A stretch of DNA of 64,000 nucleotides, taken from the NCBI RefSeq assembly GCF_900114495.1, contig NZ_FOZI01000001.1, positions 825,469 through 889,468 on the forward strand, given 5' to 3'. Made by a program: the position numbers and the translations under genes. This document shows, in pieces, positions 1 through 64,000 of the stretch (the first letter of the stretch is position 1; every line of letters begins with the position of its first letter). The notes beneath the pieces were generated by a model, which was given only the letters and a program-made list of their open reading frames with translations, was not told the DNA's origin and made no database searches. This DNA comes from Dyella sp. OK004 (GTDB taxonomy: Bacteria; Pseudomonadota; Gammaproteobacteria; Xanthomonadales; Rhodanobacteraceae).

Positions 1-213
1 GCGCAGGCGCTCCCAGTTCGCCAGATCCAGGTAATAGCGCCCCTCACCGGGGCAACGCAGCACGACATGTCCCACTAGCTGATGCCAGGCGATGCCCGGC
101 TTCAAGTTCAGCTCGTCCGCCGTGCGGGCACTATCGGCCGCCGTCGCGCCGGCCTGCTCGAAGTGCTGCACGATGTCACGCTGTGCGCGCAGCAACACCA
201 ACGTCAGCAACAT
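1..213 (-). CDS. Partial small hypothetical protein (C-terminus cut by window edge)
   Basis: The reverse strand is open from the edge to an ATG at 213, giving 71 residues that begin MLLTLVLLRAQRDIVQHFEQ. I chose this ATG because a GGAG lies six bases upstream; an ATG two codons earlier would sit directly on the GGAG. The visible part has a short hydrophobic start, a helix with Ala/Glu-rich turns (EQAGATAADSARTADEL), and an ending RYYLDLANWERLR. This resembles a small winged-helix-like fold seen in uncharacterised Xanthomonadales proteins, but that resemblance is from memory only. No function is assigned, and the stop codon is outside the window. Confidence 0.6.
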   Translation of the reverse strand, partial: MLLTLVLLRAQRDIVQHFEQAGATAADSARTADELNLKPGIAWHQLVGHVVLRCPGEGRYYLDLANWERLR

Positions 214-354
214 CGTCATCTCCTCGAATGGATCGTGAAGCCCGCGGCGCGTCATGACGCCGCGCAAGCGTTATCGAGGCACCCTCTTCACACCCTGCCC
301 GCTACACCGTGAGCGTCCGCCGTTCGACGGCATGACAGCATGACGGAGGCAAGC

Positions 355-525
355 ATGCTCAAGTGGGCCATCATCCTCGCCATTATCTCGCTGGTCACCG
401 GCTGGCTGGGTTTTTCGCAGATTTCAGGCGTCACCGGCACCATCGCCAAGATCCTGTTCGCGATCTTCCTGATCCTGTTCATCATCGCCGTGCTGGCGGC
501 GATCGGCCTGTTTCATATCGTGTAG
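355..525 (+). CDS. DUF1328 (YtjA-like) small membrane protein
   Basis: A 56-residue protein made of two hydrophobic segments (about residues 4-22 and 30-52) joined by a Gly-rich turn (GFSQISGVTGTIAKILF). This matches the layout of the DUF1328/YtjA family, which is inner-membrane and of unknown role, often reported as stress induced. The start at 355 is preferred over the in-frame ATG at 340 because a GGAGG lies five bases before it and family members begin MLKWA or MLRWA. It stands alone, convergent with the acetyltransferase that ends at 534. Confidence 0.85.
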   Translation: MLKWAIILAIISLVTGWLGFSQISGVTGTIAKILFAIFLILFIIAVLAAIGLFHIV

Positions 526-533
526 ACGGCAAC

Positions 534-1169
534 TCAGCCCGACCACCGCTCCATGCGCCGGTGGCCGGGCACGCTGCCTTGCGCGTTCGATAACTCGGAC
601 AGCCGCTCGCCCGTCACCGTGAAGCCGCAGCGCGCGTAGAGCGCCTCGGCACGCGGATTGCTGACTGCCACATCCAGCACCATGCGCTCCCGCCCCTGCC
701 TTCGGGCCGCAGCCACCAGATAGTTGATCAACGCGCGCCCAATGCCCTGCCCGCGCAACGTCGGCGCCACACCGAGATGCGCCAGGTAGTGCATATCGCC
801 CGAAGGCGGTGGAATCACCGACTCCACCCGCAAACCGCGCGTCATGACACCAAGCGCGTGCCGCAGCCCGTAATACCCAAGAATCTGGCGCGCCGCCGCC
901 AGGGTGAAGGGCCAGTGCGTCTCGGCGCCAAAGCCCGCACCCGCCACCACCACCTGGCCATCGAACTCACCCACGCAGTGGTTGCGCCAGCCAAACTCAC
1001 CCGCGCCATCGACAAAGGCATGTCGCAGGAAAGCTTGAGCATCGCTGCGCCCCGGCACCGCAAACACATAATCAAAAGCGGCAGGTCCGGAGCTGTAGAT
1101 CAGCGGCACCGCCGCCTCGACGTCATTGGCACTGGCTGGTCGAAAACGGATCTGCGCACTAGCTGCCAT
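534..1169 (-). CDS. GNAT family N-acetyltransferase
   Basis: A 211-residue predicted acetyl-CoA-dependent N-acetyltransferase. The acetyl-CoA binding motif A appears near residues 130-150 as VAPTLRGQGIGRALINYL (R-G-x-G-x-G/A), followed by the motif B region NPRAEALYARCGF that is typical of the fold's C-terminal part. The start at 1169 is chosen because GGGAGGGG precedes it closely. The reading frame stays open upstream but would then overlap the divergent primase gene and carry sequence foreign to the family. The substrate is unknown. It is divergent from dnaG, with 79 bp between the start codons. Confidence 0.82.
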   Translation of the reverse strand: MAASAQIRFRPASANDVEAAVPLIYSSGPAAFDYVFAVPGRSDAQAFLRHAFVDGAGEFGWRNHCVGEFDGQVVVAGAGFGAETHWPFTLAAARQILGYYGLRHALGVMTRGLRVESVIPPPSGDMHYLAHLGVAPTLRGQGIGRALINYLVAAARRQGRERMVLDVAVSNPRAEALYARCGFTVTGERLSELSNAQGSVPGHRRMERWSG

Positions 1170-1248
1170 GAACACCCCTCCCCGAGTATCCACGCAGCAT
1201 AAGGCGAGTCCCCGCAGCATGGGCCACCCCCGGTAGACTAAGCCTCTT

Positions 1249-2988
1249 ATGCGCGGCCGTATCCCTGACAGCTTCATCGACGACTTGCTTGCCCGCGTTG
1301 ACATCGTCGACGTGATCGAGCGGCGCGTGCCGTTGAAAAAAGCCGGGCGCGAATGGACCGCCTGCTGCCCGTTCCACAACGAGCGCACGCCCTCGTTCTA
1401 CGTCAGCCCCACCAAACAATTCTTCCACTGCTTCGGCTGCGGCGCGCACGGCAGCGCGATCAAATTCCTGATGGATTACGACCGCCTGGAATTTCCGGAT
1501 GCGGTGGAAGAACTGGCGCAGTCGGTCGGCCTGAAAGTCCCCTTCGAAGGCGGCCGCGACAACGCGCCGCGCGAAGACAAGACCGATCTCTACAGCCTGC
1601 TCGATGCCGCCGCGCGCTGGTATGAAGGCGAGTTGCCGCGCAATGCCGACGCACAGGCGTATTGCAAGAAACGCGGCCTCGATGCCGAGACCATCGCACG
1701 CTTCCGCATCGGCTGGGCGCCAGCCGGCTACGACGGCGTGATGAAGGCGCTGGGTGCGCATGAAGCGCGGCGCATGCAGCTGCTCAACGAAGCCGGCATG
1801 GTGGCCAGCAACGAACGCGGCAGCAAATATGACCGCTTCCGCGAGCGGCTGATGTTTCCGATCCTGGATCGCCGTGGGCGTGTCATTGCCTTCGGTGGGC
1901 GCGTACTACAGCCGGATCAAGCACCGAAATACCTCAACTCACCGGAAACACCCCTCTTCCACAAGGGCCGCGAGCTGTTCGCGCTGTGGCAGGTGAGGCA
2001 GGCCAACGCCAGCCTCGCCCGCATCGTGGTAGTCGAGGGCTACATGGACGTGATCGCCATGCACCAGGCCGGCCTGCCCATCGCGGTAGCCACCCTGGGC
2101 ACGGCCACCACGCCGGAACATACCGAAGTACTGTTCCGCGCCGCGCCTGACGTGGTGTTCTGCTTCGACGGTGATCGCGCCGGCCGCGCCGCTGCGTGGA
2201 AAGCACTGGAATCCGCGCTGCCGCGCCTGCGCGACGGACGCCAGGCCTACTTCCTGTTCCTGCCCGATGGCGAGGACCCGGACACACTGATCCGCAAGGA
2301 AGGCAAGGCAGGATTCGAGCAGCGCCTGAAAAACGCGACGCCGCTGTCCGAATACTTCTTCGGCGAGCTGTCGCACGACGTCGATACCGGCAGCCTCGAT
2401 GGCAGAGCACGTCTCGCCGAACGCGCACGGCCGCTGATCGCGCGTCTGCCCGACGGCGCCTTCCGCGATCTGATGGCGCAGGAGTTGGAAAAACGCACCG
2501 GCGCCCGCGCCCTACTGGAGCCTGACGCCGCTGCGCGACGCCCGGTGCAGCGCCCGGTCGCGGTGCAGCGCAGCCTGGTACGCAGTGCGATCGCCCTGCT
2601 ACTGGCACAGCCCGGCATGGCCGATCAGGTCGAGCGCCCGTATCGCTTCCTTCGCCTCGACAAGCCCGGCGTGGACCTGCTCGCCGACTTGATCGACCAG
2701 GCCCGCTCGCGGCCCGGCATCAATCCCGCGATGCTGGTGGAGCACTACGCCGAGCGTCCGGAATATCCCGCACTGCAAAAATTGATGGCCGCCACCGTCG
2801 TCGGCGAGCCGGAAACGCAACGTGTCGAGTTCTTCGATGCGCTGCAACGCATGGAGCAACAAGTGATCGAGCAGCGCCGCACGCTACTCACCACCAAGAG
2901 CCGCGAAGGCGCACTCGACAGCGCCGAGAAAGCCGAGCTGCGCGAATTACTGGCCGCACGGGTACAGCGCCCGGTGGCTTCGGACTGA
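1249..2988 (+). CDS. dnaG: DNA primase DnaG
   Basis: A 579-residue bacterial primase, which makes RNA primers at the replication fork with DnaB. The N-terminal zinc-binding CHC2 finger is clear (C40, H43, C61, C64; around CCPFHNERTPSF and FHCFGCGAHG). The catalytic core has the TOPRIM signature VVEGYMDVIAMHQAG followed by FCFDGDRAG, which supplies the metal-binding acidic residues. The C-terminal ~150 residues fit the helicase-interacting domain. Length is normal for the family. The Shine-Dalgarno before 1249 is weak, but the N-terminus MRGRIPDSFIDDLLARVDIV is the usual family start. The gene is followed by a DedA gene rather than rpoD, so the classical rpsU-dnaG-rpoD order is not seen here. 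Confidence 0.97.
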   Translation: MRGRIPDSFIDDLLARVDIVDVIERRVPLKKAGREWTACCPFHNERTPSFYVSPTKQFFHCFGCGAHGSAIKFLMDYDRLEFPDAVEELAQSVGLKVPFEGGRDNAPREDKTDLYSLLDAAARWYEGELPRNADAQAYCKKRGLDAETIARFRIGWAPAGYDGVMKALGAHEARRMQLLNEAGMVASNERGSKYDRFRERLMFPILDRRGRVIAFGGRVLQPDQAPKYLNSPETPLFHKGRELFALWQVRQANASLARIVVVEGYMDVIAMHQAGLPIAVATLGTATTPEHTEVLFRAAPDVVFCFDGDRAGRAAAWKALESALPRLRDGRQAYFLFLPDGEDPDTLIRKEGKAGFEQRLKNATPLSEYFFGELSHDVDTGSLDGRARLAERARPLIARLPDGAFRDLMAQELEKRTGARALLEPDAAARRPVQRPVAVQRSLVRSAIALLLAQPGMADQVERPYRFLRLDKPGVDLLADLIDQARSRPGINPAMLVEHYAERPEYPALQKLMAATVVGEPETQRVEFFDALQRMEQQVIEQRRTLLTTKSREGALDSAEKAELRELLAARVQRPVASD

Positions 2989-3112
2989 AACCGGCATGCG
3001 GTTATCCTTGACCGTTCCGTACTCACCGGCCGGCGCACATGGAGTCGCCGGCCTGTGGGATCATCGCCCCCTCGTTGCCCCGGTGGGCCGGACACGACAG
3101 GCAAGGATGTAG

Positions 3113-3733
3113 ATGGACCTGCTTGAACGACTGATCACGCTGTTTGCCGAAAACGGCTATGCCGCTGTCTTCATCGCACTGATGCTGTGCGGTGCCGGCG
3201 CGCCGTTGCCAGAGGACATCACCCTGGTCGCCGGCGGTGTCATCGCCGGCCTGGGCTACGCCAACGTGCACGTGATGTTCGCGGTGTCGATGGTGGGCGT
3301 GCTGCTGGGCGACGCCGGCATGTTTCTTCTGGGCCACCACTACGGCGCACGCATCCTGCAATGGCGCGTAGTCGCGCGCGTACTCACGCCCGAGCGCTAC
3401 GCCAAAGTGCAAGAGAAGTTCGAGCGCTACGGCAACCGCCTGATGTTCATCGCCCGCTTCCTTCCCGGTATGCGCACCGCCGTCTACATCACCGCAGGTA
3501 CCACGCACCGCGTGTCGTTCCTGCGCTTCTTTCTGCTGGACGGTTTTGCGGCACTGATCAGTGTGCCGATCTGGGTCTACCTGGGCTATTTCGGCGCCAA
3601 CAACCACGAATGGCTGGTGATGTGGATTCGCCGCGGCCAGAGCAGTCTGTGGGTACTCGGCGGCATCGTACTGCTGGTGGTGCTGGTGCTGTGGTGGCGG
3701 CACAAGCGGCGCGCCGCGAACGAATCCAAGTAA
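3113..3733 (+). CDS. DedA family membrane protein
   Basis: A 206-residue polytopic inner-membrane protein of the DedA/SNARE-associated family, whose members are linked to membrane lipid (undecaprenyl phosphate or phospholipid) translocation and membrane potential homeostasis. Visible family marks are the acidic motif APLPEDITLVAGG near residue 30, the segment GDAGMFLLGHHYG, and the arginine-containing motif FIARFLPGMRTAVYITAG near 115-130. A final hydrophobic helix (about 178-195) and a short basic tail complete it. The start has an AAGGA about six bases upstream. The pentapeptide repeat gene begins 24 bp after its stop, so the two are probably cotranscribed. Confidence 0.9.
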   Translation: MDLLERLITLFAENGYAAVFIALMLCGAGAPLPEDITLVAGGVIAGLGYANVHVMFAVSMVGVLLGDAGMFLLGHHYGARILQWRVVARVLTPERYAKVQEKFERYGNRLMFIARFLPGMRTAVYITAGTTHRVSFLRFFLLDGFAALISVPIWVYLGYFGANNHEWLVMWIRRGQSSLWVLGGIVLLVVLVLWWRHKRRAANESK

Positions 3734-3757
3734 CAGCACAGCGTCGGCGACTCACTC

Positions 3758-4360
3758 ATGTCATCGCGCATCGCCGACCAGCACGAGTACGAGGACGAAG
3801 ACTTCCGCGAACTCGACCTGCAAGGCGCAACGCTCGAGTCGGTCAAATGCCACGACTGCCGCTTCACCCGCTGCAACTTCAGCGAAATTCTCCTGCAGCG
3901 CTGCCGCTTCCACAATTGCGAATTCATCGACTGCAACCTCAGCCTGGCCCGGCTGACCGGCAGCGGCTTCACCAACGTGACGTTCACCGGCTGCAAGCTG
4001 GTCGGCGTCGACTGGACCGCGGCCTATTGGTCGGCCGTGCGCATTCCCGGCGCGCTGGCGTTCGATCGCTGCGTACTCAACGACTGCAGCTTCTTCGGCC
4101 TCGACCTGCGCGAATTGAAGCTGATCGATAGCCGCGCTTTCGATGCCGACTTCACCGACACTAACTGCGAAGACGCCGACTTTCGCCGCACGGACTTCCG
4201 CGATGCGCTGTTCCGCAAGACGCGTCTCGCCCGTGCCAATTTCTCCGAAGCACAGAACTACCGTATCAATATCTTCAATAACGACATCAAGGGCGCGAAA
4301 TTCTCATTGCCCGATGCCATCGCACTGCTCGACAGCCTCGATATTGAGCTCGGCGATTAA
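3758..4360 (+). CDS. Pentapeptide repeat protein (Qnr/McbG-like layout)
   Basis: A 200-residue protein built almost wholly of A(D/N)LxX-type pentapeptide repeats, for example FRELDLQGATLES, CRFTRCNFSEILLQRCRF and ADFRRTDFRDALFRKTRLARANF. Such sequences fold as a right-handed quadrilateral beta helix. The overall size, the interruption near residues 85-95 and the C-terminal segment NDIKGAKFSLPDAIALLDSL resemble Qnr and McbG proteins that shield DNA gyrase. Gyrase protection is therefore possible but not shown by the sequence. It is rich in Cys. It lies just downstream of dedA on the same strand. Confidence 0.85.
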   Translation: MSSRIADQHEYEDEDFRELDLQGATLESVKCHDCRFTRCNFSEILLQRCRFHNCEFIDCNLSLARLTGSGFTNVTFTGCKLVGVDWTAAYWSAVRIPGALAFDRCVLNDCSFFGLDLRELKLIDSRAFDADFTDTNCEDADFRRTDFRDALFRKTRLARANFSEAQNYRINIFNNDIKGAKFSLPDAIALLDSLDIELGD

Positions 4361-4491
4361 TTGACGGCAAAAAATCTGCCATTCGCCATAACGCGAAGAA
4401 ATAAATCACGAATCGCGACCCGCATCACATATTCCACGCATTCACACTTATCTTGACGCGGAATAGATACATGTCGAGTAGCGCCCGCGTA

Positions 4492-4513
4492 TAAAACCAA
4501 ACGATTGGTTTTA
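4492..4513. promoter_or_regulatory. 22-bp inverted repeat, candidate TetR-type operator before the rppA cluster
   Basis: Nine-base perfect arms (TAAAACCAA and TTGGTTTTA) flank a 4-bp spacer ACGA. The site lies in an AT-richer stretch just downstream of a possible promoter (TTCACA at 4441, 17 bp, TAGATA at 4464) and about 450 bp upstream of rppA. Symmetry, arm length and spacing suit a TetR-family dimer. No regulator gene lies next to the cluster, so the binding protein is unknown. Confidence 0.5.
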
Positions 4514-4554
4514 CGCATTTGAGTACTCTCGAAGTCTCAAGGGGAATCGCTGCC

Positions 4555-4824
4555 ATGCTGTTCCGGCTGATTCGCGCGTGCTTGTGCAGGACCATGGCCG
4601 CCATACGCGCACATCGGCGCCGGCGGCCGGGCCAGCTTACTTTCGTCGTGTCCTGGTACGCCCTTCATGCCTTGCAAAACATGACCGCACACGCCGTCAT
4701 GAGCCGACAACACAATCACCAAATTTTGTTTTCAAGAAAGACCGTGCTCAGTGAAATTATTTTGATGGAATCACTGATCAATCCCGCCCTGAGCCATCGT
4801 GGTCCATTCGGCCGACTACGATGA
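4555..4824 (+). CDS. Doubtful small ORF in the leader of the polyketide cluster
   Basis: An open frame of 89 codons starts at an ATG with AAGGGGA upstream at good spacing, just after the candidate operator. The product is basic at its N-terminus (LIRACLCRTMAAIRAHRRRRPGQ) and has no domain I recognise. It could be a leader peptide or chance, because most of the region 4361-4968 has no other coding content. The remaining leader to 4968 holds only the perfect palindrome listed separately and nothing else that I can support. Confidence 0.22.
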   Translation: MLFRLIRACLCRTMAAIRAHRRRRPGQLTFVVSWYALHALQNMTAHAVMSRQHNHQILFSRKTVLSEIILMESLINPALSHRGPFGRLR

Positions 4825-4844
4825 AGTAATCACAAGATCCACAT

Positions 4845-4870
4845 TAATCCTCATCCATGGATGAGGATTA
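4845..4870. repeat. Perfect 26-bp palindrome in the rppA leader
   Basis: The half site TAATCCTCATCCA is followed without spacer by its exact reverse complement, centred between 4857 and 4858. It sits 99 bp upstream of the rppA start. A perfect 13-base two-fold symmetric site could be a strong dimer operator. As RNA it would form a stem with almost no loop, so a DNA role seems more likely. Confidence 0.7.
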
Positions 4871-4968
4871 TCTCGTCGCACCCCTTCCATTATCCCCTGG
4901 ACAGCAGGACGTAACGTCCCTGCGACGTTCCCTCCTGCGCGATGTTTATTCACACCGGAGAACGTGTG

Positions 4969-6072
4969 ATGCCCACCCTTTGCCGTCCCGCTGTCGCCGT
5001 CCCCGAACACACCATCAGTCTGGAAGAGACACTGGACCTCGCACGCAGCCTGCATGCGCAGCACGAACAGCTGCCTCTGGTGCTGCGGCTGATCAAGAAC
5101 ACCAGGGTGGCACGGCGCCACATCGTGCAACCCATCGACATCACACTGCGGCATCCCGGTTTCGAAGCACGCAATCTGGCCTATGTGCGCGAAGCGAGAG
5201 CGCGCGTACCCGCCGTCGTCGAGCAAGCGCTGGCCAACGCCGAGCTGACCGCTGATCGCATCGACGCCATCATCTATGTGTCGTGCACCGGCTTTACCAT
5301 GCCTTCGCCCATCGCATGGATGATCAATGAGCTGGGCTTTCGCAGCGACACCCGGCAGATGCCTATTGCCCAGCTAGGCTGTGCCGCTGGTGGTGCGGCC
5401 ATCAATCGCGCCCACGACTTCTGCCTCGCGTATCCCGGGGCACATGTACTGATCGTTGCCTGCGAATTCTGCTCGCTGTGCTATCAGCCCACCGACCTGA
5501 GCGTCGGCAACCTGCTTTCCAATGGCCTGTTCGGCGACGCCGTCGCGGCCGCCGTGGTGCGCGGCAACGGCGGCACCGGCCTGCGTCTGATCGGCAACGG
5601 CTCGCGACTGGTGCTCGGTACCGAGGACTGGATTTCCTACGCCGTCAAAGCCACCGGCTTTCACTTCTGCCTGGATCGCCGTGTGCCGGGAACCATGGAG
5701 CAACTGGCGCCCGAACTGTGCGCCGTCGCCAGCGAGTTCGGCTGGGATGCCAGCGATCTCGACTTCTACATCATCCACGCGGGCGGTCCGCGCATTCTTG
5801 ACGATCTCTCGCACTACCTCGGCGTCGATCCGGCGATGTTCCGCTACAGCCGGGCCACGCTCACCGAGTACGGCAACATCGCGTCCGCCGTCGTCCTCGA
5901 CGCACTGCGGCGCCTGTTTGAAGCCGGTGCCGTACATGACGGTGCACAAGGCATCGTCGCCGGCTTCGGTCCCGGCATCACCGCCGAGATCTCGCTCGGC
6001 ACCTGGGCCACCCACCCTGCACCTTCCGTTACCGATGCATTGAACCTCGCCATGAAGGAGGCGATGACATGA
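4969..6072 (+). CDS. rppA: Type III polyketide synthase, 1,3,6,8-tetrahydroxynaphthalene synthase (RppA-like)
   Basis: A 367-residue chalcone-synthase-fold homodimeric ketosynthase predicted to condense five malonyl-CoA into 1,3,6,8-tetrahydroxynaphthalene, which oxidises to flaviolin and related pigments. The catalytic Cys138 (AQLGCAAGG), His270 (FYIIHAGGPRIL) and Asn303 (YGNIASAVV), plus Cys106 (VSCTGF) and Tyr224 (WISYAV), fall at the numbers I recall for the Streptomyces coelicolor enzyme. The N-terminus MPTLCRPAVAVPEH closely follows actinobacterial RppA as I remember it. The start at 4969 is supported by GGAGA seven bases upstream and by this N-terminus; an upstream ATG at 4942 is less likely. 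Its stop overlaps the reductase start (ATGA). Strong similarity to actinobacterial enzymes suggests ancient transfer. Confidence 0.93.
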   Translation: MPTLCRPAVAVPEHTISLEETLDLARSLHAQHEQLPLVLRLIKNTRVARRHIVQPIDITLRHPGFEARNLAYVREARARVPAVVEQALANAELTADRIDAIIYVSCTGFTMPSPIAWMINELGFRSDTRQMPIAQLGCAAGGAAINRAHDFCLAYPGAHVLIVACEFCSLCYQPTDLSVGNLLSNGLFGDAVAAAVVRGNGGTGLRLIGNGSRLVLGTEDWISYAVKATGFHFCLDRRVPGTMEQLAPELCAVASEFGWDASDLDFYIIHAGGPRILDDLSHYLGVDPAMFRYSRATLTEYGNIASAVVLDALRRLFEAGAVHDGAQGIVAGFGPGITAEISLGTWATHPAPSVTDALNLAMKEAMT

Positions 6073-7070
6073 TCGCGAACCACCCTCAACTCAACAGCAA
6101 ACAGTTCACGCTCGGCGGCGACCTTACAGTCAATCGTCTTGGCTACGGCGCCATGCACCTCACCGGCTACGGTATGTGGGGACCGCCCGATGACAAGAAA
6201 GGGGCGATCGCCCTGCTGCGTCATGCCGTGCACGATCTCGGCATCAATTTCATCGACACCGCCGACTCCTACGGCCCCGGCGACAACGAGGAGATCATCC
6301 GCGAAGCGCTGTATCCGTACCCCGCCGACCTGGTGATTTCCACCAAGGGCGGCATGCTTCGCTCCGGCAAGCTCGACTGGATCCATGGCGCGCCTGGTGC
6401 GCCCTACATCATGCCGCTGGGCCGGCCGGAATATCTGCGCCAGCAAGTGGAAATGAGCCTGCGCCGCCTGGGCGTGGAGCGCATCAGCCTCTATCAGCTG
6501 CACAGCATCGACCCGATGGTGCCGCTGGCTGACACCCTCGGCGAACTGGTGCGTCTGCAAAGGCAGGGCAAGATCCATCACCTCGGCCTGTCCAACCAGC
6601 CGGGCGTAAGCATCGATCAGCTGATGCAGGCGCAGCAGTACGCCAACATCGTGGCGATCGAAAATCTCTACAATATCGCCGACCGTGCGGACGACGATGT
6701 GCTCCGCCACGCCGAGCAACAGCACATCGCTTTCATTCCATGGTTCCCGCTCGGGCATGGCGGCCTGGTCGGCGCGGACAACCCGTTGGCGCCCATCGCC
6801 AAGCGCTACAACCTCACCGCTTCGCAGCTGGCGCTCGCGTGGCTGCTGCATCACTCGCCCGCCACGCTGCTGATCCCAGGCACCACCTCGATCAAGCATC
6901 TTGACGAAAACGCGGCGGCCGTCAGCGTCGAACTAGACCCAGCCGACATGCGCGCCATCGTGGAAGCGGTGGATCGCGAACAGTTGCCGACCTGGCGCCC
7001 CGATCGTGCCGCGCAAGCTCCCGCTCCTACCGCCAACGGGACACAAGAACATGCTCGCCTCGCTTCCTGA
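6069..7070 (+). CDS. Aldo/keto reductase of the rppA cluster
   Basis: A 333-residue NADPH-dependent oxidoreductase with the (beta/alpha)8 AKR fold. The catalytic tetrad is intact: Asp63 and Tyr68 in FIDTADSYGP, Lys93 in ISTKGG and His145 in YQLHSIDP. The cofactor-binding end shows LLIPGTTSIKHLDEN. The gene overlaps rppA by four bases and the methyltransferase by about 20, so translation is probably coupled. A role in reducing the naphthol polyketide or a shunt product is inferred from this context. Its nearest named relatives would be pyridoxal-reductase-like AKRs, so the substrate cannot be read from sequence. Confidence 0.88.
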   Translation: MIANHPQLNSKQFTLGGDLTVNRLGYGAMHLTGYGMWGPPDDKKGAIALLRHAVHDLGINFIDTADSYGPGDNEEIIREALYPYPADLVISTKGGMLRSGKLDWIHGAPGAPYIMPLGRPEYLRQQVEMSLRRLGVERISLYQLHSIDPMVPLADTLGELVRLQRQGKIHHLGLSNQPGVSIDQLMQAQQYANIVAIENLYNIADRADDDVLRHAEQQHIAFIPWFPLGHGGLVGADNPLAPIAKRYNLTASQLALAWLLHHSPATLLIPGTTSIKHLDENAAAVSVELDPADMRAIVEAVDREQLPTWRPDRAAQAPAPTANGTQEHARLAS

Positions 7071-8148
7071 TCGCTCGCCGCCGAGTCCACACCAACCGCC
7101 GGAGCCCCCACAGGATGCCCGGCCATTGATGGCGCTCGTGACAGGATTGTGGGCATCGAAAACGCTCGCGCTGGCGCACGAACTGGATCTGTTCACGCAC
7201 CTGTCCGGCACCGCCGGCATCACCATCGAGGCATGCGCGGCGCACTATCGCATCGCGCACCGCCCCGCCGAGATGTTGCTGACGGCGTGCGCCGCGCTGC
7301 GGCTACTGGAGCGGCACGGCGAGCACTACGGCAACACGCCCCTGGCCGAAACCTATCTGGTTCGCGGCCGGCCGCTCTACTTCGGCGGATGGATCGCCAT
7401 GGCCGATCGCCGCGAGTATCCGGCCTGGCTACACCTGAAAGAGGCCTTGCACAGCAACCGCCCGCTTACCTGGGACCCCGATCGCCAGGCGTCGCTGTTC
7501 GACGGTGAGGATCCCGCACTCGTAGCTACTTTCTGGGAGGCTATGTATGCGCTTTCCATCACCACCGCCGATGTATTGGCCGACTCAGTCGATCTCTCCG
7601 GCGTGACCCGCTTGCTCGATGTCGGCGGTGGTGGCGGCGCCAACGATATCGCGCTATGCCGGCGCCATTCGCACTTGCGGGCTACCGTGTTCGACCTGCC
7701 GTTTGTCTGTGCGCTGACCCGGCCAAAGATCGAGCAGGCTGGATTGAGCGACCGGATCGATCTGGCTGAAGGCGATTTCTTTGCCGACGCCGCGCTGCCT
7801 GACGGACACGACGCCATCCTCCTGTCGAAGATCCTGCTCGACTGGAAAGAGAGCGACTGCCTCACCATCCTCCATAAGTGCTTCACGGCACTACCTCCGG
7901 GCGGGCAGATCGTCGTCACCGACCTGTTCGTCGATGACAACAAAGATGGCCCCGTCGACGCCGCGCTGATGAGCCTCAACATGCTCATCGAAACCTGGGG
8001 CCGCAACTACACCGCCGCGGAATACCGCAGCTGGCTCGCCGCTGTCGGCTTCACCGGCCTGCAAACCATCCGCTTCGAAGCGCCTGCCGCCAACGGCGCC
8101 GTCGTCGGTCACAAGCCGGAGACGAACACTACGTTTCGAGTCAGCTGA
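7051..8148 (+). CDS. SAM-dependent O-methyltransferase (COMT/CrtF-like)
   Basis: A 365-residue class I methyltransferase of the two-domain type used on small aromatic and polyketide substrates. The N-terminal ~110 residues look like the dimerisation/winged-helix part (ASKTLALAHELDLFTHLSG, then AEMLLTACAALRLLERHGEHYG). The SAM site is LLDVGGGGGANDIALCRR at about 188-205. Later come GDFF and the helix LSKILLDWKESDC. The start at 7051 is a choice; an in-frame ATG at 7006 would add 15 residues. The gene overlaps the reductase, supporting one operon. Methylation of a hydroxynaphthalene or naphthoquinone hydroxyl is inferred. Confidence 0.88.
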   Translation: MLASLPDRSPPSPHQPPEPPQDARPLMALVTGLWASKTLALAHELDLFTHLSGTAGITIEACAAHYRIAHRPAEMLLTACAALRLLERHGEHYGNTPLAETYLVRGRPLYFGGWIAMADRREYPAWLHLKEALHSNRPLTWDPDRQASLFDGEDPALVATFWEAMYALSITTADVLADSVDLSGVTRLLDVGGGGGANDIALCRRHSHLRATVFDLPFVCALTRPKIEQAGLSDRIDLAEGDFFADAALPDGHDAILLSKILLDWKESDCLTILHKCFTALPPGGQIVVTDLFVDDNKDGPVDAALMSLNMLIETWGRNYTAAEYRSWLAAVGFTGLQTIRFEAPAANGAVVGHKPETNTTFRVS

Positions 8149-8192
8149 CTTTGAACATCCATCGTCGATCCACTCTCAAAGGAATCGCCAGC

Positions 8193-8651
8193 ATGTCGAA
8201 CCCGCACCCTAATATCGAAAAGCTGCGCGCCATCTATGCCGACTTGCGCTGCATCGATCGCTACGTCGCCGACGACGTCGTTCTGCATACCGCCGATCGC
8301 GGTGCCTCCGGCGGACCCGCGCAAGTAATCGGCAAAGCAGCCGTCAAGGCGAAGGAGCTGGACCTGATCCGCCTGAGCGGCGACACGCTGGTAATGGAAG
8401 TCCACGACATCATCGCCAACGACCACTTCGGCGCTGTACTCGGCATCCTGCGCACACACCGCGACGGCAGCAGCATCGGCATGCCGTTCTGCGGCCTATG
8501 GCGCTTTCGCGACGGTCTCATCGTGGAGCATTGGGAGAACGCCTACGACGCCAGCGAGCTAGGCGACTTCCTGACCGGCAAAGTTAGAAGCGCCAACCCC
8601 TCGGTAAGCGTGGCCTCCACCAGCACGCGGGACGCCGCTTCCCTGCATTGA
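8193..8651 (+). CDS. SnoaL-like / NTF2-fold protein of the rppA cluster
   Basis: A 152-residue NTF2-like protein. The pattern IEKLRAIYADLRCIDRYVADDVVLHTADR, then a middle beta region (LVMEVHDIIANDHFGAVLG) and FCGLWRFRDGLIVEHWENAYD, is typical of SnoaL-like polyketide cyclases and related ketosteroid-isomerase-fold proteins. The start at 8193 has an AAAGGA nine bases upstream; a TTG at 8151 is the alternative. It is the last gene of the four-gene unit, 44 bp after the methyltransferase. It might act as a cyclase or isomerase on the polyketide or simply bind product. The fold is fairly sure; the reaction is not. Confidence 0.8.
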   Translation: MSNPHPNIEKLRAIYADLRCIDRYVADDVVLHTADRGASGGPAQVIGKAAVKAKELDLIRLSGDTLVMEVHDIIANDHFGAVLGILRTHRDGSSIGMPFCGLWRFRDGLIVEHWENAYDASELGDFLTGKVRSANPSVSVASTSTRDAASLH

Positions 8652-8795
8652 GCCGCATCGCCGCACGTATCCCGCCTTGAGCGCAAACGCGCCCCAGGCA
8701 GATCGCGCCAGACACCCGGCGCGCCACAGAAAAGGGTGAGAAGGCTTATCGAGCCACCGTGCCAATCACGTAACCGTCATCGCTAGGAGACTGCC

Positions 8796-9365
8796 ATGTC
8801 CGCATCACATGCAATGAGGTCGGCTTTCGGTTCACGTTCCCTGTTCCTGCTTGTGGCCTTACTTGGGATTACCTTCAGCGCCTTCATACCGGCGAACGCG
8901 CACGCTAACGTCGCTGTTTGCGCCATCGGCAACCATCAAGCCAATTGGGCACCGGGCGTCACCAATACCGTTGCCATGCATACCGTGACAACCGACACGA
9001 GCTGGACCTGTACGCAGCTTCTTACTCCCTACAGCCTGATCGCCACCGCATCCTCACACGAACAGTTTTCGGCACCGTTCTCCTGCTCCAATCTCTTTTC
9101 GACAGCGCCGATCACCTGGACCATTCATTGGCAGGATGGTGGTACCCCAAGCACCAGCTCCTTCACGTTCACCGCAACCGTTATTCCGCAAGGCGGAAAT
9201 CTCGTCGTGACGGCACCCGGCAGCATCACGGCCGGGCGCTACAGCGGCCGCACCGCGGAAGCGGAATTTATCCTGCTCAATCTCGGCGCAACGCTGAACA
9301 ACCTGTGCAGCTCGCCGGCCGGCGTCGCCAATGCCAGCGGCCCCGCCACGCTCACCATCCTCTGA
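8796..9365 (+). CDS. Secreted Cys-containing hypothetical protein
   Basis: A 189-residue protein with a clear Sec signal peptide (hydrophobic run SLFLLVALLGITFSAFIPANA, with cleavage likely near residue 36-38). The mature part is Thr/Ser-rich and has cysteines in VCAIG, WTCTQ, FSCSN and NLCSS, consistent with two disulfides in a beta-sandwich. A GGAG lies seven bases before the ATG. No family is recognised. It follows the polyketide cluster by 144 bp on the same strand and is closed by a strong hairpin, so it is probably an independent gene. Confidence 0.75.
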   Translation: MSASHAMRSAFGSRSLFLLVALLGITFSAFIPANAHANVAVCAIGNHQANWAPGVTNTVAMHTVTTDTSWTCTQLLTPYSLIATASSHEQFSAPFSCSNLFSTAPITWTIHWQDGGTPSTSSFTFTATVIPQGGNLVVTAPGSITAGRYSGRTAEAEFILLNLGATLNNLCSSPAGVANASGPATLTIL

Positions 9366-9376
9366 TGCCACATGAA

Positions 9377-9410
9377 TTCAGTCCGGTGCGGCAGGACGCA
9401 CCGGACTGAA
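9377..9410. terminator. 14-bp stem hairpin after the secreted protein gene
   Basis: Arms TTCAGTCCGGTGCG and CGCACCGGACTGAA enclose the loop GCAGGA, starting 11 bp after the stop codon at 9365. There is no long T run, so it may be a weak intrinsic terminator or an RNA-stabilising hairpin. Confidence 0.6.
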
Positions 9411-9490
9411 CCACACGAGGAAGGCTACGCCTCGCCCTGCTTATCGCTACGCTATGGACTCACATATCGCGTCCACCGGTAGCTATCGCC

Positions 9491-9952
9491 GTGAGCCATC
9501 CCGTCATCATCCGCCCCGTCGCCCACAAGGATTTCGCCGCCTGGAAACCACTCTGGGATGGCTACAACGCCTTCTACGGCAGAATCGGTGAAACGGCCCT
9601 GCCAGACGAGATCACCCAGACGACCTGGGCTCGCTTCTTCGACGATAACGAACCGGTATATGCCCTGGTCGCCGAAAGCGATGACCAATTGCTCGGCCTC
9701 GCGCACTATCTCTTTCATCGCAGCACCACGCAGATCGACATGAGCTGCTACATGCAGGACCTGTTCACTACGGAAGCGGCCCGCGGCAAGGGCGTGGGGC
9801 GCGCACTCATCCACGAGGTCTACGCGTGCGCCCAGCGCGAGGGTTCGCCGCGCGTCTATTGGCAGACCCATGAAACCAATGCCACCGCAATGAAGCTGTA
9901 CGACCAGGTGGCCGAGAAATCCGGCTTTATCGTCTATCGCAAGCTGTTTTAG
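9491..9952 (+). CDS. GNAT family N-acetyltransferase
   Basis: A 153-residue GNAT protein. The acetyl-CoA loop is EAARGKGVGRALIHEVY near residues 98-114, followed by RVYWQTHETNATAMKLYDQVAEKSGF, which is the usual 'N..A..LY' motif. Translation starts at GTG 9491 (VSHPVIIRPV). The substrate is unknown; similar small GNATs act on polyamines or amino acids. The stop codon TAG at 9950-9952 is formed by a host T and the first two bases of the inverted-repeat element that begins at 9951, so the natural end of the protein may have been changed by that insertion. Confidence 0.88.
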   Translation: MSHPVIIRPVAHKDFAAWKPLWDGYNAFYGRIGETALPDEITQTTWARFFDDNEPVYALVAESDDQLLGLAHYLFHRSTTQIDMSCYMQDLFTTEAARGKGVGRALIHEVYACAQREGSPRVYWQTHETNATAMKLYDQVAEKSGFIVYRKLF

Positions 9953-10236
9953 GGACCCTCTGATCTATTCCACGCAGGCGTCACCGTTGTTGTTTGCACG
10001 CAGATGGCCGTTGCGTTGGCGAAGGCAGACTGGATGTCTGTCGAGCCAGCGCGGCGGCGAGCTACGCGCAAACAACAACGGCCCAACTTTTTTAGATGAA
10101 TGGGTGATCTCCCGAAGGCGCGCTGCGGTCACCGCGCGGCTCGACCTGACGGCCAGTCAGGCGCTTCACCACGCGGTGGCCGCAGCGCGCCTTCGGGAGA
10201 TCATGCCGCCTACGTGGAATAGATCAGAGGGTCCCT
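9951..10236. mobile_element. MITE-like non-autonomous element with 30-bp terminal inverted repeats and two internal hairpins
   Basis: The ends 9951-9980 and 10207-10236 are inverted repeats of 30 bp with one mismatch (outer sequence AGGGACCCTCTGATCTATTC). Inside are a 14-bp inverted repeat (9984-9997 with 10068-10081, arm CCGTTGTTGTTTGC) and a 31-bp inverted repeat with one mismatch (10106-10136 with 10172-10202, beginning GATCTCCCGAAGGCGCGC). The second encloses a small CTGAC/GTCAG hairpin. No transposase reading frame is present. A target duplication is not evident. The sequence from 10237 to 10466 carries no further recognisable feature and is the leader of the next gene. Confidence 0.8.
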
Positions 10237-10466
10237 CGGGCCGGGCGCAACGATGCCGTCACAAAAACGTCCTAGCCGCGGACCGCGGCAGACGGCAGAC
10301 TAGAGCCCTCTGCACCCAGGGATACGACTGCCGATAGCGCGGGATTCGCGCCAGCCGGCTACGTAACGGCAGAGAAGGACACGAGTAGAGCCCAGCCCGG
10401 CAGGACCGCGCGGCCGTGCCCCGGCCGCATGGGTGAACAACACGATGGATGTGAAGGAAACGACGT

Positions 10467-11639
10467 ATGGGCAAGTCTGCTGCTTTGGTTTTATCCGTTT
10501 GGGCCACCCTTTCCATCGGCCTGCCCGCGCAGGCAGCCGGCAAGATGCAGCAGGGGCCGATGACGCTGGAGCGCGCGTTGACCTCCATGCAGGCCAAATC
10601 GATATTGCCCGGTTATTGCGTGGCGGTAGTGGATGGCGGCGGCGTGCGTTATGCCAAGGGCTTTGGCTATGCGGACATCACGCAGAGGCGCCCTTACACC
10701 GCGGATACTCCGCAGCCGGTCGGTTCGATCAGCAAGACCCTGATCGGGGTGTCGGCCATGCAGCTGGTGGAAAGCGGTGCACTCACGCTGGATGCCGACG
10801 TCAACACGGCGCTGCCGTTCGCAGTCAGGAATCCAGGCTTCGCGGCAACACCAATCACGCTAAGACAGCTGGCGACACATACCTCCAGCATCACCGACCG
10901 CGAACCGTTCTATAACCAGAGCTACGTCAAAGGCGCGCAGACGGCCTTCGACATCAAAACCTTCCTGCAGTCGTATCTGGATCCCAAAGGCGCCAGCTAC
11001 CAACCGGCCAACTTCATCAAGGCCCGCCCCGGCTCCACCTACAAATACAGCAACCTCGGCGCGACGCTGGCCGCCCTCATGATCGAAACCAAGGCACGCA
11101 CGACCTACCGCGCCTACACGCAGGAACATATCTTCGATCCGTTGCGCATGCAGTCGACCGGATGGGCGCCCGGCGAGATCAAGCAGCCGGGGGCGACGCT
11201 CTACGACAAGCAGCGCAATCCTATGGCTCCTTACACGTCTCCCAGCTACCCCGATGGCGGACTCATTACGACCTGCAATGATCTGGGCCGCTTTCTTTCC
11301 GCGATGATTCGCGGCTACCAGGGACAACCCGGGCTGCTGAAACCGGCGTCGTTCCACCAGATGTTCACGCCGCAATGGCCAAAGCAACAGCAGCCCAAGG
11401 GCGTGCGTCCCGGCGGCGGCCTCGACGATGCGTTCTTCTGGCAGCGCTCGGTGCATGGCGAGCTCGGTCACTCGGGCGGTGACCAGGGCATCACCGCGGA
11501 AATGCGGTTCAATTCCATCACCAGTACGGGCCGCATCCTGATCACCAATATCAGCGACATCGACCGCAAAGACGTGGCCCGCGAACTCGACAGCATCTGG
11601 CTAACCCTGGGCAAGTACGAGCAGAGCCCCGAACCCTGA
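10467..11639 (+). CDS. Exported serine hydrolase (beta-lactamase / D-Ala-D-Ala carboxypeptidase fold)
   Basis: A 390-residue protein of the class C beta-lactamase/penicillin-binding superfamily. A signal peptide covers residues 1-24 (hydrophobic core then AQAAG). The nucleophile motif SxxK is S87-I-S-K90, the second motif is Y194-S-N196 (YKYSNLG), and the third motif equivalent to KTG is HSGG at about 335-338. All three catalytic motifs are present, so it is likely active. Substrates in this family range from peptidoglycan peptides to esters, so I do not call it a resistance enzyme. A GAAGGAAA lies before the ATG. It is preceded by the MITE-like element. Confidence 0.88.
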   Translation: MGKSAALVLSVWATLSIGLPAQAAGKMQQGPMTLERALTSMQAKSILPGYCVAVVDGGGVRYAKGFGYADITQRRPYTADTPQPVGSISKTLIGVSAMQLVESGALTLDADVNTALPFAVRNPGFAATPITLRQLATHTSSITDREPFYNQSYVKGAQTAFDIKTFLQSYLDPKGASYQPANFIKARPGSTYKYSNLGATLAALMIETKARTTYRAYTQEHIFDPLRMQSTGWAPGEIKQPGATLYDKQRNPMAPYTSPSYPDGGLITTCNDLGRFLSAMIRGYQGQPGLLKPASFHQMFTPQWPKQQQPKGVRPGGGLDDAFFWQRSVHGELGHSGGDQGITAEMRFNSITSTGRILITNISDIDRKDVARELDSIWLTLGKYEQSPEP

Positions 11640-11734
11640 GTACCCTGCCAGACGGCCCATACACAGCCGTCATGGGGCCCGGCTAGCATCCGGCCTCCGG
11701 AGCGCGCGGGGCGCCCCCCCCAAAGGAGAGCGGT

Positions 11735-12562
11735 ATGTCGTCCAAGGTCTGGTTCATTACTGGCGCATCGAGCGGTTTCGGTGATGCCTTCGCGCGCTAT
11801 GCGCTGTCGCAAGGTCACTGTGTGGTTGCGACCGCGCGCGATACAGTCCGGCTGCAATCGCTGGTCGAACTGGCGCCTGATCGCGTGCTAGCGCATCGCC
11901 TGGATGTGGCCCGTCATGGCGAAGCTGATGCCGCACTCAAGGCTGCAGTGGACCGTTTCGGCCACATCGACGTGCTGATCAACAATGCCGGCTACGGCGT
12001 AGTCGGCGCGGTGGAAGAAACACCCGACGCAGAACTGCGCGCGCTGATGGACACCAATTTCTTCGGCGCGGCGGAAGTCATCCGCGCGGCCCTGCCGATC
12101 CTGCGCGCCCAACGCGCCGGCGCCATCGTCAATATCTCCAGCATGGGTGGCCAGATGTCCTTCGCCGGCTTCAGCGCCTACTCCGCCAGCAAGTTCGCAC
12201 TGGAGGGCCTGTCGGAAGCACTCGCCGCCGAAGTCGCGCCGTTCGGCATCAAGGTGCTGATCGTGGAACCGGGGCAGTTCCGCACCAATCTTGCCGGTGG
12301 CGCCATGCGTCACATGCCGGCCAACGAAGCCTATCGGGATACCGTCGGCGCCACCCGCGAATTCGCCCACACCATGCACCACACCCAGCAAGGCGATCCG
12401 CTGAAGGCAGCGGCCGCCATCGCCAAAGCGATCGAAGCGGAGAACACGCCGCTGCGCCTTCAGCTCGGCCAGGACTCGGTAGATGCGATCCGCGCGCACT
12501 CGGAAAACCTGCTGGCGGATCTCGCCGCGTGGGAATCCGTAGCGGCTGCAACTGCGTTCTGA
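11735..12562 (+). CDS. Short-chain dehydrogenase/reductase (classical SDR)
   Basis: A 275-residue classical SDR. The nucleotide-binding motif is TGASSGFG (residues 9-16), the structural motif is NNAGYG, and the catalytic pair is Tyr149 and Lys153 in YSASK, with the usual Ser before it (NISSMGG). The arginine just after the second strand (TARD) suggests NADP(H) preference. The substrate is unknown. An AAAGGAGAG Shine-Dalgarno precedes the start. It is convergent with the large metallohydrolase gene, and a strong hairpin lies between them. Confidence 0.92.
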   Translation: MSSKVWFITGASSGFGDAFARYALSQGHCVVATARDTVRLQSLVELAPDRVLAHRLDVARHGEADAALKAAVDRFGHIDVLINNAGYGVVGAVEETPDAELRALMDTNFFGAAEVIRAALPILRAQRAGAIVNISSMGGQMSFAGFSAYSASKFALEGLSEALAAEVAPFGIKVLIVEPGQFRTNLAGGAMRHMPANEAYRDTVGATREFAHTMHHTQQGDPLKAAAAIAKAIEAENTPLRLQLGQDSVDAIRAHSENLLADLAAWESVAAATAF

Positions 12563-12602
12563 TGCCGCTCGGGCGCGATGCCCCGCACCGGAATACCGGC
12601 AA

Positions 12603-12628
12603 AGCGGGAGGCCAAACGGCCTCCCGCT
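12603..12628. terminator. Bidirectional terminator hairpin between convergent genes
   Basis: Arms AGCGGGAGGCC and GGCCTCCCGCT with loop AAAC lie between the SDR stop at 12562 and the metallohydrolase stop at 12636. The symmetry and placement suit termination on both strands. Confidence 0.75.
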
Positions 12629-12635
12629 GTTCCGC

Positions 12636-15371
12636 TTACTGCGCCTTCACACTGACGTCGTCGATCACGAACGAGGTCTGGTTGGAACTGTCTTCCACAC
12701 CGTAGAAATTGATCTGGATGGTCTGGCCGATATAGGCCGACAGATCGACAGTATGTTCCTGGTAGCCGGTAGCGGCGTCCACGTTGGACCAGGTGGCCAG
12801 CGTCACGTACTTGCCTGCCGAGGTGATCACCTGCGCGCTGAGCTTGTCATAGGCCGTGGTACCGGTCTCGGCGGTGTCGATGTGCATGAAGAAATCGAGC
12901 GTCGCCTTGGTGGCGGTCGCCGGGATGGTGATCGACTGGCGCACATAGTCCGTATGTGCGCTGCCGTAGCCATCCAGCCAGGCTTTATAGCTACCCGTAT
13001 GAGCCGCCTCGCCGCTCTTGTTGTTGATCACGCCGCTGGTCTGCGTCCACGGCGTGGTGCCGCTTTCGAAGCCATTGTTCGTCACCAACTCGGTGGCGCC
13101 GCCGCCGCTGCTGTTGGACACGCTGAAGCTCACCGTACTGCTGGTGCCCACGTTGCCGGCTGCGTCATAAGCCTTGGCGACCAGTGAGTGCGAGCCATTG
13201 CTCAACGTGGTGGAGTCGAGCGAGGCCTGGTACGGCGAAGCGGTGCTTGTCGACTTGAGTACGCTGTCGACATAGAACTCCACCTTGGTCACGCCCACGT
13301 TGTCGGACGCATTGGCCGACAGCGTGATGGTGCCCGAACTGCCACTTTCGGAAGCGCTCACCGTTGGCGGCGTGGTATCGCCACCCGTGCTGTTGGACAC
13401 GCTGAAACTCACCGTGCTGCTGGTGCCCACGTTGCCGGCTGCGTCATAAGCCTTGGCGACCAACGAGTGCGAGCCGTTGCTCAGCGTGGTGGAGTCGAGT
13501 GAGGCTTGGTACGGCGAGGTGGTGCTGGTCGACTTGAGTACGTTGTCGACATAGAACTCCACCTTGGTCACGCCCACGTTGTCGGTCGCGTTCGCCGATA
13601 GCGTGATGGTGCCCGAACTGCCGCTTTCCGAAGCGCTCACCGTCGGCGGTGTGGTATCGCCACCGCCCGCACCCTGGGTCACCCATACCGGCGCGGACCA
13701 CAACTGCTTGCCGTCTTCCTGGGTGATCTTGGCGTAGTAGAAGTGATCGCCGTTGCTCGGCGTGATGGTGGTGGTCGCCGTGCTGGAGGTGGTCGCCACC
13801 GTACCGTTGCTGCCCGGCACGCCTTCGAACACCTGCACACGCTGGGCGGTATGGCCGGCGCTGCTGGCGTAGTTGACAGTGAGCGTCAGCGTGCCGCTGT
13901 TGCTGAAGCGCTCGCCCATCACATGGCCATTCGCGGTGAGCACGATCTGGCCGGTCTTGTCCTCGGTGGCGAACGCGCGACGGGCGCGCACGGCGTCGAG
14001 GAAGGCGTTGAGGCTGAGCGTGGTGCCGTTGGGAATCAGCACACCGGTACGGTTGGTGTAGCTGGCGCCCCAGTTGGCGCAGTGGTTGTCCTGGTCGGAG
14101 CTGGGCGCCACGTGATAGCCGCGCTCGAGCAGGATGTTGAAGGCCGTCTCGTAGCTGGTGTGGCTGGTTTCGGTCTCGGTGGTGTTGTGCGAGAACGCCG
14201 AGCTGTTGAGCACTTCCGCCAGTGCCATCACCTGATCACCGTCGGCGGAATAACCAAGATCCGTGCCGCCTACGTTGAACTGGCCGCTGCTGGCCGGATG
14301 GTTGAACTGGCCGACCCAGCCGTTGTTCTTCATCAGCGTATACAGCGAACCGTAATCGCTCTTTGCGGTAAACACGTCGCCGATCAGCTGATTGGAGCTG
14401 TTGTATTCCCACTCCAGCAGGCTCGGTGTGTTGAAGATATTGAGGTGACCGCCGTTGCTGATCACGCCCCACTCCAGGCCATAGATCGCCAGGAAGTTCG
14501 AGTGCGCGGCGTTGAACGTGCTGGCGGCCTGCAGGCCGGACTGGAACAGGTTGTGCGCGGTGGTCGGACTGGCCGAGGTGTTGGTGCCGGTCGAGCCGTC
14601 GTACATGTGGTTGTGCTCAGACGTCATCAGGATGTCCAGGCCGTCGTTCAAGGCGTACTGGTAAGCATCCGCCGGACCATAGGCCGAGCTCTGCGGGTTC
14701 TGCGCACCCACGCAAGTGGAGAGGTCGCCGCCGCCATCACTGTGGTTGGTCTGGCTGTGCAGGTTGCCGTAGTAGATGGTGTACGGCAGACCGCCCGCGC
14801 CCACCGATTGCGCCTGGATCATCGGACCCGCACTGGCACTGCCGGCGTGGCGCAGCGCAGTGAAGTGCGGCATCTGCGGTGCGGCGACCGAACCGATCAG
14901 GATGTCGTAGCGCTGCTCTTCGATCAGTTGCGGCGCCTTGCTGCGAGCCGCGGCCAGCGCGTTCTGCGGCAAGCCGGTGCCAATGGCGCCGACCGCATTC
15001 GTGTCCAGCGCAACCGCACGCATGTGCACCGTGTAGTAGCCCGGCGCCAACGCGTGGCCCGAAGCATCGCGTCCGTCCCAGGCCACCTGCGCCTGCGTGC
15101 CGCCCGCGCGGATCGCACCCTGGCCCTGCCAGCTGCGTACCACGGCGCCGTTAGGGCTGAGCAGCTCGACTTCCCAGGCTACCGGCGTGCCCTGCGCCGC
15201 ACCGGGATACGAGAAGTGCAAAGTGATATTGCGTGCCCCGGTGGCGTTGAACGGCACATGCAGCGCCGCTTCGAACTCCTCGTGATCCGGCAGTGAGCCG
15301 GCCATCACCGGTGTGAGCACCATCATGCCGGCGGCCAGCAGACCGCCCACCATCATTCGCTTCAATTCCAT
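12636..15371 (-). CDS. Secreted multidomain CehA/McbA-type (PHP) metallohydrolase with two Ig-like repeats
   Basis: A 911-residue exported protein. A signal peptide ends near residue 25 (PVMAGS). Residues ~35-150 form a FlgD-like beta-sandwich. The central part (~200-480) is a PHP-type metal site: YGNLHSQTNHSDGGG, then TSEHNHMYDG, NHPASSG and APSSDQDNH, matching CehA/McbA hydrolases. Two almost identical 93-residue Ig-like domains follow (each starting DTTPPTVSASESG). A C-terminal ~150-residue beta-sandwich (ELVTNNGFESGTTPWTQ to FVIDDVSVKAQ) looks like a carbohydrate-binding or MAM-like module. Extracellular cleavage of a phosphoester or carbamate is possible, but the substrate is unknown. 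The gene is divergent from the M3 homologue. Confidence 0.85.
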   Translation of the reverse strand: MELKRMMVGGLLAAGMMVLTPVMAGSLPDHEEFEAALHVPFNATGARNITLHFSYPGAAQGTPVAWEVELLSPNGAVVRSWQGQGAIRAGGTQAQVAWDGRDASGHALAPGYYTVHMRAVALDTNAVGAIGTGLPQNALAAARSKAPQLIEEQRYDILIGSVAAPQMPHFTALRHAGSASAGPMIQAQSVGAGGLPYTIYYGNLHSQTNHSDGGGDLSTCVGAQNPQSSAYGPADAYQYALNDGLDILMTSEHNHMYDGSTGTNTSASPTTAHNLFQSGLQAASTFNAAHSNFLAIYGLEWGVISNGGHLNIFNTPSLLEWEYNSSNQLIGDVFTAKSDYGSLYTLMKNNGWVGQFNHPASSGQFNVGGTDLGYSADGDQVMALAEVLNSSAFSHNTTETETSHTSYETAFNILLERGYHVAPSSDQDNHCANWGASYTNRTGVLIPNGTTLSLNAFLDAVRARRAFATEDKTGQIVLTANGHVMGERFSNSGTLTLTVNYASSAGHTAQRVQVFEGVPGSNGTVATTSSTATTTITPSNGDHFYYAKITQEDGKQLWSAPVWVTQGAGGGDTTPPTVSASESGSSGTITLSANATDNVGVTKVEFYVDNVLKSTSTTSPYQASLDSTTLSNGSHSLVAKAYDAAGNVGTSSTVSFSVSNSTGGDTTPPTVSASESGSSGTITLSANASDNVGVTKVEFYVDSVLKSTSTASPYQASLDSTTLSNGSHSLVAKAYDAAGNVGTSSTVSFSVSNSSGGGATELVTNNGFESGTTPWTQTSGVINNKSGEAAHTGSYKAWLDGYGSAHTDYVRQSITIPATATKATLDFFMHIDTAETGTTAYDKLSAQVITSAGKYVTLATWSNVDAATGYQEHTVDLSAYIGQTIQINFYGVEDSSNQTSFVIDDVSVKAQ
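13101..13658 (-). repeat. In-frame tandem duplication of a 279-bp Ig-domain unit
   Basis: Two adjacent units of exactly 279 bp (93 codons), 13380-13658 and 13101-13379, encode nearly identical Ig-like domains that differ at only a few residues (for example NV/SV and TT/TA). The low divergence implies a recent duplication or ongoing homogenisation. Unequal crossing over could change the copy number. Confidence 0.9.
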
Positions 15372-15644
15372 ATGTACCCTTCCCCAGTCGTATGAAGAAT
15401 TCCCCCGGGCTTATCTTCCTTGCCCAGCTGACAAGGGTATGACCGGGGGCCTCTCTACCCGTGACAGGGCGCACATAACGGGGACAGAGGTGTCGAAAGT
15501 TATTGCGACAGTCTCGCGAAAGTTTCGCTGGTTTGGACGTCTGGAAGTCCATTTGATGCAGATCGCTATAACTTGCGCGCATCAAGCCGCCCATGTCTTT
15601 GGACACATGGCACTGGCCGTCGCCCGCGCACTAGGCTCCGCCGG

Positions 15645-17711
15645 ATGAAAACGAGGCCGTGGCTTGGCGCAACCTTTGCGCTGCTTGTTACCGCCGGCGC
15701 ACAGGCGGCTCCTTCCACCGACCCGCTACACGGCTGGACTGGCGGCGACAGCGCCAGTCTCGATGCGTGGGTGCACGCCCGGATGGACGGCATCAAGGCG
15801 CAGATCGCGAAGCTGCATGCCGTGCAGGGCCAGCGCACGATCGACAACACGCTGGTGCCTTATGACGAGGCACTCAATCAGCTCGCCCTCGCCTTTGGGC
15901 AGGCGCATATGCTCAACGCCCTGAGCGCCGACAAGGCCCTGCGCGACAAGGGGGAGGAACTGCAGCAAACCCTCTCGTCGGTCGATACCGACATCACGCT
16001 CGACGTCGCCATCTACCAGGCATTGCGCGCGCTATCGGAATCGAGTGAGGGCAAAGCCGCCGATCCCGCGACGCGGCACTATCTGGATCACAGCCTGCTC
16101 GAGTTCCGGCTGGCCGGCGTCGATCGCGATGCCGCCACCCGCGAACACATCAGGCAACTGCGCGACCGGATCGCCGCATTGGAGTTGAGCTTCAGCCGCC
16201 ATGTGCAGGAGGACAAACGCACGCTGAGTGTGACTCCAGACCAGTTGGCGGGCATGCCCAGCGACTTCATCGCTCAACACAAGCCGGATGCCAGCGGCCA
16301 CGTCATCCTCACCACTGACCAGCCCGATGTGGTGCCCGTAGCGAAGTTCGCCAGTCATGCGCAGCTGCGCAACGATTTGACTACCGCCTATCTCAATCGC
16401 GGCTGGCCAGCCAACGACAAGGTGCTGCGCGAGCTGCTGCAATCACGCGAAGCGCTGGCTCATCTGCTGAAGTTCGATACGTATGCCGACCTGGCGATGG
16501 CGGATCAGATGATCGGCAGCAAGGCCGGAGCCATGCAGTTTCTCGACCGGCTGCAGGCGGCAGCCGGTCCCGCCGCTGACCGCGAAGCCAAGCTTCTACG
16601 CGACTTCGTGCATGGCAAAAAACCGGACGCCCACATCACCCGCGCCGATTTCAGCTACTGGCAGGAGCAGTATCGCAAAGCCGTGTACGACTTCGACGCG
16701 CAGACGATGCGACCGTACTTCCCATTCCAGGCCGTACAGGCGGGCGTGCTCGACACCGCCTCGCGCATCTTCCATGTCAGCTTCCATCCGGTGAGCAATG
16801 CCATCGTGTGGCACCCAAGCGTGACTGCCTTCGATGTGCTCGATGGCCAGAAAAAGATCGGCCGCATTTATCTCGACATGCACCCGCGTGACGGCAAGTA
16901 TCAGGGAGCCTCCGCCTGGGCCCTCGTACCGGGCATCGGCGGCCGGCAGCCGCCGGAAGGAGTCGTGGTTGGAAATGTTGCCGGCGGCAACGCGGACGAC
17001 CCCGGGCTGATGGACTATGGCGACGTAGTCGCGTTCTTCCACGACGTCGGCCTGCAGATGCAGAATATCCTCGGCAGCCAGACGCGCTGGTCCGCGCAGT
17101 CCGCCTTCTATGTCGAGCGTGATTTCATCCAGGCACCGTCGCAGATGCTGGAGGAATTCTTGCGCGTACCCTCCGTGCTGCAAGGCTTCGCCAGGCACTA
17201 CAAGACCGGTGAAGTGCTGCCACTGGCCAGCATCCAGGCCATGAATCGCTCGACGGCCTACGGGCGCGGATCATGGCTGCAACAACAAATGGTCTACGCC
17301 ACCTATTCGTTGCAGATGCACGATCTGCCGGCGAACAAGATCGATTTCGGCAAGGTCTGGATGGACGACGAGAAGCGCTTCGCCTCGTATGAGAGCCTGC
17401 CCGCAGCGCATCCCTATGCCAGCTTTACCTATCTAACCGGCTATACCTCCAACTACTACACCTATCTGCTGGACAAGGTCATCGCCGTGGACTTCTTCCG
17501 GCAGTTCGACACCAGCCATCCCTTCGACAGCTGGGTCGCCGCGCGTTACCGGCAAACCGTGATCGAGCCCGGCGCGACGCGACCCGCGGCTGAGCTGGTG
17601 AAAAACTTCCTTGGCCGCCCGCAGGACATGAAAGTGCTGGCGGCCTGGATCAACGAGGAGTTCACCGACTTGCCCTCGACGGCGCAGCAGGCGAAGGTGC
17701 CCGGCCCGTAG
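15645..17711 (+). CDS. M3-family (thimet oligopeptidase-like) peptidase homologue with a degenerate zinc site
   Basis: A 688-residue exported protein (signal peptide near residues 1-22, ending AGAQAAP) with the length and layout of M3 oligopeptidases such as Dcp, OpdA and thimet oligopeptidase. The zinc motif HExxH reads H466-D-V-G-L470, and the third ligand, normally Glu in VERDFVEAPSQMLE, is Gln496 in VERDFIQAPSQMLE. Two of three metal ligands and the catalytic Glu are therefore replaced, so peptidase activity is unlikely. The frame is intact, which argues for a retained non-catalytic role. The start at 15645 is chosen because the signal peptide begins there; the frame is open further upstream. 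It is convergent with the efflux operon, 18 bp apart. Confidence 0.85.
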   Translation: MKTRPWLGATFALLVTAGAQAAPSTDPLHGWTGGDSASLDAWVHARMDGIKAQIAKLHAVQGQRTIDNTLVPYDEALNQLALAFGQAHMLNALSADKALRDKGEELQQTLSSVDTDITLDVAIYQALRALSESSEGKAADPATRHYLDHSLLEFRLAGVDRDAATREHIRQLRDRIAALELSFSRHVQEDKRTLSVTPDQLAGMPSDFIAQHKPDASGHVILTTDQPDVVPVAKFASHAQLRNDLTTAYLNRGWPANDKVLRELLQSREALAHLLKFDTYADLAMADQMIGSKAGAMQFLDRLQAAAGPAADREAKLLRDFVHGKKPDAHITRADFSYWQEQYRKAVYDFDAQTMRPYFPFQAVQAGVLDTASRIFHVSFHPVSNAIVWHPSVTAFDVLDGQKKIGRIYLDMHPRDGKYQGASAWALVPGIGGRQPPEGVVVGNVAGGNADDPGLMDYGDVVAFFHDVGLQMQNILGSQTRWSAQSAFYVERDFIQAPSQMLEEFLRVPSVLQGFARHYKTGEVLPLASIQAMNRSTAYGRGSWLQQQMVYATYSLQMHDLPANKIDFGKVWMDDEKRFASYESLPAAHPYASFTYLTGYTSNYYTYLLDKVIAVDFFRQFDTSHPFDSWVAARYRQTVIEPGATRPAAELVKNFLGRPQDMKVLAAWINEEFTDLPSTAQQAKVPGP

Positions 17712-17729
17712 GCCGGACACCTTGCTTAC

Positions 17730-19244
17730 TCACTCTGCCTTTGACGTCAACGCCGTCGCATCATCCCGATGCCACCAGCCGCCACCCAGCGCCTGAAACA
17801 ACGCCACCGTATCGGCATAACGCGCCGCCCTGGCCTGCACTAGCGCCAGGCTGGCCTGCTGCCAGGTCAGCTCGGCGGTGTGCATGGCGCTTTCGCTGAT
17901 ATCGCCCAGCGCCAGCTGGCGCCTGGCGATGTCCAGGCTGCGTGCAGCCGCGCGCTCGGCCCGTTCGTTTGCTACCAGTGCGTCCGCATCGGCCTGGATC
18001 GCATGCAGCGTGTCGGCCACGTTCTGCACCGCACCGAGCACCGCGCCGCGGTACTGCGCCGCCGCCTGCCGGTAACTGGCTTCAGCGGCACGTTGCTTGT
18101 GCTTCAGCGCGCCGCCGTCGAACAGCGGCTGGGTGATGCTGCCGCCAAGATTCCAGAAACCGGCACCGCCAGAGAACAGCTGGCTGGCCTTCTCCGAAGC
18201 ACGGCCGAAGCTCGCATTGATCTGCACATTCGGCAGGCGGTTGGCGATGGCGACGCCGACATCCGCGCTGGCCGCGTGCAGTTGCTCTTCTGCCGCGCGC
18301 ACATCGGGGCGCTGCTCGACCAATTGCGCCGGCAGACTCATCGGCAGCTCGGCGGGGAGTTGCAGACTGTCCAGGGTGAAGCTCGCATCGATCGCCTGGT
18401 CCGGCGTGCGTCCGCTAAGCGCCGCCATCAGATCGCGCTGCTGGGCCAGCTGCTTTTGCAGCGGCGGCAAGGTGGCGCGGCTTTGCTCGAGCGTGGCCAC
18501 CTGCGCGGCCACCGTCGTCTCTGCCACATCGCCGAGCGCGTACTGTCGCTTCAGCGTGTCGAGCACTTGCGTCTGCAGATCGATGATCCGTTGCGAGGTG
18601 TCGATCTGCGCACGCAGCGAGGCCTCTCCGATCGCCGCGTTGACCAAGTTGCTGGTCAGGGTCAGATAGGTAGCTTCCAGCTGGAAGCGCTGCGCGTTGG
18701 CGTCGGCCACCAGTGATTCCACCTGGCGGCGATTGCCACCCCACAGGTCGGGTGCGTAGGACACGCTCACCTGCGCCGTGGTCAGGCTATACAGGCTCGC
18801 GCCCGACGCGGCCGGACTGGCCAGATCCTTCGCGATGTCCTGCCGTGTCGGATTGACGCCCGCACTCACCGACGGGAAGTACGCGGCGCGCTGTGCATAG
18901 ACGTTCTCCCACGCCACTTGCAGCGCGGCATGCGCCGCGTCGACATCCGCGTTGTGCTTGAGCGCGTCGGCGATCAAGGCATTGAGCGGTTCGGAATGGA
19001 ACAGCGTCCACCACTGGCCTGGGATGTCCATCGACTTCACCAGCCGCTGCGCCTCACCGCCCGGCGCGGAAGTGGAAGCTGTTGTCTCCGCCTGCGGCGT
19101 GGCTGCGTAGGTCTGCGCCTTGGGCGCCTCCGGCCGGCGGTAATCGGGACCGACGGCGCAGCCGCCGAGCGCGATGGCGATGCCCAGCGCCAGCAGGGCG
19201 CGACCGCCCTGCCATCCGTTCGACGTCATGGATGCGATACGCAT
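17730..19244 (-). CDS. RND efflux outer-membrane lipoprotein (NodT/CusC family)
   Basis: A 504-residue TolC-like outer-membrane channel. The N-terminus carries a lipoprotein signal with lipobox LGGCAVGPDYRRPEAP, typical of the NodT/OprM class. Two OEP repeats are visible as long Ala/Gln-rich coiled segments (for example ALKHNADVDAAHAALQVAWENVYAQRAAYFPS and EQRPDVRAAEEQLHAASADVGVAIANRLPNV). It is the third gene of an adaptor-pump-channel operon and starts 2 bp after the pump stop, with AAGGAG eight bases upstream. It would close the tripartite channel to the outside. Confidence 0.93.
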   Translation of the reverse strand: MRIASMTSNGWQGGRALLALGIAIALGGCAVGPDYRRPEAPKAQTYAATPQAETTASTSAPGGEAQRLVKSMDIPGQWWTLFHSEPLNALIADALKHNADVDAAHAALQVAWENVYAQRAAYFPSVSAGVNPTRQDIAKDLASPAASGASLYSLTTAQVSVSYAPDLWGGNRRQVESLVADANAQRFQLEATYLTLTSNLVNAAIGEASLRAQIDTSQRIIDLQTQVLDTLKRQYALGDVAETTVAAQVATLEQSRATLPPLQKQLAQQRDLMAALSGRTPDQAIDASFTLDSLQLPAELPMSLPAQLVEQRPDVRAAEEQLHAASADVGVAIANRLPNVQINASFGRASEKASQLFSGGAGFWNLGGSITQPLFDGGALKHKQRAAEASYRQAAAQYRGAVLGAVQNVADTLHAIQADADALVANERAERAAARSLDIARRQLALGDISESAMHTAELTWQQASLALVQARAARYADTVALFQALGGGWWHRDDATALTSKAE

Positions 19245-19246
19245 GG

Positions 19247-22200
19247 TCAGATCTCCTTGGCCGGATGCGAGTGACGGCGCAGGCGGCGCTCGACGAAGCG
19301 CTCCAGCACGTCATAGAACGCGGGAAGAATGAACAGCGTGAGCAAGGTGGCGATCACCAGGCCGCCCACCACTACCGTGGCGAGACCGCGCTGCACATCG
19401 GTACCAATACCGGTGGCGAGCGCGGCGGGCAGCATGCCAACGCTTGCTACGGTGGCGGTCATCAGCACCGGGCGGAAACGCTCGGTGGCGCCGAGCAGCA
19501 CGGCGTCGCGCACGCCATGGCCTTCGCGCCGCATGCGATTGAAGTTGGCTACCATGATGATGCCGTTCTGCACCGCCACGCCGAACAGCGCGATAAAGCC
19601 CACCGCCGTGGCGATGTTCAAGGTCTCGCCCTTCACGTGCAGCGAGATCAGGCCGCCCAGCGTCGCCAACGGCACTACCGCCAGCACCAGCAAGGCCTGA
19701 CGCAGATTGCCAAACTCGGCGAACAGCAACACCGCCATTACCGCCAGCACCAGCCCCATCACCAGTACAAGGCGCGACTGCGCGCGCTGCTGGTTCTCGA
19801 ATTGGCCGGCCCACTCCAGGCGGTACTGCTGCGCGTCGAAATGCACCGTGCTGGCAATCTTGTCCTGCGCGTCGGCCAGGTATTCGGAAAGCGCGCGATC
19901 GCGGTTGTCGATGCGCACGGTGATCTGGCGATGCCCGCTCTCATGCGCAATGGTGCTTTCGCCGGACTGCAGGGTGATCCGCGTCAGCATAGCCAGCGGC
20001 ACCCGTGCGCCAGACGGCGCGGTGAGCACCAGCTTGCCGAGCGCTTCGGGATTGGCGGCGACTTGATGCGGCACCCGCGCCGTGACGTTGTACACACGAT
20101 CTTCCACATAAGCCTGGGTGATCGGCGAGCCGCCCACACCGGTCTGCATCAGCGTGTTGATATCCGCCACGTTGATGCCATAGCGCGCGGCGGCATCGCG
20201 ATCCACCTTCACCGTCAGCTGCGGGATCGGCGGCTCCTGGAAGATCGACGCGTCGGCGGTGCCGCGCACGCTCTTCAGCACATCGACAATCTCGCCGCCG
20301 ATGCGGCGCAGTTCCTTGAAGTCATCGCCGTAGATGCGCAGCACCAGGGGGCTGTGCGCGCCGCCGACCATGTCGTTCTCGCCGTCGATGATCGGCTGGC
20401 TGATGCCTACGCTGATGCCGGGAATCTGTTGCAGACGCGCGTTGAGGCGGCGCACGAACTCGGCCTTGCTCTCGCCCGACGGCCATTCGTCGTAAGGCTT
20501 GAGGCCCACGCCGGATTCGATGTGCGACGGCGTCCATGGATCGCTGCCCGTGTCATTGCGGCCAAGCTGGGTGACGACATAACTCACCTCAGAAAACTCG
20601 CCCACCACGCGGCGATACTCGCTGGCCATCTCGCTCGCCTTCTCCAGCGACAGGCCGCTGGGCAGCTGCACCTGCACCCACAGCGAGCCTTCGTCGAGTT
20701 CGGGCAGGAATTCGCGCCCGATGCTCATGCCCAGCGTGATCACCGCGACCAGGGCAATGCCGGCGATGCCATAGGTGATGCGCGGACGCCCGAGCAGGCG
20801 TTCCAGCATGCGCCGGTAAGCGGCCTGCAAACGCTCCAGCGGCTTGTTGTGGAACATCTTGCGCGGCTTGCGCAGCGCCAGCCAGGCCAGTGCCGGCACC
20901 AGGGTGATCGCGCATAGCAGTGCGCCAAGCAAGGCATAGCCCACGGTATGCGCCATCGGCGAGAACAGCTTGCCTTCGGCATGCTCGAACGCGAGCAGTG
21001 GTGCATACGCCGTGATGATGATCAGCGTGGCGAAGAAAATCGGCCGCGCCACCTGCTTGGTCGCGCCGAGTACGTCAGCCTCGTGCAGGTAGGCATTCGG
21101 GCGCGCCTCGCGCTTGCGCAGGATCGCCTCGGTGACCACGATCGCACCATCCACGATCACGCCGAAGTCGATCGCGCCCAGCGAAAACAGGTTTGCCGGC
21201 ATCTTGGTGAAATGCATCACGATGAACACAGTGATCAGCGCGAACGGAATGGTCACCGCCGCCACCAGCGCGCTGCGCGGGCTGCCCAGGAACAGGATCA
21301 GCACGATGCAGACCAGGCCCACGCCTTCGATCACGGTGTGCGAGACCTTGCTCACCGTGGCCTGCACCAGATCGTCGCGATCGATGAAGGGCACGATGCG
21401 CACGCCCTGCGCGTCCAGCCGCTTGTTCAACTCATCCACTTTGGCGTGGATGCCCTTGAGCACCAGTGAGGGGTTCTCGTACTTGAGCAGGTTGACGATG
21501 CCTTCGATGGTATCCGGGTTGTTGTCTTTGCCCAGGATGCCTTCGCGGATCTGGTGGCCGTACTGCAGCTTGCCAAGGTCACTCACGCGGATCGGGTTGC
21601 CGTTGTGCTGCGTCACCACGATGTCGCCCATGTCCTTGAGCGTGCGCATCAGACCTTCGCCGCGGATCACGTACGACTGCTCGCCGCGTGTCACGCGGCC
21701 GCCACCAGCATTGGTGTTGTTGGCGCTGATCGCAGTGATCACGTCGTTCATGCCGACGCCGAACTGCAACAACTTCTGCGGATCCACCTCGAGCTGGAAC
21801 TCTTTGGTGAAACCGCCGAAGTTGTCGACATTCGCCACGCCGGACACCTGCTGCAGCGCTGGGATCACTTTCCAGCGCTGGATTTCCGACAGCTCCATCA
21901 GGTTCCTGGTATCGGACTCGAGCGTGTAGCGATAGATCTCGCCGGCCGGGCCAGAAACCGGATCCAGTGTAGGTGTCACACCGGCCGGCAGGGTGACACC
22001 AGCGATGCGTTCCATCACGCGCTGGCGCGACCAGTAGTCCTCCGCGCCGTCGCGGAATACCAGGGTGATCAGCGACAGGCCGAAGGTGCTGCTCGAACGT
22101 GTCGAGACCACGCCGGGCGTGCCGGCCAGCGCGCGCTCCAGTGGAATGGTGATCTGCTGTTCGATCTCTTCCGCGGCGAGGCCCGGCACCTGGGTGGTGA

Positions 22201-22345
22201 CCTGGGCGGTGACGTCGCTGAGTTCGGGATAGGCCTCCACCGCAAGCTGGGTCCAGGCGTAATGACCGTAGATCATCACCAGGATCGCCACGCCGAACAC
22301 CAGCGTGCGCTTGTGCAGGCACCATGCGATGAGCTTATCAATCAT
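19247..22345 (-). CDS. czcA: CusA/CzcA-family heavy-metal RND efflux pump
   Basis: A 1032-residue inner-membrane proton-driven transporter with twelve expected transmembrane helices and two large periplasmic loops. Family marks include the N-terminal AYPELSDVTAQVTTQVPG, the long first loop, and the TM4 motif IDFGVIVDGAIVVTEAIL, whose acidic residues relay protons in heavy-metal (HME) RND pumps. It belongs to the HME rather than the drug (HAE) class. Whether it moves Cu/Ag or Co/Zn/Cd cannot be decided without mapping the methionine or acidic substrate sites. Its start overlaps the adaptor stop by 8 bp. Confidence 0.93.
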   Translation of the reverse strand: MIDKLIAWCLHKRTLVFGVAILVMIYGHYAWTQLAVEAYPELSDVTAQVTTQVPGLAAEEIEQQITIPLERALAGTPGVVSTRSSSTFGLSLITLVFRDGAEDYWSRQRVMERIAGVTLPAGVTPTLDPVSGPAGEIYRYTLESDTRNLMELSEIQRWKVIPALQQVSGVANVDNFGGFTKEFQLEVDPQKLLQFGVGMNDVITAISANNTNAGGGRVTRGEQSYVIRGEGLMRTLKDMGDIVVTQHNGNPIRVSDLGKLQYGHQIREGILGKDNNPDTIEGIVNLLKYENPSLVLKGIHAKVDELNKRLDAQGVRIVPFIDRDDLVQATVSKVSHTVIEGVGLVCIVLILFLGSPRSALVAAVTIPFALITVFIVMHFTKMPANLFSLGAIDFGVIVDGAIVVTEAILRKREARPNAYLHEADVLGATKQVARPIFFATLIIITAYAPLLAFEHAEGKLFSPMAHTVGYALLGALLCAITLVPALAWLALRKPRKMFHNKPLERLQAAYRRMLERLLGRPRITYGIAGIALVAVITLGMSIGREFLPELDEGSLWVQVQLPSGLSLEKASEMASEYRRVVGEFSEVSYVVTQLGRNDTGSDPWTPSHIESGVGLKPYDEWPSGESKAEFVRRLNARLQQIPGISVGISQPIIDGENDMVGGAHSPLVLRIYGDDFKELRRIGGEIVDVLKSVRGTADASIFQEPPIPQLTVKVDRDAAARYGINVADINTLMQTGVGGSPITQAYVEDRVYNVTARVPHQVAANPEALGKLVLTAPSGARVPLAMLTRITLQSGESTIAHESGHRQITVRIDNRDRALSEYLADAQDKIASTVHFDAQQYRLEWAGQFENQQRAQSRLVLVMGLVLAVMAVLLFAEFGNLRQALLVLAVVPLATLGGLISLHVKGETLNIATAVGFIALFGVAVQNGIIMVANFNRMRREGHGVRDAVLLGATERFRPVLMTATVASVGMLPAALATGIGTDVQRGLATVVVGGLVIATLLTLFILPAFYDVLERFVERRLRRHSHPAKEI

Positions 22346-23465
22346 TGATCAGCACTCCGCCCGCCGCGACCACGCGATCGCCCGGCTGCAGGCCCTTGGT
22401 GATGCGTGTCTCGCCGCCCTCGTCCTGACCCAGCTCGACAGTACGACGCTGGAACGCCCACGGCGATATTTCGACGAAGACGGTGACGCTGTCGTTGTTC
22501 ATCAGCAGCGCGGATTGCGGCACCAGCAGCACCTTCGGCTGCGGCACCTGGAAGGTGGCCGTGGCGAACATGTTGGTCTTCAGCGCGCCGTCGACATTCG
22601 GCATGACGATGCGTGCCTTGACGCGGCGCGAATCGGCGTCGAGCACGTCGCTGACCGATTGCACCGTGCCGTGGAAGCTGCGACCCGGCCAGGCCGGCAG
22701 CACGACGTCGGCCTGCTGCCCCGGCGCGATCTGCCGGGCTTCGTTCTCGGCAACGTTGGCGGTGACCCAGATGTGGTCGAGGTTGGTGATGGTCATCAGC
22801 GGCGCGTTTGGATCGTTGGCGAATGCGCCGGCCGCCGCGGACAGCGCGGTGATGCTGCCGTCGGTTGGCGCGACCACGACCATGCAATGCGCCGTACCCT
22901 TGCCCAGGGCCAGCGCACCCAGCGAGGTCAGGCGCGTGTCGGCACGGTCGTATTCGGCCTGTGCTTGCACGAACGCGCTGCGTGCGGTTTCCAGATCCTT
23001 CTGCGCCGCGCCGCCGGCCTGCTTCACGCCTTCCGCGCGATCCAGCGTCTTCTTTGCCAATGCGAGCGCGTCGCTCGCCTTCTGCCGGTCGGACATCGCC
23101 TGCGCGTAGTCACCCGAAGCGATCACCGCGAGCACCTGGCCGCGCGTCACGCGGTCGCCCAGCCCTACTTTCAACTCCGCGATGCGTCCGGTCACGGGCG
23201 GCAGGATGTTTACGGTGTGGGCTGGATCGGCCTCGACCATGGCGGGTGCTGACAGCGGATGCGCGAGGTCGCGCTGCTCCACCGGCTGTATTTTCAGGCG
23301 CGCGCGCAGCGGCGATTTCTCCGGCACGCGCAGCACACCGTGATCGTCGACTACCGCGGGAGCGGCTTCTTGATGCTTGTCACCGTGCCCGCACGCACTC
23401 AACAAGACAGACAGTGCGAGGGCAAAAATCGGGCGGGCCGGATGATTCTTTGAGCGGAACAGCAT
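22338..23465 (-). CDS. czcB: RND efflux periplasmic adaptor (CzcB/HlyD family), lipoprotein
   Basis: A 375-residue membrane fusion protein. Residues 1-25 form a lipoprotein signal ending LLSACGHG. A barrel-sandwich lipoyl half (VNILPPVTGRIAELKVGLGDRVTRGQ), a helical hairpin (DRQKASDALALAKKTLDRAEGVKQAG), the second lipoyl half (APTDGSITALSAAAG) and beta-barrel parts follow in the expected order. The start at 23465 is supported by GGGGAAA upstream and by the signal peptide; the frame stays open further. It is the first gene of the efflux operon. A 20-bp inverted repeat lies about 160 bp upstream and may be an operator. Confidence 0.9.
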   Translation of the reverse strand: MLFRSKNHPARPIFALALSVLLSACGHGDKHQEAAPAVVDDHGVLRVPEKSPLRARLKIQPVEQRDLAHPLSAPAMVEADPAHTVNILPPVTGRIAELKVGLGDRVTRGQVLAVIASGDYAQAMSDRQKASDALALAKKTLDRAEGVKQAGGAAQKDLETARSAFVQAQAEYDRADTRLTSLGALALGKGTAHCMVVVAPTDGSITALSAAAGAFANDPNAPLMTITNLDHIWVTANVAENEARQIAPGQQADVVLPAWPGRSFHGTVQSVSDVLDADSRRVKARIVMPNVDGALKTNMFATATFQVPQPKVLLVPQSALLMNNDSVTVFVEISPWAFQRRTVELGQDEGGETRITKGLQPGDRVVAAGGVLIND

Positions 23466-23621
23466 GGGGTTTCCCCTATAGGCATATGGCACGCGCAAGC
23501 CTGCCGTGGCCGTATGACCACAAGGCATGCGTGCAGAAGGGAAAGCTGGCAGCCCGATTCAGGCTGCGGGCGCTACCCGTCCGCGGTCGGACCGTCACCG
23601 GCCGCCGCGTCCGGGCTGCAT

Positions 23622-23641
23622 TCATGAGCGATGGCTCATGA
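23622..23641. promoter_or_regulatory. 20-bp inverted repeat upstream of the efflux operon
   Basis: Arms TCATGAGC and GCTCATGA flank GATG in the 281-bp gap between the cotransporter stop (23747) and the adaptor start (23465). It could be an operator for a metal sensor or a terminator-like hairpin of the upstream gene. No T run follows. Confidence 0.4.
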
Positions 23642-23746
23642 GAGCTGCGCGGAGGCGACGTTCAGTGCGATCGGTGATTCAGGCTTGAATGGCTACTTGT
23701 AGAGTCTGAGTCCAAGGTCGGATCTCTCCTTGTTCGTCGGGGCCGC

Positions 23747-25408
23747 TCAGACGGCTGCGCGCGGTGTGACGGATTCACGCACCAGCCGGTCTTGCAGCAG
23801 GCCTGCACGTTCCAGCGGCAGATAAGCCAGCGCCGCCAGATGCGAGTGAATGCGTTTGAGATCGCGCAGGATGCGCAGGTAGACATCGCCACCGCCGCCG
23901 CCATCGCGGCGCTCGCGCAGCGCGCGGATGTGCCGCTCGGAAGCTTCGTTCTCCAGCCGCCACAGCGCCTCTTTGCGTGCCACCAGCTGCTGCGCCGCGC
24001 GCAGGTCGCCGCGCAGGAACACGGTGAGCCCAAGGCGCAGGCTTTCCATCACCAGGTTGTACATCGCCGCCAGGTCCTGGATATCGTCGGCGGAGAAATC
24101 CTGTCCGCGCTCCGCCTTCTTGGCGGCGAACTCCATCAGGTTGTTGGCAGTGATGTCGCCGATGTGTTCGATGTTGATCACGAAGGCCAGGATTTCCTGG
24201 CTGCGTTCGCCGTCCTCTTCGTTCAAGGCTTCACTGCCCAGGTCCGCGAGGTATTCGCGAATGGCCATGCCGAGGCGGTCGAGCCACGGGTCCATGCGGC
24301 TGATCGAGGCCGCGCGGGCGCGGTCGTCCTTGCCGAATACCTCCACCAAGCCCTTCAGCATGCCCTCGACCATGTCAGCCATGCGCATCGATTCGCGCGC
24401 GGCGTTGGCCAGCGCCACGTTGGCGGATTCCAGTGCGCCTTCGTCGAGGTACTGCGGCACACCCGGATCATCCGGACGCGGCGGATCGGGCAGCAGACGC
24501 ACCAGCAACTGCGCCATGCGCTCGACCGGCAGGATGAACAACACCGCCAGAGCGAGATTGAAGGCGGTGTGGAAGTTCACGGCCATGCGCGCTGGCGACG
24601 CGCCGAGCGGTGCCAGCCACTGCGTCAACGGATGCAACAGCGGCAGACAGACGATGCAGCCAAACGCGCGCACCAGTAGGTTACCCAGCGGCAGGCGCCG
24701 CGCCATCGGCGTGTGCGCTTCCAGCAGTGCCGGAAGCGTGCCGCCGAGATTGGCGCCAAGCACCAGCGCTAGCGCACCGGCCGCGTCCACTACACCCGCG
24801 TTGGCCAGCGAAGCGATCAGCAGCACCATGGCGACGCTGGAGTGGAACAGCCAAGTCAGCAGCGCCGCCACGAGTACGGCCAGCACCGGCTCGGAAGCCA
24901 GGCTTTGCACGATCGCACGCATGACTTGCGCGTTCTCCACCGGCGCCAGCGAAGTCACCAGCAGATGCAGGGAGAGCAGCATCAGGCCCAGCCCGATCGC
25001 CACGCGGCCCAGGTTTTCGTAGCGCGCGTCATCGCTGCGGCGATGAATCGCAAAGCCGAGCAGGATCAGCATCGGCGCCACCACTGAGATATCGAACGAC
25101 ATCACCTGCACGATCAGCGTGGTGCCGACGTTGGCGCCGAGCATCACCGCCAGCCCCGGCGCCAGGCCAAGGAAGCCGCTGGCGGCGAACGAGGTGGCCA
25201 TCAGGCCGGCCGCGGTACTGCTCTGCAACAGCGCGGTGATGCAAATGCCAAAAGCGAACGCCGCGGGACGATGCCCGAGGTAGCGCCCCAGCCAGCGGCG
25301 CAGCATGCTGCCGTAGCCACGCAGCACGCCGCTGGTGACCATGTGCGTGCCCCACAGCAGCAGGGCGACGTAGCCGGCAATGTCGAGCAAGGCGAAAGTG
25401 CCTTTCAT
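23747..25408 (-). CDS. Na+/phosphate cotransporter family protein with C-terminal PhoU domain
   Basis: A 553-residue protein. The N-terminal half is hydrophobic with the inverted repeat of the Na/Pi cotransporter (NptA/YjbB) family, including the QSS signature in ITALLQSSTAAGLMATSF and the second copy near TWLFHSSVAMVLLIAS, each followed by GANVGTT or GANLGGT. The C-terminal ~200 residues are helical and PhoU-like (ESANVALANAARESMRMADMVEG onward). Such proteins move phosphate, in YjbB mostly outward, when phosphate is high. It lies upstream of the metal efflux operon on the same strand. Confidence 0.9.
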   Translation of the reverse strand: MKGTFALLDIAGYVALLLWGTHMVTSGVLRGYGSMLRRWLGRYLGHRPAAFAFGICITALLQSSTAAGLMATSFAASGFLGLAPGLAVMLGANVGTTLIVQVMSFDISVVAPMLILLGFAIHRRSDDARYENLGRVAIGLGLMLLSLHLLVTSLAPVENAQVMRAIVQSLASEPVLAVLVAALLTWLFHSSVAMVLLIASLANAGVVDAAGALALVLGANLGGTLPALLEAHTPMARRLPLGNLLVRAFGCIVCLPLLHPLTQWLAPLGASPARMAVNFHTAFNLALAVLFILPVERMAQLLVRLLPDPPRPDDPGVPQYLDEGALESANVALANAARESMRMADMVEGMLKGLVEVFGKDDRARAASISRMDPWLDRLGMAIREYLADLGSEALNEEDGERSQEILAFVINIEHIGDITANNLMEFAAKKAERGQDFSADDIQDLAAMYNLVMESLRLGLTVFLRGDLRAAQQLVARKEALWRLENEASERHIRALRERRDGGGGGDVYLRILRDLKRIHSHLAALAYLPLERAGLLQDRLVRESVTPRAAV

Positions 25409-25494
25409 GTGCCGCTCCTTGAAAAGTAGATGCCTATGGCGCGACTTACTCCTCCCCCTGCATGCAGGGAGGGAGCCGATCGCTTCTGTAGCCG

Positions 25495-25522
25495 CGACTT
25501 GGCGCTAAGCCATGCCAAGTCG
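25495..25522 (-). terminator. Hairpin after mgtA
   Basis: Arms CGACTTGGC and GCCAAGTCG enclose a 10-base loop in the 128-bp gap between the mgtA stop (25537) and the cotransporter start. A second perfect palindrome CCCTGCATGCAGGG lies nearby at about 25456-25469. A T run is lacking, so the call is tentative. Confidence 0.4.
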
Positions 25523-25536
25523 ACAGGTAGGCGAGA

Positions 25537-28203
25537 TTAAAGCCAACGCCCGTAGCGGCGGATGTAGATCAGCTTCACCAGCTGGGTCAGCACGCAATAC
25601 GTCAGCACCGTGGCAGCCAGCCATACGTAGTACACGCCGGGCAGTGGCTCCATGCCGATCTTCGCGCCGAGCCCGCTATAGGGCACCAGCATGCCGATGA
25701 TGATGATCGCGGTAGTCAGCGCCAGCACCGGCGCCGCCGCCACGCTCTGCAGGAACGGGATGCGCTTGGTGCGGATCATGTGCACGATCAGCGTCTGCGT
25801 AAGCAGGCTTTCCACAAACCAGCCGGACTGGAAGAACGACTGGTGACCCGTGCTGTTGGCGCCGAACAGGTACCACAGCAGCAGGAAGGTGGTGATGTCG
25901 AAGATGGAGCTCACCGGGCCGATCCACACCATGAAACGGCCAATGTCGCTGGCGTCCCATTTGCGCGGCTTGCGCAGATAGTCATCGTCCATGCGGTCGA
26001 ACGGAATCGACAGCTGCGAGATGTCGTACAACAGGTTCAGCACCAGGATCTGCAGCGGCAGCATCGGCAGGAACGGCAGGAATGCGCTCGCCACCAGCAC
26101 CGAGAACATGTTGCCGAAGTTGGAGCTGGCGGTCATCTTGATGTACTTGATGATGTTGCCGAAGGTGATGCGGCCTTCGATCACACCCTCCTCCAGCACC
26201 ATCAGATTCTTTTCGAGCAGGATGATGTCCGCCGACTCCTTGGCGATGTCGGTGGCGGTATCCACCGAGATGCCGACGTCGGCTTCGCGCAGTGCGGGCG
26301 CATCGTTGATGCCGTCGCCGAGGAAGCCCACGGTGTGGCCCTGGCGCTGTAGCGACTTCACCACGCGCGCCTTCTGCAGCGGCGACATCTTGGCGAACAC
26401 GGTGGTGCGCTTGACCAGCACGTCCAGCTCTTCGTCGCTCAGCGGCTCGATGTGCTTGCCTTGTGCGGAATGCTCCACGTCCAGGCCTACCTCGCGGCAG
26501 ATCTTGCGCGTCACCGCTTCGTTGTCGCCGGTGATCACCTTCACTTCCACGCCGTGGTGGTGGAGTGCGGCAATCGCGGTGGCGGCCGAGTCCTTCGGCG
26601 GATCGAGGAAGGCCAGGCAGCCGATCGCGGTCAGCCCGCTTTCGTCGGCCACGCCGTAGGCACGGCCGGCCGGCGGCTGATGCTTGATCGCCACGACCAG
26701 CACGCGCAGACCGTCTTCATTGAGGCCGCGCGTCATCGCCTTGATGTCGGCGCGCTGCGCGTCGGTCATCGGCAGGATCTCGTCACCGGCCTTGGCGTAG
26801 TCGCAGATCGACAGCATTTCCTCGACTGCACCCTTGCACACCAGCAGATCGTTGCCGTCGCCGTTACCCAGCACCACCGACATACGGCGGCGCTGGAAGT
26901 CGAACGGGATCTCGTCGACGATGCGGTAGTGCGCGGCCGCCTGCTCCAGGTCGCGATGCTCCAGCACCGCCTTGTCCATCAGGTTCTTCAGGCCGGTCTG
27001 GAAGCGGCTGTTGAGGTAGCCGTACTCCAGTGCTTCATCCGACTCCTCGCCGTACAGATCGAGGTGGCGTTCCAGCACGATCTTGTCCAGCGTCAGTGTG
27101 CCGGTCTTGTCGGTGCACAACACGTCCATCGCGCCGAAGTTCTGGATCGCGTTGAGGCGCTTCACCACCACCTTGCGCTTGGACATCGCCAAGGCGCCCT
27201 TGGCGAGGTTGGCGGTGACGATCAGCGGCAACATCTCCGGCGTAAGGCCCACCGCCACGGAAAGTGCGAACAGGAACGCCTGCAGCCAGTCGTGCTTGTC
27301 GAGGCCGTTGATCAGGAAAACGATAGGCACCATCACCGCCATGAAGCGGATCAGCAGCCAACTGACGCTGTTCACGCCGCGGTCGAAGCTGGTCTGCACG
27401 CGCTGACCGACGATGGTGCGCGCCAGCGAGCCGAGATAGCTGCGCGAGCCGGTCGCCACCACCACAGCACTGGCAGTACCGCTGACCACGTTGGTGCCCA
27501 TGTAGCAGACAGTGGGCAGGTCCAGCGGATTGTCCAGCGCGTTGTGCGCGCTTTCGTCACTGGTCTGCGCTGGCGTCGGTGCGGACTTCTCCACCGGCAG
27601 CGATTCGCCGGTGAGGATGGCCTGGCTGATGAACAGGTCCTTCGCGCTGAACAGACGCAGATCAGCCGGCACCATGTCGCCCGCGGCGAGGTGCACGATG
27701 TCGCCCGCGACCAGCTCGCCTACCGGCACCTCGATGCGCTCGCTATGGCCGTCCGAAGCACGGCGCGTCACCGTGGCGGTATTGCGCACCATCGCCTTGA
27801 GCTTCTCGGCGGCCTTCGAGGAACGGTACTCCTGGGTAAAGCTCAGCAGCACGCTGATGCTCACCATCACCGCGATGATGATCGGCCCGGTGAGGTCCTC
27901 GCCATCCGTGAACAACTGCACGGCGGCCAGCACCAACAACACGATGATGAAGGGGTTCTTGAATGCACGCAGCAGCTGGTACGACCAGTGCGGCGGCTTC
28001 TCGTGCGACACCTCGTTGATGCCGTCGCGGTCCAGCCGCTCAGCGATCTGCTCTTCATTGAGGCCGGCGGCACTCGTATCCAACGCGGCGAACAAGGCCT
28101 CGTTGTGGCGGAACGCTTCCATGGCAACGGAGACGCGAACCGGTGCGGCTGCGCCTTTGCCGGCCGTCTTGCTGGCGACGGTCTGGGTGGAATGCTTGAT
28201 CAT
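25537..28203 (-). CDS. mgtA: Mg2+-importing P-type ATPase MgtA
   Basis: An 888-residue P3B-type ATPase. The phosphorylated Asp365 lies in CTDKTGTLTL. The actuator-domain motif LTGESLPVEK, the TGDN of the hinge (VITGDNEAV) and the GDGINDAPALREADVGIS motif are intact. N-terminal helices and the C-terminal helical bundle (from about residue 690) give the usual ten membrane segments. Family members import Mg2+ at low external magnesium and are induced by PhoPQ and by leader-mediated control. Here a structured 164-bp region and a small ORF lie directly upstream on the same strand. Confidence 0.96.
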   Translation of the reverse strand: MIKHSTQTVASKTAGKGAAAPVRVSVAMEAFRHNEALFAALDTSAAGLNEEQIAERLDRDGINEVSHEKPPHWSYQLLRAFKNPFIIVLLVLAAVQLFTDGEDLTGPIIIAVMVSISVLLSFTQEYRSSKAAEKLKAMVRNTATVTRRASDGHSERIEVPVGELVAGDIVHLAAGDMVPADLRLFSAKDLFISQAILTGESLPVEKSAPTPAQTSDESAHNALDNPLDLPTVCYMGTNVVSGTASAVVVATGSRSYLGSLARTIVGQRVQTSFDRGVNSVSWLLIRFMAVMVPIVFLINGLDKHDWLQAFLFALSVAVGLTPEMLPLIVTANLAKGALAMSKRKVVVKRLNAIQNFGAMDVLCTDKTGTLTLDKIVLERHLDLYGEESDEALEYGYLNSRFQTGLKNLMDKAVLEHRDLEQAAAHYRIVDEIPFDFQRRRMSVVLGNGDGNDLLVCKGAVEEMLSICDYAKAGDEILPMTDAQRADIKAMTRGLNEDGLRVLVVAIKHQPPAGRAYGVADESGLTAIGCLAFLDPPKDSAATAIAALHHHGVEVKVITGDNEAVTRKICREVGLDVEHSAQGKHIEPLSDEELDVLVKRTTVFAKMSPLQKARVVKSLQRQGHTVGFLGDGINDAPALREADVGISVDTATDIAKESADIILLEKNLMVLEEGVIEGRITFGNIIKYIKMTASSNFGNMFSVLVASAFLPFLPMLPLQILVLNLLYDISQLSIPFDRMDDDYLRKPRKWDASDIGRFMVWIGPVSSIFDITTFLLLWYLFGANSTGHQSFFQSGWFVESLLTQTLIVHMIRTKRIPFLQSVAAAPVLALTTAIIIIGMLVPYSGLGAKIGMEPLPGVYYVWLAATVLTYCVLTQLVKLIYIRRYGRWL

Positions 28204-28367
28204 GACTCGCTTCCGTGGATTTCCTGGTACTGGGGCAGATCAGCGAGTCGGCGGGCCTCGCCCGCGTGCACTGACGCCTTGCTACGACCGCACTTGCGGT
28301 CCACACCAGGGCACTGGCGGGGGCCATCCCTTGCGGGGCGCAGCCTTGCTGATCGCTGATGTCGACA
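28204..28367 (-). promoter_or_regulatory. Structured leader region of mgtA
   Basis: Between the small ORF and mgtA lie hairpins GCGGGC-CTC-GCCCGC (28251-28265) and GACCGCA-CT-TGCGGTC (28286-28301), and a perfect 16-bp palindrome CTGATGTCGACATCAG (28356-28371) that overlaps the small ORF's stop. mgtA leaders in enterobacteria sense Mg2+ and proline translation; similar control here is inference only. Confidence 0.4.
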
Positions 28368-28610
28368 TCAGTGACTAGATACCAGCTGCAGATGACCGCG
28401 TGCTTGCGACGCGGCATGGTCATGCCAATGCGCGACCGGGCGGCCACGGGCCGGGTCGGCGTTCCAGTGCATGTCGATCACGTTATTCGGCACCGGCTTC
28501 ACCAGCGGCTCGGGCACGGTGATGGTCCAGGAACGACGGGAAGCATCACGGCGGCCCAATAGAGCACGACCCGCGGTGCGCAGACGGAAAAAATCGCGAA
28601 GGAGCTTCAT
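28368..28610 (-). CDS. Small ORF upstream of mgtA (80 aa)
   Basis: An 80-codon frame with a good Shine-Dalgarno (GAGGAG eight bases before the ATG) starting MKLLRDFFRLRTAGRALLGR. It then has a Pro-rich stretch TVPEPLVKPVPNN and a His/Trp-rich end (AHWHDHAASQARGH). It resembles no family I know. Its position 165 bp upstream of mgtA on the same strand suggests either a leader gene whose translation influences mgtA, or a small cofactor. Between it and the repeat element at 28951 nothing further is recognised. Confidence 0.45.
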   Translation of the reverse strand: MKLLRDFFRLRTAGRALLGRRDASRRSWTITVPEPLVKPVPNNVIDMHWNADPARGRPVAHWHDHAASQARGHLQLVSSH

Positions 28611-28950
28611 AGCCCATCTCCTCGTAACGGCGCCGTTGGCAGCCGTCAGGAGTGGGCCGGTCTTCCCTAGTCTAGGAAAGCACCAGCCGACCGCAGGCGG
28701 TCGCCGCAGGCAATCAGCTTGTTATGCAATGCCGGCACCCGATGCTCGCGGATGTCGACGTTGCGACTAGGGTAAACGTCCATATGCCTTGGTTTGGTCG
28801 GACAGGGATGCCACGGGACGCAGCGCGCCGAGTGGCGCGCGCATTGTCTTGCTGCATTGCGGGAGTGTCAACCCAAAGCGACTGAATTGGGTGACGAAAG
28901 TTTTTGCGGGAAGTGTTGTTGGTGAACCCAACTTCTCAAGGCAACGCGAT

Positions 28951-29352
28951 CCCAAGCACCCACCCCTCACCCCAACCCTCTCCCCAGAGGGGAGAGGGAG
29001 CAGTTGCTCCGAAAGGCGATGCGTAAGCGAGCCCGTGACGGGTCCCCTGTGGAGCGGTGAGGGTTGGACGATCAGGCCCCGAAGGGGGCGTCGGCAGGGA
29101 TGCCGATGCCTTTTCGACAGGACATGGATGTCCTGTCGAAAAGCCCGGCCAACCCTCACGAACCCGCAGGCGAAGCCGGAGGGCGCGTAAGAGGGGTGCC
29201 CTTCTCTTTGGTTACTTTCTCTTGGGCAAACAAGAGAAAGTGACTCGGACCGCGGCAGCGGTTCGAAAGCCCGCGGCAGGCGAGCCCGGCCGCGACAACG
29301 CGACCATCGAAGCGACAACGCCACTGGATTCCGGCCTACGCCGGAATGACGA
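28951..29352. repeat. Dispersed structured repeat, copy A
   Basis: A ~400-bp intergenic element made of successive hairpins. It holds CCTCTCCCC/GGGGAGAGG near 28976, an 11-bp outer stem GTGAGGGTTGG (29057-29067) with CCAACCCTCAC (29149-29159), and inside that GGCGTCGGCA/TGCCGATGCC (29087-29110) and a 15-bp stem TTTTCGACAGGACAT/ATGTCCTGTCGAAAA (29111-29142). Then follow GTTACTTTCTCTT/AAGAGAAAGTGAC (29211-29244), ACCGC-GGCA-GCGGT (29249-29262) and a final CCGG-type hairpin. Related copies lie near 49579, 59000 and 61411. It sits after ctaB and before the mgtA leader. Confidence 0.92.
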
Positions 29353-29385
29353 ATGCCAACCCAAAGTTGGATACGACAACCGACC

Positions 29386-30288
29386 TCAAACCGCGCGCTG
29401 AAACGCCAACCCCTGCTGCACCAACGGCTCCACCACCCAGTGGTCCACCAACAGAAAAGCAAACAACGCCATCAAATACACGATGGAATAATTGAACACC
29501 TTCATCGCAAACAACTCATCCGGCGGATTGAGCAACCGGATCGCGTAATAAAGAAAGCCCGCGCCAAGCACCACCGCCCCACCGAGATAAACCATCCCGC
29601 TATAACCCGTGAGTGCCGGCAACAAGGTCACCAGCACCAGCAGGATCGTGTAGAACAACACATGCCAGCGCGTGTACACCACGCCATGCGTCACCGGCAA
29701 CATCGGCACCTGCGCACGCGAGTAATCGTCGCGACGGAAAATCGCCAGCGCCCAGAAATGCGGCGGCGTCCACACGAAGATGATCAGGCATAGCTGCAAC
29801 GCGAACGCGTGCATCTCTCCGGTCACCGAAGTCCAGCCGAGCACCGGCGGAATCGCACCAGCGAGGCCGCCGATCACAATGTTCTGCGGCGTCGCGCGCT
29901 TGAGGTAGGCGGTATAGACCACCGCATAGCCGATCAGCCCGCCGAAGGTAAGCAACGCGGTCAGCGGGTTCACCAGGAACACCAGCACCAGCATGGAAAC
30001 GACGCCCAGCACCAACGCGAAAGTCATCACTTGATTCGGCGTGAGATGCCCAGTGGCTAGCGGCCGATGAGCAGTACGCGCCATCAGCTTGTCGATACGC
30101 TGATCGATCAGATGATTGAACGCCGCCGCCGAAGCCGACGCCAGCCAGATGCCCAGCGTGCCAAACACCAATGCACGCCACGGCGGGATGCCCGGCACGG
30201 CGAGGAACATGCCGATCACGGCGCAAAACACCAGCAGCGCCACCACGCGCGGCTTGGTCAATTCCAGGTATTCGTTGAAACGGCTCAT
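29386..30288 (-). CDS. ctaB: Protoheme IX farnesyltransferase (heme O synthase)
   Basis: A 300-residue UbiA-family membrane prenyltransferase that adds a farnesyl group to heme b to make heme O for the cytochrome oxidase. The prenyl diphosphate/Mg2+ motif [20 protein letters not shown] is present near residues 63-82, with the second Asp-containing loop later and about nine hydrophobic segments. The start at 30288 overlaps the stop of ctaA (ATGA), which indicates coupled translation; the upstream-open frame merely runs through ctaA and is rejected. The partner enzyme CtaA acts next in heme A synthesis. Confidence 0.95.
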
Positions 30289-31454
30289 ACGGGTCGTCCC
30301 AGGTTCTGGAACATGGTGTCGCTCGGTTTGCGCTGCGTGCGCGCCAGGGTGGCCAGCAATACAAACAACAGCAGTGCCGCCACACCGTTGTGCAGCGTCG
30401 CCACCGGTAGCGGCAGGCCGAAATGCACGTTGCTCACGCCGAGCAGTACCTGGCACACCAGCACCACCGCAATGGAGAATCCGAAACCACGCAGCCCGCG
30501 ACGCGACACCTTGTGCGCCAGCCAGGCGAGATAGCAGAACACCACCAGCGCGCCGATGCGGTGCGCGATCTGGATCGCGCTGCGCGCGGCCATATCGAGT
30601 ACGCCGCCTTCGTAGTTCACACCGATGCCGCGCCACAGCACGAAGCCTTCCTTGAAATCGGTCGGCGGCATCCATTGGCCCAGGCATTTGGGGAAATCCG
30701 TGCCGCAGGCCAGCGCGGCGTAGTTGGCGGACGTCCATCCGCCCAAAGCGATCTGCGCGATCAACAGCACGATACCGATCGCTACCAGGCGACGCAGCGC
30801 AGCGTGACTATCGCTTTGTGCGCCGACGCCCGCAAAACGCATCGCTGCGTAAGCGAGCAATGCGAATGTAGTGATGCCGCCCAGCAGATGGCCCATCACC
30901 ACGATGGGCTTCAGCAACAGGGTGACCGTCCACATGCCGAGCATGGCCTGGAAGATGATCACCGCCAGCGCGAGCACGCTGATGCGCCACGCGCCGGGGC
31001 GATCCAGCCCGATGGCAGCCAACAATGGCAAACCGATGGCGAAGGCTGACAGCACCGACGACCACATGTGCTCGCCATGCATATAGAAGCTGATGCCGCC
31101 AGCCGCGAAGATCGCGCCGAGAATCACCGCATAGCGCGCCCACGGGCGCCGCCAGCTTGCGATCAGCGCCAAGGCCAGCACCAGCACACCTAACGTGCCG
31201 GCGAGGAAGCGATGCACCTGTTCGCGCCAGGCCTTATGCGTTTCGAACGGGCGATCGGGAAAGGCCTGGTTGGCCTGGGCGATTTCATGCTGGTGTTCCG
31301 GCCAGCTGACCTTGCCGTAGCAGGTCGGCCAGTCCGGGCAGGACAGACCGGCGTTGGACAGGCGCACGAAGGCGCCGAACATCACCACGCCGAACGCGAA
31401 CACAGCGGCGAGCAGCGCCAGGCCGCGCAGGATTTTCACGGAACGGGACGACAT
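30285..31454 (-). CDS. ctaA: Heme A synthase (COX15/CtaA family)
   Basis: A 389-residue integral membrane oxygenase that converts heme O to heme A. Family marks are the N-terminal [22 protein letters not shown], the heme-binding histidines in [19 protein letters not shown] and in the C-terminal half ([27 protein letters not shown]), and eight hydrophobic segments. It overlaps ctaB by four bases downstream and shares its start region with the SCO-like gene upstream (TGATG), so the four assembly genes form one tight operon. Confidence 0.95.
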
Positions 31455-32023
31455 CAGCGGATCACCTTCTGCAGATCCTTGCGCAGACCGGTCGGATCGA
31501 AGCCGGCAGGATACAAGGCCAGCGCGGTGCCGTTGGATTCGACCAGCAGCGCGCTCACGCTGTCCGGCGTGGCCGGGCGCCAGTTGGCGAGTTTGCCGTC
31601 GCTGTCGTTGCCGATCTGCCAGAAGGTTTTCATGCCGTCACTGTCGGCATCGGCAGGCGGCGTGCCGATGAACAGCAGGCGCAGGCGCGGTGCGTTGCGA
31701 TTGAGCGTGATACGGGCGGCGGCCATCTTGGTCAGCGTATCCATACACTGCTTGGCGCAACCCGGACCCGGCAGCGCGATCAGGGTGAGCTTCGGTTCGG
31801 CGGCACGCCAAGTCCAGGTTTGGCCGTCCGCCGTCTGCACCCGCAGATTTTCGTCCGCGAAGTTGCGCTGCGGCATGATCGGTTCGCCATAGGCTTTGCC
31901 GGTCGGCTGCCAGCCGCTGAAAGTCAGCAGCCCGGCGGCGATGATCGGCGCGGCAAACACCGCCATGATCAAAAGAAGTTTCATGCGGCTACTGCGTTGT
32001 GCCGCGCTGGCTGGCTGGGTCAT
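31454..32023 (-). CDS. SCO-like cytochrome oxidase assembly protein, membrane anchored
   Basis: A 189-residue protein with one N-terminal membrane anchor (MKLLLIMAVFAAPIIAAGLL, about residues 14-34) and a thioredoxin-like periplasmic domain. The segment LPGPGCAKQCMDTLTKM contains a CxxxC copper-binding-type pair, as in SCO/SenC proteins that load the CuA site. A conserved distal His of classic SCO is not obvious to me, so it may be a divergent member. The start at 32023 follows from the hydrophobic anchor and from the 4-bp overlap with the SURF1 stop. Confidence 0.75.
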   Translation of the reverse strand: MTQPASAAQRSSRMKLLLIMAVFAAPIIAAGLLTFSGWQPTGKAYGEPIMPQRNFADENLRVQTADGQTWTWRAAEPKLTLIALPGPGCAKQCMDTLTKMAAARITLNRNAPRLRLLFIGTPPADADSDGMKTFWQIGNDSDGKLANWRPATPDSVSALLVESNGTALALYPAGFDPTGLRKDLQKVIR

Positions 32024-32760
32024 GGCGAGTCCGAGGCTTTCGGTTTGCGCCTGCGATGCAGGATGAAAAACATCACCACCGCCACAACGGCGAAGGTGAA
32101 CCATTGGAAGGCATAGGCCCGGTGTCGCGCCGGCGGCATCGAACTGAAGTCGGGCGTGTGCTCGCGCACGTAGATCGCGGCAGGATCGGCATCGAGCAAC
32201 AGCACGTGCGGATAGAGCAGCGCACCGAGGTCTTTGGACAGTTGTGGCACGTCCAGATAAACCGTGGTCTTGGGCCAGCTCGACTGGCGCGCGAGCGCAT
32301 CACCGCCCATCTCGAAACCCACACCCGGCGGCGGCTGATAGAGACCTTGCAGTTCGCGCTCACCCGTGGGGAGCGGCGGCAGTTGCGGCGCCTGATCCGT
32401 GCCATTGCCTGGCAGAAAGCCCAAGTCGACCAGCAGCAGGCGACTTTGGCCGGACATCCGGAACGGCACGTAGACCTCCACCCCACCGCGCTGATCGTGC
32501 TTGGGGTTGTCGAGCAGATAGATGCGATCGGCGAGGTATTCGCCATGCACTTGCACGTGCGGATAAGCGTCTGCCGTCGACGTATCCACCGCTGCGGCAA
32601 ATTCGCGCACAGGGGCAGTCGCCGACGTGGCATAGCGACGCAGAAGCTGCTCTTTCTCGTTCGCGCGATCGAGCTGCCACACGCCCAAACGCAGGAACAG
32701 CAAGGTTCCGGCCAGCGTCAGCAGCACGGCCCACCAGGCAGGACGCCGCAGCAGGCTCAT
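32020..32760 (-). CDS. SURF1 family cytochrome oxidase biogenesis protein
   Basis: A 246-residue membrane protein with two transmembrane helices at the ends (about 9-27 and 212-232) around a periplasmic domain, the standard SURF1 layout. Conserved features include the N-terminal LGVWQLDRANEKEQLL, the mid-protein LLDNPKHDQRGGVEVYVPF, VDLGFLPG, and the C-terminal HRAYAFQWFTFAVVAVVMFF. SURF1 delivers or inserts heme A in subunit I. It is the first gene of the assembly operon SURF1-SCO-ctaA-ctaB and is divergent from the DUF2909 gene. Confidence 0.93.
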   Translation of the reverse strand: MSLLRRPAWWAVLLTLAGTLLFLRLGVWQLDRANEKEQLLRRYATSATAPVREFAAAVDTSTADAYPHVQVHGEYLADRIYLLDNPKHDQRGGVEVYVPFRMSGQSRLLLVDLGFLPGNGTDQAPQLPPLPTGERELQGLYQPPPGVGFEMGGDALARQSSWPKTTVYLDVPQLSKDLGALLYPHVLLLDADPAAIYVREHTPDFSSMPPARHRAYAFQWFTFAVVAVVMFFILHRRRKPKASDSP

Positions 32761-32819
32761 ACAGAGCCACCACAGGCGAACGCTATACTGCGGATATCGT
32801 CGTCGCTTGGACCAATCAC

Positions 32820-33035
32820 GTGGAAACCATCTACAAATATGCGCTGGTGATCCTGCTGCTGGTGGTGCTGTTCAATCTCGGTCAAGCGCTGTATTTCATG
32901 ATGACCGACAAGGACGGCAGCAAGCGCACGGTATGGGCGTTGACCCGCCGTATCGGACTCTCGCTGCTGCTCATCCTGATGGTCGTGTTCGGCATCTGGA
33001 TGGGCTGGCTGCACCCGCACGGCGTGGGTCAGTAA
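32820..33035 (+). CDS. DUF2909 twin-transmembrane protein
   Basis: A 71-residue protein starting at GTG 32820 (METIYKYALVILLLVVLFNLG), with two transmembrane helices separated by a basic loop (TDKDGSKRTVWALTRRIG). This is the DUF2909 family, habitually found next to SURF1 in proteobacterial oxidase loci and presumed to help assembly. It is read opposite to its neighbours and is convergent with ctaE, with a bidirectional terminator between them. Confidence 0.88.
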   Translation: METIYKYALVILLLVVLFNLGQALYFMMTDKDGSKRTVWALTRRIGLSLLLILMVVFGIWMGWLHPHGVGQ

Positions 33036-33091
33036 TTGTAGCGGGCCGTCAGGCCCAGCGCCTCGCACGCGATGTCGCGGCCAAGGCGCCC

Positions 33092-33168
33092 TTGTAGGGG
33101 CGCACCCTGTGCGCGGAAAAACCTACGAAGCGATGGCCTGAGGTTCGCGCACAGGGTGCGCTCCTACA
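33092..33168. repeat. REP/BIME-like inverted pair, copy 1
   Basis: GTAGGGGCGCACCCTGTGCG (from 33094) and, 30 bp later, its near-inverse CGCGCACAGGGTGCGCTCCT (to 33165) form an inverted pair; each arm also contains an internal GCGCAC..GTGCGC palindrome. The same core GCGCACCCTGTGCGCG recurs at 55727-55834. The layout matches repetitive extragenic palindromes arranged head to head. Confidence 0.8.
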
Positions 33169-33174
33169 GGAACA

Positions 33175-33203
33175 AAAAAGCCCGCCGGAAGGCGGGCTTT
33201 TTG
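33175..33203. terminator. Bidirectional intrinsic terminator
   Basis: AAGCCCGCC-GGAA-GGCGGGCTT flanked by an A run on the left and a T run on the right. It serves the DUF2909 gene (+) and ctaE (-), which converge here. Confidence 0.92.
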
Positions 33204-33221
33204 CTGTGGCGCCCAGGCGCC

Positions 33222-34109
33222 TCAGAGGATGTAGACGAACATGAACAGGCCCAGCCATACCACGTCCACAAAGTGCCAGTACCAGGCCACCGCTTCAAAG
33301 GCGAAGTGGTGTTCCTTGGTGAAATGGCCCTTGGCGCAGCGTAGCCAGATGATCGCCAGCATGATCGTACCCAGCGTCACGTGCATGCCGTGGAAGCCGG
33401 TGAGCATGAAGAACGTTGAACCGTAGACGCCGCTCTGCAGGGTCAGGTTGAGGTCCTTATAGGCCTCGATGTACTCGTGGGCCTGGAAGTACAGGAAGGT
33501 GGCGCCCAGCAGCACGGTCAGGCCCAGGAACACCAGGATCTTGCCGCGATGGCCGGCCTTCAGCGCGTGGTGCGCGATGGTCACGGTGACGCTGGAGCTG
33601 AGCAGGATCAGCGTGTTCAGCAGCGGCAGGCCCCACGGCAGCACCGTCTGGAAATCGCCACCGATCTTGGCTGGGCCGCCACCACCGTTGGCGCCCCATG
33701 CCGCGGCATATTCGCTCCACAGGAACTGATGGGTCAGCACGCCGTGGCCTTCGCCACCCAGCCATGGCACCGAGAACATGCGCGCGTAGAACAGTGCGCC
33801 GAAGAAGGCCGCGAAGAACATCACCTCGGAGAAGATGAACCACATCATGCCCATGCGGAACGAGGTGTCCACCTGGCTGTTGTAGCTGCCGGCAAGTGAT
33901 TCGCGGATCACCGAGCGGAACCAGCCGAAGAACATCAGCAGGATGCCGACGAAACCGATCGTCAGCGCGGTCTTGCCGAAGCCGGCCTCACCGGGCTGCG
34001 CGTTCAGCCAGTGCGCGGCACCGAACACGGTGATGAACATGACGACCGCGGCCACGATCGGCCAATAGCTCTTGGACGGAACGAAATAAGCGCCTTGCTG
34101 ATGACCCAT
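33222..34109 (-). CDS. ctaE: Cytochrome c oxidase subunit III
   Basis: A 295-residue seven-helix subunit III of the aa3-type oxidase. Recognisable parts are the N-terminal AYFVPSKSYWPIV, the long loop with WPPP-type replaced region before TLILLSSSVTVTIAHHALK, QAHEYIEAYKDLNLTLQSGVYGSTFFMLTGFHGMHV with its conserved Glu and His residues, and the C-terminal FEAVAWYWHFVDVVWLGLFMFVYIL. It lies 76 bp after the 43-residue protein gene in the order ctaC-ctaD-small-ctaE. Confidence 0.96.
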   Translation of the reverse strand: MGHQQGAYFVPSKSYWPIVAAVVMFITVFGAAHWLNAQPGEAGFGKTALTIGFVGILLMFFGWFRSVIRESLAGSYNSQVDTSFRMGMMWFIFSEVMFFAAFFGALFYARMFSVPWLGGEGHGVLTHQFLWSEYAAAWGANGGGGPAKIGGDFQTVLPWGLPLLNTLILLSSSVTVTIAHHALKAGHRGKILVFLGLTVLLGATFLYFQAHEYIEAYKDLNLTLQSGVYGSTFFMLTGFHGMHVTLGTIMLAIIWLRCAKGHFTKEHHFAFEAVAWYWHFVDVVWLGLFMFVYIL

Positions 34110-34185
34110 GGTGAAATCCCCGTGGATTTTCTCTTGTTACTTCCACCCCGCCGTACAGCACGGGGAAATGCAAAACATGACTGGC

Positions 34186-34317
34186 TTACCTGACTCGCAG
34201 CGCCTGATAGATCGACAGCAGGAAGATCGCGAAGGCGATGGCACCCACCACCAGGGCGGTGCGCTTCACGCCCTTTCGGCGTGCTTCCTTGATCGAATCC
34301 AGATGTTGCTGAGTCAT
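34186..34317 (-). CDS. 43-residue membrane protein between ctaD and ctaE (oxidase-associated)
   Basis: A short frame beginning MTQQHLDSIKEARRKGVKRT and continuing into one hydrophobic helix (ALVVGAIAFAIFLLSIYQAL), ending RVR. The position between ctaD and ctaE, a basic N-terminal arm and a single helix match the small 'cytochrome oxidase small assembly protein' described in proteobacterial oxidase loci. Codon use is like that of its neighbours. It is 51 bp from the ctaD stop, in the place where cox11/ctaG is often found as well; no ctaG is present here. Confidence 0.8.
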   Translation of the reverse strand: MTQQHLDSIKEARRKGVKRTALVVGAIAFAIFLLSIYQALRVR

Positions 34318-34367
34318 GGAACGCAGTTTCCGGATGCTCCGGCCCGGGCCGGAGCATCTTTCATTGA

Positions 34368-35984
34368 TCAGTCTTCAACGTGGCCGTGAGCCAGCTCGTC
34401 GTCGTGAATCACCGGCGGCAGCTCGAAGGTGTGATACGGCGCCGGCGACGGCACGGTCCACTCCAGACCCTTGGCGCCTTCCCACACACGGTCGGCGGCC
34501 TTCTTCTTGGAGAACCACACCGCGTGGACGATCACGCCGAGGAAGATCAGCTGCGCGGCGCCGAACAGGAAACCGCCGATGGAGCTGATCATGTTGAAGT
34601 TGGCGAACGCGACGTTGTAGTCCGGGATACGGCGCGGCATGCCGGCCAGACCCAGGAAATGCTGCGGGAAGAACAGCACGTTCACCCAGATCACGCTGTT
34701 CCAGAAATGCACCTTGCCCCAGAACTCGCTGTACATGTGGCCGGTCCACTTCGGCAGCCAGTAGTACGTTCCGCCGATGATGGCGAAGATCGCGCCGGTC
34801 ACCAGCACATAGTGGAAGTGAGCCACCACGAAGTACGAGTCGTGGTACTGGAAGTCGGCCGGGGCCAGCGCCAGCATCAAGCCGGAGAAGCCGCCGATGG
34901 TGAACAGGATGACGAAGGCGACCGCGAACAGCATCGGCGTCTCGAAGGTCATCGAGCCGCCCCACATGGTGCTGACCCAGTTGAACACCTTCACGCCCGT
35001 GGGCACCGCGATCAGCATCGTCGCGTACATGAAGAAGATTTCGCCGCCTAGCGGCAGACCCACCGCGAACATGTGGTGCGCCCACACGATGAACGACAGG
35101 AAGGCGATCGAGGCAATCGCGTACACCATCGCCTTGTAGCCGAAGATCGGCTTGCGGGCGAAGGTCGGGATGATCTCCGAGACCAGGCCGAAGGCCGGCA
35201 GGATCATGATGTAGACCTCGGGGTGCCCGAAGAACCAGAAGATGTGCTGGAACAGAACCGGGTCACCGCCACCGGCGGCATTGAAGAAGCTGGTGCCGAA
35301 GTAGGCGTCGGTGAGCAGCATGGTCACCGCACCGGCGAGCACCGGCATCACGGCGATCAGCAGGAAGGCGGTGATCAGCCAGCTCCACACGAACACCGGC
35401 ATCTTCAGCAGGTCCATGCCCGGCGCGCGCATGTTGAGGATGGTCGCGATGATGTTGATCGCGCCCATGATCGAGCTGATGCCCATCAAGTGCACCGCGA
35501 ACACCACGTAGGCGACCGAATCACCCTGCAGCGACAGCGGCGGGTACATGGTCCAGCCGCCGGCCGGGCCGCCGCCCGGCAGGAACAGGGTGGACAGCAG
35601 CAGCGCGAAGGCGAACGGCAGGATCCAGAACGACAGGTTGTTCATGCGCGGCAGCGCCATGTCCGGCGCACCGATCATCAACGGGATCATCCAGTTGCCG
35701 AGGCCCACGAAGGCCGGCATCACCGCGCCGAAGATCATGACCAGCGCATGCATCGTGGTCATTTCGTTGAAGAAGTACGGCTGCACCAGCTGCAGGCCGG
35801 GCTTGAACAGCTCGGCGCGGATCACCATGGCGAAGCTGCCGCCGATGAAGAACATCAGCAGCGAGAAGACCAGGTACAGCGTGCCGATGTCTTTGTGGTT
35901 GGTGGACATGCACCAACGCACGAAGAAATTCTTCGGCGCGCCGTGATGGTCGTCGTGGTGATCGTGAGTGGCTGCGTGGGCCAT
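34368..35984 (-). CDS. ctaD: Cytochrome c oxidase subunit I
   Basis: A 538-residue catalytic heme-copper oxidase subunit with twelve membrane helices. The CuB/cross-linked site WFFGHPEVYIMILPAFG, the second CuB pair in VWAHHMFAVG, and the heme ligands in VAHFHYVLVTG are intact, as are K-channel residues in the helix after GHPEVY. The His-rich N-terminus (HAATHDHHDDHHGAPK) precedes the conserved FVRWCMSTNHKDIGTLY. It reduces O2 to water and pumps protons, fed by the CuA subunit encoded just upstream. Confidence 0.98.
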   Translation of the reverse strand: MAHAATHDHHDDHHGAPKNFFVRWCMSTNHKDIGTLYLVFSLLMFFIGGSFAMVIRAELFKPGLQLVQPYFFNEMTTMHALVMIFGAVMPAFVGLGNWMIPLMIGAPDMALPRMNNLSFWILPFAFALLLSTLFLPGGGPAGGWTMYPPLSLQGDSVAYVVFAVHLMGISSIMGAINIIATILNMRAPGMDLLKMPVFVWSWLITAFLLIAVMPVLAGAVTMLLTDAYFGTSFFNAAGGGDPVLFQHIFWFFGHPEVYIMILPAFGLVSEIIPTFARKPIFGYKAMVYAIASIAFLSFIVWAHHMFAVGLPLGGEIFFMYATMLIAVPTGVKVFNWVSTMWGGSMTFETPMLFAVAFVILFTIGGFSGLMLALAPADFQYHDSYFVVAHFHYVLVTGAIFAIIGGTYYWLPKWTGHMYSEFWGKVHFWNSVIWVNVLFFPQHFLGLAGMPRRIPDYNVAFANFNMISSIGGFLFGAAQLIFLGVIVHAVWFSKKKAADRVWEGAKGLEWTVPSPAPYHTFELPPVIHDDELAHGHVED

Positions 35985-36037
35985 GGCCTTGCACCTCTAC
36001 CTAATGCGAATAACGTGAAACTGCGTGAGCAGCCGGA

Positions 36038-36967
36038 TCAACCCTTGGGGGCCGGGGCGGGAGCAACTTGAGCCGTGGCAGGCGCAGCGGCGGTGGAAGC
36101 AGCGGCCGGAGCCGGCGGCGCCGACTGCTGCTGCTTCGAAGCCAGCCACTGCTCGAACTCGGCCTTCGGCACCGCCTTCACCACGATCGGCATGAAGCCG
36201 TGATCCTGGCCGCACAGCTCGGCGCACTGGCCGCGGTACACGCCCGGCTCATTGATGTTGGTCCAGGCCGCATTGACGATGCCCGGGATGGCGTCCATCT
36301 TCCAGCCCAGCGCCGGCACCCACCAGGAGTGGATAACGTCGCCAGCGGTGATCACGAAGCGGATCTTGGTGTTGATGGGCACGACCAGCGGCTCATCCAC
36401 ATTAATAAGGTAGGTGTTGTAGCCGTCGACCTTGACCGCGCTCGGGTCCAGGCCCGACTTCAGCTGGCGGGTCTCGTCGCTCTCACGGTCCAGCTTGGAC
36501 ATGAAGCCGACCTTGTCGATCGCCTTGCCCTGATAGTCCACATAGTCGTAGCGCCATTTCCACTGGTAGCCGGTGACCTTGACGGTCATCTGCGAGCCGG
36601 TGGTGTCGGCGAAGGTCTTGAGGCCGCCGGTGGCCAGGTAGGCCAGCACGATCAGGATGATCACCGGGATGGTGGTCCACACGATCTCGAGCGTGGTGTT
36701 GTGCGACCACTTCTCCGCCACCGCGCCGCGCGATTTGCGGAAGCGGAACATGGCGATGAACATCGCGCCGAACACCAGGATGCCGATGACGACGCAGACG
36801 CCAAGGGCGACGTTATTGAGGAAATACGGCACGTGTGAATACGTGGTCACGCCGCGTGGCATGTTCAGTTGTCCGGGCTCGGGGTTCGCCTGAACCACGC
36901 CGCCGAACAACGCGAAGGCGATCGTTGCCAACGCTGTGACTGCTCGCTTGATGCCGCCAGATGTCAT
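36038..36967 (-). CDS. ctaC: Cytochrome c oxidase subunit II
   Basis: A 309-residue subunit II with a signal peptide (residues 1-26, ending VVQANPEPG), two membrane helices (about 50-72 and 93-115), and a periplasmic cupredoxin domain. The CuA ligands are seen in VIHSWWVPALG and in CAELCGQDHGFMPIVV. There is no C-terminal cytochrome c domain; instead it ends in an Ala/Pro-rich tail (SAPPAPAAASTAAAPATAQ). The start at 36967 (ATG with AAGGTG upstream) is preferred over a GTG nine bases earlier. First gene of the ctaCD-small-ctaE operon. Confidence 0.96.
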   Translation of the reverse strand: MTSGGIKRAVTALATIAFALFGGVVQANPEPGQLNMPRGVTTYSHVPYFLNNVALGVCVVIGILVFGAMFIAMFRFRKSRGAVAEKWSHNTTLEIVWTTIPVIILIVLAYLATGGLKTFADTTGSQMTVKVTGYQWKWRYDYVDYQGKAIDKVGFMSKLDRESDETRQLKSGLDPSAVKVDGYNTYLINVDEPLVVPINTKIRFVITAGDVIHSWWVPALGWKMDAIPGIVNAAWTNINEPGVYRGQCAELCGQDHGFMPIVVKAVPKAEFEQWLASKQQQSAPPAPAAASTAAAPATAQVAPAPAPKG

Positions 36968-36987
36968 GTCTTGCACCTTTGTTGAAC

Positions 36988-37473
36988 CTACCTGCGCGGC
37001 TGGCGGTTGAGATCGGCCAGCAGCACCATGAGTTTCTTCGACAACTCGGCGCGCTCCTCATCGGCGAGAAAGGCCCCGATCTCCAGCTCGCGCCCATGCG
37101 ACGTCAGCAGCAGACGACGGCGATCCGTCCCGTCCTTCAGCTGCACCCGCACCCAATACGACTGGAAGCGTGTGCAGCGCCGGCCTGGCAGGGATTGCAC
37201 CTCCAGCGACGAAGCGTCGAGGGTGATGCGCTCGCTGCGATCGCCAGCCCGCCAGGCCACGCCCAAGGCGAAAGCCACCGCGGAGGACTCGACCAGGGCG
37301 AACAACGGGGCGAACACATTCCCCTGCCACGCACCCAACCCGGCCGTCGTCAGCGCCAAAGCCGCCAGTACCCCGATCAGCCGACGCAGATCACGCCGGC
37401 TCAGAGCGCGATTGGGCTTGAGCCACATCGTCGCGCACGGCAGGCCGGCCGCAGCTGGTCGAAGCACGATCAT
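36988..37473 (-). CDS. DUF2244 membrane protein
   Basis: A 161-residue protein with two adjacent transmembrane helices (about residues 30-65; LIGVLAALALTTAGLGAWQGNVFAPLFALVESSAVAFALGVAW) and a C-terminal soluble domain (SYWVRVQLKDGTDRRRLLLTSHGRELEIGAFLADEERAEL). This is the DUF2244 family, commonly linked to cytochrome oxidase loci in proteobacteria with no proven role. The gene starts at ATG 37473 and lies 20 bp upstream of ctaC, so it may head the oxidase operon. Confidence 0.87.
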   Translation of the reverse strand: MIVLRPAAAGLPCATMWLKPNRALSRRDLRRLIGVLAALALTTAGLGAWQGNVFAPLFALVESSAVAFALGVAWRAGDRSERITLDASSLEVQSLPGRRCTRFQSYWVRVQLKDGTDRRRLLLTSHGRELEIGAFLADEERAELSKKLMVLLADLNRQPRR

Positions 37474-37667
37474 GGGAATACCGGCGTGCCTGGAACCCGC
37501 GAATGATAGGCCGCAGCGTCCGAACGGGCAAGAATGACGCAGGTGCTTGACATCGCACCGACACAACATCAGTGGCCAGCGCAAAACCTCACGTACGGGT
37601 GCGTCCGCTCTTGGCGAGCGCGTACAATCCGGAAATTTCCGCGCTTTCCCACCTTGTTGACGCCCCT

Positions 37668-40600
37668 GTGACCCAGCCTATTCTCAGCCCCGAACTCCCC
37701 ACCGGCGCCGAGCCGGCCCGCGCGCGCATCACTGCCGCCTGGCTGCGCGACGAGACCGAAGCAGTCAACGACCTGCTCACCCAGGCCACCCTGCCGCCGG
37801 CCGAGCGCGAAAAGGTGATCGACCTTGCCGCCGACCTGGTAACCCGCGTGCGCGCCCGCGCCAAGGACCAGAGCGCGGTCGAATCCTTCATGCGCCAGTA
37901 CGATCTTTCCAGCGAGGAAGGCGTGCTTCTCATGTGCGTGGCCGAAGCGCTGCTGCGCATTCCGGACAACACCACGGCCGACAAGCTGATCCGCGACAAG
38001 CTGGGTGACGCCAACTGGAAGAAGCACCTGGGCCAGAGCGAGTCGCTGTTCGTCAACGTGTCGACCTGGGGCCTGATGCTGACCGGCAAGCTGGTCACGC
38101 TGTCCGAAGAAACCCGCCACGACTTCACCGGCGCGCTGCGCCGCCTGGTCGGCCGCGCCGGCGAGCCGGCCATCCGCCTCGCGGTACGCCAGGCCATGCG
38201 CATCATGGGCCACCAATTCGTGATGGGTCGCACCATCGGCGAAGCGCTGGACCGCTGCGCACAAAAGGAATACGCGGTCTATCGCTATTCCTACGACATG
38301 CTCGGCGAGTCCGCGCTGACCGGCGAGACGGCCGAGCGCTATCAGCAGGATTACCGCAACGCCATCGCCGCCATCGGTGCGCGCGGCCCGTTCGCCAATC
38401 ACACCGACGCGCCGTCGATCTCGGTCAAGCTCTCCGCGCTGCATCCGCGTTATGAAGTGGCCAAGCGCGAGATCGCCCGCCGCGACCTCACCGCCAAGCT
38501 GCTGGAGCTCTCGCAGCTGGCGATGAAGTATGGCATCGCGCTGTCGGTGGACGCGGAAGAAGCCGACCGCCTCGAACTCTCGCTGGACATCCTCGGCGAT
38601 GTATTCGCGCATCCCTCACTGCAAGGCTGGAACGGTCTCGGCATCGTGGTGCAGGCCTATTCCAAGCGCACCCCGTTCGTCATCGACTGGCTGATCGAAA
38701 CCGCGCGCGCCGCCAACCGCCGCTGGTACGTGCGCCTGGTGAAGGGCGCCTACTGGGACGCCGAGGTGAAGCGCGCGCAGGAAAACGGCCTGCCCGGCTA
38801 CCCGGTGTATACGCGCAAGCCGAACACTGACGTCTCGTATCTGGCCTGCGCACGCAAACTGTTCGACGCCGGCATCGAACTGATCTACCCGCAGTTCGCC
38901 ACGCACAATGCGCACAGCATTGCCGCTGTCCATCACCTCGCCAAGAACCGTCCTTACGAGTACCAGCGCCTGCACGGCATGGGCACGGATCTGTATGCCG
39001 AAGTGATCGGCAAGCAGAATCTCGATGTGCCGTGCCGCGTGTATGCACCGGTCGGCACGCACGAAGACCTGCTGCCTTACCTGGTGCGTCGCCTGCTCGA
39101 GAACGGCGCCAACACCAGCTTCGTCAATCGAGTGGTCGACGAAACCCTGCCGGTGCGCGAGCTGGTCGCCGATCCCTGCGAAACGGTGCGTTCCTTCGCC
39201 TCCATCCCCCACCCGCGCATTCCGCTGCCGGTGAATCTCTACGGTGAACTTCGGAAGAATTCCATGGGCGTTAACTTCTCCAACGACAACGAATTGAAGG
39301 CCCTCGCCGAGGCGGTCAACACGAAGTCCGGTCCGTGGACGGCTGCACCGCTGGTGCCAGGCGCTAACAGCACCGGCGCTTCCGTGCAGGTGACCAACCC
39401 GGCCGATCGCCGCCAGGTGGTGGGCAGCTATGTCACCGCCGACAGCGCCACCGTCGAGAAGGCATTGAGCAACGCGGTCGCCGCGCAGCATGGCTGGGAT
39501 CGCCTGCCGGCCGCCAGCCGCGCCGCCATCCTTGAGCACGCCGCCGAGCAGCTCGAAGCGCGTCGCGGCGAATTCATCGCCCTGTGCGTGCGCGAAGCCG
39601 GCAAGAGTCTGCCCGACGCCATCGCCGAAATCCGCGAGGCTGCCGACTTCCTGCGCTACTACGCCACCATGGCGCGCCGCTACTTCGGCCAGCCGGAGCA
39701 GCTGCCTGGTCCGACTGGCGAGAGCAACCAGCTCTTCCTCAACGGCCGCGGTGTGTTCGTGTGCATCAGCCCGTGGAACTTCCCGCTGGCGATCTTCCTC
39801 GGCCAGGTCAGCGCCGCACTGGCTGCCGGCAATGCCGTGATTGCCAAGCCAGCCGAGCAGACCAGCCTGATCGGCCACGCCGCGGTGAAGCTGCTGCACG
39901 ACGCCGGTGTGCCGGCTGACGTGCTGCAGTACCTGCCGGGCGACGGCGCCACCGTCGGTGCCGCGCTGACCCGCGACCCGCGCATCGCTGGCGTCGCCTT
40001 TACCGGCTCCACCGAAACCGCCTGGGCGATCAATCGCGCGCTCGCCGCTCGCAACGCCCCGATCGCCGCGCTGATCGCCGAGACCGGTGGCCAGAACGCG
40101 ATGATCGCCGACTCCTCCGCCCTGCCCGAGCAGATCGTCAAGGACGTGATCTCCTCCGCCTTCCAGTCCGCCGGCCAGCGCTGCTCCGCTGCGCGCGTGC
40201 TGTTCGTGCAGGAAGACATCGCCGACAAGGTCTGCGCGATGCTGGCCGGCGCGATGACCGAGCTGAAGGTGGGCGACCCGGCCCAGCTGTCCACCGACGT
40301 AGGCCCGGTGATCGACGAGGATGCGAAGAAAATCCTGGTCGACCACGCCGCGCGTATGGACAAGGAAGCGAAGAAGATCGGCGAAGTCGCGCTCGACCCC
40401 GCCGCCACCGGTAACGGCACCTTCTTCGCGCCGCGCGCTTATGAGATCCCGTCGCTATCCACGTTGACCCGCGAAGTGTTCGGCCCGGTGCTGCATGTGA
40501 TCCGCTGGAACGGCAATGAGCTCGACAAGGTCGTCGACGACATCAATGCCACCGGCTACGGCCTCACCCTGGGCATCCACAGCCGTATCGACGACACCGT

Positions 40601-40823
40601 GGAATTCATCCAGAGCCGTGCCCGCGTCGGTAACTGCTACGTCAACCGCAACCAGATCGGCGCGGTGGTCGGCGTGCAGCCGTTCGGTGGCGAAGGTCTG
40701 TCGGGTACGGGTCCGAAAGCCGGTGGCCCGCACTACCTGTTCCGTTTCGCCGGCGAGCGCACGCTCACCATCAATACGACGGCGGCGGGCGGTAACGCAT
40801 CGTTGCTGACGATCGGCGAATAA
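37668..40823 (+). CDS. putA: Bifunctional proline dehydrogenase / P5C dehydrogenase PutA
   Basis: A 1051-residue bifunctional enzyme that oxidises proline to glutamate. The FAD-dependent PRODH barrel (about residues 100-480) shows RRWYVRLVKGAYWDAEVKRA and the C-terminal helix with FASIPHPRIPLP. The ALDH half (about 510-1040) shows ISPWNFPLAIFLGQ, the general base in LIAETGGQNAMI and the nucleophile in SAGQRCSAARVLF. The N-terminal ribbon-helix-helix DNA-binding domain of E. coli PutA is absent, as is the extra C-terminal domain, so this is the short non-regulatory type. GTG 37668 is chosen as start; the frame is open 32 codons further upstream. Confidence 0.95.
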   Translation: MTQPILSPELPTGAEPARARITAAWLRDETEAVNDLLTQATLPPAEREKVIDLAADLVTRVRARAKDQSAVESFMRQYDLSSEEGVLLMCVAEALLRIPDNTTADKLIRDKLGDANWKKHLGQSESLFVNVSTWGLMLTGKLVTLSEETRHDFTGALRRLVGRAGEPAIRLAVRQAMRIMGHQFVMGRTIGEALDRCAQKEYAVYRYSYDMLGESALTGETAERYQQDYRNAIAAIGARGPFANHTDAPSISVKLSALHPRYEVAKREIARRDLTAKLLELSQLAMKYGIALSVDAEEADRLELSLDILGDVFAHPSLQGWNGLGIVVQAYSKRTPFVIDWLIETARAANRRWYVRLVKGAYWDAEVKRAQENGLPGYPVYTRKPNTDVSYLACARKLFDAGIELIYPQFATHNAHSIAAVHHLAKNRPYEYQRLHGMGTDLYAEVIGKQNLDVPCRVYAPVGTHEDLLPYLVRRLLENGANTSFVNRVVDETLPVRELVADPCETVRSFASIPHPRIPLPVNLYGELRKNSMGVNFSNDNELKALAEAVNTKSGPWTAAPLVPGANSTGASVQVTNPADRRQVVGSYVTADSATVEKALSNAVAAQHGWDRLPAASRAAILEHAAEQLEARRGEFIALCVREAGKSLPDAIAEIREAADFLRYYATMARRYFGQPEQLPGPTGESNQLFLNGRGVFVCISPWNFPLAIFLGQVSAALAAGNAVIAKPAEQTSLIGHAAVKLLHDAGVPADVLQYLPGDGATVGAALTRDPRIAGVAFTGSTETAWAINRALAARNAPIAALIAETGGQNAMIADSSALPEQIVKDVISSAFQSAGQRCSAARVLFVQEDIADKVCAMLAGAMTELKVGDPAQLSTDVGPVIDEDAKKILVDHAARMDKEAKKIGEVALDPAATGNGTFFAPRAYEIPSLSTLTREVFGPVLHVIRWNGNELDKVVDDINATGYGLTLGIHSRIDDTVEFIQSRARVGNCYVNRNQIGAVVGVQPFGGEGLSGTGPKAGGPHYLFRFAGERTLTINTTAAGGNASLLTIGE

Positions 40824-40838
40824 ACGCTGATGGAAGAA

Positions 40839-40870
40839 AGCCCCGCGCGGATCCGCGCGGGGCTTTTTTT
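40839..40870 (+). terminator. Intrinsic terminator of putA
   Basis: Stem AAGCCCCGCGCG / CGCGCGGGGCTT with loop GATC and a run of T, 16 bp after the putA stop. Confidence 0.96.
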
Positions 40871-40935
40871 ATGTCTTCGTTTTACGGGCAGGTTAGCTCA
40901 AGGGCTTACCCCCTCCCCAGCATGAAAACACCATC

Positions 40936-41763
40936 TCAGTACGGCGCCTGCTCAATCAAAGTCCGCTCCGCCGTGCACTGCGCACCTTGTACCGGCGCAC
41001 CAGATGCACGCAAGGCATCCAGCTCCTTGCGCGCCGCCACCATATCCGCCGCAAACGCCGGCTCCGCATGCAGCCTCGCCACAATGGCCGAAGCATTGAT
41101 CTGCCCCGCCTGAATCGCACTGAGGTTATGCGCGCCGCACACCACGCGGCTGTCGGCGAAAGACCGCGCGCGTAGCAGCACGTCGTTGGCGCGATCAGGC
41201 GCCAGCTCGGTCATGATCAGGCCCACGGTCCAGCCCCAGGTGGCGTGACCAGAGGGGTAATCGAAACTGCGCGCCAGCTTTTCCTTCGACTGACATACCG
41301 CACCCTCGTCGATCAGAAACGGACGCTGCCGCTGGTTGGCCTTCTTGGCAGGCTCGGTGACGCGCACGCCATCGTCGTCCACTTTCTTGAGCAGCGCGGC
41401 CAATCGAGGCAGATGGGCTGCATCCATCGACACGCCCATCGCACAGCTGAAGTCGTGCAGCATGTCGGGCACGTCCAGATTCACGTCGCTGGTCGCCAGC
41501 GCCCAGCGTGGCGTGCCTTCCAGCTTGCGTGTCTCACGGAACACCCGGCGATCAGCTTCGTAACGCGCAGACCCCGGCTTGGGCGCTGTCGGCAACACCT
41601 CAGCCATACGCAGCGCGCTGGCATCGGAGAGATAGCCCTTGTCGTCGCTCTTTGTGGCGGCCAGCGCAGGCGCCCTGGCCTGCGGCGCGGCGCAGCCCAC
41701 GAGGGCGAATGCCAAAAGTACCGCCGCGCCATGGCGCGTGGATAAGAACGTGTTCTTGCGCAT
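40936..41763 (-). CDS. PAP2-type class A acid phosphatase, lipoprotein, variant active site
   Basis: A 275-residue exported phosphatase of the nonspecific acid phosphatase (PhoN/PhoC) type. A lipoprotein signal ends LVGCAAPQ. The three-part PAP2 signature is mostly intact: K-x6-RP in AKKANQRQRPF, PSGH in FDYPSGHATWGW, and SR-x5-H in SRVVCGAHNLSA. The Asp that normally follows the nucleophilic His by four residues (H-x3-D) is Ala here. It may thus be a slow or altered enzyme. It is divergent from the AraC-type regulator, 180 bp apart. Confidence 0.82.
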   Translation of the reverse strand: MRKNTFLSTRHGAAVLLAFALVGCAAPQARAPALAATKSDDKGYLSDASALRMAEVLPTAPKPGSARYEADRRVFRETRKLEGTPRWALATSDVNLDVPDMLHDFSCAMGVSMDAAHLPRLAALLKKVDDDGVRVTEPAKKANQRQRPFLIDEGAVCQSKEKLARSFDYPSGHATWGWTVGLIMTELAPDRANDVLLRARSFADSRVVCGAHNLSAIQAGQINASAIVARLHAEPAFAADMVAARKELDALRASGAPVQGAQCTAERTLIEQAPY

Positions 41764-41943
41764 GGCCTGCTCCGTCTATGGTGAGGGTTATGACAGCAGC
41801 CCTAGCGACTGTCTCACAAGAGGCAAAACGCGCCAGCAGCAGGATGCCTGTTGTGCATCGCGCAAACAGCAGCGCAGTATGCGTGCTATAGAAACGGCTT
41901 CCTCGCCGGCGCCCGCCGGCATCGCGTTGGAGCTCAAGGCACG

Positions 41944-43029
41944 ATGGCACGTCCCGCCGCCCTGGTCGGCTCAACGCCGACCGACAGTCATCCGTTGCTC
42001 GCGGACGACCCCCGCTATACCGCGGCCGAGTTTCCGCCGAACAAGCTGTTGTATCTGGTGCAATTGGCCGACGCCCGTGGCATCGACAGCCGCACCTGGT
42101 ACGGCGGGCTCGCGCTGACGCGTGCGCAGATCGCGGACCCGGCGCTGCGCGTGTCGTATCGCCAGGCCTGCCTTTTCGTGCGGCGCGCGCTGCAGGCACT
42201 GGATGTACCGGACGCCGGCCTGCGCATCGGCCGCGAGGGCACCATCGGCGGTTTCGGCCTGCTCGGGCTGGCCATGATGACGTCGCGCACGCTGGGCGAC
42301 GCCATGATGGCCGGCGTCGCGCATCACAAGATCTGCGGCTGCCTGCTGGATCTGAACTTTGAGGCGCTGAGCGAGCGCGAGGTGGCGCTGGTCGCATGGC
42401 CGCGCTTCGGCGACACCGAACTGCTGCCGTTTTTCTGCGAGGAGCTGTTCGCCAGTTGCCTGATGATCGCGCGCGAGCTGGTCGGCCCCGCGCTGCACCC
42501 GGTGCGCGTGGAATTCAGCTATCCGCGGCCGTCCTACGCCGCCGAATACGAGCGGCTGTTCGAAAGCGACGTGCGTTTTGGCATGCCGCAGAACCGCCTG
42601 GTGATCGATACCCAATGGCTGGCCCGCCCGCTGCCCGGCCACAACCCGCTTACCGCCAGACAGGCGTTGGCGCTGTGCGCGCAGCAGATGACACCGGACG
42701 GTGGCGAGCCGCACCAGGAGATCGTGGCCGCGGTGGAACGCCTGCTGCGCAGCCAGCTGCGCGAGCAGCCCAAGCTGCAGGACGTGGCACGCACACTCAA
42801 CCTCAGCGAGCGCTCACTGCGCCGCAAACTCGCCGAGAGCGGGCGCATCTTCCGCGAGATCCACGATCGCGTGCGCGCCGAGCGCGCGCTTGAACTGCTT
42901 CAAGCCGGTGCACTGAGCGTGGCCGATATCGGCAGCGAACTGGGTTTCAGCGACCCGCGCGAGTTCCGCCGTGCCTTCAAGCGCTGGACCGGCATGCCGC
43001 CACAGGCGGCGCGAAGGGCTGCCGCATAA
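41944..43029 (+). CDS. AraC family transcriptional regulator (Arabinose_bd N-terminal domain)
   Basis: A 361-residue regulator. The N-terminal ~200 residues fit the 'Arabinose_bd' domain found in OruR/ArgR-like activators (ADARGIDSRTWYGGLALTRAQI; REGTIGGFGLLGLAMMTSRTLGDAM). The C-terminal ~100 residues hold two helix-turn-helices, LQDVARTLNLSERSLRRKLAESG and LSVADIGSELGFSDPREFRRAFKRWTGMPP. The start at 41944 has AAGG upstream. It precedes the beta-helix gene by 148 bp on the same strand and is the obvious candidate activator of the following four genes. Confidence 0.9.
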   Translation: MARPAALVGSTPTDSHPLLADDPRYTAAEFPPNKLLYLVQLADARGIDSRTWYGGLALTRAQIADPALRVSYRQACLFVRRALQALDVPDAGLRIGREGTIGGFGLLGLAMMTSRTLGDAMMAGVAHHKICGCLLDLNFEALSEREVALVAWPRFGDTELLPFFCEELFASCLMIARELVGPALHPVRVEFSYPRPSYAAEYERLFESDVRFGMPQNRLVIDTQWLARPLPGHNPLTARQALALCAQQMTPDGGEPHQEIVAAVERLLRSQLREQPKLQDVARTLNLSERSLRRKLAESGRIFREIHDRVRAERALELLQAGALSVADIGSELGFSDPREFRRAFKRWTGMPPQAARRAAA

Positions 43030-43177
43030 AGCCCCCATCGGGACGAATCTGGCCGATTTGCCCCCCTGTGGTTGGCCGTTTTGCCCTCCCTCCCCCGGGC
43101 GCGATGCGCAACAGTGACAGCTGGGCCGCATCCGCGCGGCACCTTATGTTTTCGGTTCCTGGGGAGGTTCACCGGAC

Positions 43178-44416
43178 ATGCGCAAATTGCTACTCACCGC
43201 CGCGCTGGGCGCGGCTCTTGCCGGTTGCGGCAGCCACGATCGAGGCGCACCACAGAGCGAAGCCGACAACGCTTTCCAGGCCAAGCTCCAGCAGCAGCTG
43301 CTGGACGCCAAGCCCGGTAGCGTCATCGAGATTCCCGCCGGCCATTACTCGCTCAAGCGTGGGCTGAGCCTGCGTACCGACGGCGTCACCATCCGCGGCG
43401 CCGGCAAGGACAAAACCGTACTGTCGTTCAAGGGCCAGGTGGTGGGGCCGGAAGGCCTGCTGGTGAATGCCAACGACTTCACCATCGAGAACCTCGCGCT
43501 GGAAGACACCAAGGGCGACGCGCTCAAGATCAACCAGGGCAAGAACATCACCATCCGCGGCGTGCGCGTGGAATGGACCGGCGGCCCGCAGACCACCAAC
43601 GGCGCCTACGGCCTGTACCCGGTGAAGACCGAGAACGTGCTGATCGAAGACTCGGTGGTGATCGGCGCCTCCGATGCAGGCATCTACGTCGGCCAGTCGC
43701 GCAACATCATCGTGCGCCACAACCGCGCCGAGCAGAACGTGGCCGGCATCGAGATCGAGAACTCGATCAACGCTGATGTCTACGAGAACGTCGCCACCCA
43801 CAACACCGGCGGCATCCTGGTGTTCAACATGCCCAACCTGTCGCAAGCGGGCAAAGCGACGCGCGTGTTCAAGAACCAGGTGATCGAGAACAACCTGGGC
43901 AACTTCGCCGCCAAGGGTGCGGCGGTAGCCAGCGTGCCGGCCGGCTCGGGCGTGGTGGTGAACTCCAACGACAAGGTGGAGATCTTCGACAACGACGTCG
44001 CCAACCACCAGACGGCAAACGTAATCATCTCCAGCTACTTCTCCACCAACTACTACAACACCAAGGGCGTTGCGGCGGATTACAACCCGTACCCCAAGGG
44101 CATCTATGTCTACGACAACCGCTTCAAGGGCGGCGGCGAATCGCCGGACGGTATGAAGCTGAAGATGCTCAAGACCGCCGTGTACGGCATGAGCGGCAAA
44201 TTCCCGGACGTGCTGTGGGATGGCTACACCGACGCCAAGTCGATGGTGAACGGCCAGCTGCCGGCCGAGGACCGCATCTGCATCCAGGGCGCCAACGGTG
44301 TGATCAACGCCGACGGCCCCAACGACTACAAGAATCCCAGCACCGACACCAAGGCCTACGAGTGCACCCTGCCCAAGCTGCCGCCGGTCGTACTTGAACC
44401 AGCACCGAAAGCCTGA
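43178..44416 (+). CDS. Parallel beta-helix lipoprotein (TIGR03805-like)
   Basis: A 412-residue exported lipoprotein (signal ending ALAGCGSHD). Residues ~40-300 are a right-handed parallel beta-helix with PbH1-type turns such as [57 protein letters not shown] and [21 protein letters not shown]. From memory this matches a family (TIGR03805) that is habitually encoded beside the diheme cytochrome family TIGR03806, exactly as here, with no known function. Good GGGAGG upstream. The next gene starts 11 bp after its stop. Confidence 0.85.
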
Positions 44417-44427
44417 GGCGCGTATCG

Positions 44428-45576
44428 ATGTCGAAGAAGTTCTTGATACGCGTCACCGCGTTGCTCGCCGTGCTTTGCCTGAGCGCCTGCCATAGCGGCA
44501 TGGATCCGGTGGCCTTCCACGCTGATGGACGGCCACCGAAACTCAGCGACTGGCATGTGGTGGAAGTGCGCGACGGCAAGCTGCAACTCAACCAGGGCGT
44601 GGTGCCCTACGACCTCAACACGCCACTGTTCACCGACTACGCCCACAAACTGCGCACGATCTGGATGCCCAAGGGCGTCGCGGCGAAGTACGACTCGAAC
44701 GACACGTTTGATTTCCCGGTCGGCACGGTGATCAGCAAGACGTTCTATTACCCGAAGACTGCCGACGGCAAAGCCGGCGATGTTGCCCGCACCTACGACA
44801 GCTCGCACGACTTCGCCGGTGAAGGGTTGGATCTCGTCCAGGTCCATCTGGTCGAAACACGCATCCTGGTGCGTCGCGCCGATGGCTGGGCCGCGATTCC
44901 CTATGTGTGGAACGACGCACAGACCGAAGCCGACCTCGCACGCACCGGCGCCGTGCTGCCGCTGACCCTGGTCGCCACGGACAGTTCGCGTGAGGACTTC
45001 AACTACGTCGTGCCTGACGAAAGCCAGTGCTCCAGCTGCCACGCGCAAGACTGGGTCACGCGCAAGATCCACCCGATCGGCCCCAAGGCGCGCCATCTCA
45101 ATCGCAACTATCACTACGCCAGTGGCGACGAGAACCAGCTCGAGCACCTGATGAAGGTGGGCTACCTGACTGGCGCCCCGGCGCCCGCGCAGGCACCCAG
45201 CAACGCGAACTGGTCGGATGAGCACGCATCGCTCGACGCCCGCGCGCGTGCCTACCTCGACATCAACTGCGGGCATTGCCACAACCCGAAAGGCGCGGCC
45301 AATACCACCGCGCTGACGCTGGACGCCAGCGCGCCGGAAGACCGCCACCTGGGTATCTGCAAACCGCCGGTGGCCGCGGGCCGCGGTACCGGTGACCACA
45401 TGTTCGACATCGTGCCCGGCAAGCCCGACGACTCGATCCTGTCGTACCGCATGAACTCGGCCGACCCCGGCGAAATGATGCCGGAGATCGGACGCAGCAC
45501 GGTGCATCGCGAAGGCGTTGAACTGATCAAGGCATGGATCGCTGCGCAGCCGGGGAGCTGCGTCGCGATTCACTGA
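44428..45576 (+). CDS. Diheme c-type cytochrome lipoprotein (SO_2930 / TIGR03806-like)
   Basis: A 382-residue exported protein with a lipoprotein signal (VLCLSACHSG) and two CxxCH heme sites, CSSCHAQ near residue 204 and CGHCHNPKGA near 281. Other fixed features are VVPYDLNTPLFTDYAHKLRTIWMP, ISKTFYYPK and MNSADPGEMMPEIGRSTVH. The pattern is that of the SO_2930 family of diheme cytochromes, which is of unknown function and paired with beta-helix proteins. An electron-accepting role for an oxidation in the periplasm or at the outer membrane is inferred. The TonB receptor gene follows after about 100 bp. Confidence 0.88.
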   Translation: MSKKFLIRVTALLAVLCLSACHSGMDPVAFHADGRPPKLSDWHVVEVRDGKLQLNQGVVPYDLNTPLFTDYAHKLRTIWMPKGVAAKYDSNDTFDFPVGTVISKTFYYPKTADGKAGDVARTYDSSHDFAGEGLDLVQVHLVETRILVRRADGWAAIPYVWNDAQTEADLARTGAVLPLTLVATDSSREDFNYVVPDESQCSSCHAQDWVTRKIHPIGPKARHLNRNYHYASGDENQLEHLMKVGYLTGAPAPAQAPSNANWSDEHASLDARARAYLDINCGHCHNPKGAANTTALTLDASAPEDRHLGICKPPVAAGRGTGDHMFDIVPGKPDDSILSYRMNSADPGEMMPEIGRSTVHREGVELIKAWIAAQPGSCVAIH

Positions 45577-45679
45577 AGTGATGCCTCGCCCAACCACGGG
45601 CGAGGCCTGCAGCACCACTAACGAAAAACGCATCGAGGCCGTCTTGCCACGGCTTCACCATCGAGGGGAGAAACCGGTG

Positions 45680-48136
45680 ATGAGCATCCGTCCACGTCCG
45701 CTGTCCATCAGCCTTCGTCAGTTGCTGGGCGGCACCGCCCTGCTGCTCTGCATGCAACCCGCGTTCGCTGACGACCAGACGCAGAGCACGCCACCGGCCA
45801 ACCCGAACGATACCGCCGACCCGGCCAAGGCCAAGCTGCTCGGCAACATCACTGTCACCGCGCAAAGCCGTAACCAGGAAATGCAGTCGGTGCCGATCCC
45901 CTTGCAGATCATCACTGCGAAACAGGTGGACATGCTGGCGGCCACCGACCTCAGCAAGATGGATCTGTTCGTGCCCGGCCTGGTGGTCAGCGCGGATCAG
46001 CCGACGCAGCCGAACTATCAGTTGCGCGGCATCTCCACCAGCGACTTCGGCGTCGGTACGGAACCGGCCGTGGGTGTGTACATCAACGGTGTGTACGCCG
46101 CGCGCTCCGGCGGCGCACTGCTCGCCTTCAACGACCTGCAACGCGTGGAAGTGCTGAAGGGTCCGCAGGGCACCTTGTTTGGCCGTAACGCGGCAGCCGG
46201 CGCCATCTCCATCATCACCAACGAACCCACCGACCGCTTCGAAGGCAAGGCGCGCCTGCGCGTCGGCAACTACGGCAAGGTCTACGGCGACGCGCTGATC
46301 AACCTGCCGATCAACCAGGACATGGCCCTGCGCGTCAGCGCCTACGACAACCAGAGCGACGGCTGGATCAAAGACGCCACCACCGGCAAGCGCTATGGCG
46401 AAGACAATGACTGGGGCACTCGCGCCGTGTTCCGCTGGAACATCACGCCGGATACCCGCATGCTGCTGTCGTGGGATCACGAGAAGCTCAATCAGCCGCC
46501 GAAACCGGCGATCGGCCTGATTCCGCTCTCCAACGACACCAACCAGCGGCCGCCCTTCCCGCCTGATCCGACCACCTATCTCAACCCGCTGCACGCACCG
46601 CTATACAACGACGCAGTGGGCGGTCGCGAGTCACGCACCTTCGACGGTGTGACCTTGTCGCTGGATCACTCCTTCAGTTGGGGCAGCCTGGTTTCCACCA
46701 CGGCATGGCGTGGCTTCGACACGTTCAACCGCGGCGATTACGACGGCACCAACCACATCGTCAGCTATCTCGATACCACCAACATCGAGCACAACAACAG
46801 CTGGTACCAGGAGTTCAAACTGTCGGGCACCACCGGCATCGCCGACTGGGTCGGTGGCGTCAGCTACTACCAGGAGCAGGCGCGCCAGACCAGCCAGACC
46901 AACATCTTCACCGACAGCCTCGACACGCTCGCCAACAACGTGATGGGCGTGGGCACGCCGCTTACCGATATCAGCAATGCGCTGGCCGGCATGGGCCTGC
47001 CCTATACGCTGCTCGGCGACCCGTGGCACGAAGCGATCAGCAACGTCGGCAAGTTCAAAGCCTACGCGGCCTTCGGCGACGTGATCTGGCATATCAACGA
47101 CCGCTTCAATGTCACCACCGGCATCCGCTACACGCGCGACCAGAAGACCTTCAGCTGGTACAACATGCCGCGCAGCGCGCCGCAGTTCGACGGCACCGTG
47201 CAGGCTCTGGACCAGGCCGGCATCCTCGCCGCACTGCCGCCGGAAGCGCAGATGGCTTTGGCCGCGTTCGGCAACAACATCATCTTCACCGACGCCGTCG
47301 GTGTGCCGGTGCGATTCAAGAACACCTGGAACAATTTCAGCCCGCGTGTGGTGGTGGACTACAAGTTCACGCCGGACATCATGGGCTACGCCTCGGTGAC
47401 CAAGGGTTACAAGGCCGGCGGCTACAACAGCGTGCAGGTGGGTTCGCGCTTCGCGCCGGAAAAGGTCATCAACTACGAAGCGGGCCTCAAGACCACGCTT
47501 CCCGAATACAACCTGCTGCTCAACGGCTCGGTGTACTACTACCGCTACGACAACAAGCAGTCGCTCACGCTCGATCCGAACAGCGCCGGCTCCGGCGTAC
47601 CGCGCTACCTGGTCAACAGCACCAACCAGGAGGCCAAGGGCCTGGAACTGGAAGCACAGTGGCAGCCCATCACCGATCTCCGCCTCAATTTCACCGGTGC
47701 TTACATCGACGCCACGTATCGTAAAGCGGTGGCGGATTCCGGCGCTGACCTGACTGGCCAGCCCACCGGCGAACCGCGTTTCTCGTACACCGCCGGCCTC
47801 GCCTACACCATACGCAACGTGGCGAACGGCTCGCTGGAATTCGACCTCAACTATGCCTACCGCGGCCCTACCCGCTGCAATAACGATTCACTGCTGCAAG
47901 GCACCTGCCAGATCAGCCCCAATTTCAAGATCGGCGAAAGCCAGCAGCGCACCGACGCGCGGATCGACTGGCGTTCGGCCGGCGATCGCTGGGGCGTCGC
48001 GCTGTTTGCCAGCAACCTGTTCAACAACCGCTACGTGAGGGGCGTGGATAACATCAGCTCTACCGTATTCGGCACCCCCTACGCCAGCATCACGCCACCG
48101 CGCATGTGGGGCGTGGAACTCCGGGCCAAGTTCTAA
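45680..48136 (+). CDS. TonB-dependent receptor
   Basis: An 818-residue outer-membrane receptor. A signal peptide ends near residue 30 (CMQPAFADDQ). A TonB-box-like segment (NITVTAQSRNQEMQSVPIPLQI) precedes the plug, with LRGISTSDFGVGTEPAVGVYINGVYAARSGG and VEVLKGPQGTLFGRNAAAGAISI. The long barrel ends with the typical aromatic terminus RMWGVELRAKF. The plug type is that of CirA/FyuA-like receptors that take up diverse organic ligands rather than only siderophores. ATG 45680 is chosen with GAGGGGAG upstream; GTG 45677 is an alternative. It lies within the beta-helix/cytochrome unit. Confidence 0.93.
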   Translation: MSIRPRPLSISLRQLLGGTALLLCMQPAFADDQTQSTPPANPNDTADPAKAKLLGNITVTAQSRNQEMQSVPIPLQIITAKQVDMLAATDLSKMDLFVPGLVVSADQPTQPNYQLRGISTSDFGVGTEPAVGVYINGVYAARSGGALLAFNDLQRVEVLKGPQGTLFGRNAAAGAISIITNEPTDRFEGKARLRVGNYGKVYGDALINLPINQDMALRVSAYDNQSDGWIKDATTGKRYGEDNDWGTRAVFRWNITPDTRMLLSWDHEKLNQPPKPAIGLIPLSNDTNQRPPFPPDPTTYLNPLHAPLYNDAVGGRESRTFDGVTLSLDHSFSWGSLVSTTAWRGFDTFNRGDYDGTNHIVSYLDTTNIEHNNSWYQEFKLSGTTGIADWVGGVSYYQEQARQTSQTNIFTDSLDTLANNVMGVGTPLTDISNALAGMGLPYTLLGDPWHEAISNVGKFKAYAAFGDVIWHINDRFNVTTGIRYTRDQKTFSWYNMPRSAPQFDGTVQALDQAGILAALPPEAQMALAAFGNNIIFTDAVGVPVRFKNTWNNFSPRVVVDYKFTPDIMGYASVTKGYKAGGYNSVQVGSRFAPEKVINYEAGLKTTLPEYNLLLNGSVYYYRYDNKQSLTLDPNSAGSGVPRYLVNSTNQEAKGLELEAQWQPITDLRLNFTGAYIDATYRKAVADSGADLTGQPTGEPRFSYTAGLAYTIRNVANGSLEFDLNYAYRGPTRCNNDSLLQGTCQISPNFKIGESQQRTDARIDWRSAGDRWGVALFASNLFNNRYVRGVDNISSTVFGTPYASITPPRMWGVELRAKF

Positions 48137-48142
48137 AACACG

Positions 48143-49564
48143 ATGAACGATATCGACCAGACCACTCCGATGCTCACCAGCGCGCTGCAACGCATGCGCG
48201 ATGCCCATGCGCGCGACCCCATGCCCGCGTGGTCCGCGCGGGCTGCGCGACTGCGTGCTCTGCAAGCCTTGATCACCGAGCATCGCAGCGATATCGCCAA
48301 AGCGATCAATGACGACTTCGGCGGCCGGCCGGCGGAAGAAACCGATCTGCTGGAAGTGTTTCCCAGTTTGTCCGCGATTCGCCATGCGCTACGCCACGGC
48401 CGTCGCTGGATGAAACCGAAGCGCAGCTTGCCCGGCCTGCTGTTCATGCCCGCGCGCAATGAAGTACGCCCACAGCCACTGGGTGTGGTGGGTGTGATCG
48501 TGCCGTGGAATTACCCGCTCTATCTCGCCATCGGCCCGATGGTCGACGCGCTTGCCGCCGGCAATCGCGTGATGGTGAAGATGAGTGAGTTCACGCCGAA
48601 CTTCTCGGCCTTGTTCGCCAAGCTGGTCGAGCGTTATTTCCAGCCCGACGAAGTGCACGTGGTGAACGGCGACGCCAGCGTCGCGCAGGCTTTTTCCGCG
48701 TTGCCCTTCGATCACCTGCTGTTCACCGGCTCCACCGCCGTCGGCCGCCACGTGATGCGCGCAGCGTCCGCGAACCTCACGCCCGTCACCCTCGAACTCG
48801 GCGGCAAATCACCGGCGATCATCGGTCCCGGCGCGCGGCTCGACCATGCGGTGGAACGCATCCTGCTCGGCAAACTGTTCAATGCTGGCCAGACCTGCAT
48901 CGCCCCCGACTACGTGCTACTGCCGCGCGAACACCTGCAAGCGTTCGTCGCCACCGCGCGCAACACCGTCGCGCGTCTCTATCCAGCGCTACATGACAAC
49001 ACGCAATACGCCAGCATCGTCTCCGACCGCCAATACGAACGACTCGCCACGCTGCGCGACCACGCCCTGCGCGACGGTGCCCGCGCCGAACCGCTCGGCG
49101 AAGGCAACGACCAACCCGCGCGCCGCCGCCTGATGCCCGTCATGCTCACTAATGTCGACGACGACATGACCGTGATGCAGGAAGAAATCTTCGGCCCGTT
49201 ACTGCCGCTGGTGCCCTACGACACCATCGACCAGGCCATCGCCTACGTCGCCGCGCACCCCCATCCCCTGGCGCTATATCTGTTCGAACAGGATCGCCGC
49301 ATCATCGACAACGTCCTCACCCGCACCCTCGCCGGCGGCGTCAGCATCAACGACACGCTGTATCACATCGCCCAGCACGAACTCCCCTTCGGCGGCGTCG
49401 GCCCCTCAGGCATGGGCGGCTACCACGGCGAAGCCGGCTTCCGCACCTTCTCGCATATGAAACCCGTCTTCCACCAGGCGCGCCTTAACGGCGCCGGTCT
49501 ACTCAACCCGCCATATGGCGAGCGCTTCAAGCACATGCTGAGCATCATGCTCAAACGCGGTTGA
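48143..49564 (+). CDS. Coniferyl-aldehyde-dehydrogenase-like ALDH
   Basis: A 473-residue NAD(P)-dependent aldehyde dehydrogenase. The general base Glu lies in VTLELGGKSPAII and the nucleophile in FNAGQTCIAPDYVLL. The short 'class 3' length, the helical N-terminus (QRMRDAHARDPMPAWSARAARLRAL) and C-terminus (HQARLNGAGLLNPPYGERFKHM) are typical of coniferyl aldehyde dehydrogenases (CalB type), which oxidise aromatic or long hydrophobic aldehydes. It starts 6 bp after the receptor stop and therefore belongs to the same operon. Confidence 0.92.
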   Translation: MNDIDQTTPMLTSALQRMRDAHARDPMPAWSARAARLRALQALITEHRSDIAKAINDDFGGRPAEETDLLEVFPSLSAIRHALRHGRRWMKPKRSLPGLLFMPARNEVRPQPLGVVGVIVPWNYPLYLAIGPMVDALAAGNRVMVKMSEFTPNFSALFAKLVERYFQPDEVHVVNGDASVAQAFSALPFDHLLFTGSTAVGRHVMRAASANLTPVTLELGGKSPAIIGPGARLDHAVERILLGKLFNAGQTCIAPDYVLLPREHLQAFVATARNTVARLYPALHDNTQYASIVSDRQYERLATLRDHALRDGARAEPLGEGNDQPARRRLMPVMLTNVDDDMTVMQEEIFGPLLPLVPYDTIDQAIAYVAAHPHPLALYLFEQDRRIIDNVLTRTLAGGVSINDTLYHIAQHELPFGGVGPSGMGGYHGEAGFRTFSHMKPVFHQARLNGAGLLNPPYGERFKHMLSIMLKRG

Positions 49565-49578
49565 GCAAAACGCCGTCT

Positions 49579-49980
49579 CGAGCACCCATCACCCCTCCCC
49601 AACCCTCCCCTGTCTCACGGGACTAGCTTCGCGTCGCAAGCAGGGGAGGGAGCAAAAGCACTGAAACGCGAAGCGAGCCGTGACCGACGCCTTGCGTAGC
49701 GGTGAGGGTTCGACGATCAGTTCTAGAAGAAAGCCATCCCGACGCCTGACACTGGAAACGGCGCAGCTACAAAGCACACTGCCTGCTCTCAGGCCATTTC
49801 TCTTTGGTTACTTTCTCTTTGGGCCAGCAAAGAGAAAGTGACCCGAGCCGCGGCAGCGGTTCGGAAGCCCGCGGCAGGCGAGCCAGGGCACGCAGACGCT
49901 AAGACCGAGCGATAACGCCACTGGATGACCAGCTTCGCTGTTGAAAAGCTCCTCCGGCCTTCGCCGGAATGACGAGGTAG
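49579..49980. repeat. Dispersed structured repeat, copy B (divergent)
   Basis: This copy between the aldehyde dehydrogenase and fadL keeps the opening CACCCCTCCCCAACCCTCCCC block, GGTGAGGGTT, the hairpin GTTACTTTCTCTTTG / CAAAGAGAAAGTGAC, GCCGC-GGCA-GCGGT and the CGATAACGCCACTGGAT tail with a CCGG hairpin. The inner stems seen in copies A, C and D (about 29087-29142 in A) are replaced by unrelated sequence. The rest of the gap 49981-50071 shows nothing else. Confidence 0.85.
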
Positions 49981-50071
49981 GGGGAATGGCTCAAGACCGA
50001 ACCCTCACGACCCTCTCCCGGTGGGCGAAGGCAAAGCACCACCACGAAATCCACAACATTTCACACAGCAC

Positions 50072-50103
50072 AAAAAAACCTCCCCGCTTTCGCGGGGAGG
50101 CTT
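50072..50103 (-). terminator. Intrinsic terminator of fadL
   Basis: On the reverse strand GCCTCCCCGC-GAAA-GCGGGGAGG is followed by a run of seven T, 34 bp after the fadL stop. Confidence 0.94.
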
Positions 50104-50136
50104 CATCCATCCAAAACTCCAACCGCTAAATCGCGA

Positions 50137-51573
50137 TCAGAACTTGTACTGCGCCGAAACACCCAGCAAGTTACCGTAATCGTCATAGCTACCCGTCAAC
50201 ACATCGCCGGTCGAGCTGACCGAACCATTGACGTGCGCGCTATTGACGAAGATATGCGTATAGCCGGCATTGATCTCGAAATGCTCACTGGCCTTGTAGC
50301 CAACGCCCAGCGAAACCAGCTGACGGGTCGAGTCAGGCACGCGCGGATCGCGGTTGCTGGCGCGGGTCGGGGTGGTATCCACCGCAACACCGGCGCGCAG
50401 GGTGAGCTTTTCGTTGACGTAGTAATCGCCACCCACCGAGATGTACCAGGTGTTGCGCCAGTTGAACGGCTCGACCGTCGGCGGCTGAGCCGGGTTGTCG
50501 TACTTCACGGTGAGCTGCTTCAGCACATCCCACTTGGTCCATGCCACGTCCATGCCGAGGCCGAACTTCTCTTCCTGATGCCAATAGCTGGCCGTCGCCG
50601 AAGCCGGCGTGGTCAGCGCGGCCGTACCGCCGGTGTGCTGGAACGGCACGGCGCCGCCGAGCAGCGCGCCGACCTGCGGGCTGGCCAGCAGGGCCTGCAC
50701 GTTGGTCGGGACGGTGAAGTTGGCGGTGCCCTGGATCGTGTGCGAGATCTTGGAGTGGTAGTTCAGCGCCAGCCGATCATTCGGGCTGAGCTTCCAGTAA
50801 CCACCCAACTGCCAACCATAGGCCCAGTCATCGCCCTTGATGGTGGCGTAGCCGTCCGAACCCGGGGGCACGATGACACTGACCTGCTGAGCCAGCCCCT
50901 GCGCCTGCGCCGGGGTGATCTTGCCGGCCGCAGCGGCTTGCTGGACCACGCCAAGGCCCACGCTATTGAAGTTGATGGCGCTGGTGAGCGTCGCGCTGGT
51001 GCGCTGCGCGACCACGCTGGCGCCCAAAGCGAACGTATCGGTGACGTCATACGACGCCGATAGCGTGGCATCCAGGGATTCGAGCTTGGTCTTGACGGCG
51101 TTGTAGCGGCCGACCCAGTTCTTGTCGTACTCGGTCTGGAAACCGAACGGCACCGAGAAACCACCGCCGACGTGCCAGCGGTCACCGACCTGGGTGGCGA
51201 AGTACAGCGAGGGAACCGGAAGCGTGGTACCGGCGTCGCCGCCGTTGCCGCCGCTGATCGGGCGACCCAGCGCGTCGTGCGCGGAGCCACTGAATTTGGC
51301 ACCGAAATTGATCGCGGTGATGTCTGCCTGGAAGTAGGTGCCCTTCAGGTCGCTCATCGCCGCGGGATTGTTCACCACGACGGAAGCATCGTCACCGGCT
51401 GTCGCCGAACCGGCATAGGCACGGCCCATACCCTTCACACTGTTCTCATGCAGCTGGAACGCGCTGGCTTCGGCGCTCTTCGGTGCGGTCAGGGCACCGA
51501 CGACGGCCAGGCTCAGCGCGGCGAACGCGAGCGGACGCGCCGCACGCGAAAAGGAACGGAAAGACTTCTGCAT
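50137..51573 (-). CDS. fadL: FadL/OmpP1/TodX family outer-membrane transporter
   Basis: A 478-residue outer-membrane beta-barrel for hydrophobic substrates such as long-chain fatty acids or aromatics. After a signal peptide (to about residue 37, KSAEASA) comes the conserved plug start FQLHENSVKGMGRAYAGSATAGDDASVVVNNPAAM, whose NPAA motif is diagnostic. The barrel has a GDR-WHVGGGFSVPFG strand pair and ends in the aromatic SAQYKF. The start at 51573 is supported by AGGAG eight bases upstream. A near-perfect fatty-acid-regulator-like box lies about 65 bp upstream. Confidence 0.94.
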   Translation of the reverse strand: MQKSFRSFSRAARPLAFAALSLAVVGALTAPKSAEASAFQLHENSVKGMGRAYAGSATAGDDASVVVNNPAAMSDLKGTYFQADITAINFGAKFSGSAHDALGRPISGGNGGDAGTTLPVPSLYFATQVGDRWHVGGGFSVPFGFQTEYDKNWVGRYNAVKTKLESLDATLSASYDVTDTFALGASVVAQRTSATLTSAINFNSVGLGVVQQAAAAGKITPAQAQGLAQQVSVIVPPGSDGYATIKGDDWAYGWQLGGYWKLSPNDRLALNYHSKISHTIQGTANFTVPTNVQALLASPQVGALLGGAVPFQHTGGTAALTTPASATASYWHQEEKFGLGMDVAWTKWDVLKQLTVKYDNPAQPPTVEPFNWRNTWYISVGGDYYVNEKLTLRAGVAVDTTPTRASNRDPRVPDSTRQLVSLGVGYKASEHFEINAGYTHIFVNSAHVNGSVSSTGDVLTGSYDDYGNLLGVSAQYKF

Positions 51574-51637
51574 CGGATAGCTCCTGCTTATCGTTGGTCC
51601 GAATCGGGTCACAGTAAGGGGCTGACCGGCAAGAAAA

Positions 51638-51655
51638 TTCATACGCGCGTTTGAC
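51638..51655. promoter_or_regulatory. Candidate PsrA/FadR-type operator upstream of fadL
   Basis: TTCATAC-GCGC-GTTTGAC differs at two positions from the palindrome TTCAAAC-N4-GTTTGAA that I recall for PsrA-type TetR regulators of fatty-acid genes in gammaproteobacteria. It lies 65 bp from the fadL start. The rest of the 298-bp gap to the YcgL gene holds no other feature I can name. Confidence 0.4.
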
Positions 51656-51871
51656 ATCCCCGGCCGGCACTGTGCCGGCTCGATAGAGGGCTTGCAAGTG
51701 CGGTCGCAGCAATCTGCGAGGCGATACATGCCATTACCCACCGTTTGCCATCCAATGCCGGGAGATAACGACGCCACGCGTTGACCGCAGTGACTTATCT
51801 GAGGACTATGTCGGTCTGCCGTTTGCGCCGATACACGTGCGCCTTTCCTAGTTTTAGTCGCCGGGTGTCCC

Positions 51872-52168
51872 ATGCATTGTTTTGTCTACGCTAGCCTGCG
51901 CAAGGTCGATACCTATCTATGGTTGGCGCGCCGCGACGATTTCGGCGTGCTGCCCGAATCCCTGGTGCTAATGCTGGGCGACCTGCGCTTTGTGCTGGAG
52001 GTGGAGCTGCACCCCGGGCGCCGCCTGCCGATGGAAGACACCCGCACCGTAGTCGAACACCTCGTTGCGCAAGGCTGGCATTTGCAGCTACCGCCGTCGG
52101 AAACGCTGGCCGCCGCCAACCATCCGGCCTACACGCATCACACACCGCACGACAGCGACGACGAATGA
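51872..52168 (+). CDS. YcgL domain protein
   Basis: A 98-residue protein with the N-terminal YcgL fold (MHCFVYASLRKVDTYLWLARRDDFGVLPESLVLMLGDLRFVLEVEL), widespread in gammaproteobacteria and of unknown function. It continues with a less conserved tail rich in His/Asp (AYTHHTPHDSDDE). Length fits the family. It is divergent from fadL and precedes the ankyrin gene by 73 bp. Confidence 0.9.
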   Translation: MHCFVYASLRKVDTYLWLARRDDFGVLPESLVLMLGDLRFVLEVELHPGRRLPMEDTRTVVEHLVAQGWHLQLPPSETLAAANHPAYTHHTPHDSDDE

Positions 52169-52241
52169 ATTCGTCCGTATCCGGCCGCCGTTAACGCCGG
52201 GTTACCTTCTGCCGTTTTGACGATTCCTATACTCCCCGCCT

Positions 52242-55200
52242 ATGTCCTATTCCAAAACGCGTCGCCCGCCGCCTTTCCTGCAGGCCCTGCTCTGGTTCGT
52301 CCCCGGTCTGCTGGCCGTGGCGGTAGCTGCCCTCAGCGCGCATCCGCTTTCGCTGATACCGCTGCTGCTGGCGAATGCGCTGACCATGGCGGCGGTGTGC
52401 CACGCGATCGGCTTCGATCCGGAGCCGCAGTACGGGCGCACGGTGCTACGGCGGGGCGCGGCGCATCTGGTGATGTTCACCGGCTATGTCGTGCTGGTGT
52501 TCGTGCTGATCGCCTGGCCGATGCTGAAGTTGAACCAGGAACACAGCCTCGGCGCGACCCTGATGCTGGCCGCGGCACTGGTGATCGCGCTGACCGCGCT
52601 ATGGCGCGTCTGGCCCGCGTTCGGACTGGTCTATGTCTGGGACGATGCCTACCCGCCGCAGAGCGACGGTTCGTGGATCTTCACCGCGACCGCGCGCAGC
52701 GTGGCCTTTGGCCGCCATCTGTCGCGCGAAGAGCGTTTCTTCACCCATTACCTGCCGGCCGCGTTCGCGCTGCTGGTGTTGGCCTTCACCGCCATCGTAC
52801 TGTCCGGCCTGTATGGCGTGCTGCCGCCGGAGCTGCGCATCACCGCGCTGGCCATCTACGGCGTCGTGCTGTTGCCGCTGGGTTGCCTGGTCATCGCCAA
52901 CCGCACGTTGCGCGCGCTGCTGTGCGAAGGCCGGCGTCCGCTGCGCCAGCCGGCCGCGGGCGTCGAAGAGGCCCGCCCTACGCCAGCGCCGAAACCGAAG
53001 CCCGCTCCGCCCGTATTGAATGAGCAGGAACGCACCGCCGGTACGCCCGAACAGGCGCAGGCCCTGCTTGCCGCTACGCGCGACGGCGACATCGAACGCG
53101 CACTTGCGCTGGTCGAAGCCGGCGCCGATCCGAACACCGCCCCACCCACGAGCGACCGCGACCAGCGCCCGGTGCTGATGCTCGCCGCGCTGCTGCCCGA
53201 CACCCGGCTGCTGCGCGCGCTCATCGCCAAGGGCGCCGACGTCAACCGCACCAGTGGCGGCTTCACGCCGCTGCTCGCAGTGACGCGGGATAGCTGGCAC
53301 GGCCGCGCCGAAGCCGTCATGACCTTGCTCGCCAACGGCGCCAGCCCGCTGGTCACCGATGCCGACGGCAACACCGCGCTGCACGGCGCCGTGCTCACCG
53401 GCGAGCCCATGGTCGCGGCAATGCTGCTGGACGCCGGCGCGCCGGTGAACGCGCTCAATCGCAGCCGCGTCAGCCCACTCGCTGCCGCCTGCCGCGCGGC
53501 CAACTGGCCGCTGGTGAAATTCCTGCTCGAACACGGCGCCAAGCCGACACCGCCGGATGGCGAGCCGGCTCTGGTCGCCGCCGCCGGCATCGCCGATGAC
53601 GACGTGGAAGGCGTGCGCCTGTTGCTCAAGCATCGCGCCGCGGTGAATGCGGTCGATGCGCGCCATCGCAGCGCCCTGATGGAAGCCGCCGCCGAAGGCC
53701 ACGAACAGATCGCCCGCGTATTGCGCGGCGCCGGTGCCGACGTCGTACTGGCCGACCATCGCGGCAGCACCGCGCTGATGGAAGCCGCACGTGCCGGCGC
53801 CGTCGGCATCGTGCAGTTGCTGGCCGAAGCGCAGCCCGATGCGCGCGTGCGTGACAGCCACGGACGCGACGCGCTGACCCTGGCCTGCCAGTCGCCGCAC
53901 GCGCATGCGGAAACCGTGCGCGCGCTGCTGTCGTTGGGCGCCGAGCCCAAGGCGGTCGGCAGCGACGGCCGCAGTGCGCTCGACCACGCTGCCGCCGCGG
54001 GTCGCTGGGATCTGGTGACGCTGCTCGATCCGGAAACGCCGCTGCCCACCAACTTGCGCTTCGACGAAGCCATGCCCGAAGGCGCCGACACGCCGGCACA
54101 TCTGCTCGACGCGCTGCGCTTTGGCCATTGGGCGGTGGTGTCCACCTTTACCCAGCGCGTGCGCGAATGGCCGCAATCGCAGCTGGCCCAGCTTTATCTG
54201 GATTTGGCCGGCCCCGGTCTCGGCAGCGCCCGCCGCTGGCTGCTCGACCACGCACTGTCGCCGGAGGCACGCCTGCAACCGCAACTGGTCGACGATGCCG
54301 AAGTCGCCGAAGGCGTGCCGCACGCCGCGCTGCCGCCACTCGGCCGCCGCCTGTTCGATGCCCTGCTGCTGCAATTGCCCGCATCCAGCGAAGCCATCGA
54401 GGACTTGCTCGATGCCGGCGCCACGCCGGCGGGTACGGGACTGCTGGCCCAGGCACTGCAACGCCTCGACAACAACAGCGCGGCCACTATCGCGCTGGCT
54501 CTGAATCTGCTCGAACGCGGCGCCGATCCCTTCGGCACCGATACGCGCGAGCGCACACCGGTGCATCTCGCCGCCGCGCAGGGACAGTTGCCGGTGTTAC
54601 AGGCGCTGCTCACGCGCGGCTGCAATCCAAACACGCGCGACACGCAAGGCCGCACGCCACTGTTCGCCGCGCTGGAGCATGGTGAAAAGGCCCTGCCGCT
54701 GGTGCGCGCACTGGTGGCGCATGGCGCCGACGCAGAAGCCACCGACGCCAACGGCGAAACGCCGCTGGGCCTGGCCTTTGAACACGACGAAATCGAGCGC
54801 TGGCTGGACTGGGGCGACTGGACACGCCCGCGCCGACCGCTACGCGCGGACGATCTACCGGCCGCGGCTGCCGTTGGCGCTCTGGCCGCGGTAGAACGCC
54901 TGCTCGATCTCGGCTACGCGGTGAACACACAGGATCGCCAGGGCGCCAGCGCACTACTGCACGCCTGCGGCACCGGCCATCGCGACATCGCCGCACGCCT
55001 GCTCGATGCCGGCGCTGATACCACGCTCGCTGCCGCCAATGGCATGACGCCGCTGGCCGCTGCCGTCGCCGCCCGTCGTGACACCCTGGTCAGCCTGCTC
55101 ATGGCGCATGACGTAGCCGCCGACCAGCGCCTGCCCGGCGACGCCACCGCACTGATGGTGGCCGCGGCGATGGGCTACCCCGAGATCGCCGAGCAATTGC

Positions 55201-55721
55201 TGGATGCCGGTGCCGACGTCAACGCCGTCGACGCGCGCGGCCATAGCGCACTGCATGCCGCGGCGCAGTTCGGTTTTGAACACAACGACAGCCTACGCGC
55301 GCGCCGCCTGTTCGACACGCTGCTCAAGCGCGACGCCGACGTGAACCGCGCCGATGCCGAAGGCAAGACACCACTGCTGTTGCTGCTCGGTGCGCATATG
55401 CGCCCGGGCAGCGACTGCGATGCCACCCACATCGGCGCCCTGGTGCCGGTGCTGCTGGATGCCGGCGCGCGTCTTGAGCACGCCGATCAGCGCGGCGTCA
55501 CCGCGCTACACGCGTGTGCCATGCACGCCTTGTTGCCGCCGGCCCGCGTGCTGCTTGCGCGCGGCGCCGACCGCGCGGCAGTCGATGCGTTCGGCCGCTC
55601 TGCCGCGGACGTGGCGCGCCAGCTTGGTTTTGTCGATATCGCGCACGAACTCGCTGCGCGCAGCGGTGCGATGCCCAGCGTGCGGCAGACCCTGCGTCAG
55701 CCGGCCCAACCAGCCGATTAA
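52242..55721 (+). CDS. Large membrane-anchored ankyrin repeat protein
   Basis: A 1159-residue protein. Residues 1-230 hold about five hydrophobic helices (for example FLQALLWFVPGLLAVAVAAL, LVMFTGYVVLVFVLIAWPML, ALLVLAFTAIVLSGLYGVLP), followed by a Pro/Ala linker (PTPAPKPKPAPP). From about 265 to the end there are some 20 ankyrin repeats with the usual G-x-TPLH-x-A and LL-x-x-GAD-x-N signatures (DGNTALHGAVLTGEP, DRQGASALLHACGTGHRDI, DARGHSALHAAAQFG), interrupted around residues 590-740 by a less regular helical part. Ankyrins mediate protein contacts; the partner is unknown. The N-terminal membrane region is not a family I recognise. Confidence 0.88.
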   Translation: MSYSKTRRPPPFLQALLWFVPGLLAVAVAALSAHPLSLIPLLLANALTMAAVCHAIGFDPEPQYGRTVLRRGAAHLVMFTGYVVLVFVLIAWPMLKLNQEHSLGATLMLAAALVIALTALWRVWPAFGLVYVWDDAYPPQSDGSWIFTATARSVAFGRHLSREERFFTHYLPAAFALLVLAFTAIVLSGLYGVLPPELRITALAIYGVVLLPLGCLVIANRTLRALLCEGRRPLRQPAAGVEEARPTPAPKPKPAPPVLNEQERTAGTPEQAQALLAATRDGDIERALALVEAGADPNTAPPTSDRDQRPVLMLAALLPDTRLLRALIAKGADVNRTSGGFTPLLAVTRDSWHGRAEAVMTLLANGASPLVTDADGNTALHGAVLTGEPMVAAMLLDAGAPVNALNRSRVSPLAAACRAANWPLVKFLLEHGAKPTPPDGEPALVAAAGIADDDVEGVRLLLKHRAAVNAVDARHRSALMEAAAEGHEQIARVLRGAGADVVLADHRGSTALMEAARAGAVGIVQLLAEAQPDARVRDSHGRDALTLACQSPHAHAETVRALLSLGAEPKAVGSDGRSALDHAAAAGRWDLVTLLDPETPLPTNLRFDEAMPEGADTPAHLLDALRFGHWAVVSTFTQRVREWPQSQLAQLYLDLAGPGLGSARRWLLDHALSPEARLQPQLVDDAEVAEGVPHAALPPLGRRLFDALLLQLPASSEAIEDLLDAGATPAGTGLLAQALQRLDNNSAATIALALNLLERGADPFGTDTRERTPVHLAAAQGQLPVLQALLTRGCNPNTRDTQGRTPLFAALEHGEKALPLVRALVAHGADAEATDANGETPLGLAFEHDEIERWLDWGDWTRPRRPLRADDLPAAAAVGALAAVERLLDLGYAVNTQDRQGASALLHACGTGHRDIAARLLDAGADTTLAAANGMTPLAAAVAARRDTLVSLLMAHDVAADQRLPGDATALMVAAAMGYPEIAEQLLDAGADVNAVDARGHSALHAAAQFGFEHNDSLRARRLFDTLLKRDADVNRADAEGKTPLLLLLGAHMRPGSDCDATHIGALVPVLLDAGARLEHADQRGVTALHACAMHALLPPARVLLARGADRAAVDAFGRSAADVARQLGFVDIAHELAARSGAMPSVRQTLRQPAQPAD

Positions 55722-55726
55722 GGTAA

Positions 55727-55834
55727 GAGCGCACCCTGTGCGCGATGCGGCCCGCCAGGGCCGCTGTGTTGGATGCAATTACGAGGCAAGAGCACGGCCC
55801 TCACGGGGGGCCGCATCGCGCACTGGGTGCGCTC
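55727..55834. repeat. REP/BIME-like inverted pair, copy 2
   Basis: Arm 55727-55753 (starting GAGCGCACCCTGTGCGCG) and arm 55808-55834 are inverted repeats of 27 bp with one mismatch, separated by 54 bp. The core is shared with the copy at 33092-33168. The right arm lies inside the end of the glycosyltransferase gene. Confidence 0.85.
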
Positions 55835-56876
55835 CCACAGGTAGGTGCCACCAGGCCTGTACGACGGTTTCCATGTCGATCTGATCGATCCGGCCAGTCT
55901 TCGGCAGGCCGCCGATAACCGTGACGGCACTGCCGCGTCCACTGCGTGGCGCCCACGTGCAAGGCCAGCGATTGCCGAATAGCACCACCAAGGGGCAGCC
56001 AACGGCCGCGGCAAGATGTGCCGGCCCGGTATCCACCGAAACCATGCTGTGCGCGATTTCCAGCAGGCCTCGCAAATGGCCCAGCGGCAGGCCGCCGGCG
56101 GGTGCGATCACATGCGGGTGATTCGTCGCGTAGCGGATCGTCTCCAGATAACCCGCTTCCGCCGCCGAACCACATAGCAACACGCGCGCCTCCGGGTGCC
56201 ATTGCAGGATGGCGCGCGCCAGCCCCGCCCAGCGTTCGACCGGCCATGATTTGTCGTCGTCGTTAGCGGCACGCACGCCGTTCCAGCGCATGGTGCGTTT
56301 GTTCGCGGGTTGCAGCAGCACCAGCGGGCGGCCGTCGATACCCTGCGCGCGCAGCCAGACGCGTACGTCGGCACGCTCACTTGCCGTGGGAAGGAGCTGT
56401 GGCGCAGCCGATAAAACAGCCTGGCACATCGCGGTGCCCTCGAAAGCCGCAGGTGTCCGATCGGCGAAACGCAGCAGCCAGTCCACCCAATGCTCGCCCT
56501 CCTGCATTGGAATGTCCTCGATGAACACGCATTGCTCTGGCGGCACGCGCGCCAGGGCCAGCATGGGACGCACCTTGGTGCGAGTGCGCACATCGGGCTC
56601 GCAGATATAGAACGGCGCGTCACTCACTTGGCGCAATGCCAGGGCGACGCGCAGACGCTGCGGATGTAACCAGAGCGATCCGTGCTGACTCGGAAAATGC
56701 AGCACTTCACCCACGTCGTCATTGGGTTCGTACAACACCCGAGACCAATCGCCTATCGCCACCAGGCGGCAGGGCGCGCCGTAGCGCTGGCGCAGCTTGT
56801 GCAACAGCGGCTGCAACATCACCGTGTCGCCGAGGCGACCGAACCGGATGACTACCGGAGATTGGGTTGCAGGCAT
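55779..56876 (-). CDS. Glycosyltransferase family 9 (heptosyltransferase-like)
   Basis: A 365-residue GT-B enzyme of the ADP-heptose:LPS heptosyltransferase superfamily. Visible marks are the N-terminal VIRFGRLGDTVMLQPLLHKLRQRYG with the GDTV acceptor-side Asp, the C-terminal nucleotide-sugar region RVLLCGSAAEAGYLE, and SVDTGPAHLAAAVGCPLVVLFG. It lacks other LPS genes around it, so the acceptor is unclear. The start at 56876 is chosen; a TTG at 56897 is possible. The final ~20 residues (VGAHPVRDAAPREGRALAS) are encoded by the REP arm and are unlikely to be ancestral. Confidence 0.85.
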   Translation of the reverse strand: MPATQSPVVIRFGRLGDTVMLQPLLHKLRQRYGAPCRLVAIGDWSRVLYEPNDDVGEVLHFPSQHGSLWLHPQRLRVALALRQVSDAPFYICEPDVRTRTKVRPMLALARVPPEQCVFIEDIPMQEGEHWVDWLLRFADRTPAAFEGTAMCQAVLSAAPQLLPTASERADVRVWLRAQGIDGRPLVLLQPANKRTMRWNGVRAANDDDKSWPVERWAGLARAILQWHPEARVLLCGSAAEAGYLETIRYATNHPHVIAPAGGLPLGHLRGLLEIAHSMVSVDTGPAHLAAAVGCPLVVLFGNRWPCTWAPRSGRGSAVTVIGGLPKTGRIDQIDMETVVQAWWHLPVGAHPVRDAAPREGRALAS

Positions 56877-57035
56877 AGGCACACGGGACACATGCAAGCA
56901 TCGGGACCGGCCCGACCCGGAAGCGGCCTACCCCCCGGCAGCACGGCTTCGCGACCCCGCTATGTTTACCCGTTATGTGTCGAAATGAGTTACGGAAATA
57001 ACGCAATTTGCCGCGCCATCAGCGCGGATTCACGC

Positions 57036-58868
57036 TCAGCTTTGATCCCGCAGTAGCTCCGCCGGCGGCTGCTCCAGTTCCTGCTTGGCAGTGGGTTCCT
57101 CGTCGGCATCGAACAGATGCAGCAAGTCGTTGAGTGCTTCCTTGGAGGTCTGCACCAGACGGGTCTCGTCGTCGTAAACCAAGTACTGCGCCTTCAGCAG
57201 CTTCACATCGTGCTGACGGAAGCGCTCCACGCGGTCGGCCGCCAGCTCGCTGGACAGGCCCAGCGCCTCCAGGGTCTTGCGCGTCATCTTGAGGCTGGAG
57301 TGGAAGGTCTCGCGCACCGGCTCCTCCACCCCCAGGTCCATCAGACGGAACACGTGCTGGCGATTGCGTGCCCGCGCGATGATCTTCAGGTGCGGATACT
57401 GGCGGCGCACCAGGCGCGCGATACGCAGATTGGCTTCCGGATCATCCGTCGCCAGCACAAACACCTCGGCCTGATCGGCCTGCGCCGCACGCAGCAGGTC
57501 AGGTCGCGCCGGATCGCCGAAAAATAGTGACGTATTGTTGAAGCGGCGCAGCGTATCCATCTGCTCCACCGACGACTCCAGCGCCACAAACGGAATGCGT
57601 TGCGCGCGCAGCACGCGGCCGACGATCTGCCCCATGCGGCCAAAGCCGGCGATGATCACACGCGGCGCGTCGGTTTCGATGGTGTCGTACTCGCGCTCCG
57701 GCTTCTTCGCCTTCACGTCGATCAGCTTGGCGATCATCACCACCAGCAATGGCGTCACTGCCATCGACAAGGTGATCGCCAGCACGATCAGGTTCTGTAG
57801 CGACTCGCCGATCAAACGCTGTTCCGCCGCCTGCTTTAACACCACGAAAGCGAATTCGCCGCCGCAGGCCAGCAACACCACCATGCGCAGGGTATCGGCG
57901 TTATTGAGCGCGCCGACGATGCGCCCCAGCGGCCACAGCAGCAGCCCCTTCACCGCCAGCACGCCCAGGGTCAGGCCCAGCACCAGCAAGGGTTTGTGCA
58001 GCAGCGTCGCCACATCCATCGACATGCCGACGCTGATAAAGAACAGACCAAGCAGCAGGCCTTTGAACGGCTCGATATGCGATTCCAGCTCGTGCCGATA
58101 CTCCGAATCCGCCAGCAGCACGCCGGCCAGGAACGCGCCCAGCGTCGACGACACGCCAACTTCTTCCATCAACCACGCCGTGCCCAACACCACCAGCAAG
58201 GCTGTCGCGGTGGAGACCTCTTGCGCATTCGCACGCGCCACGAAGCGGAACACCGGACGCAGCAGATAACGGCCACCTACCACCACCGCCACGATCGCAC
58301 CGATCGTCTGCAGGATCGCTCGCGAGTCCAAACCGTGCGGCGAGGCGGAGCTCGCCAACAGCGGCACCATCGCGATCAGCGGAATAGCGGCGAGATCCTG
58401 AAACAGCAGAATGGCGAAGGTCTGCCGCCCATAAGCCGAACCAGCCTCTTTGCGCTCCGCCAGAATCTGCAAACCAAACGCGGTGGACGACAGCGCCAGG
58501 CTGCCGCCGACAATAGCCGAGGCATTGGCCGTGAGGCCGAACAGATAAAAACAGGCCAGGCCAATCGCCAGACCGCAAGACAGCACCTGCAATACACCGG
58601 CACCAAACACCGAACGCCGCATCACCCACAAACGCTGCGGCGACAACTCCAGGCCGATCACAAACAGCATCAGCACCACACCAAACTCAGAGATCGTCGC
58701 CACACCCTCGGTGTCACTGACTAACCCAAGCACCTGCGGCCCGATCGCCATACCCGCCAACAAAAAGCCCAGCACCGCGCCCAAACGGAAGCGCTTGGTC
58801 AGCGGCACGGCAATCACCGTCGCCAGCAAAAACACCAGCGCGGCATTGAGAAAAGAATGGCTTTCCAC
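57036..58868 (-). CDS. Kef-type monovalent cation:proton antiporter
   Basis: A 610-residue CPA2 antiporter. About twelve hydrophobic segments come first, starting VESHSFLNAALVFLLATVIAVPLTKRFRLGAVLGFLLAGMAIGP, with the ALSSTAFGLQILAE motif of Kef proteins. A cytoplasmic Rossmann KTN/TrkA-N domain follows (RVIIAGFGRMGQIVGRVLRAQ, then LATDDPEANLRIARLVRRQYP). Such proteins export K+ and acidify the cytosol during electrophile stress; glutathione control is possible but not shown. GTG 58868 is chosen because homologues begin near ESHSFL; the frame is open 24 codons further upstream. Confidence 0.92.
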   Translation of the reverse strand: MESHSFLNAALVFLLATVIAVPLTKRFRLGAVLGFLLAGMAIGPQVLGLVSDTEGVATISEFGVVLMLFVIGLELSPQRLWVMRRSVFGAGVLQVLSCGLAIGLACFYLFGLTANASAIVGGSLALSSTAFGLQILAERKEAGSAYGRQTFAILLFQDLAAIPLIAMVPLLASSASPHGLDSRAILQTIGAIVAVVVGGRYLLRPVFRFVARANAQEVSTATALLVVLGTAWLMEEVGVSSTLGAFLAGVLLADSEYRHELESHIEPFKGLLLGLFFISVGMSMDVATLLHKPLLVLGLTLGVLAVKGLLLWPLGRIVGALNNADTLRMVVLLACGGEFAFVVLKQAAEQRLIGESLQNLIVLAITLSMAVTPLLVVMIAKLIDVKAKKPEREYDTIETDAPRVIIAGFGRMGQIVGRVLRAQRIPFVALESSVEQMDTLRRFNNTSLFFGDPARPDLLRAAQADQAEVFVLATDDPEANLRIARLVRRQYPHLKIIARARNRQHVFRLMDLGVEEPVRETFHSSLKMTRKTLEALGLSSELAADRVERFRQHDVKLLKAQYLVYDDETRLVQTSKEALNDLLHLFDADEEPTAKQELEQPPAELLRDQS

Positions 58869-58999
58869 GTACTCGCCCGACAGCGGAGGGATAAGGTGAT
58901 TATTCCACGCGGCTGCGCACAGCGAACGCCGAGGGCGCATGAAATTGCGCGCCGCGTGTCATTCCGTTGCACACCGGAATGACCAGGTAGAAGCGTCAT

Positions 59000-59371
59000 C
59001 CCAAGCACCCACCCCTCACCCCAACCCTCTCTCCGGAGGGGAGAGGGAGCACGGCTCTAAAAGGCGATGCGAAGCGAGCCCGTAACGGGTCCCCTGTGGA
59101 GTGGTGAGGGTTGGACGAAAAGGCCCGCAGGGGAACCGGCATGGATGCCGGTTCCTTTTCGACACGACAGGGACGTCGTGTCGAAAAGCCCGGCCAACCC
59201 TCACGGACCCGCAGGCGTAGCCGGAGGGCGCGTAAGAGGGGTGCCTTTTCTTTTGGTTACTTTTCTTTGGGCAAGCAAAGAAAAGTGACTCGGCCTCCGG
59301 CAGGAGGACGAAAGCCCGCCGCAGGCGAACCCGGTCGCGACAACCAGGCGACAACGCCACTGGATTATCGC
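59000..59371. repeat. Dispersed structured repeat, copy C
   Basis: Close relative of copy A. It has GGAACCGGCA/TGCCGGTTCC (59132-59155), TTTTCGACACGAC/GTCGTGTCGAAAA (59156-59187), GTTACTTTTCTTTG/CAAAGAAAAGTGAC (59256-59289) and CCTCC-GGCA-GGAGG (59294-59307). Each differs in sequence from copy A yet remains paired. It fills the gap between the Kef gene and the LysR gene; 58869-58999 shows nothing else. Confidence 0.92.
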
Positions 59372-59380
59372 CAGCACCGC

Positions 59381-60280
59381 TCAACCGTGCAAAGGAAACC
59401 CGTCCAACCGCTGCCTCAAAATACTTTCCAACCGCGCCACCGCAGGCGCCAACTCCGCCTCCGCCCGATGCAAACAAAGCCCAAGCACCGGCATCACAGG
59501 AAGCCCCACCTCCCCCACCTCCAACACCCGCACCGCCCCCGGCAACCCCACCCGCGTCCGCAACGCCACCCCCAACCCCGCCGCCACCGCCGCCCATATC
59601 CCGGCAAGGCTCGCACTGGTAAACGCAATCCGCCAAGGCACCCCCGCGCGATCCAGCGCCGCCGTCGCCGCCGTCCGCATCAGGCATGGCGCATCCAGCG
59701 AAACCAGCGGCAACGGTTCACCGCTATCGCGCGACCAGCCAGGCTCACCATCCGCCGCACCGATCCAGCACATCGGCGTCTCGCCGAGACACTCGACATA
59801 CGGAGTAGCGACGCCCGCATCCCATGCCAGCGCCAGATCGAGCCGACCAGTGGTCACCCGATCGAGTAATTCCGCATTGCGCGCAATGCGCGCCTCGATG
59901 CGCACCTTGGGATGCGCGCGTGCGAAACGGCCGAGCACATCCGGCAACAACGACTCGCCGAAATCCTCCTGCAGACCCAGCCGTATCCAGCCTTCGAGTT
60001 CCGCACCGTGAATCGCGGCCGCGGCTTCGTCATTGAGTTCGAGCAGGCGGCGCGCATAACCCAGCATGGTTTCGCCCGCGTCGGTCAGCGCCATGCCGCG
60101 GCCCTGCCGGCGCAAGAGCGGCGTACCCGCCTGCTCCTCCAGCTTCTTCAACTGCGCGCTCACCGCCGAGGTGGAGCGGCCAAGCCGATCGGCCGCCTTG
60201 GCGAAACTGCCCAGCTCCACGCCGAGCGCGAAGCTGCGCAGTACGTCAAGGTCGAAATGAATCCGCCGTGTCATGACCAT
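59381..60280 (-). CDS. LysR family transcriptional regulator
   Basis: A 299-residue LysR regulator. The winged HTH is at residues 8-66 (LDVLRSFALGVELGSFAKAADRLGRSTSAVSAQLKKLEEQAG, then LLRRQGRGMALTDAGE). The effector domain starts with the pattern WIRLGLQEDFGESLLPDVLGRFARAHPKVRIEARI and resembles the LrhA-like subgroup. It is divergent from the DUF4865/tautomerase pair, with about 100 bp between start codons, and so probably controls it. Confidence 0.93.
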   Translation of the reverse strand: MVMTRRIHFDLDVLRSFALGVELGSFAKAADRLGRSTSAVSAQLKKLEEQAGTPLLRRQGRGMALTDAGETMLGYARRLLELNDEAAAAIHGAELEGWIRLGLQEDFGESLLPDVLGRFARAHPKVRIEARIARNAELLDRVTTGRLDLALAWDAGVATPYVECLGETPMCWIGAADGEPGWSRDSGEPLPLVSLDAPCLMRTAATAALDRAGVPWRIAFTSASLAGIWAAVAAGLGVALRTRVGLPGAVRVLEVGEVGLPVMPVLGLCLHRAEAELAPAVARLESILRQRLDGFPLHG

Positions 60281-60289
60281 CCCAAATTA

Positions 60290-60307
60290 ATGGATTATCA
60301 ATCCCAT
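60290..60307. promoter_or_regulatory. Possible LysR binding site between divergent genes
   Basis: ATGGATT-ATC-AATCCCAT is an imperfect inverted repeat (one base missing in the left arm) in an AT-rich stretch just upstream of the LysR start. The placement is usual for a LysR autoregulatory site. Confidence 0.35.
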
Positions 60308-60377
60308 ATTTCCCGATTTTCAGGACAACATTGCCGCGCTACGGTACGCCTCGTCAATGCCGCGAAAGGGCTTCCCC

Positions 60378-60965
60378 ATGCTCGCCATGCAATACAGCTT
60401 CGTCCTGCCCGCCGACTACGACATGGCGGTCATCCGCCAGCGCATCGCGGACAAAGGCCATCTACTCGACCACTTCCCCGGCCTTGGCTTCAAGGCCTAC
60501 CTCAGCGCCGACCGGCGCGGCGGCAGACTGAGCACCCGGCACAACCTGTATGCCCCGTTCTATCTGTGGAACCACAGCGACGGCATGAACGCTTTCCTCG
60601 GCAGCAGCGGCTTCGCCGGCCTCACCCAGGCCTTCGGCTGGCCCACCATACAAATGTGGTCGGTATGGCATGCCCACGTTTCGCCCGATGCCACCCAGGC
60701 CATCTGCGCCTCGCGCGACATCGTCGCGATCCCGCCCTATACCGATCTCGATGAACTGCGCGAACAGGAACGCCAGCTCGCGCAAAACGACATCGCTGAC
60801 GGCGCACTCGCCGCCGTCAGCGCCTTCGAACCCACCCAGTGGAACCTGATCCGCTTTCGCCTGTGGGGCGAACTGCGCGCCGAACTGGCACGCGACCATC
60901 GCCAGCTCTACGACGTCGGCCACGTCTCCCTGCCCCAGCGCACACTCGCTGAACTCACACCCTAG
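60378..60965 (+). CDS. DUF4865 family protein
   Basis: A 195-residue soluble protein beginning MLAMQYSFVLPADYDMAVIRQRIADKGHLLDHFPGLGFKAYL, with YAPFYLWNHSDGMNAFL in the middle and WSVWHAH later. This matches DUF4865 as I recall it, a family found next to LysR regulators and tautomerases, probably of the dimeric alpha/beta barrel (ABM-like) fold. The start at 60378 has AAAGGG seven bases upstream. It is 12 bp before the tautomerase gene. Confidence 0.82.
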   Translation: MLAMQYSFVLPADYDMAVIRQRIADKGHLLDHFPGLGFKAYLSADRRGGRLSTRHNLYAPFYLWNHSDGMNAFLGSSGFAGLTQAFGWPTIQMWSVWHAHVSPDATQAICASRDIVAIPPYTDLDELREQERQLAQNDIADGALAAVSAFEPTQWNLIRFRLWGELRAELARDHRQLYDVGHVSLPQRTLAELTP

Positions 60966-60977
60966 GAGTCCTCTTCC

Positions 60978-61358
60978 ATGCCACTCGTTCGCATCGCCCT
61001 CCGCCGCGGCCAGTCCCCGCAATACCTCGCCGCGCTGCGCAACGGCATCTACCGCGCCATGCGCGAAACCTTCAACGTCCCTGAAAACGACCGCTTCATC
61101 CTCATCAACCAACACGACCCCGACGAATTCGACTACGACCCCAACTACCTCGGCATCTCACGCAGCGACAAGCTCGTGATCGTGCAGATCGCCTGCAACA
61201 ACACCCGCACCGTCGAACAGAAACAGGCGTTCTACAAACGCATGGCGGAAGTGCTTGCGGAAGAGCCGGGGCTGAGGCCGGAAGATCTCTTCATCAATCT
61301 GCTTGAGACGGCAAAAGAGAACTGGTCGTTTGGGAATGGGATTGCGCAGTACGTGTGA
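60978..61358 (+). CDS. Tautomerase family protein
   Basis: A 126-residue protein of the tautomerase superfamily, fused-length type (two 4-OT-like halves). Pro follows the initiator Met (MPLVRIALRRGQSPQYL), providing the catalytic N-terminal proline after Met removal. The C-terminal part has RPEDLFINLLETAKENWSFG, as in the MSAD-like/Tautomerase_2 group. TAGGAG precedes the ATG. It is paired with DUF4865 under a divergent LysR. The substrate is probably a beta-keto or halo-acid type compound, but this is inference. Confidence 0.88.
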   Translation: MPLVRIALRRGQSPQYLAALRNGIYRAMRETFNVPENDRFILINQHDPDEFDYDPNYLGISRSDKLVIVQIACNNTRTVEQKQAFYKRMAEVLAEEPGLRPEDLFINLLETAKENWSFGNGIAQYV

Positions 61359-61410
61359 GTGATTGACTGATGCGTGCAGGTGCATCAACCCAGCAAGTAG
61401 CAACGCTATG

Positions 61411-61900
61411 CCGAGCACCCACCCCTCACCCCAACCCTCTCCCCGGAGGGGAGAGGGAGCACGGCTTTTCTGCTCTTGCAGGGCGATGCGAAGCGAGCCG
61501 TGCACGGGTCCCCTGTGGAGCGGTGAGGGTTGGACGAAAAGGCCCGCAGGGGGATCGGCATGGATGCCGATCCCTTTTCGACACGACAGGGACGTCGTGT
61601 CGAAAAGCCCGGCCAAGCCTCACGGACCCGCAGGCGTAGCCGGAGGGCGCGCAAGAGGGGTGCCTTTTCTTTTGGTTACTTTTCTTTTGGTTACTTTTCT
61701 TTACTCCGGGCATCCATGCCCTCCGCCCTTCGGGCCAGCTGCGCTGTTCGCAGCCGCTCCTGCGGCTGCGTGGGCAAGCAAAGAAAAGTGACTCGGCCTC
61801 CGGCAGGAGGACGAAAGCCCGCGGCAGGCGAGCCAGAACACGCAGACGCAACAACCGAGCGACAACGCCACTGGATTCCGGCCTGCGCCGGAATGACGAA
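61411..61900. repeat. Dispersed structured repeat, copy D (expanded)
   Basis: Close relative of copies A and C with GGGATCGGCA/TGCCGATCCC (61551-61574), the TTTTCGACACGAC hairpin, and a CCTCC-GGCA-GGAGG hairpin. The GTTACTTTTCTTT arm is tandemly duplicated and a ~70-bp GC-rich insert with its own palindromes separates the two arms of that hairpin (about 61670-61780). It lies between the convergent tautomerase and hemB genes; 61901-61973 shows only a short CTCTCCC/GGGAGAG hairpin. Confidence 0.9.
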
Positions 61901-61973
61901 GTAGGAAGAGATATCGCAAGGGCCAGACTCTCACCCCGCCCTCTCCCGACGGGAGAGGAAGAAAAGCGCGTAC

Positions 61974-64000
<2,027 letters not shown>

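Follow-up and report, generated by a model that had tools for sequence, protein, structure and literature searches.

The window analysed here, a stretch of 64,000 nucleotides from Dyella sp. OK004, carries four dispersed copies of an element whose hairpins covary between copies (Table 1), which raises the question of whether the thing conserved is a DNA repeat or a folded RNA. The first-pass annotation had assigned the four copies a common layout. All four are real, but only A, C and D constitute one subtype (type 1), whereas copy B lacks the inner hairpins and represents a second subtype (type 2) that shares its 5' box, its pseudoknot and its 3' hairpins with type 1. Likewise, the number four is true of the window, but the genome holds 149 exact core sites as against none in the control, a count that enters at least one element twice and overlooks variants such as C2:28032 and C2:67182. 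In this genome type 2, which has no GGA hairpins, is in the majority and accounts for 19 of the 24 copies in a surveyed 462 kb.

Comparison of the sequences at all four sites bears out the compensatory changes described earlier, and these are wider than was stated. In copies A, C and D the inner stem corresponds to HP1, and in the stem after it, HP2, copy A differs from C and D by the exchange of a G-C for a C-G pair; the later-arm change of CTTTCTCTT/AAGAGAAAG versus CTTTTCTTT/AAAGAAAAG and the last hairpin, ACCGC-GGCA-GCGGT versus CCTCC-GGCA-GGAGG, could also be located. The T/G mismatch in the GTTAC/GTGAC stem is present in all four copies but is not genome-wide, GTAAC being found in L003 and L030. 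The start of the insertion in copy D recurs in the copy at C2:202673, and a later hairpin of copy D also has a duplicated 5' arm. The pseudoknot of copy C matches the R1 model with 96.5 bits (G000:C8:884708-884781), copy C itself being in the building set of that model, and the family statistics behind the assignment in copy A come from copies in other genomes.

Table 1. Copies of the element in the 64-kb window and their parts (window positions)
Feature	Position	Strand	Description	Basis
Copy A, type 1	28951..29352	+	5' box, two GGA hairpins, HP3, pseudoknot, 3' hairpin, palindromic end	read from sequence
Copy A, 5' domain	29056..29159	+	outer stem GGTGAGGGTTGG/CCAACCCTCAC around HP1 and HP2	layout per RF01731 alignment of copy C
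Copy A, HP1	29087-29110	+	loop AGGGAU	
Copy A, HP2	29111-29142	+	loop AUGGAU	
Copy A, HP3	29163..29183	+	GCA/GGA internal loop	by eye
Copy A, pseudoknot	29196..29244	+	S1 GTGCCC/GGGCA; L1 TTCTCTTT 29202-29209; S2 29211-29223 with 29232-29244	
Copy A, 3' hairpin	29245..29266	+	ACCGC-GGCA-GCGGT	
Copy B, type 2	49579..49980	+	type-1-like 5' box, pseudoknot, 3' hairpins; 5' domain differs, without GGA hairpins	
Copy B, pseudoknot	49792..49842	+	S1 GGCC/GGCC; L1 TTTCTCTTT; S2 49807-49820 with 49829-49842	
Copy C, type 1	59000..59371	+		
Copy C, 5' domain	59103..59204	+	outer stem; HP1 59132-59155, loop AUGGAU; HP2 59156-59187, loop AGGGAC	
Copy C, pseudoknot	59241..59289	+	S1 GTGCC; L1 TTTCTTTT 59247-59254; S2 59256-59268 with 59277-59289	
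Copy D, type 1 with insertion	61411..61900	+		
Copy D, 5' domain	61522..61623	+	outer stem; HP1 61551-61574, loop AUGGAU; HP2 61575-61606, loop AGGGAC	
Copy D, insertion	61703..61771	+	69 nt, inside the pseudoknot	

The 3' half of the element is an H-type pseudoknot built from two helices (S1, S2) and a pyrimidine loop (L1), and the structure of the element is well supported. Of 107 model matches, six resisted parsing; once these were set aside and duplicates collapsed, 93 sequences remained, of which 82 have an S1 of at least 4 bp, compared with a mean of 36 and a maximum of 46 over 500 shuffles. Across 58 distinct pseudoknot sequences S1 and S2 covary, with 94.4% of their cells paired, both-side changes in 163 cells and a covariation score of 0.475 versus 0.167 upon shuffling, a value reached by none of 500 shuffles. 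S1 alone is 85.5% paired, with both-side changes in four of its five pairs, and S2 is 97.9% paired, with such changes in 12 of 13. When read in parallel, L1 matches the purine strand of S2 at 654 of 713 positions (permuted mean 530, maximum 574, 5000 permutations), as against 457 of 713 in antiparallel orientation and 46-57% in shifted registers; the shuffles and permutations used for these pseudoknot and loop statistics ignore relatedness. By the G.T-A triplet rule, G in a third strand stands opposite T-A, and where the purine strand of S2 has a T, L1 has G in three of six such cells (L130, L132, L141). The parallel match, in Hoogsteen register, appears to be the pattern of a U.A-U/C+.G-C major-groove triple helix, with up to nine predicted triples on an S2 of 9-14 bp. 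Since it is long and readable from covariation, this predicted triple helix is a good test case for the sequence-based inference of RNA triple strands. Wobbles in the S2 core are strand-specific, with 44 G-U versus one A-C on the + strand of the element, the G-U cells being concentrated such that 17 of the 58 sequences have one at a single position (columns 20-49).

In type 1, the 5' half corresponds to the Rfam family TwoAYGGAY (RF01731), with a pair of hairpins whose A(N)GGA(N) loops are a signature of CsrA/RsmA sites. The Rfam scan of the window returned no match at the gathering threshold (43 bits); all window copies score below it, copy C only slightly so at 40.4 bits, and one other copy of this genome scores 46.5 bits. 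Scores above gathering are seen in L108, L099, L114, L116, L113, L324 and L292, and copies from the rest of the class reach 43.9-64.5 bits. Permissive scans at the element gave TwoAYGGAY along with sub-threshold microRNA and other models and a few neighbouring known RNAs. The RF01731 architecture of two AYGGAY hairpins within a long outer stem is present in A, C and D, and copy B has neither hairpin. As A, C and D each have a second loop of AGGGAU or AGGGAC besides AUGGAU, the Y at loop position 2 is relaxed, and as nine of 30 TwoAYGGAY loci are without an adjoining pseudoknot, the two domains are separable. Among 126 copies, GGA hairpin loops number 113 in the sense and none in the antisense direction, in a table confined to copies with ample upstream sequence and to genomes searched for csrA, which sets aside seven copies and genome G452. 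The A-N-GGA-N loops vary at the N positions and their stems change freely, one of the two analyses behind this having pre-selected that motif. Wobbles inside the GGA stems show no GU/AC asymmetry (4 GU, 2 AC and 29 other).

At least two hairpins exposing A(N)GGA, as in a CsrA-sequestering RNA, occur in type 1 only, and the cell has a csrA gene (PF02599, one copy in the genome). GGA loops are found in 40 of 62 csrA-positive versus two of 11 csrA-negative genomes (p 0.0066, lineages uncorrected); counted by family, p is 0.37, and 0.039 only with two metagenome-assembled genomes dropped. Many of the 22 csrA-positive genomes without GGA loops are represented by a single copy, and several lineages have TTTGAGCG..CGAGTT loops where the GGA loops would sit. 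None of nine near-complete csrA-negative genomes with usable copies has GGA loops, six of these belonging to one family. We regard the association with csrA as suggestive only; judging from its loops, a type-1 RNA would probably bind CsrA/RsmA. TwoAYGGAY was listed in 2010 as a probable RNA, probably not cis-regulatory (PMC2864571), and was proposed as a CsrA binder in PMC4333381, as given in the parts of the two papers drawn on here.

Of 369 genomes sampled from the Gammaproteobacteria, 87 have a match to the pseudoknot model, and the architecture of the element is constant across many families. All 24 copies surveyed in the 462 kb are intergenic; the upstream gene is co-oriented with the element in 14 of 23 cases, and the gene ends that flank the copies are 3' ends in 31 of 47 cases, compared with 126 of 276 for intergenic regions of at least 150 bp. 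Neighbouring pairs of copies are divergent (inverted) in 27 of 33 instances. At the orthologous sites, copy B is absent from the five congeners compared, copy C from G001, G002, G003 and G005, and the core of copy D from G001, G002 and G005. Such presence and absence is a hallmark of MITE/REP mobile elements, and this lineage-specific distribution of B, C and D fits the earlier suggestion of a structured mobile element. The insertion junctions, compared with empty sites, are too diverged to fix exact ends or a target-site duplication. There is one Y1 transposase (Y1_Tnp) gene in the genome; copy C matched no phage and a Pseudomonas-like copy no plasmid. The element is best read as a dispersed, mobile-like repeat.

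Folding energies, which cover copies B and C, are strong in copy C (z -6.7 on the + and -7.9 on the - strand) and weaker in copy B (z -2.8); since the - strand of copy C folds at least as strongly, folding energy alone cannot assign the strand. Scans of copies C and D found neither a sigma-70-type promoter on the sense strand nor a terminator-like site on the + strand; in these two copies the GC hairpin and U-tract of an intrinsic terminator are absent from the presumed transcribed strand. Their single terminator-like site is on the - strand and is not above shuffles.

How far do these observations discriminate between explanations that overlap partly with the preferred one, so that the probabilities are not bound to total 1? 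Random decay from a single ancestral inverted repeat, named beforehand as an outcome that would count against selection, is rejected: copies in one genome are related, yet the S1/S2 covariation above shuffles in 58 sequences, the shifted-register controls on the triple match and the single architecture across many families leave it hardly any probability. The multi-hairpin terminator suggested at first did not hold up either, the scans of copies C and D being the ground on which we rejected it. A bidirectional terminator or boundary element between genes would suit the intergenic placement and the excess of 3' gene ends, but it leaves the GGA loops, pseudoknot and triple match unexplained, and copy B adjoins a separate terminator-like hairpin that the empty site has as well, such that we deem it very improbable.

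It is unlikely, though less so, that the element acts as DNA, with its hairpins and mirror repeat functioning in single-stranded or triplex form, as transposase-recognised ends of the REP/MITE kind might, and template-switch correction of palindromes producing the paired changes. Triplex DNA can form at mirror repeats, and the high copy number, inverted pairs, lineage-specific sites, folding on both strands, Y1 transposase gene and absence of a strand signal in the wobbles of the GGA stems all point this way; against it, the GGA loops and the S2-core wobbles are strand-specific, and S1 covaries despite standing outside the simple S2 palindrome. Somewhat more probable, but still in the minority, is a structured RNA whose role is not CsrA binding but, for instance, ligand sensing, a ribozyme-like activity or that of an intermediate in its own spread, the GGA loops binding another protein. 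The csrA-positive genomes devoid of GGA loops and the replacement loops favour such a role, whereas the confinement of loop variation to the N positions beside freely changing stems, and the csrA-negative genomes, argue against it.

Both-side covariation, strand-specific G-U wobbles and sense-only GGA loops uphold the proposed selection on a folded molecule, and we hypothesize, with a probability of about 0.6, that the mobile-like repeat encodes a structured, probably CsrA/RsmA-binding RNA with a triple-helix pseudoknot as its 3' cap. The conserved product would be an RNA read in the + direction of the element, whose type-1 5' domain may form a TwoAYGGAY-type three-way junction displaying two (sometimes three) A(N)GGA(N)-loop hairpins. 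In the 3' domain, L1 of the H-type pseudoknot would occupy the S2 major groove and form a U.A-U/C+.G-C triple helix there, and a predicted short GC hairpin follows the pseudoknot. Each RNA could capture one CsrA/RsmA dimer across two loops, and the pseudoknot may stop exonucleases coming from the 3' side, the plausible outcome being stable decoys or CsrA-responsive 3' UTRs. A bolder extension, which we hold only tentatively, is that of a class-wide mobile RNA family with scores to hundreds of copies per genome, a triple-helix 3' end and often, where CsrA exists, paired CsrA sites. Here the RNA fold would be kept more than the DNA sequence, and copies would jointly serve as a sponge spread over the genome or as exchangeable 3' ends that respond to CsrA.

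These results suggest that intergenic repeats of a kind common in Gammaproteobacteria encode RNA and are not inert DNA, and the hitherto unexplained TwoAYGGAY motif would become part of a larger structure with a genomic habit of its own and a role that can be tested. Among the matches listed, titles and abstract openings of the open-access literature contained no description of the element as a unit, and a text search with its sequence matched 47 papers, the 20 listed apparently containing unrelated primers.

Among known systems, the SAM-II and telomerase H pseudoknots share the S1-L1-S2 topology, their pyrimidine L1 occupying the major groove of S2, as does the SAM-V pseudoknot as far as its partial description goes, but the element has an S2 of 9-14 bp with up to nine predicted triples, and an intergenic, dispersed occurrence. 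The Pseudomonas fluorescens repeats R178 and R200, and REP/BIME/MITE elements, are similarly intergenic and multi-copy, with gene-tail bias and stem-loops; in the portion of PMC2718517 used here, R178 and R200 are treated as DNA repeats, MITE-like elements or possible terminators, whereas in the element, compared by description only, what is conserved resembles an RNA fold. The Csr/Rsm decoys CsrB, RsmY/Z and RsmU of Xanthomonas also expose multiple GGA-loop hairpins (for RsmU, an excerpt of PMC7694677), but the element has many genomic copies with two or three sites each and no visible promoter in copies C and D as scanned, and Csr/Rsm families were not among the Rfam matches at the element loci scanned. 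The pseudoknot is also present in Xanthomonas, in the sequenced genomes of which that study, in the same excerpt, did not find homologues of known Csr/Rsm decoys (PMC7694677). The closest counterpart is TwoAYGGAY itself, with an outer stem closing two AYGGAY/ANGGAN-loop hairpins and some copies passing gathering; the Rfam model comprises the junction only, to which the element adds HP3, the predicted triple-helix pseudoknot, a 3' hairpin and a dispersed, often paired arrangement.

We find strong evidence that the element folds as a pseudoknot, whose second helix (S1) was recognised by comparing copies across many genera. S1 pairs the bases immediately 5' of the pyrimidine tract with the loop of the GTTAC hairpin (S2), and occurs as GTGCCC/GGGCAC, GCTC/GAGC, TGGCC/GGCCA, TGTCC/GGACA and GGGTCGCC/GGCGACCC, among other variants. 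A helix of at least 4 bp is formed in 82 of 93 distinct copies, as compared with a mean of 36 and a maximum of 46 when loops are shuffled between copies (500 shuffles). In an ungapped set of 58 sequences, pairing is seen in 94.4% of cells, with 163 cells changed on both sides and a covariation of 0.475 vs 0.167 for the control; sliding the partners by 1-3 columns in this set reduces pairing to 47.5-57.1%.

The pyrimidine loop L1 (for example, TTTCTTTT) mirrors the 5' arm of S2, so that in parallel reading along the purine strand of S2 its T faces A and its C faces G. Over tracts of 4 to 9 nt, this parallel match holds at 654 of 713 positions and is perfect in 60 of 93 copies, against 457 of 713 for the antiparallel control and 46-57% in shifted register. 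Permuting L1 among copies with equal tract length gives 530 ± 10.5 matches with a maximum of 574 (5000 permutations, kinship ignored). At the six positions where the purine strand carries T, L1 has G three times (at two different tract sites) and T, T and C at the rest; G.T-A is an exception triplet, to which G opposite T conforms. On these sequence patterns, L1 is predicted to form a triple helix with S2.

The strand assignment of the element draws on the loops, on S1 and on the core of S2. Wobbles in the S2 core comprise 44 GU and one AC, many of the GU being at one position, and those in the GGA stems carry no strand signal (4 GU, 2 AC, 29 other). Hairpins with A(N)GGA(N) loops closed by at least five Watson-Crick pairs number 113 in sense and 0 in antisense (126 copies, 74 genomes). 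Likewise, among all strong hairpins upstream of 93 copies, irrespective of loop, GGA is present in 87/179 sense vs 1/184 antisense loops. The loops include AUGGAU, AGGGAC, AGGGAU, AGGA, ACGGAC and AAGGAG, among others, and ACAAGGAUGU, present in one locus (L034), fits the CsrA selection consensus.

Copy C aligns through its 5' domain with the Rfam family TwoAYGGAY, a junction with two GGA-loop hairpins, at 40.4 bits (gathering threshold 43), and copies in other genomes and one in the own genome (46.5 bits) exceed the threshold. In a class-wide search, TwoAYGGAY matched in 24 of 369 genomes; 21 of the 30 loci examined are followed by the pseudoknot within 100 nt on their own strand, and the other nine (8 genomes) are not, so the motif has a second habit. 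In two papers, TwoAYGGAY is described as a probable RNA that is probably not cis-regulatory (2010 survey, PMC2864571) and CsrA binding is proposed via motif matching (PMC4333381). At seven loci (L098, L100, L105, L106, L107, L109 and L110), a TTTGAGCG..CGAGTT-like hairpin, which could form tandem sheared G-A pairs, replaces the GGA hairpins in the 5' domain; it occurs in csrA-less genomes, and also in small csrA-bearing genomes (G051, G148) and G132. Elsewhere, one locus (L116, 94-177) matches Rfam sRNA-Xcc1 above threshold and a congener locus (L036, 279-351) matches SymR below threshold.

The csrA gene is single-copy in the own genome and present in 48/57 and 19/22 other pseudoknot-bearing genomes (two sets, G571 being common to both). 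GGA loops are found in 40 of 62 genomes with csrA vs 2 of 11 without it (Fisher p 0.0066), G494, whose csrA match is partial (51 bits), being scored as csrA-bearing. G488 and G611, the two csrA-less genomes with GGA loops, have fragmented assemblies, 87% complete and 7% contaminated; GGA loops are absent from all nine near-complete csrA-less genomes with usable copies, six of which are from one family. Counted by family, the association has a p of 0.37, or 0.039 when G488 and G611 are dropped. The association is suggestive, not proof, and a link of the element to CsrA appears likely, though unproved.

The stems quoted in the first-pass annotation could be located in the sequences of the copies. 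Its single layout for all four holds for copies A, C and D, which are type 1, with 5' GGA hairpins; copy B is type 2, which has a 5' domain of its own and agrees with type 1 in the 5' box, the palindromic end and the later hairpins. In an unselected 462 kb (contig C2 and the window), type 2 accounts for 19 and type 1 for 5 of 24 copies. The 4.96-Mb genome holds 149 exact matches to the core pattern (reversed control 0), a count in which one element was seen to be counted twice and which variants escape. Copy D carries a 69-nt insertion inside its later hairpin; the insertion also starts within a copy at G000:C2:202673 (L061), and many more places match the copy D region from query position 4582 (window 61681) onward. 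The C-rich hairpin box, which resembles boxC-type repeats, lies on one or both flanks of the element and also at two loci of another family (L158, L159). The palindromic end resembles dRS3-type repeats, and one like it is found by itself at the B site of a congener (G004, L081).

Coordinates and loci of features of the element and its relatives
Feature	Location	Remark
Insertion in copy D	window 61703-61771	hairpin-rich; interrupts pseudoknot loop
C-rich hairpin box, CCCTCACCCCAACCCTCTCCCC/GGGGAGAGGGAG	window 28957-29000, 49583-49612, 59006-59049, 61416-61459	
Palindromic end, CCGGC..GCCGGAATGACG	window 29320-29351, 49917-49974, 61867-61898	
TwoAYGGAY copies without adjoining pseudoknot (model R1)	L330, L331, L335, L336, L338, L340, L342, L346, L354	
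Ilyobacter polytropus locus	L323, 901-972	pseudoknot with matching L1

Presence and absence of copies B, C and D point to a mobile-like element: the position orthologous to B is without a copy in all five congeners read, that of C in all four read, and that of D in G002 and G005. In a further congener (G001, L320), the D site keeps the flanking modules and misses the whole structured RNA core, as if the core had been gained or lost as one unit. By gene calls made in this analysis, without an annotation check, all 24 copies in 462 kb of the own genome are intergenic: nine between convergent genes, seven against both neighbours, five with both, two between divergent genes and one at a contig end. 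Gene 3' ends form 31 of 47 element flanks vs 126 of 276 in comparison intergenic regions (p 0.004). Neighbouring copies (74 loci) are divergent in 27 cases, convergent in 3 and tandem in 3, and in G227 fifteen copies align across a longer composite, its inverted second arm visible where flanking sequence sufficed.

The pseudoknot model, built on 28 sequences, matches 87 of 369 genomes of the class (E<=1e-5) and 55 of 299 Pseudomonadota genomes (E<=0.001), many matches outside the class being weak. Pattern matches among those listed include Dyella, Xanthomonas, Lysobacter, Stenotrophomonas, Pseudoxanthomonas, Dokdonella, Rudaea, Halopseudomonas, Pseudomonas abyssi and Methylomonas, among others; G007 and G018 belong to the same family as Dyella sp. 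OK004. Further matches come from a plasmid collection, in Aeromonas caviae, Pseudoalteromonas and the fusobacterium Ilyobacter polytropus, the last with six pseudoknot places in one record.

The most economical reading is that the element would be an RNA-encoding repeat. The absence of a visible promoter in copies C and D, the two scanned, counts against this reading, as does the predominance of type 2, which has no GGA loops, among the surveyed copies. A CsrA dimer can span two sites of a single RNA, and the paired GGA loops would fit such bridging. Similarly, since triple-helix elements can block exonucleases, the 3' position of the pseudoknot would fit a triple helix that may block them from there.
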